64,000 bases of DNA from Bacteroidales bacterium (lineage in GTDB: Bacteria > Bacteroidota > Bacteroidia > Bacteroidales > P3), in the NCBI GenBank assembly GCA_017479385.1, contig JAFVCE010000013.1, positions 152,526 through 216,525 of the forward strand, written 5' to 3'. The position numbers and the translations under genes were made by a program. How positions within the stretch are numbered: the first letter of the stretch is position 1; each line of letters starts with the position of its first letter. Under the pieces are notes generated by a model that saw nothing but the letters and a program-made list of their open reading frames with translations, made no database searches and was not told the DNA's origin. Of the stretch, positions 1-64,000 are shown in pieces.

Positions 1-1
1 C

Positions 2-391
<390 letters not shown>

Positions 392-421
392 AAACGCCCA
401 ATCGGCGTGTTCAGAACAACC

Positions 422-465
422 AACCGCGGCGCTTCCCAAGGGGGAAGCGCCGCGGTTTATTATAA
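422..465 (+). terminator. Rho-independent terminator of eno
   Basis: A 16-bp perfect stem (422-437 with 442-457) around the tetraloop AAGG is followed by a short T/A-rich tail. It lies 31 bases after the enolase stop and just upstream of the nagB promoter. Confidence 0.85.
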
Positions 466-471
466 AAAAAA

Positions 472-501
472 TTGCCAATTCCGAAAAAAAATGTAAATTT
501 G
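472..501 (+). promoter_or_regulatory. Bacteroidota-type promoter of nagB
   Basis: TTG at 472-474 is separated by 19 bases from TAAATTTG at 494-501, matching the -33 and -7 elements of the Bacteroidota housekeeping sigma factor. It gives a leader of about 80 bases for nagB. Confidence 0.7.
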
Positions 502-589
502 CAAATTGTAATGATATTGTGAGAGAGCCTGTGGCGAAAGAAAGTGTGGAGTATATTAACCAACATATATAACTGTAAATCATATATTT

Positions 590-1411
590 ATGCGTGTAAT
601 AATTTCGAAAGATTACAACGAGATGTCTGTTTGGGCTGCCAACTATGTGGCCCAAAAAATCTTGGAATTCAATCCCACAGCGGAGCACCCCTTTGTCCTG
701 GGCTGCCCCACTGGCAGTTCGCCATTAGGACTCTATAAGCATCTTGTCGAGCTCAACCAGCGCGGCATTATCAGTTTCCGCAACGTGATAACATTCAATA
801 TGGACGAGTATGTCGGCCTCGACGTCAACCACCCCGAGAGTTACCATAGCTTTATGTGGACCAACTTCTTCGGCCACATCGACATCCGTCCCGAGAACGT
901 ACACATTCTCGACGGCAACGCCCCCGACCTCTTGGCCGAGTGTGCCAACTACGAGCGCATGATTACCGAAGCCGGTGGAATCGACCTCTTTATGGGCGGC
1001 GTGGGCCCAGACGGCCACATAGCCTTCAACGAGCCAGGGTCGAGCCTCACCTCGCGCACTCGTATCAAGACCCTTACAACCAATACAATACAGGCCAACT
1101 GTCGCTTTTTCGACAACGACGAATCGCAGGTGCCCAAACAAGCCCTCACCGTGGGCGTTGGTACCGTTATGGACGCCCGCGAGGTACTCATTCTCTGCAA
1201 TGGTCCAAAGAAAGCCCGCGCCCTGCACCACATGATTGAAAGCGGCGTGAACCATATGTGGACCTCCAGTATGTTGCAGATGCACCCCCACGCCACCGTG
1301 GTGTGCGACGAAGAGGCCACCGTTGAACTCAAAATAAGCACCTATCAGTATTTCAAAGATAAGCAGCAGATTGAAGGCACAGTAGACCGCTATTGCCACA
1401 TTTTCGATTAA
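590..1411 (+). CDS. nagB: Glucosamine-6-phosphate deaminase
   Basis: NagB converts glucosamine 6-phosphate to fructose 6-phosphate and ammonia, feeding amino sugars into glycolysis. The 273 residues match the usual hexameric enzyme length. Visible are the phosphate loop [12 protein letters not shown], the catalytic-base segment FNMDEYVGL, and the signature [18 protein letters not shown] with the active-site His and Glu. The C-terminal YQYFKD region is typical. The start at 590 agrees with the promoter about 90 bases upstream. The gene is followed after two bases by the DUF4954 gene, so the two are almost certainly co-transcribed and translationally coupled. Confidence 0.96.
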
Positions 1412-1413
1412 CT

Positions 1414-3207
1414 ATGACCACCTACCGCAACCTCACTAACGCCGAGATAACCCGTCTCGAACAGCTGGGCAACTTTGCTGCCAACTGGCAGCAGGTGCGC
1501 GTAGCCGACCCCTTTGTGCCCGAATGTGTGCGCAACAACACCTTCGAGGGCGAAGTGGCAATCGGCTCCCTAACTATCGCTCGTACCGCCGACGGCGACC
1601 TCGAGTTGCCCGAAGGGGTATACAATTCGCTGCTGCGCAACGTCACCCTCGGCAACCACCCCACTGTGCACAACGTGCGCCACCTTTCGGGCTATACCAT
1701 TGGCCACAACGTGCTGCTTTTCAACATTGGCGAGATGACCGCCGCTGCCGACCCACACGCTGTGGCTTGGCTCGAACCGATGAACGAAAATGGCGGCCGC
1801 CGCATTCTGCCTTTCGGCGAGATGACGGTGGGCGATGCCTACCTTTGGGCACGCTACCGTGGCCGTACCCGCTTCGTAGAGCGCCTCGAGCAGTTCACTT
1901 TCGACCTCTTGAGCTCGCCCCAAGGCCGATATGGCAGGGTGGGGGACTGCTGCACGATTAAGAACACAGCCACGCTGCGCAACGTCATAGTGCGCTCCGA
2001 CGCCACCGACCCCACACGTATCGACACCTGCCTCGCGCTGACCGATGGCGTGGTGGGCCTCGGGTGCCGACTCGAGTTCGGCGTGGTGGCCTCGCGTTTC
2101 CTGCTCGGCGAGCATGTGCACCTTGAGTTTGGCCTGCGATTGAACGACACCGTGGTGGGCGACAACTCCACTCTGGCCCGTTGCGAGGTGGGCAACAGCA
2201 TTATCTTCCCCGCCCACGAGCAGCACCACAACAACTCGTTCCTCATCGCCGCCCTCGTCATGGGGCAAAGCAATGTGGCCGCCGGTGGCACTATTGGCAG
2301 CAACCACAACTCGCGCACCGCCGATGGCGAAATCAGTGCCGGTCGTGGCTTCTGGCCCGGCCTTTGCTGTTCGTTCAAGCACTCCAGTCGCTTTGCCAGC
2401 TACTGCCTGCTGGCCAAGGCCGACTATCCGGCCGAGCTCGACATTCGCCTGCCTTTTGCGCTGGTCAATAACAACACGGCCCTCGACCGCCTCGAGGTCA
2501 TGCCGGCCTATTGGTGGCTCTACAATATGTATGCCATGGACCGCAACAGTCGCAAGTTCGCGCAGCGCGACAAGCGTGTGCACAAGGCTCAGCACATCGA
2601 GTTCGACAACTTGGCACCCGACACGGCCGAAGAAATACTTGCTGCCATCGACCTCTTGCATTCGTGGGATAAAGGCGAGTCAGAGGTCGTGGCCCACGGC
2701 ATGGAGAAGAGCCACCGCCCAACCATCATCCTCAAAGCACGCGAAGGCCTCAAGGCCTACGCCGATATGTTGCTCTACTATGCCATGAAGACACTCGTTT
2801 CGGCCCACGACGGGCAGCTGCCGCCAGCCGCTTTGGGCGCTCAGCCGCGCGTGACGGAATGGGTAAACATTGGCGGGCAGATTGTGCCTAAGGCCGACAT
2901 AGACCAACTCATTGCCGACGTCGAGAGCGGCACAATCGGCAGTTGGGAGGGCGTCAACGCCCGTCTCGACGCCCTTTGGGCTGCCTACCCAGCCCAGCGC
3001 GCCGCCCACGCCTACGCCATAGCCTGCCGCCTCGAGGGGGTGCAGACAATAGATGAGGCGCGGTGGCAGACGCTCCTTGACCGCTATGCCGACCTGCAAG
3101 CCTATGTGGCTGCCCAGGTTAAACTAACCCGCAGCAAAGACGATGCCAACCCCTATCGTGCCATGACCTATTTCGACGCCGAAGAGCGCGCCGCCGTCAT
3201 GGCCTAG
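1414..3207 (+). CDS. DUF4954 family protein (hexapeptide/beta-helix-like)
   Basis: A 597-residue protein of the Bacteroidota family DUF4954. The start MTTYRN at 1414 is preferred over the ATG at 1393, which lies inside nagB. The middle (about residues 90-330) is rich in short Ile/Val-x-x-N/D-G-type turns such as AGGTIGSNHNSR and EVGNSIIFPAHEQ, suggesting a left-handed beta-helix like that of acyl- or nucleotidyltransferases. The C-terminal 250 residues look helical. No signal peptide is visible. Its position two bases behind nagB suggests a role in amino-sugar or sugar-nucleotide metabolism, but that is inference from context; no biochemical function is known to me. Confidence 0.85.
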   Translation: MTTYRNLTNAEITRLEQLGNFAANWQQVRVADPFVPECVRNNTFEGEVAIGSLTIARTADGDLELPEGVYNSLLRNVTLGNHPTVHNVRHLSGYTIGHNVLLFNIGEMTAAADPHAVAWLEPMNENGGRRILPFGEMTVGDAYLWARYRGRTRFVERLEQFTFDLLSSPQGRYGRVGDCCTIKNTATLRNVIVRSDATDPTRIDTCLALTDGVVGLGCRLEFGVVASRFLLGEHVHLEFGLRLNDTVVGDNSTLARCEVGNSIIFPAHEQHHNNSFLIAALVMGQSNVAAGGTIGSNHNSRTADGEISAGRGFWPGLCCSFKHSSRFASYCLLAKADYPAELDIRLPFALVNNNTALDRLEVMPAYWWLYNMYAMDRNSRKFAQRDKRVHKAQHIEFDNLAPDTAEEILAAIDLLHSWDKGESEVVAHGMEKSHRPTIILKAREGLKAYADMLLYYAMKTLVSAHDGQLPPAALGAQPRVTEWVNIGGQIVPKADIDQLIADVESGTIGSWEGVNARLDALWAAYPAQRAAHAYAIACRLEGVQTIDEARWQTLLDRYADLQAYVAAQVKLTRSKDDANPYRAMTYFDAEERAAVMA

Positions 3208-3247
3208 CATAATCCTTCACCCATCGGGCACCGCTCGCCCGAGGGTG

Positions 3248-3326
3248 GGGGAGTAGTGGGCTTCGGGCTGTTAATAACTTGTTCATAGGACGATGTTAAT
3301 ACGACCTTAACCCCTCCTTAACCCGA
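3248..3326 (-). repeat. Interspersed intergenic repeat, copy 1 (left arm of 79-bp inverted pair)
   Basis: Read on the minus strand this copy matches copy 2 at 29848-29926 with 7 mismatches in 79. It carries the core GGGGTTAAGGTCGTATT shared by all seven copies, followed by the variant tail ATTAACATCGTCCT. It lies downstream of the minus-strand lipoprotein gene. Confidence 0.85.
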
Positions 3327-3340
3327 CTCTGACCCCAAAC

Positions 3341-3401
3341 TAAAAAACTCCAGAAAGTCTGGAGTTTTTTTGTTCGCGGGGCCCGGATAGTCCGGGCTTT
3401 T
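3341..3401. terminator. Tandem hairpin terminators between convergent genes
   Basis: Hairpin one is ACTCCAGA/TCTGGAGT (3347-3354 with 3358-3365) flanked by A and T runs, so it can work on both strands. Hairpin two is GCCCGGA/TCCGGGC (3381-3387 with 3391-3397) followed by TTTT on the plus strand. They separate the DUF4954 gene from the leftward lipoprotein gene. Confidence 0.8.
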
Positions 3402-3415
3402 CGTGGGGGAGTGGG

Positions 3416-5743
3416 TTACTTTGCCGTAGGCAGAGTGTAGGTGGTCAGTATTGGGCGGTAGTCGTCGGATGCTGCTTCCATCCATAGGTCCCAGTCGTCG
3501 TGGCTTGCAGCTTGTTCGTTAAGCAGGTAGAGCAGCCCCTCGGAGGTTGCGTTGAAGTCGGTCGTTGAACTTTTGCTGGTTATGCCGTCCTGCGTGTCGT
3601 CAATAAGAAAGCAGTTCTCGAACGTGCAGGTGCCGCTTTTGCTGCCGTAGAAGCTGCGGTGTGGGGTCGTGAGCTCGTAGCAGTAGCAGTTTCGTATGGT
3701 GCCGCCGGTCATGTTGCCCACAAAGCCGCCATCGGTACCCATGGTCCCGAGGCGCTGGGTGTGGGGGATATAGGTGTAGCAGTTCTCGATAGTGCCGCCG
3801 GCCATGCTGCCCACTATGCCGCCTATGGCTGTTGCAGAAGCGTCGTTGATAAGTTGCAGGGCGACAATATCGTTGTCGACATAGCTGTTGCGAATAATGG
3901 CCGACGCGCCCGACTGTTCGGCCACCAAGCCGCCTACCAGGTTGCCCTTCAGCAAGGCTGACGAGCTGCAGTGGTCTATTGTGCCCTGGTTGGTGTGGGC
4001 AATGCTGCCCACGTGGCCGTTGGTGAATATGCTGGCCGTTTCGCCCAATGAGCAGTGCTCGATGGTGCCGGTGTTGGTGTTGTTGTAGACTATGCCTCCC
4101 CACGAGGTTGTGGAGGTCGTGGTATAGGTGGTGGCAAAGTAGCAGTCGCGCACAGTGCCGGCGTTGTTGTAGCACACGCCAGCCACGTTCTGGGCTTGGG
4201 TAACGGCCATCTGCGTGGCGGTGTAGCAGCGCTCGATGGTGCCGTTGTTGGTGTAGCAAATGCCGGCCACGTTGCGGCTGGCGCCTACCGCCATCCGTGC
4301 CTTGCAGCCCGAGCCGCTAATGGTGCCGTTGTTGGTGTAGCAAATGCCGGCCAGGTTGCCGTTGTCGTGGGTTATGGAGCCATTGCCAGCGTGCAAAATC
4401 TCGCAGTTTTCGATAACGCCGTTGTTGGTGGCGCAGAAGGGGGAGAAGGTGCTTCCGCTCGATGAGGCGTTGCGTTTAACAACAATGCCGCTCACTGTGC
4501 CACCCTCGGCAATGGAGGTGAAGAGCGGATAGGAACTGTTGTTGGTAATGCCTTTGACGTTGCCGACGGGCACGTTGGCGTAGTCGCTCAGGTGGCCTAT
4601 GAAGTCTCTTATGCCCTCCCAGGGTTGAGTCGAGTTGTTGAGCACGATGTCGGTGCGCATAAGGCGGAAGTAGGTGTCTTTCGTCACCTCCTGGTTGTTG
4701 ATGTATACTTTGCCGCCCACGGGGTTGTTGAAGCAGTCTTGCAGGTATTTGAGGTCCTTGTAGGTGTAGATTTTGAAGGGGCGAATGGCGTCGCCGTTGC
4801 CCACCAGGCCGGGCGTTGCCTCGCCGTCGCCCGACTTGACCCACTTGCTGATGCCGAACGCGTTGATGTAGGTTATGCCGCGGCGGCGAATGGGCACGGG
4901 GAGGCTTTTGGCATATTGGTATTCGTCGGTGGTATAGACGGTCATGGTGAGGTCGTAGTCAACAGCTTGGTTCTCGCCGTTTGAGGCTGGCAACACAAGG
5001 TAGAAGCTGCGCAGCGAGTCGTGGTCGAGCAGCACCCCGTCGCCACAATCGATGGTGATAGTATTGGCGTTGCCACCCACAGGTTTGGGGTTGGCGGTGT
5101 TGTAGTCTTTAACATTGAAGAGGCCCGCGATGTTTTTGCTCGAGGTGAAGACGATTTTCTTCACCGTGTGGGGGTCGGAGTTGTTGAAGAGCTGGAAGCG
5201 CGCAATGCCACCCAGGGCGTAGAACTTGAGGTTGAACTTTGATTGGGGGTCGTCGTCGCCGCCATACCAGGCCACCATTGGGTAGGAGTTTTGGGCAAAG
5301 GTGTGGTCGGTGCGCAGCGGCTGCTCGGTAGGCAGGTTGATGAAGACCTGCGAAAAGGTGTTCGAGCTGCCACCATCGCCTTTGATGATGTTGTCTTTGT
5401 TGTAGGGGTAGAGGCCCAGAAACGCGGTCGAGCCTTCGGGCAGCGAGGTGACGAAAGCGGCGTTGTAGATGTCGAAATCGGTGCCTGCGTCGGGAATTTT
5501 GAGCCAGCCGTTGTTGCCCTCGTCGCCCTCGGTGGTGAGGTTGGAGCCCATGCTTATAAGTTCGCCAAACTCGAAGTGGATGTAGAACTCGTCTTGCAGA
5601 TAGACTTTGGTTGTGTTCTGGTCGGTGGCGGGCTGCTCGATTTCGGAGGTGAAGTCGAAGTTGACGTTTTCGACATTGTGGTGGCAGGCTGCCAGCAGCA
5701 AAACGAGGGCTACAAGTATCGGTGTTACGAAGCGTTTGTTCAT
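3416..5743 (-). CDS. Large lipoprotein with fimbrillin-like N-terminus and GLUG-like repeats
   Basis: The start at 5743 (MNKRF) gives a clear lipoprotein signal ending LVLLLAAC; the longer GTG-started frame upstream lacks any signal. The mature protein is about 755 residues. Its first 300 residues (KVYLQDEFYIHFEF, then FNLKFYALGGIARFQLFN) resemble the fimbrillin/Mfa-like fold of Bacteroidota pilus and accessory lipoproteins. From about residue 400 it carries repeated GLUG-like units such as AGICYTNNGTIERCY and GGIVGSMAGGTIENCYT, each about 25-35 residues, probably forming a beta-solenoid. I see no acidic run directly after the lipid cysteine. It is the last gene of the leftward giant-gene operon, 20 bases behind a 62-residue gene, so a surface role with the giant protein is likely. 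The fimbrillin assignment is moderate. Confidence 0.7.
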   Translation of the reverse strand: MNKRFVTPILVALVLLLAACHHNVENVNFDFTSEIEQPATDQNTTKVYLQDEFYIHFEFGELISMGSNLTTEGDEGNNGWLKIPDAGTDFDIYNAAFVTSLPEGSTAFLGLYPYNKDNIIKGDGGSSNTFSQVFINLPTEQPLRTDHTFAQNSYPMVAWYGGDDDPQSKFNLKFYALGGIARFQLFNNSDPHTVKKIVFTSSKNIAGLFNVKDYNTANPKPVGGNANTITIDCGDGVLLDHDSLRSFYLVLPASNGENQAVDYDLTMTVYTTDEYQYAKSLPVPIRRRGITYINAFGISKWVKSGDGEATPGLVGNGDAIRPFKIYTYKDLKYLQDCFNNPVGGKVYINNQEVTKDTYFRLMRTDIVLNNSTQPWEGIRDFIGHLSDYANVPVGNVKGITNNSSYPLFTSIAEGGTVSGIVVKRNASSSGSTFSPFCATNNGVIENCEILHAGNGSITHDNGNLAGICYTNNGTISGSGCKARMAVGASRNVAGICYTNNGTIERCYTATQMAVTQAQNVAGVCYNNAGTVRDCYFATTYTTTSTTSWGGIVYNNTNTGTIEHCSLGETASIFTNGHVGSIAHTNQGTIDHCSSSALLKGNLVGGLVAEQSGASAIIRNSYVDNDIVALQLINDASATAIGGIVGSMAGGTIENCYTYIPHTQRLGTMGTDGGFVGNMTGGTIRNCYCYELTTPHRSFYGSKSGTCTFENCFLIDDTQDGITSKSSTTDFNATSEGLLYLLNEQAASHDDWDLWMEAASDDYRPILTTYTLPTAK

Positions 5744-5763
5744 GGCGAGTGGTGGTTGAAAGT

Positions 5764-5952
5764 TTATTCCCAGTAAACGGCGTCGAACTCGCCGTCGTTG
5801 GTATATTCGGTTACCTCCTCCGACGTGCGGTAGTTGAAGAGTTTCTCTTCCTCGGAGTTCTGGTCTATGTCGAAGCCTACCGAGGCAGCAAAGCCACGCT
5901 CGGTGGCGTAGGTGTAGCACTCTATGGTGGGTCGCGAGTAAGGTCGTTTCAT
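5764..5952 (-). CDS. Small 62-residue protein between giant T9SS cargo and lipoprotein
   Basis: The frame starts at MKRPYSRPTI (ATG at 5952), five bases after the stop of the giant gene, and stops 20 bases before the lipoprotein start. The protein is acidic in its second half (QNSEEEKLFNYR, YTNDGEFDAVYWE), has one Cys, and has no signal peptide or membrane segment. The longer frame to 6546 is a shadow of the giant gene. Its tight spacing on both sides argues that it is translated, coupled to its neighbours. I do not recognise a family and assign no function. Confidence 0.6.
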   Translation of the reverse strand: MKRPYSRPTIECYTYATERGFAASVGFDIDQNSEEEKLFNYRTSEEVTEYTNDGEFDAVYWE

Positions 5953-5957
5953 GGCTT

Positions 5958-8900
5958 TCAGAGTTTTACGATTTTTTGAATGGTTACGCCGAGTGGTGAG
6001 TGTACGCGTAGGTAGTAGGCGCCCGAAGCGCGCTGGGTGAGGTCTATGGTGATTGTGGGTTCGCCCTCGGCAAGGTAGTCTTGCAGGCGGCGGCCCTCGG
6101 TAGAGTAGAGTTCGACGTGGGTCATGCCCTCGGCCTCGACGGTGATGGCGTCGACCGTCGGGTTGGGGTAGACGCTGACGCTGAGCTGCTGGGTTGGGGT
6201 AGCAATGGGTGTGTGCGGCTCGTCGTTGTGGGTCACCGTGTCGGTAAAGGTCAGGGTGAGCGTCACAACGCTGTCGCAGCCATAGAGGGTGTGGAGTGTG
6301 TCGGTAAGGGTGATGGTGGCCGAGCCGAGGCTGTCGACCGTGGCTTGGAGCAGCTGGGCCTCGGTGCGCGACACGTGGAAGCCATAGCCCGTGTAGGACT
6401 GGTCGACGTAGGCCGAATCCTCGAAGCGAGTCTCGGCACCGTGGTGTATGCGGATTATGGCTGCCACGGTGCTGTCTACCATACGAGTGCTGTCTATAAC
6501 AGAGTAGGTGGCCACGGTGTTGTTGGTGTAGACCGTACCGTTCCATTCGGCGCTCTCGCAGCCGTCTACAATAATGCTGTCGCCAGTCACTGGCACCAGG
6601 TCGGGTTCGCCAAAGAGCGGATAGCCATAGTTGCGGTACTCGAGGTCGCTGCGCCAGGTGCGGTAGTCGCCACCCTGTTCGTTGTGGTTGCGCACCCAGA
6701 TGTTGAGGGCCTGGGTGAGGTTGCGAGCGCCGTCGACTCTGCGGTCGAGCACCACGTGGTTGGTGCGTCCGCTGAAGGTGGCTGTGTTGTCTATGGTGGC
6801 GTTGAGGCGGCGTGTGCCAACGGCGACCTTGGCGTCGGTAGCAGCGTAGTAGTTGTTGGTAGCTGCGGCGTTAGTGCTGAGCACAGCGCCAACAGCACCC
6901 GACGAGGTCTGGCCGTCGATGTCGCCAAACACATAGTTGTTTTCGATAAGTGTGTTGTCGGCATAGCCCACCACGCCACCAACACGTTGCGAGCGGTGGT
7001 CGGCCACAAAGCGTATGTAGTTGTTGGCCACAACCGAGGGGTTGCCGTCGCGTTTGGCGCGGCGACTGGCCGGGGCTGTGCCGTCGAGATAGCCAGCCGC
7101 GCCGCCTACGTAGAGGCCTTCCATGCGCGAGAGGTTTCCAACGCCGTTGTTCTCGATTCGGGTCGAGGTGCCGTAGCCCACCACGCCGCCACAGAATATG
7201 GCGTCGCCCAAGAACTTGACGTTGCTGGTGTTGCCACTGATGCGTGTTTCGTCGGCTTTGCCCACCATACCGCCACTGGTGTAGTGGGTGGTGAGGAGGC
7301 TGGTGTATTTGTCGTCGAGCGGACCAGCGCCACCGTTGCTCTCGACTTTACAATCTGTGATTTCGGTGCGGTAGGTGTAGGCGGCTATGCCTCCCACAAA
7401 TTGTGAGCCGTGTACCACCTCGGCCTCGAGGGCTATGTTTTTGATTTCGGCCGAGTCGAGGAAGGCAAAGAAGCCAGCATAGTCCATATTGGGCTCGTTG
7501 ACGATGATGTTGCGGATGGTGACGGGCGAAGCTGCGGGGGTGGTAGTGGCCTCGTCGCTGCCAACGCCAATGAAGTGGCCGCGGAAGCGGTGTTGCGTGG
7601 TGCCAACGGGGGTCCAAAGGTGGTTGCGCATATCGTAGCCCTCGGCCTTGTCGTGTAGGTAGACGTTGTTGAAGAAGAACGAGCGGATTTGGGTGTTGTT
7701 ATGTCCGTTGACAACGCTGATGAACCATGCGAGGCCATTTTCATTATATATATGCACGTCGCCGTTATAGGCGGTTACGTAGCCGGCCTTGGTCGAGGGG
7801 GCTTGTGCGGCGTCGTCGACGGTGTAGGACGGCACTGTTGGGCGCGAGGTGTAGTTGTATTCGGTGCTGTAGGTGGCGCCGGCTTTGGCGGTGTCTCTTA
7901 TGGCGTTAACCCAGTAGGAGTCGGGACCGTAGTAGGCAGTGACGCTGGTGCTGCGGGCCGGCACAACGAAGGTGGTTGGGCTGGCATAGTAGGGGTCGAA
8001 GTCCCACATTATGAACTTGTTGTCGCCCAAAGCGCGAGTGGCGAGCTGAATTACCTCGCCTTCGCAGAAGAAGAGGTCTTCGAGTTCGTGGCGGTTTTCG
8101 TCAACCTGCTGGTAGATGTAGTCGTTGTCGGAGCCATCAATTTTGGCCGAGATGGTGCCTTGGGTGCGGTCGGTCCACACCATGGGGGTGATGGTGATGG
8201 CTTTGTAGTAGCGTGTGCCTTTGACGATGGTGCTAACTGTGTTTTCGGCCGAGGGAGAGAGCTTTTCGCCCGAGGCTACAACGTTGTCTTTGCTCGTCCA
8301 GTTGGCCTCGGTAGAGGTGCGTGGGCTTGGGGCTTCATGGTATTCTTCCTTATAAAATCCAGGCTCGATGCTGGTAGAAGTTGACTTGTTGAGGGTTATT
8401 TCGATTTGTTTCTGCAGTTGGCAGCCGGCCACATCGGAGGCGGTTACGGTGTAGTTGAGCACCTTGATACGCGATGTGTGACCCATATCGATATGGCTGG
8501 TGGTGAAAGTGTCGGCAATGGCGTATCGGTAGTTGGTGTAGTCGTGTTTGTCTATGTTGTTGTCCATATTGATGTTGGTGCCGCCCTTGACTTTTGCGGG
8601 ATAGGTGTTGTCGTCGTCGGTCCAATTGTATGTGTAGGGGAAGAAGCCGCCCATGACGCTGTAGACTATGCGCTCGCCGCCAGCGGGGCAGGTGGCTTGG
8701 TCGTCGGGAAGGTATTGCAGCACGTCTGTAGGTGTAATGTCGCTACCGGCAATGAGCGGAGTTGACGACGCCAACTGGTGCTGGAAGGTGGCGCAACGGT
8801 GCAGATACATGGTGTTGGGCTCGATGGCTTCGGTGAAGAGGGTGCGGTAGGCTGGGTTGTCGGGTATGAAGTTTCTGGCATCCATGGCTTTTTGCAGTTT

Positions 8901-11900
8901 GGTGCCAGGGCTGCGTACAATCTGAATGGTATCGCGCAAAATGCCAGTTATGTTGCCAATTTCGCCGGGGAACCATTTGCTGATGCCAATGCGGGTGGTG
9001 GCGGCAAGGTCTTCGTCGACAAGGATGACGTCGCTGATTTGGTCGTCTTTGACAATTTCGTCGCTCGCGCCCTTATAGGTGCGATTGAGTAGAACGTTGG
9101 CTTGAAGCTCGTTTTTCATTGCGTCGGGGTCGAACTGGTAGCGCAGGTTCTCATCATCTTTGTTTTTGTAGAAGTCGAAGTACTTGGTGTTGGCCACCGT
9201 GGTGCCGCAACCTGTTGTGCTGATGGTTTGAGGCATGATGTAGTTGTCGGTGATGAGTATGCGCGACGTTTTGGCCGAAGGCTTGATTTGCAGTATGCCT
9301 TGGTCGATGTGGACTGCGCCGTTTTGCGGATGGGCTTCGTGATTGTTGTCGAAGGCGGCCTCGGTGTTGTGGGTGATGGTAATGTTGTTGATGAGCGTGA
9401 CGGTGGCGCCTTGCGAAATGCAGAATGCGCTGCCAGGCCCCACATAGTCGGTGCCGGTGCGGTAGCCGTTCTGGCCTGGAACGTAGCCGTTGTAGTTGTT
9501 TTCGATATCTACGCCGTTGAGGAGCTCGACATTGGCGTGGTCGGTGACTTGTAGTATGGGTCCGAAGGCAACATTGGTGTCGGCATATTTCTTGCCGTTG
9601 TCGTAGGGGTTGTAGAGCTCTGGACCGATGTTAGTACGACTCCAACCCATGCTTGACCCGTCGAAACTGATGTTCTTGGCAGAGAATTTTGCGTACTTGC
9701 CTTTGACCTCGATGAGGGGGCCTCGATAGACACCACACTCGCCAGGTAGGTCTTTGTGGTGGCCGAAGTAGCGGATGATGGGGAGTGGTGTGTAGTCGGT
9801 GCCGCTAATGGCGAGTTCGGCTATGTTGTCGGTGCCATCGATGACGTATTTATCCATAATGGCAATGACGTCGCCCTCTTGGTAGATACGGCGGATGGCC
9901 GTGTAGAGGTTGTTGACATATTTTGTTGGGCGTTTGCCGATGTCGGGGTCGTTGAAGTCGGTGGCTGGTAGCCAGTCATATTCGTAGCTGTCGTCGTCGC
10001 AGTCGCAGTTGCGTCGGAAGTGGTCGGTTGAGGCTACGTAGATGGTGTCGCCATTTCTGCGTACTTTGACGTTGAGTGTGATTTTGAATTCGGTTAGTTT
10101 TGAGCCGGCTTCGCTGAGCATGGTTAGAGTGGCTTTGCCGACATAGCCTTTCTTGTCGACATCGGGGTAGATGTTTTCGCCGTTGAAGTGGAGCGTGGCT
10201 TCGAGCGCTGAAAGTCCACGGCCGTCGAGTTTGCCGAGATGGAGACCACGGTCGGCGACGTAGCCCTCTTTGTCGACGTGGCTGAGGTCGATAGCCACAG
10301 GGGCGGAGTAGGCTCCAGCGCTAATTTTTTCTGAGGTGCTGAGCGAGGTTTTGCTGTCGCGTGCGGCAGAGAGGAAGTTGACTGGTTCGTCGACATAGAT
10401 GATGGGCCAACCTATGTTGTTCTCGATGTCGCTCGAAATGTTGTCGGTGGGCCATATGGTGAGGCCGAATAGGTTGTTGTCGGCCGAGGCGATGATTACG
10501 TTGGTGTCTTCTACCAAGATGAAGCGGTTCGCGGCTGGAGCCACGTCGGTGGTTTGCAGTTCGCCGCTACCGTCGTCCTGGGTGGGTACCCAAGTTATAT
10601 CTTTGATATATATATCGCTCGATTCGAGTGTGGCAGGGAGTATGATTTTGCGGGTAAAGGTGTTGCGTCGGCCTTCGTTATAGATGGCGAGTACTTCGTC
10701 CTCCATGTCGCGGAACTCTTCGATTATGGTCGAGATGGTTACCACCACGTCTACATTGCCTATATCGACAGGTGTGCGGACGCCCCCTTCGAGCGTATAT
10801 TCTTTGAGCGAGAAGGTTACGGTGCCGAGCATGGTGTTGCTGAAAGTGGAGTCGTAGAGCATGTAGAGGTTCATCTCGGGTTGAGTTTGCGAGTGGTCGG
10901 CTACCATGGCCGAAGCGTAGTTGGCGTTGATGCTGACGTTGGCGTTACCCGAGAGTATGGTTTGGCCGGTGGCTGTGATGGAGCCAGGCAGGGTGGGGTA
11001 GGTGTTGCCAAAGTTTTTGCCCGAGGTGAGCAGTAGGCCGAAAGTGCCATTGGGGTCGTTTGCAATGGCGTCGACATCGACCAGGGCGTTGGCAGGCACG
11101 CCCGTTTCGAGGGGCAGCACGCGCCATTGACCGTTGGCACTGTTGTCGGGGTCGTAGGGATATTGACCATAGTCGTGCCAGTCGCCGTTGGTGGCGTCGT
11201 GGTTGATAACGTTGTTCCAGTTGCCTGGGTCCCAAGTGACGTCGGTGAGAGTGAGGTTATTGTTTTCGGTGCTGAGGGTAATGGCTCCATCGAGCTCGTA
11301 CCAGTGTCCGTCCTCGGTTGGTGGCAAGGTGAGTACGGCCGAAGCCATAGAGAACTTATATTTCTCGCCATTACGCTCGAGGAGGAGTGGCTTGTTGACT
11401 TCGGGGTCCATCTTTGGAGAGCTGGGGTTAGAGTGAGCCAAGACCACGGTGTAGCGTGTGCGGCGACCGTCGCCTACGGCCCAAACGCGATAGCTGCTTT
11501 GGTAGTTGTGGTAGGGCAATTCGCTTTGATTGCAGTTCTCGCCAGAGCAGTTGGTCCAGCTGACTGAAGTGTTGTCTATCGCGCCGCCAACGCCGTTGCC
11601 CAGTTCGTTCTCTGTGTTGCAGTCTGAGAGAAATCCGCCGTCGGTAGTATTACGAGAGTTAGAGCCGTTGGGCACTTTGAAGCGGGCGGTGACCACTGCA
11701 TTGGTGTTGGGTTCGGCTTCGAGGAAAGCAAATCCGCGCACCAAGCCGTATACGCCACCGGTCTTGTCTTGATAAGAGGCGAGTTTGTCGGGATACTGCA
11801 CGTCGATGTTGGTGCCGTTGTTGACCAAGATAGCGGTGTAGCGATGGTCGTCGGTGTTGTCGACATAGCCAAGCTTGGTGCAGATGTCGCGCGTTTCGTC

Positions 11901-14900
11901 GCAGTTGGTGCCGGCGATATTGTAGATGTTTTGGCGAGCGGCTGGCACAAAGCCAGAGTAGCCTGAACCGCTGAAAGCACTCGAGGGGTTGAGCTCGTCT
12001 TCCCAGAAGTTGAGGTAGATGATGTTCGAGGCTTGTTGCTTGAGGCTGGCCACGTTGTAGCCCCAGAAGTTGACGGTGTCGATGCGGTTGATGGTGTAGG
12101 GCTGACTTTCGTGGACCGAAACGGCTTCGTTGGCACCGATATATTGGATGACGGTGTTATGAAGTAGTAGGGCGTCGGCACGTTGGATGGTGGTTATTTT
12201 GCGAGTGGCATCGCAGTCGTTGCCAAGCACACCAAAGTTGCGTATCTCGATGTGGCTCCACACGTCGCCACCATTGGCAGAGGTGCCAGAGCCGATGATG
12301 GCTTTGTTGATATCCATCACGTAGTCGCCCGAACCCACCTGACCTGTATTGTAGCCGTTGCCGTCGATGAGAATCATGTTCTCGCCACCCCAGAAGCCTT
12401 GTTTGTCGAAGTTGGCGTTACCCGAATTTTCGCCCCAGTTGGCACCGCCGTAGATGGAGTAGTCGAGCGAGAGTCGGTTTTTGGCGAGAGCGGGCACGTG
12501 GCCAGCCACTTCGTTGCCGTCGACGATGTGGGTGTAGCCCGGCTTGAATATCGAATAAGCGTTAGCCACGCCGTTGTATGTGTTGGTCCATACTGGCGAG
12601 GTCTGCACAGCATCGTAGCCTACGTTGATGAATACCGAGCCAAAAATGTTGCCGAGGTAGCCTCCACCGTAGACCGGGCTTTGGACATTGCCGCCCGTGA
12701 TGTTGATGATAGATGAGGGACGGAGGGTGGTTTGGTCGTAGGTGGTGTCGCCGCCCGAGATGTATTGGTGGTTGCTGTAGCATTCGCCCATCGACATCTC
12801 GTCGCCATGGCGGTAGCCGTCGCTAACGTTTTGGCTGCCGCCGTATACGGAGCCCACCACAGTGCCACCATCCATGTTGAGGACTTTGAGACCATAGATT
12901 ATTTGGTTTCGTTCGCCTGCGCCACCAGCAAAGATGTTGTTAGCCACTGTGCCACCATGCACGTTGACCAATATGTATGAGTAGTCTTCGGGATTGGTGT
13001 GGGCTGTAGCTAAGGTTTGGTTGGTGTCGGCCACCATGCGGTCTGTTGCAGGGTCGGTAATATAGAAGCGGGTATTGGGGTCTTTCTCGTATGTGAAAGT
13101 GGTACCCAGATTGCCACCACCATATATGTTGTTGGTTACGTAGCCGTCGTTGAAATTTAGTTCTACATACTCGTTGTTTGGGGCGGTGAGGGCTGCTTTC
13201 GATGCGTATACGTCCTTGTTGTAGTAGGTAGCTTCGTGGTCGCCGTTGCCTGCGCCATATATGTTTTTGTAACGGCCGGAGTTGACTTTGACTATGCTTT
13301 TGAAGACGTTGCCCGTGAAGTCGTTGCCACCGAACACGTCGACCACGCAGTAGGTGCTCCCATCGTCTACGCCATTGAGGTTGACGTTGGCTGTGCCTTT
13401 GACGTCAGAACCCCAACAGCCGCCGTACAGTTCGTCGAAGGTTTTGTCCCAAGTGGTGTAGGTGGTGATGTTGGTGTTGTATACGTCGCCACCGCGGCCA
13501 CCCCCATAAACAGAGGCGGTTGCAACGTCGGCAGCATGGTGCAGGTCGACGTGGGTTGCCCCAGTGACGTTGCCGCGACGCGGTTCGTCGAGGTCGCGCC
13601 AGTAACCTTCGCCTCCACCATACACGATGCCAGCGATATAGGCTCCTGTGCTGGTGCTACACTCTTGGTCGTCGAGTATGACGTGCGTGGCACGGCATTG
13701 ACCCATGCGACCACCGCCGTAGACGCTCGACAGGATGTGTCCGCCCCAAATGTTGACGTTGGCCGAGTCGACCACTGGTTCGCCCGTGGTGTTGGTGGCA
13801 AGGCGAGTTGCGTAGTTGGGATTGGTGGCTCGGTGAGCTTCGACGGTGTCGGAATTATCGTGTTTGAAGTTGTATACATCATATTGGCCATAGCCCATTA
13901 TAGGGTAGTCGTAGTATCCGTTCGAGCCGCCATAAATGTGGTGGACATATCCGCCAAAGACGTCGACACGTGTTTGGTCGACAGTGCCGCTGATGTCGTT
14001 GCCACCATATACATAGTTGATGCCATATTTTTCGCCATCACTTGGTGTCGAGGTTTCGACAATTTCGATGTATGCCACACGGGGTTCTTCGCCCGAGGGT
14101 GCTGTTATATCGGCCATATTGCTGCCACCAAAAATACTGCCAAGCACGGTTACAGAACTCGAACTGACTTTTACATGGGTCGAAACGTTAGAGACTGTGG
14201 GCCCACAGGTGGGGGTGACGTCTTTGGTTTTGGTGCCCATATTGCCTGCATTGCAGCCGCCAAACACGTTGTTGACGGTTCCGTTTAGAAGTACGATGTC
14301 TGGCACGCAGTTCTGCATATCGTCGTGGTTGTTGCCGCCGAAGATGGTGCCTACGTAGTTGTTTGTTGAGTTGAATTCGGTGTTGAGCAGTACAGTGACA
14401 TCGGTCGATACGCCGACTCCGTTGCCACCACCGAACACGGTATCGATATATCCGCCGGTGGTGTGTATGTCGATGAAAGCCGATGGCTGGGTGGGACGGT
14501 TGTTGGGGTCTTCCATACCGCAGGCTTCTATGTCTTCGTATTCAGGATGGGTGCCGTCGTAGTTGTAGGCACCGTTGCCGCCGCCATAGACACTGGTAAT
14601 ATGAGGTGTGCCAGTAATGTTGACGTAGGCCGAAAAACGGGCTGTCCATGAGCCGTCCTCCTCTTTGTTGAGTGCAGTACCATTTGAGGCCTTGAATTGG
14701 CCTGGGTCTGAGTCGTCGACCGAGGTGTATGCACCAAAATTGGCAACTTTACCAATGCGGTCGTTGCCGGCAAAGAGTGCACCTTCGATAGTGGCGTCGC
14801 CGAAGATGTTGAGGTACGACAAACCGTAGATTTTTGCCATGTTGCCGCCTCCGAATGCGTTGCCCTTGATTGTGCCGCCTTTCATAGAGAAATGGACAGA

Positions 14901-17816
14901 ACCTTCGCGGATTGGCACAACGATTTGGGTCTCGATGTCGCCAGTCTTCTTTGCCACTTTGGCTTTCTCGTCGTAGCCCACGTCGGCCAGGTTGGCTCCG
15001 CCATAGACGTTAGCTCCAACCGTACCACCTTTTATATATATATTGGTAGCATTGTGGGTTGGGATGAGTTTGTCGATATGGTCGCCATAGGTGTCGAATG
15101 GGTCGTTGGCATTGTCTTTGAAGAGGATGCTCTCTTTGTAGCGCACGCCTTCCACGTCGCTTATTGTTTTTAGGTCGTTGCAGTGGTAGTATCCGTTCGA
15201 GCCGCCGAAGAGGTTGGTCAAAATGTATCCGTCCTCCAACACGACGTATGTGCCGCCAGCATTGTCTACCGAACCTACGTCGCCACTAATGTTGCACCCA
15301 CCAAATACGGCGCCAATAGTGCCTTGTGTGAGTTTGACGAAAGTTGAGTGTTTAACATTGGCCTCGCGGCAGCCGCCATATAAGTAATCAATGTATACTT
15401 CGTTAGACTCGACGTTGACGAACGTTCCGACCTTGGTGGGAGCGTCGTATTTGGCATCGGTGAAGTCGGTTGCTATGCCTGCGAGTACAGCGTCGCTGTT
15501 CATATCGCCTGCATTGCCGCCACCATAGACAGACCCAATGCCGCCCGATTGGAGTGCCAGCTCCGGCCTAATGGCCATCGCGGCACGGTTGTTGCCTCCA
15601 AAGAGAGTGCGAATGTTATACAGACCTTTACCACCAACCCATGTCTTGGGGTTGACGCTGGAGGGGTCTGCCATATCAGCAACTGTGGCGTTGTGGAATA
15701 CGCGCTCGCTGCCTGTGCCAGTGTGGATTGTGAATTGGGCACTGCTGGTGATAGAGGCGCTGTTGCCACCGAGGAAGCAGGTGTCGACTGTGCCACCGGT
15801 GACATCCATAATCACCTTCGGGGCGTCGACCTTGTTGCCACCACCAAATAGGTAGCGCACTCCATATTCGCGGCCAAAGCCACTGAAGCGGGTGTTGACA
15901 ACATTGTCGGCGGTTGCAGGCTTGGTCCCGGCAACGTTAATAGTAATGGCACCACCATCGGCAATGGCTCCGCCAACATTGTTGCCACCAAATTCGGCAT
16001 AGACGGTGCCATCTTTTTGCTCAACGACAATAGAGTTGCCTGTGCTGGCAGTGATGAATGCGTTTTTAGCGCCTCCAAAAAGAGAGTCGACTCGAGCGTA
16101 CTCGCTCCCCATCACGACCCTGGTAGCTACTATAGCGGGGATTGATGTTCCGGCATCGAAGGCTTTTGTTTCGACAAGGTTCTCGTCTACCTTTTCTTTG
16201 CCTTTGAACCACACGCTGCCGCCAAAGGTACTGGCACTCACGGTTTGGTAGTTGTAGAAACCGTTGCCACCGCCATACACTGAGCCGATGAATATGCCGT
16301 TGCTGGTGGTGTTGAGGGTGTCGTGCGAGCCCTCGACGCCAATCAGCACTTCAGACTCTCCGCTAACGGTGCCGCTAATGTCGTTGCCGCCATACACGGC
16401 GCTGATGGTGTCGGCGTTGTGTATTGTAACTTTGGTTCCTGTGCCAACGTCGGCCATACGGCCACCACCGAATACTGCGCCAGCTATGAGTGGGGCGTTG
16501 ATGGGCTCGGTTTTCACTATGGTTTCGAAGTCGGTACTAATTTTCAGAGTTACGCTTTGCGACTGCGAAGCGCCGTTGTCGTAGGTTACGGTGACAATAA
16601 TGGTCACGTTGCGCTCGGCGTCGGGCAGCGAGATGCACTTCACTATGGCTGGCTGGGTAATGTCGTTGCCTGCAGGGGGGGTGATAGAGACATATCGCTG
16701 GTCGGCACGACGCTCAAGTACATACTGCACGTTGGTGATGTTGGCCGTGGCAATAGTGGCGTCGACTTTAGCGGGCTCTGAGCCTGCCAGCAGGTTGTAG
16801 TCGGCATCGTAGTAGTGGTTTGTGAACACGGCGTCCTCGTCGTTGTTGGTGCGCAGTCTCCAGTTGAGTAGGATACCGAAACGCTTAGTCTCTTCGCGGT
16901 AGTGGTAGTATTTTGGGGTGATTTTTACGGTGCCTGGGGCAAAAGCGTGGTTGAGGTTGGTGCTTTCGTTATATTTAAGCGTGCTCTTATCGAGAGAGAC
17001 ACCTGTCAAGCCAACGTCGGCGAGGGTAGGAATGGAGGCTGGGTGAACGGTGAGTGTGGTGTTCATGACGCGCACGCCACTTGCGCCACTGCTTATGTCG
17101 AGTCCTGGACAGCTTGTGGTCGGGAACGAGCAGGTTGCGTCTGAGCAGATTTGTGCTTCGGGGGTGTTGTACGAGTCGCACGACATATTCTCCCACGTTG
17201 TTCCGTCCCATTGAATCCAATAGTATGCGGCAGAGTCGATAGCGGTACCGTCACCTTTGGTGTAGGTGTAGTTCTCTTGCATGGCAGCGCCAAAGTCCCA
17301 GTTGTACCATTCGGTAACCGAACTCAGGCCGTCGCCGATTTTAACCTTCTCGACAATTAGTTTCTTGCCGGTGCTTTGAAGGAAGTAGCGGTAGCCGTCC
17401 CACTCTTGGTAGTAGGAGCCGGTCGAGCCAGTGCGAAGCCAAGCGCAGTAGGGGTCGAACTCTGTGGTGTTTGTAACCTTGATGGCCGTTTTGTCGAGTT
17501 TCAGGTATACAGTGCCGGCGGTGGTGACGTAGGTGGAGTCTTTGGTCTTGTTGTATGCCGTAGCGGGTTTTTCGTTGTCGAATACTTGGTAGGTGGTCAG
17601 GTCGGTGCCAGTCCACGGGTCGGAAGAGCCAGCAGGGTGTATTTCGTAGTAGAGTGTGCCATTGGTGAGTGTATACATAGTTTGCGCTTCGGCAAACTGG
17701 TAAATTTGCAGCAAAAACAGTGTGGTCAGCGCAGAGAGTAGGGCTCTATTCAGCCTTGTGGCGCACTTTGTTTTTGGTTTATATGAGCGTTTTGTCATGT
17801 TAAAAAGTTGGCGCAA
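5958..17816 (-). CDS. Giant (3952-residue) T9SS-exported YGGG-repeat surface protein
   Basis: An N-terminal signal peptide ends near FAEAQT; the start may be M1 or M7 (17798). Residues about 440-1800 carry about 33 copies of a short unit centred on Y/F-G-G-x-N (SVYGGGNG, NVFGGCNAG, AVYGGNDISG), spaced 25-60 residues apart, as in a long beta-solenoid. Around residues 2790-2830 there is right-handed beta-helix-like sequence. Near residue 3058 GGFFPYTYNW resembles a SprB repeat. Residues 3440-3680 are GLUG-like (GGVVGYADNTLIENNYV). The last 75-80 residues are a type A T9SS sorting domain (VSVYPNPTVD to IQKIVKL), so the protein should cross the outer membrane and be surface-attached. It leads an operon with the 62-residue and lipoprotein genes and diverges from a second giant gene. 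An adhesin or matrix role is inference; no enzyme motif is visible. Confidence 0.88.
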   Translation of the reverse strand: MRQLFNMTKRSYKPKTKCATRLNRALLSALTTLFLLQIYQFAEAQTMYTLTNGTLYYEIHPAGSSDPWTGTDLTTYQVFDNEKPATAYNKTKDSTYVTTAGTVYLKLDKTAIKVTNTTEFDPYCAWLRTGSTGSYYQEWDGYRYFLQSTGKKLIVEKVKIGDGLSSVTEWYNWDFGAAMQENYTYTKGDGTAIDSAAYYWIQWDGTTWENMSCDSYNTPEAQICSDATCSFPTTSCPGLDISSGASGVRVMNTTLTVHPASIPTLADVGLTGVSLDKSTLKYNESTNLNHAFAPGTVKITPKYYHYREETKRFGILLNWRLRTNNDEDAVFTNHYYDADYNLLAGSEPAKVDATIATANITNVQYVLERRADQRYVSITPPAGNDITQPAIVKCISLPDAERNVTIIVTVTYDNGASQSQSVTLKISTDFETIVKTEPINAPLIAGAVFGGGRMADVGTGTKVTIHNADTISAVYGGNDISGTVSGESEVLIGVEGSHDTLNTTSNGIFIGSVYGGGNGFYNYQTVSASTFGGSVWFKGKEKVDENLVETKAFDAGTSIPAIVATRVVMGSEYARVDSLFGGAKNAFITASTGNSIVVEQKDGTVYAEFGGNNVGGAIADGGAITINVAGTKPATADNVVNTRFSGFGREYGVRYLFGGGNKVDAPKVIMDVTGGTVDTCFLGGNSASITSSAQFTIHTGTGSERVFHNATVADMADPSSVNPKTWVGGKGLYNIRTLFGGNNRAAMAIRPELALQSGGIGSVYGGGNAGDMNSDAVLAGIATDFTDAKYDAPTKVGTFVNVESNEVYIDYLYGGCREANVKHSTFVKLTQGTIGAVFGGCNISGDVGSVDNAGGTYVVLEDGYILTNLFGGSNGYYHCNDLKTISDVEGVRYKESILFKDNANDPFDTYGDHIDKLIPTHNATNIYIKGGTVGANVYGGANLADVGYDEKAKVAKKTGDIETQIVVPIREGSVHFSMKGGTIKGNAFGGGNMAKIYGLSYLNIFGDATIEGALFAGNDRIGKVANFGAYTSVDDSDPGQFKASNGTALNKEEDGSWTARFSAYVNITGTPHITSVYGGGNGAYNYDGTHPEYEDIEACGMEDPNNRPTQPSAFIDIHTTGGYIDTVFGGGNGVGVSTDVTVLLNTEFNSTNNYVGTIFGGNNHDDMQNCVPDIVLLNGTVNNVFGGCNAGNMGTKTKDVTPTCGPTVSNVSTHVKVSSSSVTVLGSIFGGSNMADITAPSGEEPRVAYIEIVETSTPSDGEKYGINYVYGGNDISGTVDQTRVDVFGGYVHHIYGGSNGYYDYPIMGYGQYDVYNFKHDNSDTVEAHRATNPNYATRLATNTTGEPVVDSANVNIWGGHILSSVYGGGRMGQCRATHVILDDQECSTSTGAYIAGIVYGGGEGYWRDLDEPRRGNVTGATHVDLHHAADVATASVYGGGRGGDVYNTNITTYTTWDKTFDELYGGCWGSDVKGTANVNLNGVDDGSTYCVVDVFGGNDFTGNVFKSIVKVNSGRYKNIYGAGNGDHEATYYNKDVYASKAALTAPNNEYVELNFNDGYVTNNIYGGGNLGTTFTYEKDPNTRFYITDPATDRMVADTNQTLATAHTNPEDYSYILVNVHGGTVANNIFAGGAGERNQIIYGLKVLNMDGGTVVGSVYGGSQNVSDGYRHGDEMSMGECYSNHQYISGGDTTYDQTTLRPSSIINITGGNVQSPVYGGGYLGNIFGSVFINVGYDAVQTSPVWTNTYNGVANAYSIFKPGYTHIVDGNEVAGHVPALAKNRLSLDYSIYGGANWGENSGNANFDKQGFWGGENMILIDGNGYNTGQVGSGDYVMDINKAIIGSGTSANGGDVWSHIEIRNFGVLGNDCDATRKITTIQRADALLLHNTVIQYIGANEAVSVHESQPYTINRIDTVNFWGYNVASLKQQASNIIYLNFWEDELNPSSAFSGSGYSGFVPAARQNIYNIAGTNCDETRDICTKLGYVDNTDDHRYTAILVNNGTNIDVQYPDKLASYQDKTGGVYGLVRGFAFLEAEPNTNAVVTARFKVPNGSNSRNTTDGGFLSDCNTENELGNGVGGAIDNTSVSWTNCSGENCNQSELPYHNYQSSYRVWAVGDGRRTRYTVVLAHSNPSSPKMDPEVNKPLLLERNGEKYKFSMASAVLTLPPTEDGHWYELDGAITLSTENNNLTLTDVTWDPGNWNNVINHDATNGDWHDYGQYPYDPDNSANGQWRVLPLETGVPANALVDVDAIANDPNGTFGLLLTSGKNFGNTYPTLPGSITATGQTILSGNANVSINANYASAMVADHSQTQPEMNLYMLYDSTFSNTMLGTVTFSLKEYTLEGGVRTPVDIGNVDVVVTISTIIEEFRDMEDEVLAIYNEGRRNTFTRKIILPATLESSDIYIKDITWVPTQDDGSGELQTTDVAPAANRFILVEDTNVIIASADNNLFGLTIWPTDNISSDIENNIGWPIIYVDEPVNFLSAARDSKTSLSTSEKISAGAYSAPVAIDLSHVDKEGYVADRGLHLGKLDGRGLSALEATLHFNGENIYPDVDKKGYVGKATLTMLSEAGSKLTEFKITLNVKVRRNGDTIYVASTDHFRRNCDCDDDSYEYDWLPATDFNDPDIGKRPTKYVNNLYTAIRRIYQEGDVIAIMDKYVIDGTDNIAELAISGTDYTPLPIIRYFGHHKDLPGECGVYRGPLIEVKGKYAKFSAKNISFDGSSMGWSRTNIGPELYNPYDNGKKYADTNVAFGPILQVTDHANVELLNGVDIENNYNGYVPGQNGYRTGTDYVGPGSAFCISQGATVTLINNITITHNTEAAFDNNHEAHPQNGAVHIDQGILQIKPSAKTSRILITDNYIMPQTISTTGCGTTVANTKYFDFYKNKDDENLRYQFDPDAMKNELQANVLLNRTYKGASDEIVKDDQISDVILVDEDLAATTRIGISKWFPGEIGNITGILRDTIQIVRSPGTKLQKAMDARNFIPDNPAYRTLFTEAIEPNTMYLHRCATFQHQLASSTPLIAGSDITPTDVLQYLPDDQATCPAGGERIVYSVMGGFFPYTYNWTDDDNTYPAKVKGGTNINMDNNIDKHDYTNYRYAIADTFTTSHIDMGHTSRIKVLNYTVTASDVAGCQLQKQIEITLNKSTSTSIEPGFYKEEYHEAPSPRTSTEANWTSKDNVVASGEKLSPSAENTVSTIVKGTRYYKAITITPMVWTDRTQGTISAKIDGSDNDYIYQQVDENRHELEDLFFCEGEVIQLATRALGDNKFIMWDFDPYYASPTTFVVPARSTSVTAYYGPDSYWVNAIRDTAKAGATYSTEYNYTSRPTVPSYTVDDAAQAPSTKAGYVTAYNGDVHIYNENGLAWFISVVNGHNNTQIRSFFFNNVYLHDKAEGYDMRNHLWTPVGTTQHRFRGHFIGVGSDEATTTPAASPVTIRNIIVNEPNMDYAGFFAFLDSAEIKNIALEAEVVHGSQFVGGIAAYTYRTEITDCKVESNGGAGPLDDKYTSLLTTHYTSGGMVGKADETRISGNTSNVKFLGDAIFCGGVVGYGTSTRIENNGVGNLSRMEGLYVGGAAGYLDGTAPASRRAKRDGNPSVVANNYIRFVADHRSQRVGGVVGYADNTLIENNYVFGDIDGQTSSGAVGAVLSTNAAATNNYYAATDAKVAVGTRRLNATIDNTATFSGRTNHVVLDRRVDGARNLTQALNIWVRNHNEQGGDYRTWRSDLEYRNYGYPLFGEPDLVPVTGDSIIVDGCESAEWNGTVYTNNTVATYSVIDSTRMVDSTVAAIIRIHHGAETRFEDSAYVDQSYTGYGFHVSRTEAQLLQATVDSLGSATITLTDTLHTLYGCDSVVTLTLTFTDTVTHNDEPHTPIATPTQQLSVSVYPNPTVDAITVEAEGMTHVELYSTEGRRLQDYLAEGEPTITIDLTQRASGAYYLRVHSPLGVTIQKIVKL
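12420..16500 (-). repeat. Coding YGG(G/N/C) short-repeat region of leftward giant gene
   Basis: About 33 degenerate units, each ending in a beta-strand then [VILF]-[YF]-G-G-[GNSC]-[NRE], occupy roughly residues 440-1800. Spacing varies and inserts of 10-60 residues separate many units. Similarity is at protein level; codons differ between units. Confidence 0.8.
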
Positions 17817-17868
17817 ACGTTTGACTCACTTGTAGTTAAGCCAATCGCGCAAAGTTTGGTTCAAACTG

Positions 17869-17876
17869 CAAAGTTA
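17869..17876 (-). promoter_or_regulatory. -7 element for leftward giant operon
   Basis: CAAAGTTA on the plus strand reads TAACTTTG on the minus strand, a canonical Bacteroidota -7 box, about 55-75 bases before the giant-gene start. No TTTG at the usual spacing is visible, so the promoter may be weak or activator-dependent. Confidence 0.55.
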
Positions 17877-17955
17877 CACTTTTTTTTATATTTGCGAGTT
17901 TTTATATATTAAAAAATAAAATTTGTATTTCGGGCCGTAATTCGTAAAGTTTTTG

Positions 17956-17963
17956 TATCTTTG
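17956..17963 (+). promoter_or_regulatory. -7 element for rightward small ORF and giant gene
   Basis: TATCTTTG is a canonical -7 box, about 80 bases from the leftward one, facing right. The nearest TTTG upstream (17922-17925) is 30 bases away, longer than the usual 19-21, so the -33 contact is poor. Confidence 0.5.
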
Positions 17964-18001
17964 CAAAGTCGCACACCATGCTGTTGCGACACGTATTGTT
18001 A

Positions 18002-18022
18002 TGGCTATCAATACCATAGCCA
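18002..18022 (+). other. Leader hairpin upstream of rightward giant operon
   Basis: TGGCTAT (18002-18008) and ATAGCCA (18016-18022) form a perfect 7-bp stem around a 7-base loop. It would sit in the 5' leader of the rightward transcript, 21 bases before the small ORF, or could be a dyad operator for a regulator. Confidence 0.4.
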
Positions 18023-18043
18023 CTGATTAAGTGTACGAAAACG

Positions 18044-18292
18044 ATGACTAAAATGACTCATATCGAACCAATCGACCGGTACTCCTCCATTTTCGGGGAA
18101 GTTTTGCTATGCCACCGAGTTCTCTCGTCGCTCTGTTTGGTAACGGTAGTTTTGGTGCTTATCGCTCCCACAGTGGGTTATGCCTGCAACGAATGGTCCG
18201 GCTTTACCAATGGCGACAAAAGCAGAGTCGACATCTATGGTGGCAACACGGCTATCACCACAGGTGGCTATGTTGCAATGTTAGCAGAATGA
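18044..18292 (+). CDS. Small exported peptide with YGGN motif (82 residues)
   Basis: A short gene 31 bases upstream of the rightward giant gene. Residues about 22-46 (VLSSLCLVTVVLVLIAPTVG) form a signal peptide or membrane segment. The remaining 36 residues hold one Cys directly after the hydrophobic part (YACNEW) and the segment RVDIYGGNTAITTGGYVAML, which carries the same Y-G-G-N motif as the giant proteins. The Cys context is not a good lipobox. ATG at 18053 is an alternative start. It may be a real co-transcribed mini-protein with one repeat unit, or the remnant of an older 5' end of the giant gene; the giant gene has its own complete signal peptide. Confidence 0.5.
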   Translation: MTKMTHIEPIDRYSSIFGEVLLCHRVLSSLCLVTVVLVLIAPTVGYACNEWSGFTNGDKSRVDIYGGNTAITTGGYVAMLAE

Positions 18293-18323
18293 ATAAGATA
18301 CAAAAGAACGCTATAAGACTACT

Positions 18324-21300
18324 ATGATAAATCTTCGCAATACAGCAATAACAAACAGGAAAACAGCGCTCCACCTGCTGGGATTGTGCCTCGTGGCAAC
18401 AATCCTATGCCTTGACACCCAGGTTCAAGCCCAGGTGCGAATAAAGGGCAACATATATGGCGGTGGCAAACTGGGCAATGTGAGCGAAAGTACCTCGGTC
18501 ACCCTCAAGCAGTCGGCAGCCATCGTCTATGGTAGCGTCTATGGCGGTGGCCGCGGCGCAGAGGAAGACGTAGATATAGCCCTTGTTGGTGGCAGTACCC
18601 AAGTGCTTATGAGCGACGGCCATGTGATGCACAGCGTCTACGGCGGTGGCGAATTGGGCTCCATTGTTGGCAACACTTTAGTGACCCTCAGCGGTGGCAA
18701 GGTGGGCGTCGATGAACCAGAGTTGGATGACGGCTATGTTTTCGGTGGCGGCAAGGGCTCAATGGCCGACCGCTACCTGGCCACAGTGCGCGGCAACACC
18801 CACGTGGTGATGAGCGGTGGCTATGTGCACAACACCCTCTTCGGCGGTGGCGAGGTGGCCTCGGTAGGCATATTCGAGGTGGCCGACGCTGCCGACGCTG
18901 AGAACGACATTGTGAAGGGCGAACCCATCAGTTGCACCTCAGGCGGCAAAACCCTCGTGGAAATAAGCGGTGGACAAATAGGCTTACCAGCTGCCACGTT
19001 GCGCAACGACATAGGCTATGTCTTTGGTGCCAGCATGGGTGTCTACACTCAGCCCGACGCCGAGCACACAGCCGAAAACATCAATCTGACCAGCCGTGAA
19101 AATGGCTTAAAAAACGCCATCTATGGCTATGTGGATAGTGCCGAAGTGCGCATCCGCGCCAATGCCTTCATCGTTGGCGCCGTATGGGCTGGCAGCGAAA
19201 ATGGCCAGGTGTTGAAAAACAGCGGAGTGCACGTCAGCGGTGGCCAGATTGGCTGCGGTTTGGGCGAGACAGAACGCTACGATCGCAAACTGTGGCTTGA
19301 AGCCGAGGCAGCCGTGCGTGCTAACGACCCCTCGCGCATCAACGCCATTGCTGATAAGATGCCCGAGTGCGAACACTGGCCTTATGGCCGCGACACCATC
19401 ATTGCCGACAATGCGACCAAACATTATCTGCCATACGACATATATGCCTATGCTGACGGCGCTACCGACGCCTCTGGCAACCCCGGCGATGGCCATACCT
19501 TTTTTGGCAATGTTTTTGCCGGTGGCTCTGGCATTTACCCCTACCGCATATCGGGCAAGACCCACGACGGCCTGAACGACTCGGTGTGGAGCGAGTGGTA
19601 TAGCTTCCAGGGCCGAGTGCGCGGCGACACGTACCTTATTATCAGCGATAGCGCCCACATCCTCACCTCTGCCTATGGTGGCTGCGAGATTTCTGACGTG
19701 ATGGGAGACTGCTATGTCAGTATGACTGGCGGAACCATCGGCCTGCCACGTTCTTTCGAAACTATCGTCGCCCGTCCTGTCTCCTGCAATCTCTACGGGG
19801 CAGGAAAAGGCGACCAGCGAACCCATTTTAACCAGTACACCAACGTGCGCGATGTGCACCTCTCGGTTACCGGCGGCACAATCTTCGGCTCCGTGTTCGG
19901 TGGTGGCGAAGATGGCCACATTCTGCGCGACTCATATGTGTCTATCGGCGGCGACGCATGGATAGGCACATTCGGCACTTCATATTTCGATGGTAACATC
20001 TTCGGTGGTGGCCGCGGCTTCTCGGGCGAAGCCCTTACCGCTGGCAGTGTCGGCGGCAACGTCAGTATCGATGTCACCCCCAGCGCAGGCAATGAGGGCT
20101 ACCCCCATATGTTGGGCTCTATCTATGGCGGCGGCCGCCTGGCCTCGATTGGCACCTACTTCGTGCAACCCGATAACCCCAAGTACGGCGTGCTGCAAGA
20201 GGGCGACTCCGACCACGGTAACATAACCATAACCATTAGCGGTGGCACCATTGGCAACGACCTCGAATATGTCTATGCCCCATCGGGCAAACTCAATACA
20301 GGCAATCTGGCCCGAACCAAGTTCTACGACAACAACACCCTCGAACACACCATGGGTGGCAATGTCTATGGCGGCTCCATGGGCCGCCTCACCGGTTTGG
20401 TCGATACCACCAACTGGCTCTGGCCGTGGTTAGCATGGGCACGCTCTACCACCATCACTGTCACTGGCGGTACTATTAAGAGCAACGTCTATGGCGGTGG
20501 CGAGCTCGGCGCGCTCGAAAAAGCCAGTGCCATCACCATCAGCGGTTCTACCGTTATTGGCACAGAGGTCAAAGATGAGGGGGGCAACACCATTTATACC
20601 TATGGTAGCGTCTATGGCGGAGGTTACGGCACCATTCTCGAAGAATACGAAGAGGCTGCCTACTCGCATTGGGCTCCGCCTATTGCCATTGCCGGACGCG
20701 TCGAAGGCAACACCAGCGTTACAATCACCGGTGGTCAGGTCTTACACAGCGTTTATGGCGGTGGCGAGGTGGCCTCGGTCGGCATTCATGCGCACGGTCT
20801 TCCAAGCGATAACCCGCCATTCATCGACTGGCACAACGACTTCAAAGTCCAACCCGACGGCTACGAAATGAATTTTGACAACACAGACCGTCGCTACTTC
20901 TACTACGCTGTCGATGATGACGACAACGATATGTCTAAACCCCTCAGCCGCGACTACATCAAAGTCACTGGCGGCGAGTCGGTTGTTACCATCGGGGGCA
21001 CTGCCCGCATTGGGCGCCGTCTCTCCCCGACCCAAATCGAAGATATGTATGCCGACGCCGACCACACACGCTACAACCTGCTGCAGTCGGAAGGTATGGT
21101 CTATGGCGCTGGCAAGGGTGTGGCTGGCCTCAACTATAGCCACTACACCTATGTCGGCTCTGCCGAGGTCAACGTTCTCGGTCAAGCCTCCATTCTCGGC
21201 TCCGTTTTCGGCGGTGGCGAGAACGGCCACGTGGTGGGTAACACAGGGGTTACCATCGGGTCAACATCGGTACAAGGTGCTACCGACCCCAACCCCGGAG

Positions 21301-24300
21301 CCCCCGTCGACTACCCCACCATTGGTCGCAACGTGTCCCCATCCGAATATTTCTCCGAGTACTTCTCGTCGGGCAGCGGCGACGAGCTCTATTTTGGCAA
21401 CGTCTATGGCGGTGGGCGCGGTATCGACATCTCTGCCTCGACCAAGCACCATAGCCTCACAGCTGGCCGTGTCGAGGGCAACACCAAGGTTACCCTACTC
21501 AGTGGCCGCATAACCCACAACGTCTATGGCGGAGGGTCGCTGGCCTCGGTCGGTATCGACCGCCACCCCTATTCGGGCAAGTCCGAAGTCGTCGTGGGCG
21601 ATGCCTCCTATGCCGACGGCTCTGCCCACATCGTCATTGGCCTCGACACCATTACCGATAACAACGAGGCAGCACTCTTTGGCAACACCGCAGACTACTA
21701 CAAGGGCCAGTCTATCAGCTCCAGTGTCAAGGTGCCAGACCTGACCTACGTCCAGTTCGAAGCGAGCGACCCCACACTCACCGATAAGTATCGTCGCTAC
21801 TACTTCCGCCGTTTTGCTGGTCGCAACGAGGGTCGAGTCTATGGCGGCGGCCGAGGCAACTCGGGCGTGCCCGACGACGATGCTTCGCGCGAGTTCACCG
21901 AGATGGCTTTCGTTTCTAACGCCTTTGTCACCATCAACAACGGTGCCAAAGTGCGCGGCTCGGTCTTCGGCGGAGGCGAGAATGGCCACGTGCGCCAAAA
22001 CACCGACGTCAAAATACTCGGTGGCCGCATTGGTGTGCCCCTCTGGGCACCCTACACCTTGCCCTCAACCACCGACGATGGCACCACCATCTGCGACCCG
22101 TCGGCCAGTGGCGCCAAACTCATGACCGACGCGCAATACTATGCCATCGACTCTACCTACGACCACTGGGAGAGCGACAAAGGTGTTGGCCCTACCATCT
22201 ATCGTGGTAATGTCTATGGTGGTGGCCGTGGTGTCAGCCCTGTCCGTATCACCAAAGGTGGCGGCGAGGACGAGGTTACAGTAAGCCTCACGGCCGGGCG
22301 TGTCTATAGCAATGCCACCGTCAACATCAGCGGCAAGGCTCGTATCTACCACCACGTCTATGGTGGTGGTTCGCTGGCCTCGGTTGGCGATACCGTGTCC
22401 GACATCATCACCGCCGACCTCACCACCGACCTCCGCAACGAGTATGCCACAAAGTACCCCAACTACACCCCCGAACAGTTCACCAAAGGCGACGTCTTCG
22501 ACATACTCGGTTACCGTATATGCAACCCTAATGTCGACAACCCCATCAAGGTCTATGGCTACGATGGCAACTGGCTCGACAAATACGTCATGCCCACCGA
22601 CGCAGAGTGGGACGCCATCAAGGGTGACCTCGACGGCAAAAACTACATTCTCGAAGCTGCTACCGATATGGGCGAGAGCTTCGACGAAGCCGAACCCGAC
22701 TTTGCTAAGAAAACTCACCTCAACCTTACGCGCGTACAGCACGACTACAACGTTGGCAGCGCGCTCTATGGTACGGGCATTGTCACCATCACCGTCAATG
22801 GTGGCATCATCGGCACCAACGGCATAAACGAAGGCCGTATCTACGGCTCTGGCCGCGGTATTGCTGGCGACGCAACCAACCTCTACACCAAGATGGCCTT
22901 TACCCACAACGTCAACGTCAATATCGAAGATGGCGCCGACATTCGTGGTTGTGTCTTCGGCGGAGGCGCCAACGGCCACGTAACCCAAAACACCAACGTC
23001 GTTATGACTGGTGGCGTTGTGGGAGCACACCTCACTTTCGAGGAGCGCCGAATCGACGAAACTGGTGCTCCCATCCACCGCATCTACCGTGGCAACATCT
23101 ACGGAGGAGGCCGTGGTGTCGACTCCATTACCAACCACAAACACCTTAGCCAAACAGCCGGACGCGTCTATGGTAACACTCGTGTCGAGGTTACTGGTGG
23201 CTTGGTGCGCCACTCTATCTATGGTGGCGGTTCGTTGGCCTCGGTGGGAACATTCGAACTCTACGATGCCGCTGGCGACGACTCTGACCTCAAGCACATC
23301 TATTACCGCAATTCGGGTGTGGCCACTGTCATAGTGGGTGGCCAAGCTCAAGTGGGCCCCAGTCGTGCCGACGTAGCACCTACCAACTTCACCGACCTCA
23401 CCGTTGCCGAGCAAGAGGCTTTCAAGGCCCACCTAAGCACTGCCGACATCGCTACCAAGAAAACCGAACGCGCCACTCCCAGCGACGCCGCCCTCACCGA
23501 CGCCGAGTACCTCAAACTCTATATCGATACCTGCTTCAAATATATAGGTACCAACGAGGGCATGGTCTTTGGGTCGGGCCGCGGTGTGGCTGCCTATGGT
23601 AAGGATGTCGACTACGACCGCGACTACGCCGAGGCCGCTTTCACACGCCGCACCATTGTCGTGGTCAAGGACGACGCCGAGATTGTAGGCTCTGTTTTCG
23701 GTGGTGGCGAAAATGGCCACGTTAAAGGAAATACTCATGTCTATATTGCTGGTGGCATAGTGGGTGGCATACCGCTCCACGGTTGCACCTCGATACATCA
23801 CGATTTGGGCTCGCACAGCTGTAGCTACACTATCAGCGACCCCAAGTCAGAGTACGACGGCCTATCGATAGCTCTGCGCCACGACGCAGACGACCTCGAG
23901 AAGGACGAGAGCGAACTGCGCGAAGACAGCCACGGTGTGGGCCGCATAATTTGGCGTGGCAACGTCTATGGCGGAGGCCGTGGCGTTGACCACGACCAAG
24001 AAGTCTCTATCGATGCTGGTTTCTCTTCGTCGGCAGGTCGTATCTATGGCAATGCTCATGTTACAGTGATTGACGGCAAAATCTACCACTCGGTCTATGG
24101 TGGCGGCTCGGTGGCCACAGTCGGCACTTTCGAAGAAAATACCGACGGCGAACCACAAGTAATGAAGCGCCAGTACAACATTGGCAGCAAGTCTTTCGCT
24201 CGCTCCGACTATCACTTCACATCTGGCGACGACAAACAGATGGTGCTCAACAAAAGTGCCATCACCATTGAGGACGATGGCGACGCTACCGAAACCGTAG

Positions 24301-27300
24301 ACGGCATATACTACTACACCACAGGCCTCATCACCACAACCATCAAGGGTGGCGAAGTGGGCATTACCGGCCGCAACGAGGGCTCTGTTTTTGGCGCAGG
24401 TCGAGGCATTGCCGGCACTGCCACCGCGCAGGTTACCCACCTCGCTTTCTGCAACGCCACACAAGTCAACATCGAGGGCGGCACCATAGCCGGCTCGGTC
24501 TTTGGCGGTGGTGCCGACGGCCACGTGCTTACCGATACCAAGGTCAATGTATCGGGTGGCATTGTTGGCACCAAACTCACACTGCTCGAGCGACAAACCG
24601 TCGATGGCGGTGGCGAGCACATCTACCGTGGCAACGTCTACGGCGGAGGCCGTGGTGTCGACCCTGTCATCAATGGCAGTGGCCTCAGCCAAACGGCCGG
24701 ACGCGTCTATGGCAACTCCGAGGTTGTGGTTACCGGTGGCACCATTCGCCACGGCGTTTATGGTGGCGGCTCGCTGGCCTCGGTCGGCACCTTCGACATA
24801 GTCAACTACGGCACCGGCTGCGACGACGAGTATATGGAAGGTAAATACAAAGACGTGTATCCGGCCGAAAAGAGTTTTGGCTGGATAGATATGCCACTCT
24901 ATTTGACCCACATCTACCACCATCGCCCCAGCATCGGCGAGGCCAACGGCAAGCCTACGGGCAAAGCCACCGTCACCATCAGCGGTGGCCGCATTGGCCC
25001 ATTGGCCGAAGACCTCGAAGAGTTTACCGACGACGATGCTAAGCTCTTTGTCTATACCGACGGCGACAATAATATGCACTACTATACCACCACCGCCGAG
25101 CTCTATGCTGCTGCCTCGACCGACGGCCACGGCATAGGCTCGCTGCAAGACTTTATCGACGCCAGTTACAAGTGCCTTGGCGAGAACGAAGGCTCCGTCT
25201 ACGGTTCGGGCCGCGGTGTGGCCTATACCAAAGGCGAGAACGAGGTCTACGCCGAAATGGCTTTCGTCAAGGAGACCGAGGTCAACATAGAGGATGGCGC
25301 ATTCGTGGTTGGTTCGGTCTTTGGAGGTGGCGAGAACGGACACGTCCGTTTCGATACACACGTCAATATCAAGGGCGGCACCATTGGCGGCATACCCATG
25401 CACCGCAGTGGTGTGGCCTTCGACCCCTCGGCCACTTCGTTCCAAGCCTACGCGGGCGTTGCGGCCGAGGCTATTACCCCTTTCCGCACAGGCGGTTCTA
25501 ACAAAACCACCCTCAAATTCAACAACCAAGCCAGCCTCGACGAGGACGAGTTGCGCGAGAATTCGACTGGTACTGGCCGCACCATCTATCGTGGCAACGT
25601 CTATGGCGGAGGCCGCGGCGTTGACCACTCGGCCATAGAACTCGAAGAGAACTACTACTCCTCGTCGGCCGGTCGCGTCTATGGCAACGCAAATATCAAT
25701 ATCAGCGGCGGAAAGGTCTACCACCACGTCTATGGTGGTGGTTCGCTGGCCTCGGTGGGCAATTACGACTACCACGAGACGGGCATTAACGCTGGTTTCC
25801 CCGCAAAGCTGCGCGACACTAAGCAAACTTTCGAAATAAATGGCCTTACATATAGTATTAACGACATCAAGGGTGGCACCGTCGACCCCGCCGACACCAT
25901 TCAACACTCGGTCGGCAACATCCGCATAGTAATGACCGGCGGCCAGTTGGGCTTTACCGGCATCAACGAAGGCCGCATCTATGGTGCTGGCCGAGGCATC
26001 GCTGGTGCCCGTACCAACGAGGTTACCCACTTGGCCTACTGCAATTCGACCGAGGTCTATGTGGGTTGCGAACCCGACGCAGCAGGTGCTACAACCTTGC
26101 CCGACGACTCCAAGATTAGCGTCGCCACTACCGGCACGCCCGACATTCGCGGCAATGTGTTTGGCGGTGGCGACAACGGTCACGTGCTGGCCGATACGCG
26201 TGTGGTCGTAGCCCGCGGCACCATAGGCGTGCCGCTTAGCACCACGTCCGAAACAACCTTCCCCTACAAAGACGACCTCACTGGCGAAGCCATCACTCTG
26301 CCCTATGGCGAGGCCTATACCGACGACAACGGAATCGACGCCACCACCACCTTCCGCGGCAACGTCTATGGCGGCGGCCGTGGCGTTAACCCCATCGGGT
26401 CGACGGGCAACATGAGCTTCACGGCCGGCCACGTCTATGGCAACACCCACGTCTATGTTGTGGGTGGAACCATCAACCACAACATCTATGGTGGCGGCTC
26501 GCTGGCCACGGTTGGCTTACGACTCTACAAAGAGAGTGCTTCGGCCACCGAATACACGTCGTACGCTCCCGTACTCAAAGAGGGAACGACCGACGAATAC
26601 TACGACGAAGAGGGCTCCTATAAAGACAACACTACGGGCATGGCCACCATCTATGTGGGTGGCGACGCCGTGGTGGGTACCAGTGGCCTCAATAATGGCC
26701 GTGTGTTTGGCGCTGGCCGCGGTGTGGCCAGCAACGACTTCGACTCGCGTACCTATATCCGTGCCGCCGAGGTTACCATTGCCGACAACGCCCAAGTGCG
26801 CGGCTCGGTCTTTGGTGGCGGCGAGAACGGCCACTTACAGCAAGATGCCCATGTAACCATTGCTGGCAACGCCATTGTAGGCTTGGCCGTAACCACCTCC
26901 GCACCCTTTGGCAACAAGGAGTTTATTGGCAACGTCTACGGCGCTGGCCGCGGTGTGAGCCAGACCGAGGCGGGCAACATACCCTACCACGCTGGTTATG
27001 TGCGTGGCAACACGGTGGTCAACATCGATGGCGGCACCATCTACCACAATGTATATGGTGGCGGCTCGATGGCTCTGGTGGGCGACTATGGCCTGCTGGG
27101 TGACGACGACTACTGGCACGGCCTCAACTTGGTCGATGGTGCCCCCGACGGCACGCTGAAAGACGATTGTTGGCAGCTCCATGGCGGTACGGCCACAGTC
27201 AACGTGCGCTCGTCGGTGGGCTCGCCCAGCAACACGGCTGGCTATGGTGGCAACGTCTACGGCTCTTGTCGCGGCCAAGCCAACAACCCCTCTGTCCAAA

Positions 27301-29702
27301 CACAGGACCTCTATGGCGCTATGGCCTACGCTGTGCGCACCGTGGTCAATATCGACGCCCCTACCGGCACGGTCTACGGCTCGGTTTATGGCGGCGGACA
27401 GAACGGACACGTCGACTTTGGTGGCACCACCGTCTACGTCAAGAACGGCCACATTGCTGGCAATGTCTTCGGCGGCGGACAGGGCAACATCAGCTCGCCT
27501 ACCGCCGGTATTGTCGACGGCCCAACCCAAGTGCATATTGGTCTCGAGTCGCAGTTGGCCAAAGACAGCGCCAACACCGTGCTCATCGACGGTAGTGTTT
27601 TTGCCGGCAACGACACCTGGAGCTCGCCTCTGGGCGATATGCGCGTCGACATTTGGCGCACTGCTCATACTGCAAACAACGAATATCCTTTCGACGTGCC
27701 TGCAACCGAAGCCGAAATCGACGCTTTCGAGGCTTCGCCACTCACCAAGCCAGGCACCACCGACTCGCGCTATGCGCTCCACTCGGTCTATGGCGGTGGC
27801 AACTTGGCCAACGTCCTCACCGGCGACGCTGCTACCGACGACTATGCCGGTAATGCCGACAACGTGTTCGATAAACGCTACATCAACCAGCGCCTCGAAC
27901 CCGCAAAGGGCACATGGCCGGTATCGACCAGGCGCAAGTCGATAGTCTATGTTCACGACTGCCACGAAAACACAATCAAGTACATCTATGGCGGTGGCCG
28001 CGCGGCCTCGAGCCGCGAAACCGAGGTAGTGGTCGAGGGCGGCCTCGTCTACCAGCTCTATGGCGGTGGCAACGGCAGCTCTAATGTCGAGGATGGCGGC
28101 GTGGCTTCGAACCCAGGCGCCGACGTGGCAGGCAACGTCACGGTCTTTGTGCGCAGCGGTGTTGTTCACCAAGTCTTTGGCGGCAGCAACAGCAAGGGCA
28201 ACGTAGCAGGCACTATCAACGTCAATGTGAGCAAAACCAAAGACTGCAACGAGTCTATTACCGAAGTCTATGGTGGCGGCAACGAGGCCGAAATTGAGGC
28301 CGACCTCGAGGTCAACGTCAGCTGTGGCACAAGTTTCACCACTCTCTATGGTGGCTCTAACAAAGCCCCAATCAAGGGCAACGTCACCCTCAACGTCTAT
28401 GGTGGCACGTTCGACAACGTCTTCGGCGGCTCGAACCAAGCCGACATCGACGGCGACGTCACCCTCAACATCTTTGGCGGCAACATCGTCAACGCCTTTG
28501 GTGGCAACAACACCGCGGGCGAAATTACCGGCCAAATCATCGTCAACGTCGACCTCGACGACCCCGACCAGTGCGGCGACTTGAGGCTCGACAACGTCTA
28601 TGGCGGTGGCAACCAGGCCGATTACAACCCCACCAAGGCTGGCGTCAGCGTTTCGCCGCTGGTCAACATCAAGCATACCGAAATAACCAACAACGTCTTT
28701 GGTGGCGGCTTAGAGGCCAAGGTCGAGGCTTCGCCCAAGGTGCGCATCGGTGGCTTCGACGAACCCGTCAAGCTGCTGGGCAACGTCTTCGGTGGCGGCA
28801 GCCAGGGCGATGTGGGCACTCCGAGCAAAGAGTTCACCTCCACTGTCGTTATGCGTAGTGGTGAGGTGGTGGGCAACATCTTTGGCGGCGGCCTTGCCGC
28901 GCCGGTCCATGGCGACACACGCGTCGACGTGGTTGGCATCTCGAAGGTCGACGGCAATGTGTATGGCGGTGGCTACGAAGGCACCGTCACCGGCACCCCC
29001 GATGTCCACATCGGCTATACGCCCACGCTCACCGCAGGTGCGCCGCTAATCAACATCTCCTATAAAGGCAAGGTGACGCTCACCTCAACCACCGAGGGGG
29101 CAAAGATATACTACACCATCAACGGCCCGGGCAACCCCACTACTGCCGACAAACTCTATGAGGGCGCGTTCGACTGCGACGAGCTCGACGAGGTGCAGGC
29201 CATTGCCGTCAAAGACGGAATGGAAAATTCCGACGTCATTGTCCGTATTGTCGAGAAGTTGCCCGCCCCGACGGTCAGCGTCAACCCCTGCGGCGAGGTC
29301 CGTTTTGGCATCAAGACCGGCTCTAAAGTCTACTACACCACCGATGGCAGCGACCCCACCATCTCGGCCACCGCCGTCGAATATACCGACGAAACGGTGC
29401 TCATACCCGGCCCCGAAGTGACCACGGTCAAAGTCTGCGCCGAACTGCTCAACCACCTGCCGTCCAGCATTACTACCGTGACGCGCCTCGAACCTCCGAC
29501 CTACACCATCGGCAGCGACGGCACCACCACCCTCACTTCGCTCGGCGCCGTCTACTACACCACCGACGGCAGCGACCCCAGAACTTCGGCCACCAAGAAG
29601 TACTACACCTGCCCATTCCACCTCGACGTCGGCCAGACACTTCGCGCTGTGTCAACCTCAAAGACAAGCCTCGTCTCTCTCGAACTGTCGGTTACCAGAT
29701 AA
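18324..29702 (+). CDS. Giant (3792-residue) exported YGGG-repeat protein without visible T9SS sorting domain
   Basis: A signal peptide (LLGLCLVATILCL, cleavage near QVQAQ) is followed directly by repeats from residue 44 (NIYGGGKLGN). More than 60 [VI]-[YF]-G-G-G-like units extend to about residue 3550. In the middle they run in a fixed order: SVFGGGENGH, NVYGGGRGVD, VYGGGSLASVG, then IYGAGRGIAG, repeated about nine times with variable inserts. Near the end a shorter-period run appears (LYGGSNKAP, VFGGSNQAD). The last 220 residues hold three chitobiase-C-terminal-like domains (IYYTINGPGNP, VYYTTDGSDPT, VYYTTDGSDPR). The protein stops at LELSVTR with no sorting domain, lipid anchor or membrane helix. 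It diverges from the leftward T9SS giant with the same motif. Likely a very long beta-solenoid surface or matrix protein; how it would reach or stay on the surface is unknown. Confidence 0.85.
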   Translation: MINLRNTAITNRKTALHLLGLCLVATILCLDTQVQAQVRIKGNIYGGGKLGNVSESTSVTLKQSAAIVYGSVYGGGRGAEEDVDIALVGGSTQVLMSDGHVMHSVYGGGELGSIVGNTLVTLSGGKVGVDEPELDDGYVFGGGKGSMADRYLATVRGNTHVVMSGGYVHNTLFGGGEVASVGIFEVADAADAENDIVKGEPISCTSGGKTLVEISGGQIGLPAATLRNDIGYVFGASMGVYTQPDAEHTAENINLTSRENGLKNAIYGYVDSAEVRIRANAFIVGAVWAGSENGQVLKNSGVHVSGGQIGCGLGETERYDRKLWLEAEAAVRANDPSRINAIADKMPECEHWPYGRDTIIADNATKHYLPYDIYAYADGATDASGNPGDGHTFFGNVFAGGSGIYPYRISGKTHDGLNDSVWSEWYSFQGRVRGDTYLIISDSAHILTSAYGGCEISDVMGDCYVSMTGGTIGLPRSFETIVARPVSCNLYGAGKGDQRTHFNQYTNVRDVHLSVTGGTIFGSVFGGGEDGHILRDSYVSIGGDAWIGTFGTSYFDGNIFGGGRGFSGEALTAGSVGGNVSIDVTPSAGNEGYPHMLGSIYGGGRLASIGTYFVQPDNPKYGVLQEGDSDHGNITITISGGTIGNDLEYVYAPSGKLNTGNLARTKFYDNNTLEHTMGGNVYGGSMGRLTGLVDTTNWLWPWLAWARSTTITVTGGTIKSNVYGGGELGALEKASAITISGSTVIGTEVKDEGGNTIYTYGSVYGGGYGTILEEYEEAAYSHWAPPIAIAGRVEGNTSVTITGGQVLHSVYGGGEVASVGIHAHGLPSDNPPFIDWHNDFKVQPDGYEMNFDNTDRRYFYYAVDDDDNDMSKPLSRDYIKVTGGESVVTIGGTARIGRRLSPTQIEDMYADADHTRYNLLQSEGMVYGAGKGVAGLNYSHYTYVGSAEVNVLGQASILGSVFGGGENGHVVGNTGVTIGSTSVQGATDPNPGAPVDYPTIGRNVSPSEYFSEYFSSGSGDELYFGNVYGGGRGIDISASTKHHSLTAGRVEGNTKVTLLSGRITHNVYGGGSLASVGIDRHPYSGKSEVVVGDASYADGSAHIVIGLDTITDNNEAALFGNTADYYKGQSISSSVKVPDLTYVQFEASDPTLTDKYRRYYFRRFAGRNEGRVYGGGRGNSGVPDDDASREFTEMAFVSNAFVTINNGAKVRGSVFGGGENGHVRQNTDVKILGGRIGVPLWAPYTLPSTTDDGTTICDPSASGAKLMTDAQYYAIDSTYDHWESDKGVGPTIYRGNVYGGGRGVSPVRITKGGGEDEVTVSLTAGRVYSNATVNISGKARIYHHVYGGGSLASVGDTVSDIITADLTTDLRNEYATKYPNYTPEQFTKGDVFDILGYRICNPNVDNPIKVYGYDGNWLDKYVMPTDAEWDAIKGDLDGKNYILEAATDMGESFDEAEPDFAKKTHLNLTRVQHDYNVGSALYGTGIVTITVNGGIIGTNGINEGRIYGSGRGIAGDATNLYTKMAFTHNVNVNIEDGADIRGCVFGGGANGHVTQNTNVVMTGGVVGAHLTFEERRIDETGAPIHRIYRGNIYGGGRGVDSITNHKHLSQTAGRVYGNTRVEVTGGLVRHSIYGGGSLASVGTFELYDAAGDDSDLKHIYYRNSGVATVIVGGQAQVGPSRADVAPTNFTDLTVAEQEAFKAHLSTADIATKKTERATPSDAALTDAEYLKLYIDTCFKYIGTNEGMVFGSGRGVAAYGKDVDYDRDYAEAAFTRRTIVVVKDDAEIVGSVFGGGENGHVKGNTHVYIAGGIVGGIPLHGCTSIHHDLGSHSCSYTISDPKSEYDGLSIALRHDADDLEKDESELREDSHGVGRIIWRGNVYGGGRGVDHDQEVSIDAGFSSSAGRIYGNAHVTVIDGKIYHSVYGGGSVATVGTFEENTDGEPQVMKRQYNIGSKSFARSDYHFTSGDDKQMVLNKSAITIEDDGDATETVDGIYYYTTGLITTTIKGGEVGITGRNEGSVFGAGRGIAGTATAQVTHLAFCNATQVNIEGGTIAGSVFGGGADGHVLTDTKVNVSGGIVGTKLTLLERQTVDGGGEHIYRGNVYGGGRGVDPVINGSGLSQTAGRVYGNSEVVVTGGTIRHGVYGGGSLASVGTFDIVNYGTGCDDEYMEGKYKDVYPAEKSFGWIDMPLYLTHIYHHRPSIGEANGKPTGKATVTISGGRIGPLAEDLEEFTDDDAKLFVYTDGDNNMHYYTTTAELYAAASTDGHGIGSLQDFIDASYKCLGENEGSVYGSGRGVAYTKGENEVYAEMAFVKETEVNIEDGAFVVGSVFGGGENGHVRFDTHVNIKGGTIGGIPMHRSGVAFDPSATSFQAYAGVAAEAITPFRTGGSNKTTLKFNNQASLDEDELRENSTGTGRTIYRGNVYGGGRGVDHSAIELEENYYSSSAGRVYGNANINISGGKVYHHVYGGGSLASVGNYDYHETGINAGFPAKLRDTKQTFEINGLTYSINDIKGGTVDPADTIQHSVGNIRIVMTGGQLGFTGINEGRIYGAGRGIAGARTNEVTHLAYCNSTEVYVGCEPDAAGATTLPDDSKISVATTGTPDIRGNVFGGGDNGHVLADTRVVVARGTIGVPLSTTSETTFPYKDDLTGEAITLPYGEAYTDDNGIDATTTFRGNVYGGGRGVNPIGSTGNMSFTAGHVYGNTHVYVVGGTINHNIYGGGSLATVGLRLYKESASATEYTSYAPVLKEGTTDEYYDEEGSYKDNTTGMATIYVGGDAVVGTSGLNNGRVFGAGRGVASNDFDSRTYIRAAEVTIADNAQVRGSVFGGGENGHLQQDAHVTIAGNAIVGLAVTTSAPFGNKEFIGNVYGAGRGVSQTEAGNIPYHAGYVRGNTVVNIDGGTIYHNVYGGGSMALVGDYGLLGDDDYWHGLNLVDGAPDGTLKDDCWQLHGGTATVNVRSSVGSPSNTAGYGGNVYGSCRGQANNPSVQTQDLYGAMAYAVRTVVNIDAPTGTVYGSVYGGGQNGHVDFGGTTVYVKNGHIAGNVFGGGQGNISSPTAGIVDGPTQVHIGLESQLAKDSANTVLIDGSVFAGNDTWSSPLGDMRVDIWRTAHTANNEYPFDVPATEAEIDAFEASPLTKPGTTDSRYALHSVYGGGNLANVLTGDAATDDYAGNADNVFDKRYINQRLEPAKGTWPVSTRRKSIVYVHDCHENTIKYIYGGGRAASSRETEVVVEGGLVYQLYGGGNGSSNVEDGGVASNPGADVAGNVTVFVRSGVVHQVFGGSNSKGNVAGTINVNVSKTKDCNESITEVYGGGNEAEIEADLEVNVSCGTSFTTLYGGSNKAPIKGNVTLNVYGGTFDNVFGGSNQADIDGDVTLNIFGGNIVNAFGGNNTAGEITGQIIVNVDLDDPDQCGDLRLDNVYGGGNQADYNPTKAGVSVSPLVNIKHTEITNNVFGGGLEAKVEASPKVRIGGFDEPVKLLGNVFGGGSQGDVGTPSKEFTSTVVMRSGEVVGNIFGGGLAAPVHGDTRVDVVGISKVDGNVYGGGYEGTVTGTPDVHIGYTPTLTAGAPLINISYKGKVTLTSTTEGAKIYYTINGPGNPTTADKLYEGAFDCDELDEVQAIAVKDGMENSDVIVRIVEKLPAPTVSVNPCGEVRFGIKTGSKVYYTTDGSDPTISATAVEYTDETVLIPGPEVTTVKVCAELLNHLPSSITTVTRLEPPTYTIGSDGTTTLTSLGAVYYTTDGSDPRTSATKKYYTCPFHLDVGQTLRAVSTSKTSLVSLELSVTR
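20900..27480 (+). repeat. Super-module repeats inside rightward giant gene
   Basis: Units of roughly 560-970 bases recur. The VYGGGSLASVG coding segment falls near 21.54, 22.38, 23.24, 24.11, 24.78, 25.75, 26.50 and 27.07 kb, with related GEVASVG/GRLASIG forms at 18.86, 20.14 and 20.77 kb. Short DNA stretches such as ggcaacgtctatggcgg are reused almost unchanged between units, while the inserts between them differ in length and sequence. Confidence 0.8.
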
Positions 29703-29721
29703 CCCATAAACACCCCAAAGC

Positions 29722-29757
29722 AACCCCGAGTAAAGCCCACCGGCATTACTCGGGGTT
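29722..29757 (+). terminator. Terminator of rightward giant gene
   Basis: AACCCCGAGTAA (29722-29733) pairs with TTACTCGGGGTT (29746-29757), a 12-bp perfect stem with a 12-base loop, 20 bases after the giant-gene stop. The T tail is short. Confidence 0.75.
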
Positions 29758-29847
29758 TGCATTACGCGAGCTCAGGGCAACTCTAAAAAACCGAACCACT
29801 CTGACATTTGCTTTCCCCCCGATGCCATCCCTACGCCCAGACCAAGG

Positions 29848-29926
29848 TCGGGTTAAGGAGGGGTTAAGGTCGTATTAACATCGTCCTTTCAACAAGTTAT
29901 TAACAATACTAATCCCACTACTCCCC
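29848..29926 (+). repeat. Interspersed intergenic repeat, copy 2 (right arm of inverted pair)
   Basis: Matches copy 1 (3248-3326, opposite strand) at 72 of 79 positions, including an unbroken 40-base start. It lies between the giant-gene terminator and the convergent rpoN-M23 gene. Confidence 0.85.
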
Positions 29927-29947
29927 CTACCAAAGGCCGCTCTGGGC

Positions 29948-32305
29948 TCAATACTGGTCGCGCGTGTCGGTTGGTGGTGGCGTGGGGCGCCGACGCTCTT
30001 TGATGATAGACTGGTCGGCTTTGTATTCGCGTTGCTGCCCTTTCACCGGGCGGCTAATGCCGAAATAAGTTTTGTCGAGGTGGAGCCGCCGTGTGCGCAG
30101 CCCGAAGGTCTGGAAATCGAGTATCCACTCGGGGTCGAACGGCTCGTATTGAAATCGCACTTCGAAGTGCAGGTGTGGCCCCGTGGCGCGCCCCGTGGCG
30201 CCTCCAAGACCAATGACGTCGCCAGCGTTAACAGCTTGGTTGCGCTTGACGTTGATTTTCGACAGGTGGCCGTATACGGTCTCGAGCCCATTGTAGTGGC
30301 GAACCACCACGCAGTTGCCGTAGCCGCCCATGGGCTTGGCCAAGCGCACCACGCCGTCGAAGGCGCAGCTCACGGGGTCGCCCGTCTGCAGCAGTATGTC
30401 GACCCCGCGATGTGCCCGCTCCCAGCGCCAACCGTAGGGCGATGTCTTCATGCCCTGCACTGGGAAGCAGAAGCCCGTGCTGTCGGCCACCAAGCGCAGG
30501 TTCACCTCGTCGGGCAGTGCGCTCAGCGGCACCTCTTGGGCCTTGACACGATGGTCAGAGAAAGCCGTGCCATACCACAGGTGCGAGGGCATTGACAGCG
30601 CTGCCGAGTCGACCGCTGGCCGACTTTTGGGCTCGCCTTTGGCTGTGGTTGCTGCCTGCTGGCGGGCTGGTGGGCGCTGGCTGCGGTTTTGGCTCTTCGC
30701 GTCGGTTGCGGCTGTGGCAGCCTTGGACTTTGCCGTGGCGGCCTGCTGGCGTTTCGAATCCTCAATGCGACGATAGATTATCGAGTCGTAATACGACATT
30801 GATGGGCTCGAGGCGGTGGTGGCGCTTTGGGCCATGACGGGGCCTGCGGCTGTGGCCAGCAGCAGTGGTAGAGCCACCGCCATCATGCGCCGGCGCAGGC
30901 GTGCCGGCAATATGCCCCACATTTCGCGGTATTTGGCCACCGTGCGCCGCGCCAGAGGGTAGCCCTGGGTCGAGAGCTCGCGCGCAATGGCCTCGTCGGT
31001 GAGGGGGTGTGTGGGGTCTTCGGCGGCCACTATCTCGTCCATCTTTTGGCGCACAGTGTCTATGTTCACCTCGTCGCCGCTGTCGGTAACGAACGCCGAG
31101 GGGCAGAGGTCGGCCATCGAGAGGGTGCCGTATTCGGTTTGTATGTACTTGCTGTTCAGTACTCGCGACACTGTCGATACGTCTAACCCCACCGCTTCGG
31201 CAATTTGGCTCTGCTTTAGTGGGCGCAGATTATTAGTGTCGCCAGTGAGGAAAAACTTGCGCTGGTGGGCCAAAAAAAAGTCCATAATGGCGGCCAGCGT
31301 GGCGTGGCGTTGGTCGAGCAGCTGTATGAACGAGTTGGCCTCGGTCGACTTCTCGTGCAAGAAGCGGCGCGTCTCGCGCTGGGTTGGCGAGGCGCTGGGA
31401 GCGCTGTCTGCCTGTTCCATCATGGCTGCGTAGTAGGGGCTTATGCGCAGCCGCGGCAGGTGACGGTCGTTGATTACGTAACTCAGGTTGTCGCCCTGGC
31501 GCACAACGGTGGCGTCGGGTATGATGACCTGCGTGTCGCGGCCGCCAGAGGCGGCCGCAGAACCCGGCTTAGGATTAAGTCGGCGAATGGTGTCGGTGGC
31601 GGCTTGCAACTGCGATGGCGAGAGTCCCAACTCGTCGGCCACGTGGTCAAGTTTGTTGCGACAGAAGTCGTCGAAACAAAGGTCCACAATCGAAGCCGCG
31701 TGGCGCACTGGACCTCGGCCCATATCCATGCGGTGCAACTGCAGCGAGAGGCACTCTTGCAGGTTGCGAGCCCCTATGCCAGGAGGGTCCAAACTCTGCA
31801 CGGTGCGCAGTGTCTGTTCCACCTCGTCGGGGGTTACGTCTATCCCCTGGCGGAACGATATGTCGTTGGCAATGAGGTCGGTGCCGCGTGTAAGGTAGCC
31901 CGAATCGTCTATCGAGCCAATGATTACCTGCGCTATTGATAGCTGTTGCGGCGATAGGTATAACTGTCCCAACTGGTCATTAAGTTGGTCGGCCAGCGAG
32001 AGTTCCGAAGTGTATTGCGGTTCGCGTTGGCGCAGGTTGGGGTCGTGCTCTTGGCGCAGACGGTAGTCGTAGTCGTCATCGTCGCCCGTCATCTCCTGCC
32101 ATTCGGCCTGACTGTCGTCGACCGCTGGGCTGTCGAGCGATTCGGCGCCTGGTTGACTGCTCTCTACCTCGAGCAGTGGGTTCTTCTCGATTTCCTCCTT
32201 CACGCTTTGTTCGAGGGCAGCAATGGGCAGTTGTAGCAATTTCATTAGTTGAATTTGCCGTGGCGACATTCGTAGCTGCTGTTGCTGTTTTTGTACTTGG
32301 CGCAT
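29948..32305 (-). CDS. rpoN: Sigma-54 factor RpoN fused in frame to an M23 metallopeptidase
   Basis: One 785-residue frame holds two complete proteins. Residues 1-466 are RpoN: the activator-interacting start (SPRQIQLMKLLQLPIAALEQ), acidic linker, core-binding domain (SLDPPGIGARNLQECL), helix-turn-helix (QIAEAVGLDVSTVSRVL) and the RpoN box ARRTVAKYRE at 452-461. Without a stop it runs into RRRMMAVALPLLLATAAG, a good signal peptide or membrane anchor (473-492), an Ala/Lys/Gln-rich linker, and an M23 domain with its zinc ligands HRGVD (632-636) and HLH (711-713). Internal ATGs at 30886 and 30883 could start a separate exported peptidase. If made whole, the topology would be sigma factor inside and peptidase in the periplasm. 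The frame is open and free of stops, but a lost stop or an assembly error cannot be excluded. Confidence 0.85.
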   Translation of the reverse strand: MRQVQKQQQQLRMSPRQIQLMKLLQLPIAALEQSVKEEIEKNPLLEVESSQPGAESLDSPAVDDSQAEWQEMTGDDDDYDYRLRQEHDPNLRQREPQYTSELSLADQLNDQLGQLYLSPQQLSIAQVIIGSIDDSGYLTRGTDLIANDISFRQGIDVTPDEVEQTLRTVQSLDPPGIGARNLQECLSLQLHRMDMGRGPVRHAASIVDLCFDDFCRNKLDHVADELGLSPSQLQAATDTIRRLNPKPGSAAASGGRDTQVIIPDATVVRQGDNLSYVINDRHLPRLRISPYYAAMMEQADSAPSASPTQRETRRFLHEKSTEANSFIQLLDQRHATLAAIMDFFLAHQRKFFLTGDTNNLRPLKQSQIAEAVGLDVSTVSRVLNSKYIQTEYGTLSMADLCPSAFVTDSGDEVNIDTVRQKMDEIVAAEDPTHPLTDEAIARELSTQGYPLARRTVAKYREMWGILPARLRRRMMAVALPLLLATAAGPVMAQSATTASSPSMSYYDSIIYRRIEDSKRQQAATAKSKAATAATDAKSQNRSQRPPARQQAATTAKGEPKSRPAVDSAALSMPSHLWYGTAFSDHRVKAQEVPLSALPDEVNLRLVADSTGFCFPVQGMKTSPYGWRWERAHRGVDILLQTGDPVSCAFDGVVRLAKPMGGYGNCVVVRHYNGLETVYGHLSKINVKRNQAVNAGDVIGLGGATGRATGPHLHFEVRFQYEPFDPEWILDFQTFGLRTRRLHLDKTYFGISRPVKGQQREYKADQSIIKERRRPTPPPTDTRDQY
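30828..30886 (-). other. Internal start and signal peptide of the M23 part
   Basis: Codons 474 and 475 of the fused frame are both ATG, followed by about 16 hydrophobic residues and a plausible Ala-x-Ala-like cleavage site (PVMAQ). This is the expected start of an independent periplasmic M23 peptidase. Confidence 0.6.
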
Positions 32306-32329
32306 GGTCGAGAAAATCGTCAGATTAAA

Positions 32330-32377
32330 ATTGAAGATTGAAAAGTTTGGAAGATTCCGTGCTTTTCAATCTTCAAT
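32330..32377 (-). terminator. Hairpin after the S46 peptidase gene
   Basis: ATTGAAGATTGAAAAG (32330-32345) pairs perfectly with CTTTTCAATCTTCAAT (32362-32377), 16 bp with a 16-base loop. It lies 20 bases beyond the S46 gene end and just upstream of rpoN. It lacks a clear U tract on the minus strand. Confidence 0.6.
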
Positions 32378-32396
32378 CTATGGTTAATGTGGTGGT

Positions 32397-34559
32397 TTAG
32401 CGAATGATGTCCATCTCCTCGATGAGGTTGGTGGCGCCTGCATAGACGTCGATAACCCAAAGCATATAGCGGGCGTCGAGGCAGATGCAGCGTTGCAGAT
32501 TCTCTTCGAAGTCGATGTCGCCGCTCATAGCTTCGCTGTTGCCGTCGAAGGCCAAGCCAATGAGGTGGCCGTGGGCGTTGATGACGGGCGAGCCAGAGTT
32601 GCCACCGGTGATGTCGTTGTTGGTGATGAAGCAGGTGGGCAGTTGTCCACGGCTGTTGGCGTAGCGGCCAAACTTCTTGTCGGCATAGAGCTCTTTGAGG
32701 TGCTCGGGCACGATGAATTCAGAGTTGGTGGGGTCCTCTTTCTGGATAACGCCGTCGATGGTGGTGTAGTAGTGGTAGCTCACACCGTCTTTGGGGTCGT
32801 AGGCTTTGACGTTGCCGTAGGTGCAGCGGATGGTGGAGTTGGCGTCGGGAGACATGAGTTTGCGGCCTTCGTTGATTTGCAGAATGCCGTCGGTGAAGTC
32901 GCGGTTGCCGCGGGCAAGGTTCTCTTCGGCGTTTTTAGGAACCGACTGGTTGATTTCGAGATATTTCTCGATGGCGGCACGGCCCACGGCCAACATCGGG
33001 TCGCTGTCGAGGGTCTTGGCATTGGGTTTGGCAATAAATTTTTCGAGGCTTTCGGGCGAGGTGAAAATGCTCTTGGCATAGAGGTCGTGGGCATATTTCT
33101 CGAAGTTGCCTTTATATTTTTTGTTGGCCTGTTTGAGGAAGTCGGGGCAGAGGTCGCGGTCCATGTTTTCGAACACGTAGGCGAACATGGCGGCGGTGAG
33201 GCGCTCGTCGACGCGCGCGTCGTAGTCTTTATAGAAGGCGTCCATTATGTTCTGGTAGGGGGTGAGGTCGGCGTTCTTGTCGTTCTGCAGTGAGCGGAGC
33301 ATACCTTCGCCGATGTTGCGAGCGCGAAGCGGCAGTTCTGGGCCGGTAAGTAGGCCTTCGTAGAGGTAGCTGATGGCGGCCTGTGCGGTGCGGCGGGCTT
33401 TGTAGCCATCGCTGATGAGGTCGAGGGCGCGCAGGTATTTGGGGTCTTTCTGGAACTTGGCCCAGTCGGTGTATTCTTTTTCAATCTCTTTTTTTACGCC
33501 CATGGTGTTGAGGTGGGCAAGGGCTTTGTTCTGCTCGTTGCTGTATTTCCAGTAGTTGGAGCAGGAGGCGTATTTGGAGGCGTATTTGATTTTGGTGGCC
33601 TGCGAGGCGTCCATCTCTTCGCGGAGGATGTTGATTTTGACGGTGCGGATTTCGTAGCGGAGCTTGTTGGTGATGTCCATCGTTTCTTCAAGACCGTAGG
33701 AGGTGAGGAAGTGTTCGGTGGTGCCGGGGAAACCCAAGACCATGGCAAAGTCGCCGTTGTTGATTTCGCGAATGCTCACTGGTAGGTGGTGTTTGGGGTG
33801 CAGGGGGACGTTGTCTTTCGAGTAGGGGGCGGGGCTGCCGTCGGGGGCGGTGTAGATGCGGAACATAGAGAAGTCGCAGGTGTGGCGCGGCCAGGACCAG
33901 TTGTCGGTGTCGCCACCAAATTTGCCCATCGACGAGGGGGGAGCACCCACGAGGCGAACGTCGCGATAGATAACGTGGACAAAGAGGAAGAATTGGTTGC
34001 CGTTGAACATGGGGCGGACGCGGGCGCTGTAGTAGGTGCCTTTGACGGCCTCTTCGGCAATTTGGTCGCTCACGCGTTTGATGGCGGCTTCGCGGTCGGG
34101 CTCGCTCATGTTGTCGGAGAGGGCTTCTTTGACGCGAGCGGTGACGTCTTCCATGCGCACCAGTATCGAGGCGGTGAGGCCGGGGTTGGGCAACTCTTGC
34201 TCTTTGGTGTAGGCCCAAAAGCCGTCGCGCAGGTAGTCGTGCTCTACGGTGGAGTGTTCTTGCAGTTTGCCGTAGCCACAGTGGTGGTTGGTGGTCATGA
34301 GGCCTTCGTTCGAGATGATTTCGCCGGTGCAGAAGTGCCAGAAGGGGCTGCCGTCGTTGCCGAGGCCCACGATGGCGTCTTTTATGCAGTTGCGGTTGAC
34401 GCTGTAGATGTCGTCGACGGTGAGTCGAAAACCAGCCTTTTGCATATCTTCATAGTTTTTGCCGAGGAGCGACAGGAGCCACATTCCCTCGTCGGCGCGC
34501 ACCGCTTGCGGAGCAAGCGTCAGAAGTGCCATTGCGATAACGATGTGTCTGAATTTCAT
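32397..34559 (-). CDS. S46 family dipeptidyl peptidase, Dpp7-like
   Basis: A 720-residue serine exopeptidase of family S46, found mainly in Bacteroidota, where it removes dipeptides from the N-terminus of periplasmic oligopeptides for amino-acid catabolism. A signal peptide (MKFRHIVIAMALLTLAPQAVRA) is followed by the catalytic His in MTTNHHCGYG, the Asp in GGDTDNWSWPRH, and the Ser in ITGGNSGSPVIN. Eighteen residues after that Ser lies Gly in GLAFDGNSEA; in characterised members Gly there goes with Dpp7-type hydrophobic P1 preference, Arg with Dpp11-type acidic preference. Length is normal. It has a -7 box about 48 bases upstream and a hairpin downstream, so it is probably a single-gene unit. 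Confidence 0.93.
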   Translation of the reverse strand: MKFRHIVIAMALLTLAPQAVRADEGMWLLSLLGKNYEDMQKAGFRLTVDDIYSVNRNCIKDAIVGLGNDGSPFWHFCTGEIISNEGLMTTNHHCGYGKLQEHSTVEHDYLRDGFWAYTKEQELPNPGLTASILVRMEDVTARVKEALSDNMSEPDREAAIKRVSDQIAEEAVKGTYYSARVRPMFNGNQFFLFVHVIYRDVRLVGAPPSSMGKFGGDTDNWSWPRHTCDFSMFRIYTAPDGSPAPYSKDNVPLHPKHHLPVSIREINNGDFAMVLGFPGTTEHFLTSYGLEETMDITNKLRYEIRTVKINILREEMDASQATKIKYASKYASCSNYWKYSNEQNKALAHLNTMGVKKEIEKEYTDWAKFQKDPKYLRALDLISDGYKARRTAQAAISYLYEGLLTGPELPLRARNIGEGMLRSLQNDKNADLTPYQNIMDAFYKDYDARVDERLTAAMFAYVFENMDRDLCPDFLKQANKKYKGNFEKYAHDLYAKSIFTSPESLEKFIAKPNAKTLDSDPMLAVGRAAIEKYLEINQSVPKNAEENLARGNRDFTDGILQINEGRKLMSPDANSTIRCTYGNVKAYDPKDGVSYHYYTTIDGVIQKEDPTNSEFIVPEHLKELYADKKFGRYANSRGQLPTCFITNNDITGGNSGSPVINAHGHLIGLAFDGNSEAMSGDIDFEENLQRCICLDARYMLWVIDVYAGATNLIEEMDIIR

Positions 34560-34606
34560 TGTTTTATGTATTGTTTTTGTTTGTTAATTTTTCTTTTATC
34601 AAGTTG

Positions 34607-34614
34607 CAAATTTA
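34607..34614 (-). promoter_or_regulatory. -7 element of the S46 peptidase gene
   Basis: CAAATTTA on the plus strand reads TAAATTTG on the minus strand, 48 bases before the start codon. No clear -33 element. Confidence 0.5.
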
Positions 34615-34699
34615 CATATTTTTTTTGAATTATGGAATTTTGTGTACTATTATTTTTATGGCCAGCGGTCAGGGCCGGTTGCGGCGGCGTTTTTTTTTC

Positions 34700-34730
34700 T
34701 TGTGGGATTGAAAAAAAAGGTGTATCTTTG
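34700..34730 (+). promoter_or_regulatory. Bacteroidota-type promoter of SDR gene
   Basis: TTG at 34700-34702, a 20-base spacer, then TATCTTTG at 34723-34730. It lies downstream of the ATG at 34632, which rules that start out. Confidence 0.75.
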
Positions 34731-34799
34731 CAGTCGATTTTGATGCAAAAACGATTGTGTTTTGTGCGAGTTATGTACCAAAAAATGTCACAACGAGAT

Positions 34800-35654
34800 A
34801 TGTCGCAGAATGCCAAAGTAATACTTGTCACCGGTGCCAGCAGCGGCATTGGATTCGATACCGCCCAGCGCCTTGCCGCTATGGGACACAAGGTCTACGC
34901 CGCCGCGCGCCGCGTGGAGCTGATGGAGCCACTACGCAATGATGGCGTCGAGGTGCTGAGCCTCGACGTTACCAACGAGCAGTCGATGTCAGCTGCTATC
35001 GATACCATCTTGACCCGCGAGGGACGCATAGATGTGCTGTTCAACAATGCTGGCTACGGCTATTTCGGTGCCGTAGAGCAGGTTGCTATGGCCGAGGCCC
35101 GCCGCCAGTTGGAGGTGAATGTCTTCGGTTTGGCGCGTCTCTGCCAATTGGTTATCCCCATCATGCGCCGCCAGGGCTCGGGCCGCATTGTTAATACCTC
35201 GTCTATTGCCGGCCGCTCGGTCTTCCTGTTCGGTGGCTGGTACAACGTGTCGAAGTATTCGGTCGAGGCGTTGAGCGACGCTATGCGTATAGAGCTGAAA
35301 CCCTATGGTATTGATGTTGTGATGGTTGAGCCCGGTCCCATTCGCACCGATTGGGGCATAATAGCCGCGCGCCACCTGCGCGAGTCGTCGGCCGATACGC
35401 CCTACGCCGAGTTGGGCTCGCGCTGGGCAAACACCATGGATTGGGGCTACACGGGCAACCTCTTCTCGGGCCCCGACCGCGTGGCTGCGGCCGCCTGCCG
35501 CGCCATTACCGCTCGCCGCCCGAGGGCGCGCTACGTGGTGGGTCGCTATGCCCGACTCACGCTTGCGCTCCACGCCCTGCTGCCCACGCGCTGGTGGGAT
35601 GCCGCCATGCGTCGCGCAGGCACTTTGCGCTTGGGTGGCAAGAACAAAGTCTGA
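34800..35654 (+). CDS. SDR family oxidoreductase
   Basis: A classical short-chain dehydrogenase of 284 residues. The start MSQNAKVILVTG at 34800 is chosen because the promoter ends at 34730; ATGs at 34743, 34773 and 34785 are in frame and possible. Motifs are the nucleotide-binding TGASSGIG, the NNAGYGYFG segment, the Ser in NTSSIAGRS, and the catalytic YNVSK. The C-terminal 60 residues (RVAAAACRAITARRPRARYVVGRYAR) match the common SDR group that includes retinol-dehydrogenase-like and YqjQ-like enzymes. Substrate cannot be told. It stands alone, followed by 680 bases without a gene. Confidence 0.9.
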   Translation: MSQNAKVILVTGASSGIGFDTAQRLAAMGHKVYAAARRVELMEPLRNDGVEVLSLDVTNEQSMSAAIDTILTREGRIDVLFNNAGYGYFGAVEQVAMAEARRQLEVNVFGLARLCQLVIPIMRRQGSGRIVNTSSIAGRSVFLFGGWYNVSKYSVEALSDAMRIELKPYGIDVVMVEPGPIRTDWGIIAARHLRESSADTPYAELGSRWANTMDWGYTGNLFSGPDRVAAAACRAITARRPRARYVVGRYARLTLALHALLPTRWWDAAMRRAGTLRLGGKNKV

Positions 35655-35689
35655 TATTCTTGTCTATGAAAATCGACGCATTATGGGGG

Positions 35690-35870
35690 GCCGCGCCCCC
35701 CAACAACCCCCGCCCCCAACACCCCCAACACCCCCACCTCCAACATCCCACACACCCAAAAAAACACCCTGTACCAACCCCACCCCAACGCCGCCCAATA
35801 TCCCTAAAATCCCCCTCAGTTCCGCCAGCAATCGGCCCCCAACTGCCCCTACTCGCCCCGCGAACCCTAA
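35690..35870 (+). other. C- and A-rich, G-poor intergenic tract
   Basis: About 180 bases after the SDR gene are strongly skewed to C and A on the plus strand, with many CCCC runs (ccccccaacaaccccc, caacacccccaacaccccc). The opposite strand is G/T-rich with enough G runs to form quadruplexes. Frames open across it encode only low-complexity Pro/Thr and are not credible genes. Confidence 0.6.
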
Positions 35871-35972
35871 AAAATGTTGCCGGATAACGCGCTGAAAACC
35901 AATAAATTACCCCCCCCGTCGAATTTGGCCGAAAAAAATTGGCAAATCCACCGGTATTTTTCAAAAAAAATG

Positions 35973-35980
35973 TAATTTTG
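35973..35980 (+). promoter_or_regulatory. Orphan -7 element in large intergenic region
   Basis: TAATTTTG preceded by an A-rich stretch and followed by C is a good -7 box, but no gene follows on the plus strand before the convergent queF. Confidence 0.45.
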
Positions 35981-35985
35981 CAGCC

Positions 35986-36260
35986 TCATTTAACACCGTG
36001 TGTGGAGATTCAGGATGGGGCCCCTCGCTGGGCTCCTTCCTAATTTTACCCCTCCCCATAATCTGCCTAACCACCCACGGCTTGCCCTGCTCTCCAACTT
36101 GCTGCGAGTTGCCACAAAATGGCCTCAAAAATTTGCCCCCGACCAGTGAAATGGGGGGGTAAAAAACGCTGTGCTAACTGCCTGATTTTAAGGGTTAAGG
36201 AGGGGTTAAAGAGGGGTTAAGGTCGTATTGAGGTCGAATAAGGCTTGATATTGAGGCGAT
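35986..36260 (+). ncRNA. Possible non-coding transcript
   Basis: Downstream of the orphan -7 box lies about 270 bases without a credible frame. It holds a hairpin, AGGA-T-GGGGCCC (36012-36023) pairing with GGGCTCC-T-TCCT (36030-36041) with one mismatch, and ends with repeat copy 3. Transcription is not shown; this is a candidate only. Confidence 0.25.
36190..36255 (+). repeat. Interspersed intergenic repeat, copy 3
   Basis: Contains an extra GGGGTTAA unit (GGTTAAGG, GGGGTTAA, GGGGTTAAGG), then GTCGTATTGAGGTCGAATA and AGGCTTGATATTGAGG, the same tail as copies 4 and 7. Confidence 0.85.
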
Positions 36261-36334
36261 TAGACACCGATTTCTACCCCTTTTTGCCTCGTTGGAAGGG
36301 GGTAAAGAAGTGTGTTTTTTGGTCGCCCGCGGCG

Positions 36335-36793
36335 TCACATCTGGTATTGAGCCATGCGCTGCTGGGCCAGCTGCTCGTAGCGGCTGCCTGGTTGCCCGTA
36401 GTTGACGTAGGGGTGTATGGCTATGCCACCGCGCGGCACGAAGAGCCCCTTTACCTCTATGTAGCGCGGCTGCATGAGGGCCACAAGGTCGTTGAGAATG
36501 GTGTTGACGCAGTCTTCGTGGAACTCGCCGTGGTTGCGGAACGAGAAGAGGTAGAGCTTCAGGCTTTTGCTCTCGACCATACGGCGGTCTGGGATGTAGA
36601 GAATGCGAATTTCGGCAAAATCGGGCTGGCCAGTAATGGGGCAGAGGGCTGTGAACTCGGGGCAGAGAAACTCAACCCAGTAGTCGCGTTTGGGGTGCTG
36701 ATTTTCGAACGTTTCGAGCACTTCGGGAGCGTAGGTCGAGGGTATGGGAGCTTTGCGGCCAAGAGCCTGCAGGTTGTCGTCGATGCGATTCAT
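36335..36793 (-). CDS. queF: 7-cyano-7-deazaguanine (preQ0) reductase
   Basis: QueF reduces the nitrile of preQ0 to preQ1 with NADPH, the last free-base step of queuosine synthesis. The 152-residue length fits the short unimodular class. The catalytic Cys lies in [15 protein letters not shown] with the proton-donating Asp seven residues later, and [11 protein letters not shown] is also conserved. The start MNRIDDNLQ at 36793 removes a shadow N-terminal extension. It is the last gene of the queC-queD-queE-queF operon, 14 bases behind queE. Confidence 0.95.
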
Positions 36794-36807
36794 GGTTTGT
36801 GGGCTAT

Positions 36808-37389
36808 CTATTTGATGTTGAGTAGTTTGTGGATTTGGAGCGAGAGTTGCCACTCGGGGTTTTGCAGGCAGTAGGCCACGGCCTGGGCCGTAATGGTGGC
36901 GTTGCGCTCGGGGTTGCCGGTGTCGAGGGGTTGCAGGTAGCGATACCCAACCTCGATTTCGGGGTAAAGCGTGGGGCGATGAATGCCGTCGAAGAGCACC
37001 TTCAGCTCGTTTGCCTGCTTCAGAACGGGCTTGTATCCGGGGCCCACAAAGGGGTCTTTGGGCGAGAGGGTTACCCAGTCTACCCCCTCGGGGAGCGGCC
37101 GTGTGCCGTTGGTTTCGACCGCCACTTGGCGCCCCGCCTGGTGCAGGGCGGCGACAAGGCTCGGGGTGAGCTGCAGGGCCGGTTCGCCACCGGTCAGCAC
37201 CACCCACCGCGCGGGGTGCTGCAGCACCGCGGCCACGATTTGTGCTTCGCTCATCGGGTTGTGGTTAGCGTGGTCGGTGTCGCAAAAAGGGCAAGCGAGG
37301 TTGCAGCCACTCAGTCTAACAAAAACCGAGGGGCGGCCGCTGTGGTGGCCCTCGCCCTGGAGCGAGTAGAATATCTCGTTCACCTTCAT
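36808..37389 (-). CDS. queE: 7-carboxy-7-deazaguanine synthase (radical SAM)
   Basis: QueE rearranges 6-carboxy-tetrahydropterin to 7-carboxy-7-deazaguanine using S-adenosylmethionine and a 4Fe-4S cluster. The 193 residues begin [14 protein letters not shown], the usual family start. The cluster motif is CNLACPFC (Cx3Cx2C), followed by [11 protein letters not shown] and [13 protein letters not shown] at 37389 overlaps the queD stop by four bases (ATGA), showing translational coupling. Confidence 0.96.
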
Positions 37390-37724
37390 GGTTCGTCGAT
37401 TTCGTAGATGGCTGTGTTGCCGGCACTTTCTTGCACCTCGACGCGGAAGCAGCATGGCACCTGCTGGCAGCACCAGCGGGCAAGGTTCTCGGCTGTGGGG
37501 TTGAAAGGCAGCACGTCGTTCAGCACACGGTGGTCGAGCACGTCGACAATGCGGCTCTTGATGAGCGAAAAGTCTACCACCATACCGTTGGCATCCAGCT
37601 CGCGAGCGCGGCAGTGAACGGTGATGGTCCAGTTGTGGCCGTGCAGTTCGGCGCACTTGCTGGGGTAGTCGAGCCGCAGGCGGTGCGCGGCCGAAATCTC
37701 TATCGTTTTTTTGAGGTAGTACAT
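37386..37724 (-). CDS. queD: 6-carboxy-5,6,7,8-tetrahydropterin synthase
   Basis: QueD turns dihydroneopterin triphosphate into 6-carboxytetrahydropterin, the first committed step of queuosine synthesis. This 112-residue protein of the PTPS fold has the zinc ligands in SAAHRL and ELHGHNW, and the acidic residue in NPTAENLARW. It overlaps queE by four bases and lies 20 bases behind queC. Confidence 0.94.
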   Translation of the reverse strand: MYYLKKTIEISAAHRLRLDYPSKCAELHGHNWTITVHCRARELDANGMVVDFSLIKSRIVDVLDHRVLNDVLPFNPTAENLARWCCQQVPCCFRVEVQESAGNTAIYEIDEP

Positions 37725-37744
37725 GGCTGGTGCGGCTTGGTGGG

Positions 37745-38422
37745 TTAGATTTGGTAGGTTGTTGGGTCGGCCACGCCGGCTTGGGCAAAGGCCTCGCGCC
37801 GTTCAATGCAGGTGGCGCAGCGGCCACAGTGGTGCAGGCTGCCGCGGTAGCACGAGTAGGTCTGGCCATAGTCGACCCCCAGCTTGGCTCCGCGAGCCAC
37901 GATGTCGGCCTTGGTAAGGTTGGTGTAGGGGGCGTCGAGGGCCACTCCGGCGTAGGTCCCGGCGCGCATGGCTGCATCCATGGCGGCCACGAAGGCGGGC
38001 CTGCAGTCGGGGTAGATGGCGTGGTCGCCGCCGTGGTTGGCAATCAACACGCGGGTCAGGCCGCGGCTCTCGGCCAGGCCGCAGGCGGCGGCGAGCATAA
38101 TGCCGTTGCGAAACGGCACCACGGTGCTCTGCATATTGCTGTCGGCGTAGTGGCCGTCGGGTATGGCGTCGGCCCCAGCGGTGAGGGCCGAGGCGAAGTA
38201 TTTCTTAATGAAAGCAAGTTCAATCACCACGTGTTCAACCCCCAACGCGCGGCAGTGGTGGGCGGCGCAGGCAACTTCGCGCTCGCTGTGGTTGCTGCCG
38301 TAGTCGAAGGTGATGGCCAGCGCTATGCGACTGCGCTCGTCGTAGAGCAGAGTCGTCGAGTCTAATCCGCCCGAGAGCACTATGGCCGAGTCTTTGGTTT
38401 GTGGGTTGGTGTGTCCTGTCAT
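37745..38422 (-). CDS. queC: 7-cyano-7-deazaguanine (preQ0) synthase
   Basis: QueC converts 7-carboxy-7-deazaguanine to preQ0 with ATP and ammonia. The start at 38422 (MTGHTNPQ) gives 225 residues; the longer ATG at 38506 overlaps the -7 box and would place the riboswitch inside the gene. Visible are the PP-loop VLSGGLDSTT, the segment TFDYGSNHSERE, and the zinc site with CYRGSLHHCGRCATC. It leads the queuosine operon and is preceded by a preQ1-I-like riboswitch. Confidence 0.95.
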   Translation of the reverse strand: MTGHTNPQTKDSAIVLSGGLDSTTLLYDERSRIALAITFDYGSNHSEREVACAAHHCRALGVEHVVIELAFIKKYFASALTAGADAIPDGHYADSNMQSTVVPFRNGIMLAAACGLAESRGLTRVLIANHGGDHAIYPDCRPAFVAAMDAAMRAGTYAGVALDAPYTNLTKADIVARGAKLGVDYGQTYSCYRGSLHHCGRCATCIERREAFAQAGVADPTTYQI

Positions 38423-38429
38423 GGTTCTT

Positions 38430-38484
38430 CTTGTTTTGTTATAGGGGGTTTCCTTCTGATAATGAAGGCTTTGCAAGTACCCCT
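38430..38484 (-). promoter_or_regulatory. PreQ1-I riboswitch with an additional hairpin
   Basis: In the queC leader (minus strand) AGGGG (38484-38480) pairs with CCCCU (38447-38443) as P1. The loop CUUG (38477-38474) pairs with the tail CAAG (38433-38430) as the P2 pseudoknot. The base right after CUUG is C38473, in the place of the cytosine that pairs with preQ1 in known class I aptamers. The tail UAACAAAACAAG is identical to part of the well-studied Thermoanaerobacter aptamer. Unusually, the P1 loop also holds a 5-bp hairpin CCUUC/GAAGG. The P2 tail ends 7 bases before the ATG, so ligand binding would hide the ribosome-binding region of queC. Confidence 0.82.
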
Positions 38485-38503
38485 CGACACAATTGTCGTT
38501 CTG

Positions 38504-38511
38504 CAAAGTTA
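38504..38511 (-). promoter_or_regulatory. -7 element of the que operon
   Basis: CAAAGTTA on the plus strand reads TAACTTTG on the minus strand, about 20 bases before the riboswitch. It gives a leader of about 75 bases. A small hairpin CGACA/UGUCG sits between start site and aptamer. Confidence 0.65.
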
Positions 38512-38556
38512 CGAATAAAAATCGGATTGCGCAGACAAATCTTTTCGAAAATAATG

Positions 38557-39318
38557 TTAAAATCGGCTTGCTCTCTGATTTTCAAACCAGAAGGCCTCGC
38601 TCAGGTCGGCCTGCCGGTGGAGCATGGCGAGCCCGTCGAGGGTCGTTGCACCGCGCTCTGAGGCTTGGCGCAGCAGCAGGGTAGGGCGAGGGGTGTAAAT
38701 CAGGTCGCAGACCAGGTGGCGCTCGGTCAGCACATCGGGCCACGGCCATGGCGAGGCGTCGGGGCTATGGCCCGTCATGCCCACCGGCGTGGCGTTGACG
38801 ATGAGGGTCGCCGCGGTGGCTGCGGTGCGCGCCTCGGAGTAGCCAATGCAGTCGTGGCCAGCAGCGGTGCCGCGGCGGCTAACGCGACAAATGTTTTCGA
38901 CCCCCAAACGCCGCAGGGCGTGGACGGCCGCCAGCGAGGCGCCACCGGTGCCGAGCACGAGGGCCGCGGTGTGCCACGGCTGCAGGTGTGGACCCAGCGT
39001 GTCGGCCAGGGCTGGGCAGTCTGTGTTGTGCCCAACAAGGCCTTCGGGTGTCACCCTCACGCAGTTAACGGCCCCAATGGCGCGAGCCTCGTCGCTCAGC
39101 GTGGTCAGCATCGGCACGATGGTGCGCTTGTATGGCAGGGTGACGTTGAATCCGTCGAGTCCTTCGTCAGCAATGAGGCCCGGCAGGCCGTCGAGCCCGT
39201 CGAGCGCGAACAGCCCGTAGCTGCGGTCGCAGACCGACTGGCTGCGCCACTTTTGGGCGAAGTAGTTGGCTGACTCTGAATGAGCCACAGGGTTCCCTAT
39301 AAGTCCAAACCGATACAT
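38557..39318 (-). CDS. aroE: Shikimate dehydrogenase
   Basis: AroE reduces 3-dehydroshikimate to shikimate with NADPH in aromatic amino-acid synthesis. The 253 residues start MYRFGLIGNPVAHSES, the substrate-binding motif. FNVTLPYKRTI holds the catalytic Lys, NTDCPAL the second substrate contact, and VLGTGGASLAAVHAL the NADP-binding loop. It is somewhat short but complete. A full promoter lies only about 10 bases before the start codon, so the mRNA is nearly leaderless. Confidence 0.95.
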   Translation of the reverse strand: MYRFGLIGNPVAHSESANYFAQKWRSQSVCDRSYGLFALDGLDGLPGLIADEGLDGFNVTLPYKRTIVPMLTTLSDEARAIGAVNCVRVTPEGLVGHNTDCPALADTLGPHLQPWHTAALVLGTGGASLAAVHALRRLGVENICRVSRRGTAAGHDCIGYSEARTAATAATLIVNATPVGMTGHSPDASPWPWPDVLTERHLVCDLIYTPRPTLLLRQASERGATTLDGLAMLHRQADLSEAFWFENQRASRF

Positions 39319-39328
39319 TTCCGACCTG

Positions 39329-39359
39329 CAAATTTACGAAAAAAAACATTCTTGGCAAA
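39329..39359 (-). promoter_or_regulatory. Bacteroidota-type promoter of aroE
   Basis: On the minus strand TTTG (39359-39356) is followed by 19 bases and TAAATTTG (39336-39329). The start codon begins at 39318, so transcription should start only a few bases before it. Confidence 0.75.
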
Positions 39360-39388
39360 AAAAATATCGCCGAACCACGTTTTTTTTG

Positions 39389-39396
39389 TAACTTTG
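39389..39396 (+). promoter_or_regulatory. -7 element of the flavoprotein gene
   Basis: TAACTTTG followed by C, 47 bases before the flavoprotein start codon and back to back with the aroE promoter. No -33 match at the usual spacing. Confidence 0.6.
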
Positions 39397-39443
39397 CATT
39401 TTCTAACACAACGAAAAACAACAACCAACCATACTCAAAACCA

Positions 39444-40640
39444 ATGCATAACACTCAACACATCTCAAACGACCTTGTCTATGTCGGCGCGAGCGACCGC
39501 CGCCTGGCCCTGTTCGAAAACGTTTATCCCATCCCCCGTGGAGTATCATACAATAGTTACCTCCTGCTCGACGAAAAGACGGTGCTCTTCGACACCTGCG
39601 ACGCCAGCGTAGCCAGTCAGTTTTTCGAGAACGTAGAATTCGCCCTTGGCGGACGCCCCCTCGACTATATGGTGGTTCACCACATGGAACCCGACCACGC
39701 CGCCACGCTGCAAGACCTGCTGCTTCGTCACCCCGAAGCCACAGTCGTCACCACCGCCAAGGCCGCCCAGATGGTGGAGCAGTTCTTTGGTCATAAACCC
39801 GAGCGCCTGCAGGCCGTCAAAGAGGGCGACACCCTCGCTGTGGGCAGCCATACGCTCTGCTTCACCATGGCCCCGATGGTCCACTGGCCCGAGGTTATGA
39901 TGACCTACGACACCACCAGCAAAACCCTCTTCTCGGCCGACGCCTTTGGCACCTTCGGTGCCCTGAGCGGCAACCTCTTTGCCGACCAGATGGACTTCGA
40001 GCACGAGTGGCTTGCCGACGCCCGCCGCTACTACATCAACATCGTGGGCAAATATGGCGTGCAGGTGCAGAACGTACTAAAGAAAGCTGCCACACTCGAC
40101 ATCCAGACCATCTGTCCGCTCCATGGCCCAGTGTGGCGCGAAAACTTGGGCTGGTTCATCGGCAAGCACGATGTGTGGAGCAAGTATGAACCCGAAGACA
40201 AAGCCATAGTCATCATCTACGCCAGCATTTATGGCAACACCGAAGCGGCCGCCATGCGCCTCGGCACCCTGCTCGGCGAGCGCGGCGTGAAAGGTCTCAA
40301 AGCCTACGATGCCAGCCACACCCACGCCAGCAAACTCGTGGCCGAGTGCTTCCGCGCCAGCCACGTGGTCCTTGCTTCGAGCACCTACAACAATGGCATA
40401 TTCACCCCGATGGAAAACCTCCTTGCCGACCTCAAGGCCCACGCTTGGCAAAAACGCACCGTGGCCCTTATCGAGAACGGCAGCTGGGCTCCGCAAAGCG
40501 GAAAACTAATGCGTGCCGAACTCGAACAGATGAAGGATATTGCCATCGTTGGCGACGCCCTCACCCTCAAGAGTTCTATGCAACCCACGCAGGACGAGCA
40601 ACTTGCAGCTCTTGCCGACCAGATTGTAGCCTCGCTTTAA
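39444..40640 (+). CDS. FprA family A-type flavoprotein (oxygen/nitric oxide reductase type)
   Basis: A 398-residue two-domain protein. The first 250 residues are a metallo-beta-lactamase-like fold with the diiron ligands HHMEPDHAATLQ and, later, MVHWPEVMMTYD and CPLHGPVWR. The C-terminal half is a flavodoxin with the FMN loop IYASIYGNTEAAA. Such proteins reduce oxygen to water or nitric oxide to nitrous oxide in anaerobes, taking electrons from rubredoxin or related partners; no rubredoxin gene lies next to it. It is a single-gene unit with a strong terminator after the stop. Confidence 0.94.
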   Translation: MHNTQHISNDLVYVGASDRRLALFENVYPIPRGVSYNSYLLLDEKTVLFDTCDASVASQFFENVEFALGGRPLDYMVVHHMEPDHAATLQDLLLRHPEATVVTTAKAAQMVEQFFGHKPERLQAVKEGDTLAVGSHTLCFTMAPMVHWPEVMMTYDTTSKTLFSADAFGTFGALSGNLFADQMDFEHEWLADARRYYINIVGKYGVQVQNVLKKAATLDIQTICPLHGPVWRENLGWFIGKHDVWSKYEPEDKAIVIIYASIYGNTEAAAMRLGTLLGERGVKGLKAYDASHTHASKLVAECFRASHVVLASSTYNNGIFTPMENLLADLKAHAWQKRTVALIENGSWAPQSGKLMRAELEQMKDIAIVGDALTLKSSMQPTQDEQLAALADQIVASL

Positions 40641-40652
40641 CCAACATAATAA

Positions 40653-40700
40653 TGGGGAAAGACAGGTGGCCATCACGCCACGACTTTCCCCACTTTTTTG
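40653..40700 (+). terminator. Terminator of the flavoprotein gene
   Basis: TGGGGAAAG (40653-40661) pairs with CTTTCCCCA (40684-40692), with an inner GTGGC/GCCAC stem, followed by C and six T. Confidence 0.85.
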
Positions 40701-40799
40701 TACCAGCCGGACCGAAATCTACCTCCACGATACGTTCTTTGTAAAAAAAAGTTGCACCCAGCACAATAAAAAGTGGGAAAGTGCGTTATTGTTGTGTGT

Positions 40800-40835
40800 G
40801 CCAGTCAGGCCCACAGCTCTAAAAGCCTGATTGGC
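40800..40835 (+). other. Inverted repeat upstream of lpxK
   Basis: GCCAGTCAGGC (40800-40810) and GCCTGATTGGC (40825-40835) pair over 11 positions with one G-T wobble, about 46 bases before the lpxK start. It may be a leader hairpin or operator. No clear -7 box is visible between 40700 and 40880. Confidence 0.4.
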
Positions 40836-40881
40836 CGCCACAAACGCAGGCTCTGAAAGATACAAAAAAGGAATATTGACA

Positions 40882-41985
40882 ATGTCGGTGCGCAAAAACA
40901 TATCGTGGTTCCTCATGCCGCTCACAGGTTGGTACGCTGTGGGCGTGGCGCTGCGCAACTTTGCGTACAATATCGGCCTTGCCCGTTCCGAGGCCCCACG
41001 CGTCATCACCATCGGCGTTGGCAACCTCGCCTCGGGCGGCACCGGCAAGACCCCCATGGTCGAACATCTGGCCAAACTGCTCACTCCCCACTACCGCGTG
41101 GCCTACCTCAGTCGGGGCTATCGCCGCACCACCAAAGGATTTGTACTCAACGAAGGCGACCCCAACCCGTTGCGCATTGGCGACGAGGCTGCTATGATTG
41201 CCCTCCGGCATCCACAACTCGTTGTGGCTGTGTGCGAAAAGCGTCTCGAGGGAATCAATCGCCTCATGGCGCTACCCGAACCGCCCGACGTTATCCTGCT
41301 CGACGACTCTTATCAGCATCGCGCCGTGGTGCCGAGCCTCAACATACTGCTAACCGAGTATAACCGCCCTTACTACAAGGATTACATACTGCCTTTTGGC
41401 GACTTGCGCGAGTTTCGCACAGCTCGCTACCGCGCTGGGATTGTGGTTGTTACCAAGTCGCCTGCCAGCCTCAACCCCATCGAGAAGCACAACATTGCCA
41501 ACGACCTGCGGCTCAAGCCGTACCAAAAAACTTTCTTCTCGTATATCGGTTACGGCCAACCTCTGACGCTCGCCGGACAACCCACCGAGCCGCTGTCGGC
41601 CGATACCAAAGTGCTGCTCGTGACGGGCATTGCCAACCCCGAGCCGCTCTTGAACGAATTGCGCAAAACCTATAAGGTTACCCATATCCGCTTTTCTGAC
41701 CACCACCGCTACACCCAGCGCGACGTGGCCACCATCACCGCAGCCTACGAGCGCCTTGGAGGCGAGCACCGCGTGGTGCTGACAACCGAGAAAGACGCCG
41801 TGAAACTTCGCTCTCTCTTTGCCGAAGATGGTTCAGTGCCAGTTTGTTATGTGCCAATCGAACCCCTCTTTCACCCAACCAACGAGCAGGATATGGACTC
41901 TGTTGTGCTGTCGCTTGTGCGCGAAAACATACACTTCTTATCCAAACTATCGGCCTCGACGTGGGCCGAAAAGTGGCACTACTAA
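40882..41985 (+). CDS. lpxK: Tetraacyldisaccharide 4'-kinase (lipid A synthesis)
   Basis: LpxK phosphorylates the 4' position of the lipid A disaccharide precursor at the inner membrane. The start MSVRKNISW at 40882 is preferred over 40831. The P-loop VGNLASGGTGKTPMVEHL is characteristic, with LSRGYRRTTKGF and LLDDSYQHRAV further on. The N-terminal WFLMPLTGWYAVGVALRNF is the membrane-associating helix. Length 367 is normal. It converges on the DUF389 gene with 11 bases between stops. Confidence 0.95.
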   Translation: MSVRKNISWFLMPLTGWYAVGVALRNFAYNIGLARSEAPRVITIGVGNLASGGTGKTPMVEHLAKLLTPHYRVAYLSRGYRRTTKGFVLNEGDPNPLRIGDEAAMIALRHPQLVVAVCEKRLEGINRLMALPEPPDVILLDDSYQHRAVVPSLNILLTEYNRPYYKDYILPFGDLREFRTARYRAGIVVVTKSPASLNPIEKHNIANDLRLKPYQKTFFSYIGYGQPLTLAGQPTEPLSADTKVLLVTGIANPEPLLNELRKTYKVTHIRFSDHHRYTQRDVATITAAYERLGGEHRVVLTTEKDAVKLRSLFAEDGSVPVCYVPIEPLFHPTNEQDMDSVVLSLVRENIHFLSKLSASTWAEKWHY

Positions 41986-41996
41986 CCTCTCGGTCC

Positions 41997-43376
41997 TCAC
42001 CGCTTGCCACCACCTGCAGGCACATTCTGCACCTGGCTGCCAGAGCCAGTGATGAGGAGCATAACCGAGTCGGTCTCTAACCTCGCCTTGAGCCAGGTGT
42101 CGAGTTGAAGGGTCTCGTTCGGGCTCAGGTGGTGGTTAGAAGCAAGGCTGACAATGGCGGCAGTAATAGAAATCGAAGCGCTGTCGGTCGCCATATTGAC
42201 GGGGGCAATGCCAATGGCCTCGACTGCGGATAGGATGGTTTGCGCTTCGCGAAGCAACCTCGGCGAGAGCTGCCGAAGCTCGGTGTAAGAATCGAGCTGA
42301 TGTTGCAAATTGGTAATGGTAAGTTGTTGGTCTTGAATGGTTTGTGTGTATCGCTCGTTATATAGGTTCAAGCTCCCCACAATGCTGTCGTTCAGTGTGC
42401 CCTGAATAACCTGCAACGAGTAGGCCCCGAGGTGGTAGTGCCCCAGGTTTTGCTCCATCTCGGCAATGCGAGCGGCCGGAATTTCGCGCCCCACGGCAAC
42501 CAAACGCAACGTGTGGCTGTCGCCGTCGACCTCGTTGCTTATTATCTCGGTGCCGTTGAGCGACGCTTCGCTCTTGATGAAGTTGCTGACGTTGCGGTTA
42601 AAAATGCTTTGGCGCACGATGCTCACCGTCATCACCGCGGCCGGAATCATGGTGACCGTCACCGCGATGGCGATGTAGCGACTCACCTTGCGACGTCGCA
42701 CGGGGTCTATGACCTGCAGGCGGTGGAACTTGAGCAGCCTTGTGCCGAGGTAGGTGGAGAGGCAGATGAACACGCTGTTGATGAAAAAGAGGTAGACGGC
42801 CCCCATAAAGTAGCGCAGGTTGCCAGAGGCCAGACCGAAGCCAGCGGTGCATAGCGGCGGCATGAGGGCGGTGGCGATGGCCACGCCCGGAATGACGTTG
42901 CCTTTGCCTTTGGTAGAAATGGCGATGAAGCCCGCCGCGCCGCCACAGAAGGCAATAAGCACATCGTAGAGCGTGGGCGAGGTGCGGGCCAGCAACTCTG
43001 ACTGGGCTTCGCCAAACGGCGACAGGAGGAAGTAAATCGTGGCTGTGATGACACTGATGACAGTGGCTGCACCGAGGTTGCGGAGCGACCGCTTGAGCAG
43101 CGTCACATCGCCAATGCCAATGCCGAATCCTGCCCCGATTATTGGCCCCATGAGTGGCGATATGAGCATGGCGCCAATGATGACGGCGGTAGAGTTGACG
43201 TTGAGCCCCAGCGAGGCAATGAGTATGGCCAAGATGAGTATCCACAATTGCGCACCACGAAACTGGACGCCGCTTTCTATGCTCTCGGCCACGGCCTGCT
43301 CCTCCTCCTTGTCGAGGCTTAAGTCGAACAAGCGCCGCAAAGTGTTTATAATCTGTTGTTTAACATTCTGTTTCAT
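41997..43376 (-). CDS. DUF389 family membrane protein
   Basis: The start MKQNVKQQ at 43376 is chosen because the -7 box lies at 43401-43408; the ATG at 43403 is inside it. Of 459 residues, the first 250 hold about six membrane segments and conserved DUF389 signatures (NSTAVIIGAMLISPLMGPI, VIPGVAIATALMPPLCT). The C-terminal 200 residues are soluble with a heptad-like stretch (NERYTQTIQDQQLTITNLQHQ). The function of DUF389 proteins is not established to my knowledge. It is transcribed alone and divergently from the transpeptidase gene. Confidence 0.88.
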   Translation of the reverse strand: MKQNVKQQIINTLRRLFDLSLDKEEEQAVAESIESGVQFRGAQLWILILAILIASLGLNVNSTAVIIGAMLISPLMGPIIGAGFGIGIGDVTLLKRSLRNLGAATVISVITATIYFLLSPFGEAQSELLARTSPTLYDVLIAFCGGAAGFIAISTKGKGNVIPGVAIATALMPPLCTAGFGLASGNLRYFMGAVYLFFINSVFICLSTYLGTRLLKFHRLQVIDPVRRRKVSRYIAIAVTVTMIPAAVMTVSIVRQSIFNRNVSNFIKSEASLNGTEIISNEVDGDSHTLRLVAVGREIPAARIAEMEQNLGHYHLGAYSLQVIQGTLNDSIVGSLNLYNERYTQTIQDQQLTITNLQHQLDSYTELRQLSPRLLREAQTILSAVEAIGIAPVNMATDSASISITAAIVSLASNHHLSPNETLQLDTWLKARLETDSVMLLITGSGSQVQNVPAGGGKR

Positions 43377-43400
43377 CGTCGATTTGGTTCTTCGAAAATG

Positions 43401-43408
43401 CAAAGTTA
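43401..43408 (-). promoter_or_regulatory. -7 element of the DUF389 gene
   Basis: CAAAGTTA on the plus strand reads TAACTTTG on the minus strand, 25 bases before the chosen ATG. Confidence 0.55.
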
Positions 43409-43494
43409 CGAAAAAAATACCAATTTTGCAGCACTCAGTGCAATTTTTGTGGATTTTTTAACAATAAAAGCTCCGTTTTGCCGTTATTTTTAGT

Positions 43495-43989
43495 ATGAAG
43501 TACAGAAGAGTCATCACGATGTTTGCAGCAGCCCTAACGCTGTGTGTCGCAGCTGCGGCGCAGAACCGCGCAGTGGTCGACAAGCGTAGCCTCAAACTCG
43601 TGGTCGTCGCTCCCGCGGGCGATACGCTGATGGCTTGTCGCGTGGCGGTGGGCGATGGCTTGGGGCAGAAAAAACGTGTCGGCGACCACCGTACCCCCGA
43701 AGGAACCTTTGTGGTTACCAACCTGCACAACGCTTCTCACTGGACTCACGATTTTGGCGACGGCGCTGGCCAACGCCGCAACGCCTATGGCCGTTGGTTT
43801 GTGCGCCTGCTTACGCCCGGCTTCAGTGGCATAGGGCTGCACGGAACCTGTTTCCCAGAGTCTATCGGCACCCGCGCCACCGAAGGTTGTGTGCGCTTGC
43901 TCGACGACGACCTGTCGCGCTTGGTCTCCCTCATTCATGTTGGCGACTCGGTGCAAATACTCCCAGACCCAACTTCCACCCAAAAGTAA
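43495..43989 (+). CDS. L,D-transpeptidase (YkuD)-like secreted protein
   Basis: A 164-residue protein with a signal peptide (MFAAALTLCVAAAAQ) and a short YkuD domain. The catalytic motif is present: GIGLHGT, then IGTRATEGCVRLLDDD with the active Cys. Family members cross-link peptidoglycan stems or attach proteins to them, acting in the periplasm. The segment VGDGLGQKKRVGDHRTPEGTF fits the domain's N-terminal strands. It stands alone between a divergent DUF389 gene and convergent rpmA. Confidence 0.9.
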   Translation: MKYRRVITMFAAALTLCVAAAAQNRAVVDKRSLKLVVVAPAGDTLMACRVAVGDGLGQKKRVGDHRTPEGTFVVTNLHNASHWTHDFGDGAGQRRNAYGRWFVRLLTPGFSGIGLHGTCFPESIGTRATEGCVRLLDDDLSRLVSLIHVGDSVQILPDPTSTQK

Positions 43990-44085
43990 ATTGTGCGCAC
44001 AAGCAGGTTGTGCGGTATTATGGCCTTACCTGGCCGTAAGTTGCTTGTTTAGTGCTTCATTTTCAGCAGTTTAAACCGGTTGAAG

Positions 44086-44140
44086 TCGGGTTAGGGAGGG
44101 GTTAGGGTCGTATTGAGGTCGAATAAGGCTTGATTTTCAA
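44086..44140 (+). repeat. Interspersed intergenic repeat, copy 4
   Basis: TCGGGTTAGGGAGGGGTTAG, then GGTCGTATTGAGGTCGAATA and AGGCTTGATTTTCAA, downstream of the transpeptidase gene. A instead of G differs at two places from copy 3. Confidence 0.85.
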
Positions 44141-44202
44141 GCGGTTACGATTGGGGTATTGCGGCAGCTGTTGGCGACGCTAACTGCTTGATATATAAAT
44201 AC

Positions 44203-44235
44203 TAACCCGGCCAAGGGGTTGCCTTGCCGGGTTGT
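44203..44235 (-). terminator. Hairpin terminator of rplU-rpmA
   Basis: AACCCGGCCAAGG (44204-44216) pairs with CCTTGCCGGGTT (44222-44233) with one bulged C. It lies about 30 bases beyond the rpmA stop; a T-rich stretch on the plus strand side suggests it may also end rightward transcripts. Confidence 0.7.
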
Positions 44236-44264
44236 TTGTTGTTTTTCGTTTAAGGATTGTGTGG

Positions 44265-44525
44265 TTAGCCTTCGACGGGGGTAACCGATACGTATGAGCG
44301 GTCTTCGCGGCCTTTGTGGAATTTCACGACGCCGTCGATGAGGGCGTAGAGGGTGTGGTCTTTGCCCATGCCGACGTTCTGGCCAGGGTTGTGGACGGTG
44401 CCACGCTGGCGGACGATGATGTTGCCGGCGATGCACTTTTGACCGCCAAAGATTTTGACGCCTAAACGTTTGCTTTCGGATTCGCGACCGTTGCTGGAAC
44501 TACCGACACCTTTTTTGTGAGCCAT
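44265..44525 (-). CDS. rpmA: Ribosomal protein bL27
   Basis: An 86-residue ribosomal protein of the large subunit near the peptidyl transferase centre. The start [20 protein letters not shown] is the conserved N-terminus, with no Firmicutes-type extension. [17 protein letters not shown] and [16 protein letters not shown] are typical. It is the second gene of the rplU-rpmA pair, 43 bases behind rplU. Confidence 0.98.
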
Positions 44526-44568
44526 AATATACTGTTTTTAAAAGGTTTGAAACTTGTTTGTGGGTGAT

Positions 44569-44877
44569 TTAATTGATGCTATCGATTTTGATTTGGGTCA
44601 GATAGTCACGATGACCGTTCATTTTCTGATAGCCTTTGCGACGGATTTTCTTGAAAACCAACACCTTGTCGCCTTTGAGGTGGCGCAGCACGGTGGCTTT
44701 GACCGAAGCTCCGGCGATGTAGGGTTTTCCAATTTCGACGTTGCCGTCGTTGTCTTTGAGCATCACGGTGTCAAAAGAGACTTCGCTGCCTTCGTCGTTT
44801 TTGAGGCGGTTGACGAAGATCTTTTGATCTTGAGCGACCTTGAATTGCTTTCCTGCGATTTCTACGATTGCGTACAT
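44569..44877 (-). CDS. rplU: Ribosomal protein bL21
   Basis: A 102-residue large-subunit protein that binds 23S rRNA. MYAIVEIAGKQFKVAQDQKI is the family's N-terminus, and VFKKIRRKGYQKMNGHRDY is the conserved RNA-binding C-terminal motif. It leads the usual rplU-rpmA operon and has a full promoter about 70-100 bases upstream. Confidence 0.98.
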   Translation of the reverse strand: MYAIVEIAGKQFKVAQDQKIFVNRLKNDEGSEVSFDTVMLKDNDGNVEIGKPYIAGASVKATVLRHLKGDKVLVFKKIRRKGYQKMNGHRDYLTQIKIDSIN

Positions 44878-44949
44878 TTTTGTTTAAATATCTGGTTTTT
44901 AATTCGTTCTGTTTGGTGTGCCACCTCGATTTGGTGGTCAAACGGATTG

Positions 44950-44980
44950 CAAAGTTACGACTTTTTTTTGGACTAACAAA
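44950..44980 (-). promoter_or_regulatory. Bacteroidota-type promoter of rplU-rpmA
   Basis: On the minus strand TTTG (44980-44977), 19 bases, then TAACTTTG (44957-44950). This is one of the clearest promoters in the window. Confidence 0.8.
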
Positions 44981-45008
44981 ATAATTTTCAACAAAATGCA
45001 AAAAAATA

Positions 45009-45045
45009 AGGGCTGGAGCGTTCTTTTTGGGGCGGCTCCAGCCTT
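45009..45045 (-). terminator. Terminator of the DUF362 gene
   Basis: GGCTGGAGC (45011-45019) pairs with GCTCCAGCC (45035-45043). On the minus strand it is followed by CTTATTTTTTTG, a good U tract, about 20 bases after the stop. Confidence 0.8.
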
Positions 45046-45063
45046 GTGGTTGGTTGGGTAGTG

Positions 45064-46077
45064 TTAGTCGATGTTGATGAGTTGGTAGTCGAGCGAGCCG
45101 AGGCCAATCTTGGCGGCGTGGTCGATGGTGTGCAGGCCGTGGAGCTGGTTGATGCGCTCGATGAGGGGTTGGTTGTCGTTGTCTTCGGTGGGTTTGATGT
45201 TGAAGATGGCGTCGGTGCAGGCTTTGTCGAGGGCCACGGGGTCGAGGCTGGCCATGATGCCATAGTCTTTGAGGCGTGGAGCTTCGGGCGAGCTGTCGCA
45301 GTCGCAGTCGATAGACATATTGTTCATCACGGCAATGTAGAGTATGCGTTCGCCGTTGCCGAAGTAGTTGTGAACGGCTTGTGCGGCGGCGGCCATCGAT
45401 TCGAGGAAGCCGTCTTGGTCTTCGACGTGGTTCCATGTGTCTTCGTCATACACTTCGCTGTAGCCGGCGGTGTGGATGTTGGCTTTGCCGTTCGAGGAAG
45501 CTACGCCAATGCTGGCGTTTTTAAGCACTCCGCCGTAGCCGCCCATGGCGTGGCCTTTGAAGTGGGCGAGGTTTATCATGAAGTCGTAGTTGGCCAAATG
45601 GCTGCCCACGATGTTGCGCTTGATGTGGGTGGTGTCGGAAACGGGGATAAACATATCGCCCTCTTCGTCCATGATGTCGACGCGGAAAGTAGGTATGAAG
45701 CCGTGTTCGCGAATGGTTTGCCAGTGGCGTTCAGAGCCGTCGCGCGTGCCGGCATAGGCGGTGTTGCATTCCACTATGGTGCCGTTCACTTCGTTGACCA
45801 GTTGGCCGATGAGTTCGGGCTTAAGGTAGTGGTTGTTGCCACCCTCGCCGGTCGAAATCTTGACGGCGACGCGGCCCTGGGCTTCGCGGCCGAGGGCTTT
45901 ATAGATTTTGACTAACGACTCGGGCGAGATTTCGCTTGTGAAGTACACTTTGGCTTGTTCGTTGTTCTGCATGGCTTGTTCGTTGTTTTTGCTCTTGCCG
46001 TTGCCGCAGGCTCCAAATGCGATGGCGCCAACAAGTGCGAGAGCGGTGACTTTGATAAAATGTTTCGTGTAATGCAT
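45064..46077 (-). CDS. DUF362 domain lipoprotein
   Basis: A 337-residue protein with a lipoprotein signal (ALALVGAIAFGACGNG) followed by an Asn/Gln-rich linker with two copies of NNEQA. The body matches DUF362 (VAVKISTGEGGNNHYLKP, NLAHFKGHAMGGYGGVLKN, GIMASLDPVALDKAC). Many DUF362 proteins carry ferredoxin clusters; here no Cx2Cx2C motif is seen, only a CDCDSS stretch near residue 245. The lipid anchor suggests a periplasmic or outer-membrane site. Its role is unknown. It has its own -7 box and a terminator, so it is a single-gene unit. Confidence 0.85.
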   Translation of the reverse strand: MHYTKHFIKVTALALVGAIAFGACGNGKSKNNEQAMQNNEQAKVYFTSEISPESLVKIYKALGREAQGRVAVKISTGEGGNNHYLKPELIGQLVNEVNGTIVECNTAYAGTRDGSERHWQTIREHGFIPTFRVDIMDEEGDMFIPVSDTTHIKRNIVGSHLANYDFMINLAHFKGHAMGGYGGVLKNASIGVASSNGKANIHTAGYSEVYDEDTWNHVEDQDGFLESMAAAAQAVHNYFGNGERILYIAVMNNMSIDCDCDSSPEAPRLKDYGIMASLDPVALDKACTDAIFNIKPTEDNDNQPLIERINQLHGLHTIDHAAKIGLGSLDYQLINID

Positions 46078-46185
46078 ATTGGTTTGGTTACTGTTTTATT
46101 GTGGGTGTGTGGTTGTTGTTTCTTTCGGTGCTAATGTTGTGGCTATCAGTCTTGTATGGTGTGCGCACGTTGGCGTTACCGCCTG

Positions 46186-46193
46186 CAAAGATA
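46186..46193 (-). promoter_or_regulatory. -7 element of the DUF362 gene
   Basis: CAAAGATA on the plus strand reads TATCTTTG on the minus strand, 109 bases before the start codon; the leader is about 100 bases long with no structure that I recognise. Confidence 0.55.
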
Positions 46194-46244
46194 CAACTTT
46201 TTTATATATTACTTTGAATTTTATGCAATAAATTTGTCGAACTG

Positions 46245-47237
46245 CTATTTGCAGAGGCGTCGGTAGGCGTCGAGCACGGCTTGTGGGTCGCTTATCATCG
46301 GCGGTGTCGAGGGGGCTATGGTCGAGTCGAGGTTGAGCGGAATGAGTTGTTTAGCGGTGCCTGCAAAAACGCCGAGGGCACCGTTGATGTTACCTTTCAC
46401 CTGTGAGGGCTCGGCAAACATGGTGTTAGAGTTGCTGGCGTTGGCCACTTGGCACAGATAGTCGAATCGTTCGGGCGTTACCGACTCGAAATTAAGCGAG
46501 TAGCTGTGCGAGAATGGTTTGACCTCGGTTGTGTCGACCAGTTTCAATACCATGAGTGTGACGTTGTAGTTTCGACCGTCGATAAGCGAGTCGCTGCAGA
46601 GTATTCGTTGGTAGAAGAATCCGCCAAAGGGTTGGAATGCAGCCACAGAGGGGTCGGTGATGAGGCGGTCGTTGCAGATGAAGTAGGGGTTAAAGGTGGT
46701 GTCGATGGTGTCGAACCCGCCAGTCATGATGTTGCGTCGCAGGCCGCTGTCGCGTTCCACCACGTTGATGTGGTACATCTCGTGCAGGTCGGCAATGTCG
46801 GCCAGTTGGAATTTTATCATCACCATGTGGAACAGCGAGCTATCGAGCCTTGCCGAGACGTTGTTGAGTGTGGGCATATAGGGCACGTAGGTCGAGGCCG
46901 TTGCCGTCTGGCCATTGTGCGAGGCGGTAATGCGCAGGCTGTCGCCGGGGGCGGCAGTGTAGCCGAAGAAGTAGTTGCAACCGCTCACCGAGTCGACAGC
47001 CACGGGCGTGTTGTTAACCAAAAGCGAGATGGTGGCGTTGCTGAGCGGCTTGTAGGTGTCGGCAAGGAAAAAGCGAGTTCGAGTGAAGTTGACAAACATC
47101 TGTTGCCCGTTCGACGGCATGGCGTTGAGTACCAGTGGCGATTCGATTTTGCTTTCGTCGATTTCCATCACCTCTTCGCACGAGGCAAAGAGCGTAGCGG
47201 TGAGTGCTATTAGGGCTAAAACGCGAAGGTATTTCAT
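46245..47237 (-). CDS. DUF4249 lipoprotein, partner of TonB receptor
   Basis: A 330-residue lipoprotein (LIALTATLFASCEE) of the DUF4249 family. The body begins with a beta-sandwich-like domain (PLSNATISLLVNNTPVAV, GDSLRITASHNGQTATAS) typical of the family. DUF4249 genes regularly lie next to a TonB-dependent receptor with a carboxypeptidase-regulatory N-domain; here it follows that receptor by 22 bases. It probably sits on the outer membrane and helps the receptor with an unknown ligand. Confidence 0.88.
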   Translation of the reverse strand: MKYLRVLALIALTATLFASCEEVMEIDESKIESPLVLNAMPSNGQQMFVNFTRTRFFLADTYKPLSNATISLLVNNTPVAVDSVSGCNYFFGYTAAPGDSLRITASHNGQTATASTYVPYMPTLNNVSARLDSSLFHMVMIKFQLADIADLHEMYHINVVERDSGLRRNIMTGGFDTIDTTFNPYFICNDRLITDPSVAAFQPFGGFFYQRILCSDSLIDGRNYNVTLMVLKLVDTTEVKPFSHSYSLNFESVTPERFDYLCQVANASNSNTMFAEPSQVKGNINGALGVFAGTAKQLIPLNLDSTIAPSTPPMISDPQAVLDAYRRLCK

Positions 47238-47259
47238 GGCTGTTGGTTGTTAGTGTGGA

Positions 47260-49716
47260 TTAAAAATATAAGGTGTAGGCCGCCGAGGGCAGTATTGGGA
47301 ACAGCGAGAGTTTGACGAGGGCTGTATTGTAGTCGCGGTATTGGTAGCGACGGCTGGGGTAAATCATGTATGGGTTTTGGCGGTTGTATACGTTATAGAT
47401 GCTTACGTTGATGGTGCGGTGCATATTTTTGCGCTTGAATTGGCGGTGGAAGTTGGCTCCAATGTCGAGGCGGTGGTAGTCGGGCATACGAAAGTTGTTG
47501 CGGCTGCTGATGTAGGAGAGGCTGCCGTGGCGTCCGGCAAGGTCGGGGTTGTTGTAGTATTCAGGGTCGTCGAACGCGACTGGGTATTTTTGTAGGGCCA
47601 GCGTGGCGGCGTTGCCCGACGAGTATACCCACGTGGCGCTGACGTCGATATTGCTCGTAATTTTGTAGGAGAGCACTATCGAGATGTCGTGGTGGCGGTC
47701 GTACTTGGCTGGGAATGGGCGCCCCTCGTTGAGTTCTTGGCCAGGGCGGTCGAAGAGGTGTGTGGTTCGGCTATAGGTGTATCCTATCCACCCCGTGAGG
47801 TTACCGATGTTGCGTTGGGCCAGAAATTCGATACCATAAGCCCAGCCGTCGCCGGTCACCACAAGGTTCTCCCACCCATCGGAGGTTCCAAAGAACGAGG
47901 CTCCGTCCTTGTATTCGATGAGGTTCGACATACGTTTGTAGTAGCCTTCAATCGAGAAGTCGGCAATGCCGCTGCGGCTGTAGGATATGCCGGCCGCAAT
48001 TTGGTGCGACTCCATGGGTTTGATGTTTCGTGTTACGGGCACCCAGAGGTCGGTTGGCATACTGATGCTGGTGGTCGAAAGCAGGTGCATATATTGTTTC
48101 ATGTAGGCGTAGCCGGCCTTGACCGAAATGTCGTCGGTTAGCATTACGCGGCCCGAAACGCGCGGTTGGAGCGAGGGGTAGAGGGTGTCGTCTACGTAGA
48201 AGCCACTGGCGTGGAGGCCGAAGTTGAGTTTAACCCGTTCGCCAAGTTCCCAGTCGTCTTCGGCGTAGGCCACCATCTCGGTTGCGGGTACGAGGCTGCT
48301 GTTGATGGTGGTGTCCATCTTGAATTTCGACCCCATTTGCACCTGGTCTATGTAGTCTACCGTGGCGCTCATCACTTCGGGGGTGAAGAAGTGGCGGGTG
48401 AGGTAGGTGCCAAAGCGCACATCGTGCTCGGGCTGTGGGTTGTAGTTGAAGTCGGCCCGCAGCGTTATGTCTTTTATGCCCGAGTTGTAGTCGCCCTTCA
48501 TGGTCGAGATGTCCTCGTCGCCGTCGATTTGGGCCACTTTTTTGATATTGCCAGTGATGACATTATTATATTGTGTGTATGCAGCTGTGAGGTCGAAGAA
48601 GAGTTTTGGGGTGATGACGTAGTTCCAGCGCAGGGCGCCCACCAGGTTGCCCCATTGGTTGTGGAACCCGAGGTTCTGGTCTTCCATCAGGCTCGAAACC
48701 ATCTGGACTGTGCCGTAGGCGTCGTCGAGGCCGGTATAGAAGGTGGCGTATAGGCGGTTGCGGTCGTTGAATTTGTGGGTCACCTTGGCGTTGAGGTCGT
48801 AGAAGTAGTAGCCTGCCCCGAGGTCGCCATCGTTGGTGAGCGAGGTGGAGAGGCCGTTGCTCATCGAGGGTATCATTTTGGTGAAGATGGGTATGAGGAT
48901 GAGGTCGGCATAGGTTCGGCGTGCCGATACGTTGAAGGTGGTTCGCTCTTTGATTATGGGGCCTTCGAGGTTGATTTTGGCCGAGATGAGGCCTATCGAG
49001 GCGTTGCCGTGCAGCTCTTTGTCGTTGCCGTTGTTGGTGGTTACGTCGAGCACTGATGAGAGTCGCCCACCAAATCGGGCTGGGAACGAGCCTTTGTAGA
49101 GGGTTACGTTTTTGACGGCATCGGTGTTGAAGGCCGAGAAGAAGCCACCCAGGTGGTTGACGTTGTAGAGCGGTATGCCGTCGAGCAGGAAGAGGTTCTC
49201 GTCGGGGCCGCCGCCGCGCACATACATACCGCTGTTGCCTTCCGAACCGCTCTGCACGCCTGGCATGAGCTGCAGGGCTTTGATGAGGTCGGCCTCGCCA
49301 AAGAGCACGGGCACGGCCTTGATTTGCTCGACGGTGACTTGCATCGCGCTCATTTGCGACGAGCGTGTGTCGCCGGGTTTCTCGGCGGTGATGACTACCT
49401 CGTCGAGTTGGACCGATGGTTTTAGGTCGAAGTTGAGCGTGGTGTTGCGGTCGAGTTTGAGGTTGTTGAGCGCCACTTCGTAGCCTATGTAGGTTATGCG
49501 GAGGTTGACGGAGTCGGCCTTCAGCGTCAGCGAGTAGCGGCCGTTGACGTTGGTCACGGTGCCTTTGCCCGAGCGGGTGTCGAGCACGGTGGCGCCGATG
49601 AGTGTCTCGCCCGAGGAACGGTCGGTGATGGTGCCCGAGATGGTGAATGTTTGGGCCATGCCAAGTGCTGGAAGGAGGGTCGCGAGCAGCGTTAATAGTT
49701 TGATTATGTGCTTCAT
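47260..49716 (-). CDS. TonB-dependent outer-membrane receptor with carboxypeptidase-like N-domain
   Basis: An 818-residue receptor. After a signal peptide (LLPALGMAQ) comes a CarboxypepD_reg-like domain (TISGTITDRSSGETLIGATV, then GYEVALNNLKL), a plug (VVITAEKPGD, LMPGVQSGSEGNSGMYVRGG, FLLDGIPLYNVNHLGGFFS), and a 22-strand-type barrel ending SAAYTLYF with a final aromatic. It is shorter than SusC proteins and is paired with DUF4249 rather than SusD, so the ligand is probably not a glycan imported by a Sus-type complex. A -7 box lies 44 bases upstream. Confidence 0.93.
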   Translation of the reverse strand: MKHIIKLLTLLATLLPALGMAQTFTISGTITDRSSGETLIGATVLDTRSGKGTVTNVNGRYSLTLKADSVNLRITYIGYEVALNNLKLDRNTTLNFDLKPSVQLDEVVITAEKPGDTRSSQMSAMQVTVEQIKAVPVLFGEADLIKALQLMPGVQSGSEGNSGMYVRGGGPDENLFLLDGIPLYNVNHLGGFFSAFNTDAVKNVTLYKGSFPARFGGRLSSVLDVTTNNGNDKELHGNASIGLISAKINLEGPIIKERTTFNVSARRTYADLILIPIFTKMIPSMSNGLSTSLTNDGDLGAGYYFYDLNAKVTHKFNDRNRLYATFYTGLDDAYGTVQMVSSLMEDQNLGFHNQWGNLVGALRWNYVITPKLFFDLTAAYTQYNNVITGNIKKVAQIDGDEDISTMKGDYNSGIKDITLRADFNYNPQPEHDVRFGTYLTRHFFTPEVMSATVDYIDQVQMGSKFKMDTTINSSLVPATEMVAYAEDDWELGERVKLNFGLHASGFYVDDTLYPSLQPRVSGRVMLTDDISVKAGYAYMKQYMHLLSTTSISMPTDLWVPVTRNIKPMESHQIAAGISYSRSGIADFSIEGYYKRMSNLIEYKDGASFFGTSDGWENLVVTGDGWAYGIEFLAQRNIGNLTGWIGYTYSRTTHLFDRPGQELNEGRPFPAKYDRHHDISIVLSYKITSNIDVSATWVYSSGNAATLALQKYPVAFDDPEYYNNPDLAGRHGSLSYISSRNNFRMPDYHRLDIGANFHRQFKRKNMHRTINVSIYNVYNRQNPYMIYPSRRYQYRDYNTALVKLSLFPILPSAAYTLYF

Positions 49717-49759
49717 AGAGGTGAGTGGCGGTTGCTGTTTCGAAATTGGTTACGGACTG

Positions 49760-49767
49760 CAAATTTA
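49760..49767 (-). promoter_or_regulatory. -7 element of the TonB receptor operon
   Basis: CAAATTTA on the plus strand reads TAAATTTG on the minus strand, 44 bases before the receptor start. No -33 match at usual spacing. Confidence 0.5.
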
Positions 49768-49799
49768 ATAAAAAAAACTGACTTGTAGCGTTTTTTTTG

Positions 49800-49970
49800 T
49801 GGCTTTTTTTGCAAAAAATGGTTTTCGGGTTGCTTGGGGCATTGGTTGGGCGGGGTATGTGGCTGGTAGTTAGGGTTGTGTGTGGGTCGGGGTTGGGCTG
49901 GGCGCTGGGTTGTGGAAGTGTGTTTTGGGAGGGTTGTGTTTGGGTGTTTTGGTCGGGGGTTAAATGGCTG
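49800..49970 (+). other. G/T-rich, C-poor intergenic tract
   Basis: About 170 bases with many GGG and GGGG runs separated by T-rich spacers (ggtcggggttgggctgggc). The skew mirrors the C/A-rich tract at 35.7 kb. No credible gene; the open frame across it is Gly/Trp/Val low complexity. Confidence 0.55.
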
Positions 49971-49982
49971 TGTATCAATGGC

Positions 49983-50026
49983 TGTTCGACCTCAATACGA
50001 CCTTAACCCCTCTTTAACCCCTCTTT
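49983..50026 (-). repeat. Interspersed intergenic repeat, copy 5
   Basis: On the minus strand AAAGAGGGGTTAAAGAGGGG, then TTAAGGTCGTATTGAGGTCG and AACA. It lies downstream of the glutamine synthetase gene in the same direction as that gene's transcription. Confidence 0.85.
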
Positions 50027-50103
50027 GGTGCTGTGAATGTGGCAGTTGTGTGGGGTGAAGATGGCGGAGGTGGAGGGGGTGTTTTTGTGTGGAGGGGGTG
50101 TTT

Positions 50104-50151
50104 AAACAAGAAGTTGCGGAAAACCGCCAGGTTTTCCGCAACTTCTTGTTT
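50104..50151 (-). terminator. 22-bp perfect hairpin after glutamine synthetase
   Basis: Positions 50104-50125 pair perfectly with 50130-50151 around GCCA. It begins 19 bases after the glutamine synthetase stop. There is no U tract on the minus strand, whereas on the plus strand TTTGTTTTT follows. Confidence 0.75.
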
Positions 50152-50169
50152 GTTTTTGGGCGCTGTTTT

Positions 50170-51675
50170 TCAGCCGCATTGGATGAATTGTTCGACGAGT
50201 TGGAGGGTTTTCTGGGCGTCGTTGCCTATTTCGGCGCGGAGGGTGCGGTCGTTGTAGGTGCGGAGGCCGCCGATGATGCCGTCGATGAGTTGTGGGGCGA
50301 AGATGCCGTCTTTTTCGTAGATGGCGCGGTCGCGCTCGAGTTGGTCGGCGCTGGCGGCGCAGCTGTCGGGCAGCACGGCGAGGCGTTTGAGGACATCTTC
50401 GTGTTCGAAGATGTTGACGCTGACGTAGCGTTCTTTGGCGTATTGTTCGGCGTTGGCCATTTCGAAGCCGTGGCGTGCTGCTACGGCCATTCCGGCGAGG
50501 AGGAGGTAGATGTTGGCCGAGCCGTCGGGGGTGCGGAGTTCGATGGTTTGTTTGTGGCTGAAGTCGACGTCGGTCTTGGCTTCGAGTGGGTTGGCGTGGG
50601 CCATCATGTTGCCGCTGCCGCGGGTCCAGCCGAGGGGTACGCGCACCATGGCGCTGCGGTTGCGGTCGCCCCAGCAGATGTTGGTTGGGGCTTCTTGGTG
50701 GGGCACGAGGCGGAAGTAGCTGGTGGGGTTGGTGTTGCCGAAGGCGGTGAGCGAGCCTGCGAGGTCGAGTATGCCGGCTATGGTTTTGTGGGCGATGGGG
50801 GTGAGGCCGTCGGCACCGACATACATATTTTGGCCGTTGTGGCTGACGCGGGTGTGGATGTGCATTCCGCTACCGGCTTTGCCGATGGTGATTTTGGGGG
50901 CGAAGGTTACTTCGACGCCGTATTGGTAGGCGAGCGAGCGGAGTATCCATTTGGCTATGAGCAGTTGGTCGGCGGCGTCTTCGAGGGTGGTGGGAAGGAA
51001 TTCTATCTCGTTTTGTTCGTACATGGTGTCGCCCACGGTGAAGTTGCCCACTTCGCTGTGGCCGTATTTGATGAGGCCGCCGGTTTGGGCTATGAGGCGC
51101 ATGGCTTCGGTGCGCAGGTCTTCGAATTTGCAGAAGGGGCGCGAGGCGTGGTAGCCACGTTGGTCGGCAGGGAGGTAGATTTCTTCTTTGGGGGCTATGA
51201 CGTAGTATTCCAGTTCGCCCATGACTTCGAATTCCATGCCGCCGGTGGCTTCGCGGAAGGCGCGTCCGGCTTTGGCCAGTGTGTATTCGGGGGCCATGTT
51301 GAAGGGTTCGCCGTCTTTGGTGTAGAAAGCGCAGAGTATGTCGAGCGTCGGTATCTCGGCAAAGGGGTTGATGAAGGCGGTGCGGAAGCGGGGTATGACG
51401 TAGAGGTCGGAGCTGCCGGCTTCGAGGAATGGGAAGAGCGAACTGCCGTCGACGCGCTCGCCGCTGGTGAGCACCTCGTCGGCGTGTTCGAGGCTGTTGA
51501 TGATGAAGTTGAGCGTCTTCAGTCGCCCGTCGTTCGCCATGTAGCGAAAGTTGATCATCTCGATTTCGAACTCCTCGATGACCCGGAGGATATCCGCCTT
51601 GGTGAATTCGGCCATCGGCTTTTCGAGGAATTGCACCAAGCGGTTGGGATTGAGCTTTATTTGGTCTTGTGTCAT
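50170..51675 (-). CDS. glnA: Glutamine synthetase
   Basis: A 501-residue type I-like glutamine synthetase (glutamate + NH3 + ATP). MTQDQIKLN at 51675 is the start; it sits behind a full promoter. Family signatures are ELEYYVIAP, YEQNEIEFLP, GKAGSGMHIHTRVSHNG, NICWGDRNRSAMVRVP and the late IELRTPDGSANIYLLLAGM. It is longer than GlnA of enteric bacteria by about 30 residues and I see no adenylylation-loop motif of the enteric kind, so regulation may differ. It is a single-gene unit. Confidence 0.93.
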   Translation of the reverse strand: MTQDQIKLNPNRLVQFLEKPMAEFTKADILRVIEEFEIEMINFRYMANDGRLKTLNFIINSLEHADEVLTSGERVDGSSLFPFLEAGSSDLYVIPRFRTAFINPFAEIPTLDILCAFYTKDGEPFNMAPEYTLAKAGRAFREATGGMEFEVMGELEYYVIAPKEEIYLPADQRGYHASRPFCKFEDLRTEAMRLIAQTGGLIKYGHSEVGNFTVGDTMYEQNEIEFLPTTLEDAADQLLIAKWILRSLAYQYGVEVTFAPKITIGKAGSGMHIHTRVSHNGQNMYVGADGLTPIAHKTIAGILDLAGSLTAFGNTNPTSYFRLVPHQEAPTNICWGDRNRSAMVRVPLGWTRGSGNMMAHANPLEAKTDVDFSHKQTIELRTPDGSANIYLLLAGMAVAARHGFEMANAEQYAKERYVSVNIFEHEDVLKRLAVLPDSCAASADQLERDRAIYEKDGIFAPQLIDGIIGGLRTYNDRTLRAEIGNDAQKTLQLVEQFIQCG

Positions 51676-51702
51676 TGTTATGTTATTTTTAAAAATGGGC
51701 TG

Positions 51703-51733
51703 CAAAGGTACGACAAAAAATCGATATGGCAAA
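51703..51733 (-). promoter_or_regulatory. Bacteroidota-type promoter of glutamine synthetase
   Basis: On the minus strand TTTTG (near 51733-51730), 19 bases, then TACCTTTG (51710-51703), 28 bases before the start codon. Confidence 0.75.
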
Positions 51734-51806
51734 ATATTTTTTGCATTCGTTTGCAAAAGGGGCCACGCTCGGCCCACTTTTTTGTCGTTTTGTGGCTGTG
51801 GCAGTG

Positions 51807-54209
51807 CTATTTCGAGCCTACCACAATCTCGTCGCAGAATAGGTAGGAGGGTTGCCCGGCCGAGGGGTGCCAGCTGGGCAGCGGGCCCGCATTGCGAGCC
51901 ACGACACGTATGTGGCGAGTGTTGAGGCCCAAGTTGCGCAGGCGCAGGGTTACCACCGTGGGTTGCTGGGTGCGGAAGTCGGGCTCGAAGTGCTGGGTGT
52001 GTGCCAGCTGCCAACTGCGCCCGTTGCGCGAGGTGTAGACCTCTACCGTTTGTGGCGAGAGTATCCAGTCGCGCGTCAGTTGCAGGAAGCGCATGGTCAG
52101 GGTCTCTACTTTTTGGCTGCTGCCGAGGTCGAGGGCGGCGTCGAGGTCGCAACCCTGAAAACCTTGCCAATGGCCATCGGCGTAGTCCTCGTCGCTGCCC
52201 AGAAGGCCGTCGGTCAAGGCGCCATCGCCGCCAGCGCGGTAAGCTTCGCGGTAGGTACTGGGCTGCGACCCGAGGGTTACGCGCGCGCCGAGTGCGCCGT
52301 GAAGCAGCACATAGCGCTGGCTGTAGTAGGGCTCGCCCCATTGGTCGAACACCACGGCGCGCACCGTGGCGCTACGGTCGAGGGCGACGGGAGAGGTGTA
52401 GACCTCGGAGCCGCGCGTGGGGCGGCTGCCGTCGGTGGTGTAGTAAATGGTGTCGGCCAATTGGGTGCTCATAATTATCTGATTGTGCGAAACTTCGAAC
52501 CTAACGTTGTGTTGGGCGGTCTTGGCTGCGAAGCCCAGGTCGTCGTAGCGTTTGGCAATGCGGTCGCGCCAGTAGTCGCCACATTCGTAGTCCCAAAGGC
52601 GCAAGTATTCACGCTTCAGGTCGAGCAGGTGGGTCATGAATTGGCCAGTGAGATTAGAGGCCTCTTCGGCGCGGTTGGTGTCGGCCAAAGTTGCCATAAG
52701 GTGCTGCTTTTCGGCGGTGAGGGCAATGCGGTGCAGGGCGTAGCGTGCGTAGGGTGTAAGGCTGTCGGTTGGGGTGCTGCCAATGATGGCTTCGACGCGG
52801 CGAGCGCGTAGTGTGTCGGCTTTGCCCGAAAGTGGGGCGTAGAGGGCGTCGACCGCAAACCAGCTGGCTATGTCGGGGTTGCTATGCAGGCGTTGTAGCG
52901 TGCGGAACGAGGCCAGCTCGCGGCTGTCGAATAGGCGAGCGTAGTTCTCGTCGAATTGGTGGCGGCGCTGTTCGAGTTCGGCCTGGGCTTCGTCGGGGTT
53001 GGTGGCGGTAATAGGGTGCCACGCCATCTCGGCGGCCCATGCCACGGCATAGAAGCACGAGCCGAAGAGCGCTTCGCCCGAGTCGTCCCAAGCGGTTACC
53101 AAAAAGCCTTCGGCTCCGAGGGCTGCGCCGTCGCGGGCCAAGTTGGCTATGTTTATGGGCCAGGCCTCGGGGTCGGGGGCAATGGTGCTGGCTTGGTTAA
53201 CGCTGGCGGCTACCCAGAATAGGCGGCCGGTCTTGGCGATGGGGTCGATTGTGGTGGTGTAGCTCGGCTGTGGAGCATAGCTCCACACGATGTATGTCAT
53301 GTCGGCTGGCAGCCGCTCTGTCATGACAGGGTTTTTGGCCACGATGTCGGCCCACATCAACGGGCGGAAGTGGTAAGGGCGCAGTAGTTTTGCCACGCGG
53401 TTCACGTGGCGACAGTAGGCTTCGTCGCTGCCAATGCGCTCGACGTATTGGCGTGCGCGGCCGCTGCCGAGGGCTTCGGTCTCGTCGCAGTTGATGTGGA
53501 ACATTTTGGCACGGATATTGCTCTGTGCCACTTGGCCGATGCGCTGTTTGAGGAAGTCGTAGGTCTGCGCCGAGCCGGGGTTGAGCGTTGTGGGCGAGTC
53601 TTTTATGTCGTCGTAGAATGGGCTTTGGAATGTTTTTTCGAAGTGGGCGAAGCACTGCAGGTTGGGAATAATCGAGGGATGGGTCTTGACGGTGGGCAAC
53701 TGCCGTGCTGCCAGCGGAGCAAGGTCGGGCATAGAGTCGCTGTAGAGCGTGTGTTCGGTGTAGTAGGTGCTGGCGTTGAGGCGCAGGCGGTCGGCCATTT
53801 TGAGTTGGCGTTCGATGAATTTGCTGTTGGGTATGGGACCGCGGCTCACGTCGTCGAGGTAGCCACGAAAGGCAAAGGCGGGCCAGTCTACCACCGTCAT
53901 GCAGGGCAGCGAGTCGCCCCACACCTCGGCCAGTTGGGCCACAAATTGCTCGCCGTACTCCATGCCGTCGGCGTCGACATATTCGAGCGTAATTCCCTCG
54001 GTACTAATAACTATGCGGTAGGCCTGCTCTTGGCTTGAGGCGCCGGCAATCTTGCCCACGTGGCGCAGTGTTGGCGCTGCCGATGAGGGGCAGAAACCCT
54101 GTGTGCGCTCTACGCGTTGTGGGGTGGGAATGACGCGGGTGTTGAAGTCCTGTCCCACGGCTGTCGAGAGGGCTGCTATGGCGAGTAGTGTTGTGATGGC
54201 CTTTCGCAT
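51807..54209 (-). CDS. GH20-like beta-N-acetylhexosaminidase with C-terminal accessory domains
   Basis: The start MRKAITTLLAIAALSTAVGQ at 54209 gives a signal peptide and 800 residues; the upstream ATG at 54257 adds a non-signal extension. Residues about 20-130 are a GH20b-like domain (RVIPTPQRVERTQGF, GITLEYVDADGMEYGEQ). The catalytic barrel follows (FRGYLDDVSRGPIPNSKF); the likely Asp-Glu pair is in FHINCDETEALG, differing from the usual HxGGDE. Then come a helical region, a chitobiase-C-terminal-like domain (IYYTTDGSRPTRGSEVY) and a discoidin-like end with VEVYTSRNGRSWQ. It probably releases N-acetylhexosamines from host or peptidoglycan glycans in the periplasm. The family call is good, substrate unknown. 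Confidence 0.8.
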   Translation of the reverse strand: MRKAITTLLAIAALSTAVGQDFNTRVIPTPQRVERTQGFCPSSAAPTLRHVGKIAGASSQEQAYRIVISTEGITLEYVDADGMEYGEQFVAQLAEVWGDSLPCMTVVDWPAFAFRGYLDDVSRGPIPNSKFIERQLKMADRLRLNASTYYTEHTLYSDSMPDLAPLAARQLPTVKTHPSIIPNLQCFAHFEKTFQSPFYDDIKDSPTTLNPGSAQTYDFLKQRIGQVAQSNIRAKMFHINCDETEALGSGRARQYVERIGSDEAYCRHVNRVAKLLRPYHFRPLMWADIVAKNPVMTERLPADMTYIVWSYAPQPSYTTTIDPIAKTGRLFWVAASVNQASTIAPDPEAWPINIANLARDGAALGAEGFLVTAWDDSGEALFGSCFYAVAWAAEMAWHPITATNPDEAQAELEQRRHQFDENYARLFDSRELASFRTLQRLHSNPDIASWFAVDALYAPLSGKADTLRARRVEAIIGSTPTDSLTPYARYALHRIALTAEKQHLMATLADTNRAEEASNLTGQFMTHLLDLKREYLRLWDYECGDYWRDRIAKRYDDLGFAAKTAQHNVRFEVSHNQIIMSTQLADTIYYTTDGSRPTRGSEVYTSPVALDRSATVRAVVFDQWGEPYYSQRYVLLHGALGARVTLGSQPSTYREAYRAGGDGALTDGLLGSDEDYADGHWQGFQGCDLDAALDLGSSQKVETLTMRFLQLTRDWILSPQTVEVYTSRNGRSWQLAHTQHFEPDFRTQQPTVVTLRLRNLGLNTRHIRVVARNAGPLPSWHPSAGQPSYLFCDEIVVGSK

Positions 54210-54228
54210 AGGTGTCTGGTTTTTAGGT

Positions 54229-54268
54229 GGCGGCGAAAAAAGTGTGGTTTCGCACAATTTTCGCCGCC
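54229..54268. terminator. Hairpin between recJ and the GH20-like gene
   Basis: GGCGGCGAAAA (54229-54239) pairs with TTTTCGCCGCC (54258-54268), with an inner GTG/CAC. It starts 24 bases beyond the recJ stop. T runs lie on the plus-strand side, so its strength on the minus strand is uncertain. Confidence 0.65.
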
Positions 54269-54292
54269 TTTTTGCGTTATTATTGTCGGTGC

Positions 54293-56116
54293 TCAGTTAT
54301 CGCGGAAGCGGATGTCTTTGACGTTGAGTTGCATCTCGGTGCGCCCGTTCCAGAAGTTTTCTTCGAGCTGAAAGCAGAGGTCGAATATCTGGCGCTTGAT
54401 TTGCGGATATTGGTAGGCCTGTTGGAATGCAATGGCAGGGTAGGGGTGATGATTGGCATCGAGAGATATTGCATTGAATTTTAGGTGTTTTTGGCCTACG
54501 ATGCGGGCATAGCCGGTGTCGACAATGCGGCGGCTGACGAATACAGGCACGTTGTTGTCGGGCCCAAATGGTGCAAACTGCTTCAGTATGCGTAGGAATT
54601 TGGGTGTGACGTCTCTGGCGAGGTCTATCTCGGCGTCGATTTCGATTTCGGGCACCATGTCGCCTTGAGGCATATCGCGCGCCACCAGTTGCTCGAAACG
54701 CTCGGTGAAGGCCTCGAAGTTTTCGGGGCGGAGCGACACGCCGGCAGCGCACTTGTGTCCGCCAAAGTGTTCGAGCAGGTCGGCACATTGCTCGAGGGCG
54801 GTGTGGACGTCGAACTCCTTGATAGAGCGGGCCGAGCCGGTGTAGAGGTCGTCGGCCGAGCGGGTAAAGATGATGGTAGGTTTGTAGTAGGTCTCGACCA
54901 ATCGCGAGGCCACAATGCCAACCACTCCCTTGTGCCAGTCGGCGTCGAAGAGGACTATCGAGTGCCGCGAGGCGAGCTTGGGGTCGGTGTCGATTCGTCG
55001 CTTTGCCTCGTCGGTAGCGGTCTGGTCAAGGTCTTTGCGTTGAAGGTTGTAGTTGTTAATCTCTTCGGCCAGCAGGCCGGCAATCTTCTCGTCGTCGGTG
55101 AGCATGAGCCTGACCGAATCGAAGGCGCTGCGAATGCGACCCGCGGCATTAATGCGCGGCCCGACAAGGAACACGAGGTCGCTGATTGTGAGTTCTTTGA
55201 CAAAGTATGATTGCCCCTCGGCGCGGTCGCTCTCGTCGCGCGGTTCCACGTTGCCGTAGTGCAGAATGGCTTCTATGCCCGGTCTCGGGCGGGTGTTGAG
55301 CACCTTGAGGCCGAACGAAGCCAGCACTCGGTTTTCGCCAGTGAGGGGGACGATGTCGGACGCGATGCTTACCGCCACGAGGTCGAGGTATTTGAGCAGC
55401 TTCAGCTTCAGCGCTTCGTGGCGCTTGCGAGCCTCGTCTGAAAGGCTGTCGGGACAGTCGCAGAGGCGCACTCCGGCTCGCTGCTCGAGGTGGGCTTCGA
55501 CAATCTTGAAGCCAATGCCGCAGCCCGAAAGTTCCTTGTAGGGGTAGGGGCAATCCTCGCGTTTGGGGTCGAGCACGGCCACGGCGCGCGGAATTTCGTC
55601 GCCCGGCAGGTGGTGGTCGCCAATGATGAAGTCGATTCCGAGCTCGCGTGCATAGTCCACCTGCTCCACGGCCTTAATGCCGCAGTCGAGGGCTATGATG
55701 AGCTTGACCTCCGTCTCGTGGGCAAAGTCGATGCCTTTATACGAAATGCCGTAGCCTTCGCTGTCGCGGTCGGGGATGTAGAAGTTGATGTTCGAGTTGA
55801 GTTCTTGCAGGTATGAGTATACCAAGGCTACTGCCGACGTGCCGTCGACGTCGTAGTCGCCATAGACCATGATTCGCTCGTGCCGTTTCACAGCTGCGTT
55901 TATGCGCTCGAGGGCCGCTGGCATATCCTTCATGAGTATTGGGTCGTGCAGGTGCTCCAGGCTGGGGCGGAAGAAAGCGCGTGCTTCTTCGAATGTGGTT
56001 ACGCCACGTTGAACCAGCAGTGTGGCTATAATTCGGTCGACCCCGAGTGCTTGCGATAAGTTGTTAACGTCCTCTATATCATAGTCTTTCCTAAATATCC
56101 AACGTTTTTCTTTCAT
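54293..56116 (-). CDS. recJ: Single-stranded-DNA-specific exonuclease RecJ
   Basis: RecJ degrades single-stranded DNA 5' to 3' in recombination and mismatch repair. Of 607 residues, the DHH motifs appear as YGDYDVDGTSAVALVYSYL, ALDCGIKAVEQVDYA and IIGDHHLPGDEIP. VGPRINAAGRIRSAFDSV is the conserved middle motif, and SRHSIVLFDADWHKGVVGIVASRL begins the DHHA1 part with GGHKCAAGVSL. A TAAAGTTA element at 56130, a variant of the -7 box, lies only 13 bases before the start. Length is at the upper end of normal. Confidence 0.96.
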   Translation of the reverse strand: MKEKRWIFRKDYDIEDVNNLSQALGVDRIIATLLVQRGVTTFEEARAFFRPSLEHLHDPILMKDMPAALERINAAVKRHERIMVYGDYDVDGTSAVALVYSYLQELNSNINFYIPDRDSEGYGISYKGIDFAHETEVKLIIALDCGIKAVEQVDYARELGIDFIIGDHHLPGDEIPRAVAVLDPKREDCPYPYKELSGCGIGFKIVEAHLEQRAGVRLCDCPDSLSDEARKRHEALKLKLLKYLDLVAVSIASDIVPLTGENRVLASFGLKVLNTRPRPGIEAILHYGNVEPRDESDRAEGQSYFVKELTISDLVFLVGPRINAAGRIRSAFDSVRLMLTDDEKIAGLLAEEINNYNLQRKDLDQTATDEAKRRIDTDPKLASRHSIVLFDADWHKGVVGIVASRLVETYYKPTIIFTRSADDLYTGSARSIKEFDVHTALEQCADLLEHFGGHKCAAGVSLRPENFEAFTERFEQLVARDMPQGDMVPEIEIDAEIDLARDVTPKFLRILKQFAPFGPDNNVPVFVSRRIVDTGYARIVGQKHLKFNAISLDANHHPYPAIAFQQAYQYPQIKRQIFDLCFQLEENFWNGRTEMQLNVKDIRFRDN

Positions 56117-56284
56117 TATTTTCTGGCCGTAAAGTTACGACTTTTTTTTGAAATGGTGAAAGTTTTTTCGAAATTTTTTTTTCGTGGAGCCGAATTAGCC
56201 ACTGGTTTGCTTGCAGCCAGATGGCGTTTTTGGGAGGTGGGTTAGGGGTGTGGTCGAGGTGTGGTCGAGGGGCGGTCGATGTCT

Positions 56285-56340
56285 ACCCGATGTTAATACG
56301 ACCTCAATACGACCTTAACCCCTCTATAGGGTTGATTTTC
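56285..56340 (-). repeat. Interspersed intergenic repeat, copy 6
   Basis: On the minus strand TAGAGGGGTTAAGGTCGTAT, then TGAGGTCGTATTAACATCGG. It combines the GAGGTCG step of copies 3-5 and 7 with the ATTAACATCG tail of copies 1 and 2. It lies about 40 bases beyond the ABC permease stop. Confidence 0.85.
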
Positions 56341-56377
56341 AGTGTTTTATGCAAACACTTGATTTTCAGCAGGTTGG

Positions 56378-57658
56378 TTATTTTTTGCCGCCCACAAGGT
56401 TCTTGCGGTAGGCAGTGGCGGCCACGAGGGTGAGGCCGATGCCGGTGGCGGTTAGGAGTAGCAGGCTGAGGCCGACCTGCCACAGCGGTATCCCGAATGG
56501 AAGGCGCATGAGCATGGCGGCCGGTGCCGTGGGTGGGAAGAGCGAGAGCGCCACGGCGAGTGCGCCTTTGGGCTGGGCGGCCAGGAGCGGAGCCATGAGC
56601 AGTGTGGCTACGAGGGGGATGACCATAATGGTGTGCCAGGTCGAGGCTTGCGAACTGTCTGACTGCGAGGCGGCAATGGCGGCGCTGGCAGCGGCGTAGG
56701 CTGTGTAGCCCAGCAGGGTGAAGAGTAGCAGCATGGCAGCCAGCAGTGGGAAGTCGATAGCGGCCAAGCTTTGCAGCAACTCTTGGGTTGGGGTGGCGGG
56801 GACGGCGTTGTCGAGTTGGGCCACGGCTTCGGCACCTTTGGTGTTGAGAATGGGTACCGCGGCTTGGGCTTGGGCCATACGGTCGGCTCCGAGGGCGCTT
56901 GTGGCCACAATGCCGCCGGTGGCGAGGGTGGTGGCGAGGGCAAATTGGAGCAGTCCGGCCAGCCCTATGCCGGCCATTTTGCCTACCAGCAGTTGGCGGC
57001 AGTTGGTCGAGGCCACCATTATCTCGGCAATGCGGCTGTGGCGCTCTTCGGCCACGCCACGCAGCACGGCGCCGCTGAGCAGCAGCACAGCCAGCACGGC
57101 CAGTGCGGCCAGTGTTGTGCCGACCGCGGTGCGCACGGCAAGGTGGGCTTCGCGACCGCTCTCTATGTCTTGGGTGCGCAGCTGTATGTGGGTCGACATG
57201 AGCATGTGGTAGTCGTCGGCCGAGATGTCGTAGGCGTCGAGCAGAATGTTGCTGCGCAGTATGTTTTGCAACTGGTTGGCCACGGCTGCTTGGAGGGCGG
57301 CCGTTGGGGGTGTGGTGCGGTAGAGCAAGACAGCGTCGCGAGGGATGGCTACGTCGCGTGCTGGTATGTAGATAATGGCCACAATGTCGCGGCCCGAACC
57401 GAGTTGGCGTCTGGCGCTTTCGAGCGAGCCTACGTCGCGGTAGGCAGTGCGCTCGGTCGATACAAACGAGTGGTCGAAGAGCCCCGTTTCGTCGACCACG
57501 AGCACCGTTTGCTGGCGTTGGCTGCGGTCGGTCATGACGAAGGGCAGGGCGTAGAGTGCCACGACGAGCAGTGCGGCCGCTGCAGGCACTATCCAGAAAG
57601 CGGGGCGGCGCAGGCGGGTGCGCACTTCGCGGCATATGATGATGGGTGTGTGGTTCAT
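56378..57658 (-). CDS. ABC-2 type transporter permease
   Basis: A 426-residue membrane protein with one N-terminal helix (FWIVPAAAALLVVALYALPFV), a periplasmic domain of about 150 residues, then five helices. Layout and GVAEERHSRIAEIMVAS (a conserved cytoplasmic motif, 'EER..r..E.l') match NatB-type ABC exporters. The start MNHTPIIICREV at 57658 overlaps the ATPase gene by four bases (ATGA), so the two form one transporter. The exported substrate is unknown; NatB-like exporters in other bacteria move sodium or peptides. Confidence 0.9.
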   Translation of the reverse strand: MNHTPIIICREVRTRLRRPAFWIVPAAAALLVVALYALPFVMTDRSQRQQTVLVVDETGLFDHSFVSTERTAYRDVGSLESARRQLGSGRDIVAIIYIPARDVAIPRDAVLLYRTTPPTAALQAAVANQLQNILRSNILLDAYDISADDYHMLMSTHIQLRTQDIESGREAHLAVRTAVGTTLAALAVLAVLLLSGAVLRGVAEERHSRIAEIMVASTNCRQLLVGKMAGIGLAGLLQFALATTLATGGIVATSALGADRMAQAQAAVPILNTKGAEAVAQLDNAVPATPTQELLQSLAAIDFPLLAAMLLLFTLLGYTAYAAASAAIAASQSDSSQASTWHTIMVIPLVATLLMAPLLAAQPKGALAVALSLFPPTAPAAMLMRLPFGIPLWQVGLSLLLLTATGIGLTLVAATAYRKNLVGGKK

Positions 57659-58377
57659 GGTTGCGGCTGGGGTTGTTGGGTGGCGAGGTGTTGCATCAGT
57701 TTTTGGGCGAGTGGTGTGTGGCCGTCGTCGAGGCTGCTTACCGTTCCGCTGAGGGCCACGTGGGCGTTGGCCAGCAGTGTGAGCGAGTGGCAAAGTTCGC
57801 CAATGCTGCCTATGTTGTGGGTAGAGAGCAGTATGGCGGTGCCGTGGTTGGCGAGGTTGCGCAGTTGCTGCTTGAGCGTTTCGGCGGCAATGATGTCGAA
57901 TCCGCTAAAAGGTTCGTCGAGAATGAGCAGTTGGGGGTTGTGTACTATGGCGACGGCAAATTGTACCATTTGCTGCATACCTTTCGAGAGCTGTCCGGCC
58001 GGCCGGTCCCACCAGTCGGCTGCGCCGAGGCTGGCCAGCAGTGGGCGCAGGGCTTGTTCGGCTTGTTGGCGCTCCATGCCGCGCAGTCGGGCAAAGAATA
58101 CGGCTTGTTCGCCCACCTTCATGCGGCGGTAGAGGCCACGCTCTTCGGGCAGGTAGCCCATGATTGGTGTGTGTTGTGGGCCGAGGGGTTGGCCGTTTAT
58201 GAGCACCTGGCCGCTGTCTGGCTCCACAATGCGGTTCACTATGCGCAGCAATGTGGTTTTGCCGGCTCCGTTGGTGCCTATCAGACCGTGGATTTGGCCG
58301 GGCTCGACCGTGAGGCTCACGTCGCGGAGCACGGTGTGGCCGTCGAAGGTTTTGCTTATGTTTTCGATGCGGAGCAT
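57655..58377 (-). CDS. ABC transporter ATP-binding protein
   Basis: A 240-residue ATPase with Walker A (GLIGTNGAGKTTLLR), the Q-loop region MGYLPEERGLY, a signature LSKGMQQ instead of LSGGQ (common in NatA-type exporters), Walker B LLILDEPFSGFD and the switch His in LSTHNI. It energises the overlapping permease. It starts 25 bases behind the BatA-like gene. Confidence 0.95.
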   Translation of the reverse strand: MLRIENISKTFDGHTVLRDVSLTVEPGQIHGLIGTNGAGKTTLLRIVNRIVEPDSGQVLINGQPLGPQHTPIMGYLPEERGLYRRMKVGEQAVFFARLRGMERQQAEQALRPLLASLGAADWWDRPAGQLSKGMQQMVQFAVAIVHNPQLLILDEPFSGFDIIAAETLKQQLRNLANHGTAILLSTHNIGSIGELCHSLTLLANAHVALSGTVSSLDDGHTPLAQKLMQHLATQQPQPQP

Positions 58378-58402
58378 GGGTCGTGGCGCTTTTTTTTGAG
58401 AT

Positions 58403-60436
58403 TTATAATTTTATGAGAGCAATTTCTGTGCCAATCATGGCCAGTGTCAGTATCACGAAGAGCATCCATAGCTGTCGGCCTCCGGTGCGTTGTGCAATCT
58501 GGTCGGTTAGCGGTCGCTCGGGGTTGTCGGCCACGGTGTAGTTGTCGAGGCCGGCGTTTGTTAGGCGTGTTGCAATCTCGTTCTTGGGCACAAAAGTGAG
58601 GCGCGATTCGCGGCGGTCGTAGTTGAACGAGATGGCCTCCGACGAGCCCGAGGGTTGGCTAAGGTGGTAGTTGCCAGCGCGTTCGGGTCGGCCGTGGGTG
58701 AGCATGGCTGTGTGGTTGCCCATGCGGCGCAGGTCGGGTACGATGTCGGTCTGTCCGTCGTCCGAGGTGAGGTGCGGCACGTAGCCGTCGGGGTAGTCGC
58801 TGCCCAGCGCTATCGGGTCGGTTTGGCCAGCAATGTAGTAGGGTTGGCGCAGGTTGCGGCTGTAGAGGGCCATGTTGAGTAGCGTCGGCACAAAGAGGGC
58901 CTGCTCGGCAAAGTCGCAGTAGGTTGGCTCGAGGGGCGTGGTCAGCAGGTAGAGGGTGCCTTCGCCACATGGTGTGAGGCTCAGCAGGTCGGAGCCGTCG
59001 GCCAGGCTTATCACCTGTTGGCGCACGGTTTGGGCCGTGGTCTCGAGCGCGAAGTGGGCGTTGGTGGTTGGTAGTTCCATCTCGTCGTTGCGGCCACTGA
59101 ACACGTTGCGGTAAAGTTTGCTGCCGAGGTCGATGGTGGTGGCTTTGAGTTTGCGCCGCTCGAAGGCGCGTAGCAGTGGCGACGAAAACTGTGCCAAAAA
59201 GTTGTTGTATGACAAAATGTCAGCCTCGGCAGGCGGTATGACAAGCAGCGAGCCCCCGTTGTTGACAAAAGTGTGGAGCGTCTGTGCCAAACCAGAACTA
59301 ACCGCTGTCAGCCCGTTGAGCACGACAAAGGTGCTGCTTCCCAGTTGCGAATAGTCTATGTTGGCCACCGTGGTTTGGGTGCAGGCAATGGCCGAGTCGT
59401 AGGCGTAGAGGCGCGTCAGGTAGCTGTTTGTCTGCCCACCGTTGACGATTGTCATCTCGGTTCGGCCCGTCACGTTGAGAGAGAAGTAGAGGCGGTCGTC
59501 GAACGTCACGGGGTAGTCGGTCAACTCCACAAAGCAGTCTTGCGGCCCGTCGGCATCAATAACAAAGCGTAGCGCTACGGTTGCGTGCGAGCCAGCGGCC
59601 ACGTCGGTGGTCGCAATGGCGCGTTCGCGTCCGGCTACATAGAGCCTCACGGCGGTTTTCTCGGCATCGTGGTTGCCAGTGTTGCGAATGGTGGCTTCGG
59701 CCTCAACGGTCGCTCCACGAACAAACGAGGGGGCGTTGAGGCGCAGGGTGTCTATAAAAAGGTTGGCTGTGGCCTCGGCAGCAAGAGGCACGAGTGTGGC
59801 CTCGATGGTCGAATCGTGTGGCAGTTGCTCGAGGTCGGCGGTGCTTTGCTGGAAGTCGCCCACGATGTACAGGTGGCGGTTGGGCGCTGGCGACGAGTTG
59901 AGAAATTCGGCCTGCCGTTTTGCTGCCAGGCTGAGGCTCAAGGTGTTGGGCGACTCGTCGAGGTCGGCTACGGCGTTGAGCAGCTCGTCGCGGTCGAGCC
60001 AGCGAAATTGGTGGCCGCTCATGTCGCCCGTCATGAGTTGGAACTGAGTTTCTGGACCGTAGGCGGCGGCAATCTCGCCCACCTTGCGGCGAGCTTCGGT
60101 CAGCAGGCTACCTTCGGTGCCGGCATTCTCCATGCTGAACGAGTTGTCTACGAATATGCTCACCGCCGTCGAGCCGTTTTGCAGGTTGGCTCCTCTGGTG
60201 GGCAGCGTGGGTCGGGCAAAAGCCAAAACGAGGAAGACTATGGCCAGTATGCGTGCGGCCAGTATGAGCAGTTGGCGCAGGTTGGAGCGGCGGCGAGTCT
60301 CGTTGTGCATAGCCGTCAGGTGGTCGACGTTGCTGAACATCACTTTGCGGTAGCGTCTGAAGTTGAAGAGGTGCACCGCTATCGGTATGGCCACCGCTAT
60401 GAGGCCTATGAGCATCAGTGGGTTGGCGAATATCAT
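58403..60436 (-). CDS. BatA-domain membrane protein with VWA-like region
   Basis: The start MIFANPLMLIGLIAVAIP at 60436 gives 677 residues. The N-terminal 90 residues are a BatA (aerotolerance regulator N-terminal) domain with two membrane segments (LIGLIAVAIPIAVHLFNFRR; LLILAARILAIVFLVLAFARP). Next comes a von Willebrand A-like part with SIFVDNSFSMENAG, a DxSxS-type metal site. The long C-terminal part has beta-rich domains and ends in a membrane helix (LWMLFVILTLAMIGTEIALI). Such proteins are common in Bacteroidota; their job is not settled. It overlaps nth by four bases. Confidence 0.9.
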   Translation of the reverse strand: MIFANPLMLIGLIAVAIPIAVHLFNFRRYRKVMFSNVDHLTAMHNETRRRSNLRQLLILAARILAIVFLVLAFARPTLPTRGANLQNGSTAVSIFVDNSFSMENAGTEGSLLTEARRKVGEIAAAYGPETQFQLMTGDMSGHQFRWLDRDELLNAVADLDESPNTLSLSLAAKRQAEFLNSSPAPNRHLYIVGDFQQSTADLEQLPHDSTIEATLVPLAAEATANLFIDTLRLNAPSFVRGATVEAEATIRNTGNHDAEKTAVRLYVAGRERAIATTDVAAGSHATVALRFVIDADGPQDCFVELTDYPVTFDDRLYFSLNVTGRTEMTIVNGGQTNSYLTRLYAYDSAIACTQTTVANIDYSQLGSSTFVVLNGLTAVSSGLAQTLHTFVNNGGSLLVIPPAEADILSYNNFLAQFSSPLLRAFERRKLKATTIDLGSKLYRNVFSGRNDEMELPTTNAHFALETTAQTVRQQVISLADGSDLLSLTPCGEGTLYLLTTPLEPTYCDFAEQALFVPTLLNMALYSRNLRQPYYIAGQTDPIALGSDYPDGYVPHLTSDDGQTDIVPDLRRMGNHTAMLTHGRPERAGNYHLSQPSGSSEAISFNYDRRESRLTFVPKNEIATRLTNAGLDNYTVADNPERPLTDQIAQRTGGRQLWMLFVILTLAMIGTEIALIKL

Positions 60437-61080
60437 GCTTGTTTGGTTTTGGATTGGTAATATTTGCAGTATGGGGTCAGTCCACACTCGTTGCATTTTG
60501 GTTTTCGGGCTTGGCAAACGTAGCGCCCGTGCAGTATGAGCCAGTGGTGGGCCAGTGGTATCTTGTCGGCAGGTATGTGTTTGGTCAGGGTGAGCTCGGT
60601 TTGTAGTGGGGTGCGGCTGCGGTTGGTGAGGCCTATGCGGTTCGACACGCGAAAGACGTGGGTGTCGACCGCCATGGCTGGTCTGTTCCACACTACAGCC
60701 TGCATAACGTTGGCCGTTTTGCGGCCCACGCCTGGCAGGGTTACGAGTTCGTCGAGAGTGTCGGGCACCTGGCCGCCGTAGGCGGCTACAAGGCGTTGCG
60801 CTGTCCCCACAAGGTGCTTGCTCTTGCTGTTGGGGTAGGAAACTGATTTGATGTATTGAAAGACCTCGTCAGTGGTGGCTTGGGCCATCGTTTCGGCGTC
60901 GGGGTAGGCTTCGAATAGGGCTGGGGTGACGAGGTTGACTCGCCGGTCGGTGCACTGGGCCGAGAGGATGACGGCCACCAGCAACTGGAATGGCGAGTCG
61001 TAGTGCAACTCGGTTTGGGCCACGGGGCGTTCGCGTTCGAACCAGGCTATAACGTTCTCGTATCGCTCTTTCTGGGTCAT
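60433..61080 (-). CDS. nth: Endonuclease III (DNA glycosylase/AP lyase)
   Basis: A 215-residue base-excision-repair enzyme. The helix-hairpin-helix is LPGVGRKTANVM, the catalytic Lys is in LSAQCTDRRVN (Asp later in AVDTHVFRVSNRIGL), and the 4Fe-4S cluster is C-x6-C-x2-C-x5-C in RYVCQARKPKCNECGLTPYC. ATG at 61080 overlaps the preceding EEP-family gene by four bases, and the stop overlaps the BatA-like gene by four, so all three are coupled. Confidence 0.96.
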   Translation of the reverse strand: MTQKERYENVIAWFERERPVAQTELHYDSPFQLLVAVILSAQCTDRRVNLVTPALFEAYPDAETMAQATTDEVFQYIKSVSYPNSKSKHLVGTAQRLVAAYGGQVPDTLDELVTLPGVGRKTANVMQAVVWNRPAMAVDTHVFRVSNRIGLTNRSRTPLQTELTLTKHIPADKIPLAHHWLILHGRYVCQARKPKCNECGLTPYCKYYQSKTKQA

Positions 61081-62156
61081 TGGTCGTTGGGTATTATTTG
61101 CAGCGCGGCTATCACGGCGTGGTGGTCGCTCACCGACGAGCGTAGGCGCCGATGGGCTATGCAGCGCAGCTGCGACGAATGGAACACATAGTCGATTCTG
61201 AATGCCGGCAGGTCTTTGCCGCAGTAGGTAGTGCCAAACCACGAGCCGCACTGGGTGAAGCTGTCGCGCAGTTGGTCGCTCACTTGGTGGTAGAGGTACG
61301 AGGAGGGTATGTCGTTCATGTCGCCCACCATGATGAGCGGCACCGAGGCAGCTTCGACTATGGGACGAAGTTCGTCTTGCCACTCTTTTTCGTGTTTAGT
61401 GATGGTGTGGGTGAGTTTGGCAATGGTTTGGGTGGCAGTGCTGTCGAGGTCGCCATGGGCCATGCGGTCAATCTCCTCGCGGTCGCTATTGTCGAGGCCA
61501 TACGACTCCATGTGTATGCACACCACGCGCACCGTGTGGCCGTGGTTGTCGATGTCGGCATAGAATTTAGATTGGCGGTCGATTTGGCGCACATAGTCTA
61601 TCGGCAGCCGCGAGAAGAGCACCGTGCCGTAGGGCTCGCCCGCGCGCGAAGTTCGGGCGCTGTAGTGCTCGGTGTAGCCCATATAGCGCAGGCTGTCTGT
61701 AACGGCCACCCCTTTGACGGCGCCATACTCTTGCAGGCAGATGATGTCGGGACCGTTCTGTTCGACCATGGAGAGGAATTCGCGCGCTTTGTCGGCCGAC
61801 GGCGAGGCTTGGTCGTCGACGCCGCGAAACTGGTGGGTGTTGAAAGTCAAAATGGTCACAACATCGTCGGCCGGTGGCGGCATTTGCGATTTGCCACCAA
61901 CCTGTATGTATACAGGTATCATCGCCCACCGTAGGGCTATGGCCACCGCCGAGATGAGGAATTCCCACCGGCGACAGAACATCCAGATTAGCGAAAAAAG
62001 CACGTTGGCCGCCAGCAGAGGCAGGTAGCCAAAGGCCATCAACGAGGGCCAGACGCTACGCGAGGGGGCTACCCATCCCGCTATGGTGGTGAGCAGGAAG
62101 GCTATGACTATCAGCAGGTTGAGGCAGACGGCTATTATGCGTACAAATTTTTTCAC
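61077..62156 (-). CDS. Endonuclease/exonuclease/phosphatase family membrane protein
   Basis: A 359-residue protein starting with GTG at 62156. The N-terminal 90 residues hold three membrane segments (IIAVCLNLLIVIAFLLTTIAG and two more). The catalytic domain follows (TILTFNTHQF, ICLQEYG, VCIHMESYGLDN, MVGDMNDIPSS, then SDHHAVIAAL), covering the main metal and phosphate ligands of the EEP superfamily. Its substrate cannot be told; it could act on nucleic acid, phospholipid or inositol phosphates outside the membrane. It leads the five-gene run ending with the ABC permease. The -7 box touches the start codon. Confidence 0.88.
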   Translation of the reverse strand: MKKFVRIIAVCLNLLIVIAFLLTTIAGWVAPSRSVWPSLMAFGYLPLLAANVLFSLIWMFCRRWEFLISAVAIALRWAMIPVYIQVGGKSQMPPPADDVVTILTFNTHQFRGVDDQASPSADKAREFLSMVEQNGPDIICLQEYGAVKGVAVTDSLRYMGYTEHYSARTSRAGEPYGTVLFSRLPIDYVRQIDRQSKFYADIDNHGHTVRVVCIHMESYGLDNSDREEIDRMAHGDLDSTATQTIAKLTHTITKHEKEWQDELRPIVEAASVPLIMVGDMNDIPSSYLYHQVSDQLRDSFTQCGSWFGTTYCGKDLPAFRIDYVFHSSQLRCIAHRRLRSSVSDHHAVIAALQIIPNDQ

Positions 62157-62160
62157 GCTG

Positions 62161-62168
62161 CAAAGTTA
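62161..62168 (-). promoter_or_regulatory. -7 element of the EEP/nth/batA/ABC operon
   Basis: CAAAGTTA on the plus strand reads TAACTTTG on the minus strand, ending only 5 bases before the GTG start. The predicted transcript would be leaderless. Confidence 0.6.
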
Positions 62169-62278
62169 CACAAATTTCTCGACATACGGTGTGGAAAGCG
62201 CGTTTTTTTTGTTCGGTTCGTGCCACACTTGGCCAGTATGGGGGCGAAAAGGGCTTTGGCTCGAGTTGCAAATGGCTG

Positions 62279-62330
62279 AATATCAAGCCTTGTTCGACCT
62301 CAATACGACCCTAACCCCTCTTTGACCCGA
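62279..62330 (-). repeat. Interspersed intergenic repeat, copy 7
   Basis: On the minus strand TCGGGTCAAAGAGGGGTTAG, then GGTCGTATTGAGGTCGAACA and AGGCTTGATAT, downstream of the SDR gene in the same direction. Confidence 0.85.
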
Positions 62331-62447
62331 GCGAAGCGCGGGCTAACTGTTGAAAATCAAAGAATTATAAGGACGGAAAATTGAACGTCGATGATTTTAT
62401 GTCCGGCGTGCGCGCCGCAGGGTGTCAGCGAGCCTTTGGCTATCGTT

Positions 62448-63281
62448 TTAGTGTGTTGCTTTCAGATATTGCAGGTCGCCGTACCAGTAGCTGGCGGTGC
62501 AGCCGCCATCGATGAGGAGGTCGGCACCGCTGATGAAGCAGCCGCGCGACGACATGAGGAACTCGGCCAGGTCGCCCACCTCGTCGGGCGTGCCTGCACG
62601 GCGTGCTGGCATACCCTCAATCATCTTCAGATAGCCGTCCTTGCGAGGTCCGTGCAGCTCGTCGTTGGCCAGTGGGGTGATGATGATGCCGGGCGAAATG
62701 CTGTTGATGGTGGCACCACGACGGCCCCAACGGGTGGCTTCGTACATCACGCGAAGCACGTTGCAGCGCTTGGAATACTGATAGGCCTTCAGTGTGTCGT
62801 CGATGGCGCGGAGGAATGGTAGTTCGAGCAGTTGCTCTACTGGGGTGGTGGCCAAAGCCGTGTTCTGCTCCTCGGGCAAGGCGGGCAGGCGGTGCCCGCT
62901 CTGCGAAGAGATAATGACGCACGAACCGCCTTCGGCAATGACCTTGCCAAACTCCTCGATGAGCACGCTTGTGCCGTATAGGTCGACGCGCAAAATCTCT
63001 GCCACGGGTGCCTGCGAGGGCGACACGCCGGCGGCATTCACCACGTGTTTCACGGCTCCCTGGCTGAGGGAATGCTCCACCAGGCGCAGTATGTCCTCTT
63101 TCGAACCGAGGTCGCACTTGATGGTGGAACACTCAAAACCTGCATCCTCCAGCGTCTTGGCGGCCCGCTCTGCATTCTCCTCACTATAGTCAGCCAGCAC
63201 GATATGCTTGCCTGCCGATACGCGGCGGATGATGGCCTGCCCTATACTGCCTGCTCCTACCAATACTGATACTTGTTTCAT
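62448..63281 (-). CDS. SDR family oxidoreductase
   Basis: A 277-residue short-chain dehydrogenase. The dinucleotide loop is VLVGAGSIGQAI, a GxGxxG variant of the usual TGxxxGIG. VVNAAGVSPS, the Ser in VIISSQSGHRLP, the catalytic YQYSK, and SPGIIITPLAND complete the fold, with a typical C-terminus FLMSSRGCFISGADLLIDGG. A longer insert (residues 130-165) before the Tyr is typical of a common SDR subgroup. It lies 4 bases behind the aldo/keto reductase gene and is co-transcribed with it; the substrate is unknown. Confidence 0.92.
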   Translation of the reverse strand: MKQVSVLVGAGSIGQAIIRRVSAGKHIVLADYSEENAERAAKTLEDAGFECSTIKCDLGSKEDILRLVEHSLSQGAVKHVVNAAGVSPSQAPVAEILRVDLYGTSVLIEEFGKVIAEGGSCVIISSQSGHRLPALPEEQNTALATTPVEQLLELPFLRAIDDTLKAYQYSKRCNVLRVMYEATRWGRRGATINSISPGIIITPLANDELHGPRKDGYLKMIEGMPARRAGTPDEVGDLAEFLMSSRGCFISGADLLIDGGCTASYWYGDLQYLKATH

Positions 63282-63285
63282 GGCA

Positions 63286-64000
63286 TTATCCGTAGTTTTC
63301 GATTAGGTGTTTCACATACTGCGGGTCGCCGAAGTCTCGGGTACCTGCGTCGTGCTGGTTCATGGCGGCTATTTGTGCCATTTCGTCGTCGGTCAGAACG
63401 AAGTCGAAGATGTCGATATTTTGCTTCATACGCTCTTTGTGGCTCGACTTGGGTATGGCCACGATGCCACGCTGAGTGAGCCAGCGGAGGGCTACCTGGG
63501 CAGCCGTCTTGCTGTACTTGGCACCGATTTCGGCCAATGTGTCGCTCTTCACGATGCCGTCCGACCCTTGTCCGCCGAGTGGGTACCAAGCCATCATCTT
63601 GGTGCCAAACTCGTCGAGTGTTGGCTCTATGCCTCTCTGTTGCGTGAACGTGTTGCATTCCAGTTGGTTCACCATCGGCTTTGTGTCGACATAATGAGCG
63701 AGGTCGAAGAAGCGCCCTGCCTGAAAGTTCGACACGCCGATGGCGCGCACCTTGCCGTCGCGATAGGCTTTCTCCATAGCCCGCCACGTGCCGAACACGT
63801 CGCCATAGGCCTGATGTATGAGCAGCAGGTCGATATATTCTGTCTGCAATTTCCTCAGACTCTCTTCGATACTCTTGGCTGCCTTCTCTTCGCCAGCATT
63901 CGAAATCCATACCTTTGTCACAATGAACAGCTCCTCGCGCTTAAGTCCACTCTTGCGCCAAGCGTTGCCAACGCCTTCCTCGTTCTGGTAGGCCTGCGCC
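63286..64000 (-). CDS. Aldo/keto reductase (5' end outside window)
   Basis: The frame continues past the window edge; about 238 residues are visible. Family signatures are TKVWISNAGEEKAAKSIEES, LQTEYIDLLLIHQAYGDV, GVSNFQAGRFFDL, VNQLECNTFTQQ and the NADPH-binding IPKSSHKERMKQN. The catalytic Tyr and Asp lie in the missing part. It resembles 2,5-diketo-D-gluconate reductase-type enzymes. It leads a two-gene unit with the SDR gene. Confidence 0.93.
   Translation of the reverse strand, partial: AQAYQNEEGVGNAWRKSGLKREELFIVTKVWISNAGEEKAAKSIEESLRKLQTEYIDLLLIHQAYGDVFGTWRAMEKAYRDGKVRAIGVSNFQAGRFFDLAHYVDTKPMVNQLECNTFTQQRGIEPTLDEFGTKMMAWYPLGGQGSDGIVKSDTLAEIGAKYSKTAAQVALRWLTQRGIVAIPKSSHKERMKQNIDIFDFVLTDDEMAQIAAMNQHDAGTRDFGDPQYVKHLIENYG

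Follow-up and report, generated by a model that had tools for sequence, protein, structure and literature searches.

The window analysed here, 64,000 nucleotides of a Bacteroidales genome, contains two very long divergent genes, A and B, whose proteins are built on a YGGG repeat, and a lipoprotein gene, L, which in every one of the 46 loci that could be tested comes next after A on its strand. L is the constant partner of A and lies outside the interval 5958..29702 given by an earlier note on this DNA. We read the whole, with a probability of roughly 45%, as an Mfa5-like adhesin module of the type IX secretion system (T9SS), composed of A and L, with B and the X proteins (the name given here to smaller proteins with the same YGGG repeat) as accessory solenoids docking by their ends. 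The core of this surface module would consist of A and L, and it would be akin to the loci of type V (Mfa1-type) fimbriae. A would be exported by T9SS to the cell surface and project a lectin-like head, possibly sugar-binding, on a long beta-helix stalk, and L would anchor or receive it, like Mfa3 and perhaps Mfa2 for Mfa5. B and X, predicted beta-helix rods of which many are open-ended, may attach by their ends to one another or to A, lengthening or decorating the fibre, as suggested by their conserved uncapped ends.

Two giant repeat genes and the lipoprotein beside A

In the reading frames of the window, A and B are open over 3952 and 3792 codons, run away from each other with 507 bp between them and share the [YF]GG[GN] unit, all as described before. 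The copy numbers then given (about 33 for A, more than 60 for B) are borne out with a looser motif, counted 33 times in A (residues 440-1800) and 69 times in B. The strict motif [YF]GG[GNSC] is found 27 and 54 times, against means of 1.0 and 2.3 in 200 shuffled sequences (maximum 5 and 7, respectively). A and B match each other by BLASTP over the repeats (E 4e-11). The commonest short spacing of the motifs is 25-27 residues in A, and 34 of the 68 spacings in B fall between 28 and 45 residues; residues 1025-2869 of B also contain a longer repeat, of 190-321 aa. The signal peptides that had been noted for both proteins are recognizable by eye as signal-peptide-like N ends, with the ATG at residue 7 (position 17798) as the likely start of A.

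Only A ends in a T9SS sorting domain (PF18962 / TIGR04183, Por_Secre_tail over the curated cut-off), in agreement with the earlier note; none was found in B by Pfam and NCBIfam up to E = 1. The window's genome encodes SprA_N in a frame of 2396 aa (545 bits) and has 35 sorting-domain matches, 33 of them over the cut-off, which makes export of A by T9SS plausible. A second giant frame with a sorting domain, of 4002 aa, is present in the same genome (G000:C17:25403-25627, minus strand; loci L214 and L215).

Features of the window (positions of the 64,000-nt stretch; folds are predicted from structure models)
Feature	Position	Strand	Remarks
Gene L, lipoprotein	3416..5743	-	775 aa from likely ATG; lipobox Cys20; directly downstream of A
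L, right-handed beta-helix with GLUG-like repeats	3419..4798	-	residues 316-775, model
L, pilin-like (fimbrillin-type) fold	4844..5677	-	residues 23-300, model
Gene A, giant YGGG solenoid protein (solenoid predicted) with T9SS sorting domain	5958..17816	-	3952 aa ORF
A, T9SS type A sorting domain	5967..6173	-	residues about 3882-3951; 32 bits, above both cut-offs
A, conserved region, profile A4	6207..7799	-	residues 3340-3870
A, region of A-specific profile A3	10497..12479	-	residues 1780-2440
A, YGGG-repeat region	12387..16481	-	about residues 446-1810; beta-helix in modelled part (to residue 1160)
A, Ig-like domain	16530..17021	-	about residues 266-429, model
A, beta-trefoil-like head	17052..17681	-	about residues 46-255, model
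A-B intergenic region	17817..18323		507 bp; TAnnTTTG sites: three plus-strand, one minus-strand
82-codon ORF in the gap	18044..18292	+	signal-peptide-like N end
Gene B, giant YGGG-repeat protein without sorting domain	18324..29702	+	3792 aa
B, repeat array	18447..29033	+	about residues 42-3570; starts about 8 residues after signal-peptide-like cut site
B, last YGGG unit	28953..29021	+	residues 3544-3566; resembles terminal type (by eye against consensus)
B, C-terminal tail	29034..29699	+	three CHB_HEX_C_1 / Fn3_assoc stretches

Beyond the sorting domain, sequence searches with Pfam, NCBIfam and the PDB gave no match in A itself, and a Pfam scan of the 15 rows of alignment A2 (residues 46-1160) gave one fn3 and one weak PKD-like match. 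The alignments were drawn from 19 of 47 A proteins (A2 with 15 rows, A3 with 18 and A4 with 14), omitting regions that span separate sequence pieces, short ones and two much longer ones. The model of residues 46-1160, built from 15 sequences, has a mean pLDDT of 75 and predicts a trefoil-like head followed by an Ig-like domain and then a beta-helix. The head as modelled has a beta-trefoil fold; no Pfam lectin family matched it among the 15 A2 rows. No von Willebrand (VWA) domain was found in the whole of A or in these rows, and a Pfam-type scan detected no autotransporter barrel in A. The predicted beta-helix resembles the passengers of Hap and Hbp in a VIA-align comparison, the method used for the folds of both A and L, in which families missing from the comparison are not thereby excluded. 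The proposal of two beta-solenoids is supported by the model for those repeats of A that it covers, and for B a beta-helix is predicted from repeat homology with A. That the proteins act as enzymes on plant or host polysaccharide, with lyase-like beta-helices, seems to us very improbable.

The stop codon of A is 214 bp from the likely ATG of L and 37 bp from the start of a longer L ORF. L was found beside A by phmmer in 43 of 47 genomes; tblastn added G138 and G114, and a further case, G032, is on L124 and is counted on the assumption, from its equal length, that L124 is the same contig as that of A. Two L genes were missed in the phmmer pass because the longest ORF chosen was antisense. The remaining locus (G025) is untestable, since the contig ends inside A. 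From the 43 phmmer proteins, 22 were aligned in A5 and 21 in A7. The lipobox Cys20 is invariant across 22 rows, and the model from 22 sequences (mean pLDDT 85.5) predicts a 3t2l-like fold for the N half and a beta-helix for the C half. By sequence, no Mfa_like or FimA model matched in the 22 rows, and phmmer of a fimbrillin-like neighbour against the PDB returned chance-level matches only; a search with profile A6 gave 4k4k and 3ufi, alongside unrelated chance-level rows. Several L proteins of alignment A5 have a short basic C-terminal tail (for example KRRR or KGRRR), which is absent from the L of the window.

Distribution, gene order and fimbrial marks

The YGGG repeat profile was found in 69 of 120 genomes of the genus, including that of the window, and outside it in 6 of 294 other genomes of the order and in none of 394 other genomes of the phylum; one genome of the order, G060, had a weak match (E 1.7e-4) in one search and none in the repeat search. 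Gene A, searched with a profile of its non-repeat region, has one match each in 47 of the 120 genomes, with frames of 2272-7804 aa and no internal stops. These absence counts are soft, since the genomes are drafts and many are under 90% complete. By manual count, 28 of the 61 named loci matching the C-terminal region of A have titles with ruminant, rumen or horse.

Around the 47 A genes, the nearest repeat-rich gene (ten or more motifs) is upstream and co-directional in 18 cases, opposed in 2 and absent in 17, the last class requiring at least 4 kb of sequence upstream; 10 could not be judged. The opposed layout is found only in this window and in G048, where the gene between A and the opposed repeat gene is presumably a tryptophanase. 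In a tree of 46 of the 47 A proteins (length filter), these two cases are separate tips within a group of 29, of which 17 are co-directional, and the divergent pair therefore looks derived; in the window it would be the product of a local rearrangement. A repeat-rich gene does lie upstream of A in relatives, and the refutation foreseen in the earlier note, that the two genes are never neighbours, does not apply. The divergent pair with a common control region, which the earlier note had put forward as a system, does not fit the counts among the 37 assessable loci, and we reject the control region as the system on the same grounds. That the two genes and the control region between them make up the working system we hold to be extremely improbable, in spite of a clean gap with promoter-like sites on both strands and of a B-like gene in G327 that also faces away from the giant gene, beyond a run of lipoprotein-like genes lying between them. 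Besides the rarity of the layout and its scatter on the tree, the DNA of the gap matches other sequences only in short stretches, the best with 21 identical bp (E 0.002).

Within the gap, TAnnTTTG, which we take to be the Bacteroides -7 consensus, occurs at 17887, 17956 and 18147 on the plus strand and at 17876 on the minus strand. The 82-codon ORF located there, which the earlier note had listed for a test of co-occurrence, has no clear relative among 239 sequences, matching only itself and, weakly, repeat-like sequences (E 0.06 and worse). It is perhaps a remnant. The ORF contains the half repeat RVDIYGGN.

Outside the genus, 5 of the 6 genomes with the repeat have a giant repeat gene after a same-strand run of lipoprotein-like genes (signals judged by eye). 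Nineteen members of these runs were scanned (5 of 8 in G327, 4 of 6 in G230, 5 of 7 in G330, 3 of 4 in G412 and 2 of 3 in G227), and Pfam marks of type V fimbriae were found in 4 of the 5 genomes: Mfa_like_1 over the cut-off in G327 and G227, DUF3575 in G327, G330 and G230, and DUF5119 in G327 and, below the cut-off, in G330. The three members scanned in G412 had no Pfam match. We take DUF3575 and DUF5119 to be markers of fimbrial loci. DUF3575 genes of Bacteroides are named in the available part of one paper, which leaves their role unsettled (PMC10434189). The giants of these genomes match the A profile mainly over the repeats. A profile of the A tail, trained on the same A tails and so not independent in its matches there, did not find their tails; the tail of the G327 giant reaches 20 of the 23 bits required for TIGR04183. 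Downstream of the giant, G230, G330 and G412 have smaller repeat genes in the same orientation. In G320, the sixth genome, there is one relative that has the middle region of A and a T9SS-type tail, and an L-like neighbour was not found there.

These runs bear on another explanation, in which A works by itself, as a T9SS adhesin or a surface protein that binds carbohydrate, and is unconnected with fimbriae, L is simply a surface lipoprotein of its operon and the fimbrial neighbours elsewhere are coincidental. It would be consistent with the lectin-like head of the model, with the absence of Mfa_like_1 from the window's genome and with a scan of 10 window proteins that matched no Pfam family of fimbriae. 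A coincidence is harder to reconcile with a neighbour that is half pilin-like by its model and beside A in every testable locus, and with lipoprotein-like runs and fimbrial marks recurring at the giants outside the genus, and we consider this explanation rather unlikely.

Open ends of the B and X proteins

The window's genome has two further repeat genes of the X type on another contig, one of them cut by the contig end, and 0-2 X genes were seen upstream of A in relatives within the sequence examined. All 20 X proteins that are complete in A neighbourhoods stop 17-20 residues after the last motif. Complete ORFs with at least three motifs number 112, and in 41 of them the stop comes 17-23 residues after the last one. 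By a recount of the list, 50 of the 112 are A-type proteins or giants whose C-terminal parts are long and 62 are of X or B type, which gives 41 of 62 for the latter. A leave-genome-out matrix puts the terminal unit ahead of all other units of its protein in 36 of the 41, where chance would give 3.8; proteins of G230, G327, G330 and G412 are among these. Of the other five, four rank second, both X proteins of the window's genome among them, and one, in G230 at 6328, ranks last. The consensus of the terminal unit in X/B proteins is GNVYGGGNxAxVTGNTxVxIgd, followed by the stop. Five of 20 B proteins stop 19-22 residues after the last motif, and the others, that of the window included, carry a tail.

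At the other end, 17 B proteins have a complete N end. In 15 of them (judged by eye) about 8-14 residues separate the first unit from a signal-peptide-like cut, the exceptions being G021, with about 23 residues, and G144, in which several hundred residues precede the unit. A profile of the N domain of A matched nothing in X or B, and an N-terminal domain common to A and X is discarded. Pfam scans of A neighbours in relatives covered L and six X proteins. Three of the six X proteins had a match to the Peptidase_M26_N region and three to CHB_HEX_C_1/Fn3_assoc, with one having both and one none; their loci include L062:3890-8995 (+), L058:4478-7897 (+), L212:567-5132 (-), L064:2601-7646 (+) and L068:14998-20000 (+).

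A solenoid that starts and stops in the middle of its array, with no caps, is suited to stacking; X and B may stack in this way, and their last coil may act as a signal. A bolder reading is that the YGGG proteins are a fibre-building family. Open-ended solenoid segments of X and B would stack by their ends, the last coil (GNVYGGGNxAxVTGNTxVxI, then stop) would serve as a plug or as a sorting signal in place of the T9SS domain, B and X would reach the surface in association with A, and the result would be a composite beta-helix fibre, tipped by a lectin and held by an anchor of the pilin type. We regard this as unlikely. If the open ends do bind, this would be a new way of building a bacterial surface fibre, and perhaps a way across the outer membrane for proteins without a sorting domain.

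X and B could otherwise be alternative or spare repeat modules, varied by recombination between solenoid genes. Their variable number and length (B ranges from 2011 to about 7000 aa across relatives) and the location of X on another contig in the window's genome would fit this, but the terminal unit and the stop position are conserved across families, which suggests a working end and leaves the spare-module explanation quite improbable.

Known systems and a neighbouring fusion gene

The repeat family had no Pfam or NCBIfam match on A or B, and the present analysis gives it a boundary, a likely fold and a constant partner. Searches of the open-licence PMC literature for YGGG repeats or giant T9SS solenoids in Bacteroidota turned up nothing on this family. 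The closest known case is Mfa5 of Porphyromonas gingivalis, described in the available parts of two papers as a T9SS substrate at the tip of the Mfa1 type V fimbriae, bound by Mfa3 and Mfa2 (PMC7835359, PMC5954841). Mfa5 is a large protein that goes together with lipoproteins of the fimbrillin type (PMC7835359, PMC5954841), as A, a probable T9SS substrate, may do with L. Mfa5 has a von Willebrand and Ig-like domains and runs at 120-150 kDa, whereas A has a predicted trefoil-like head and YGGG beta-helix in about 3950 residues, and none of the genes next to A could be recognised as coding for a fimbrial shaft. Lacking the von Willebrand domain, A is set apart from the Mfa5-type tip proteins and is not counted among them.

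Giant1-5 of Apilactobacillus kunkeei are extracellular proteins whose genes lie one after another; they have 3000-8000 residues, and four of them contain beta-solenoid domains, as given in the accessible portion of the source (PMC12863079). They are likened here by description; they differ in being Gram-positive and, in that portion, in having the solenoid only at the N end, followed by long alpha-helical repeats (PMC12863079). The passengers of Hap and Hbp share the long beta-helix predicted for A but differ in the repeat; A carries a T9SS sorting domain, and no autotransporter barrel was matched in it. Curli are made of small subunits and have their own export system. They resemble the YGGG proteins in the general idea of stacking beta-solenoids, as far as the excerpt of the source goes (PMC10192328). 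What the YGGG loci bring together is T9SS cargo, type V fimbria-like lipoproteins and, by prediction, very long beta-helices in uncultured bacteria.

Next to B, at 29948-32305 on the minus strand, sigma-54 (RpoN, with its AID, core-binding and DNA-binding domains) shares a single frame with a hydrophobic stretch that resembles a signal peptide and with an M23 peptidase. No fused match was found in 12 genomes of other genera, and the literature search returned nothing on such a fusion. Its product would be a sigma factor tethered to the membrane, with the peptidase in the periplasm. Among 18 genus relatives, it is near full length in one frame in 14; in G014 it is present as two pieces of one 759-aa frame, and the exceptions are G003 with no RpoN match, G013 with a 500-aa RpoN frame and G005 with two separate frames.
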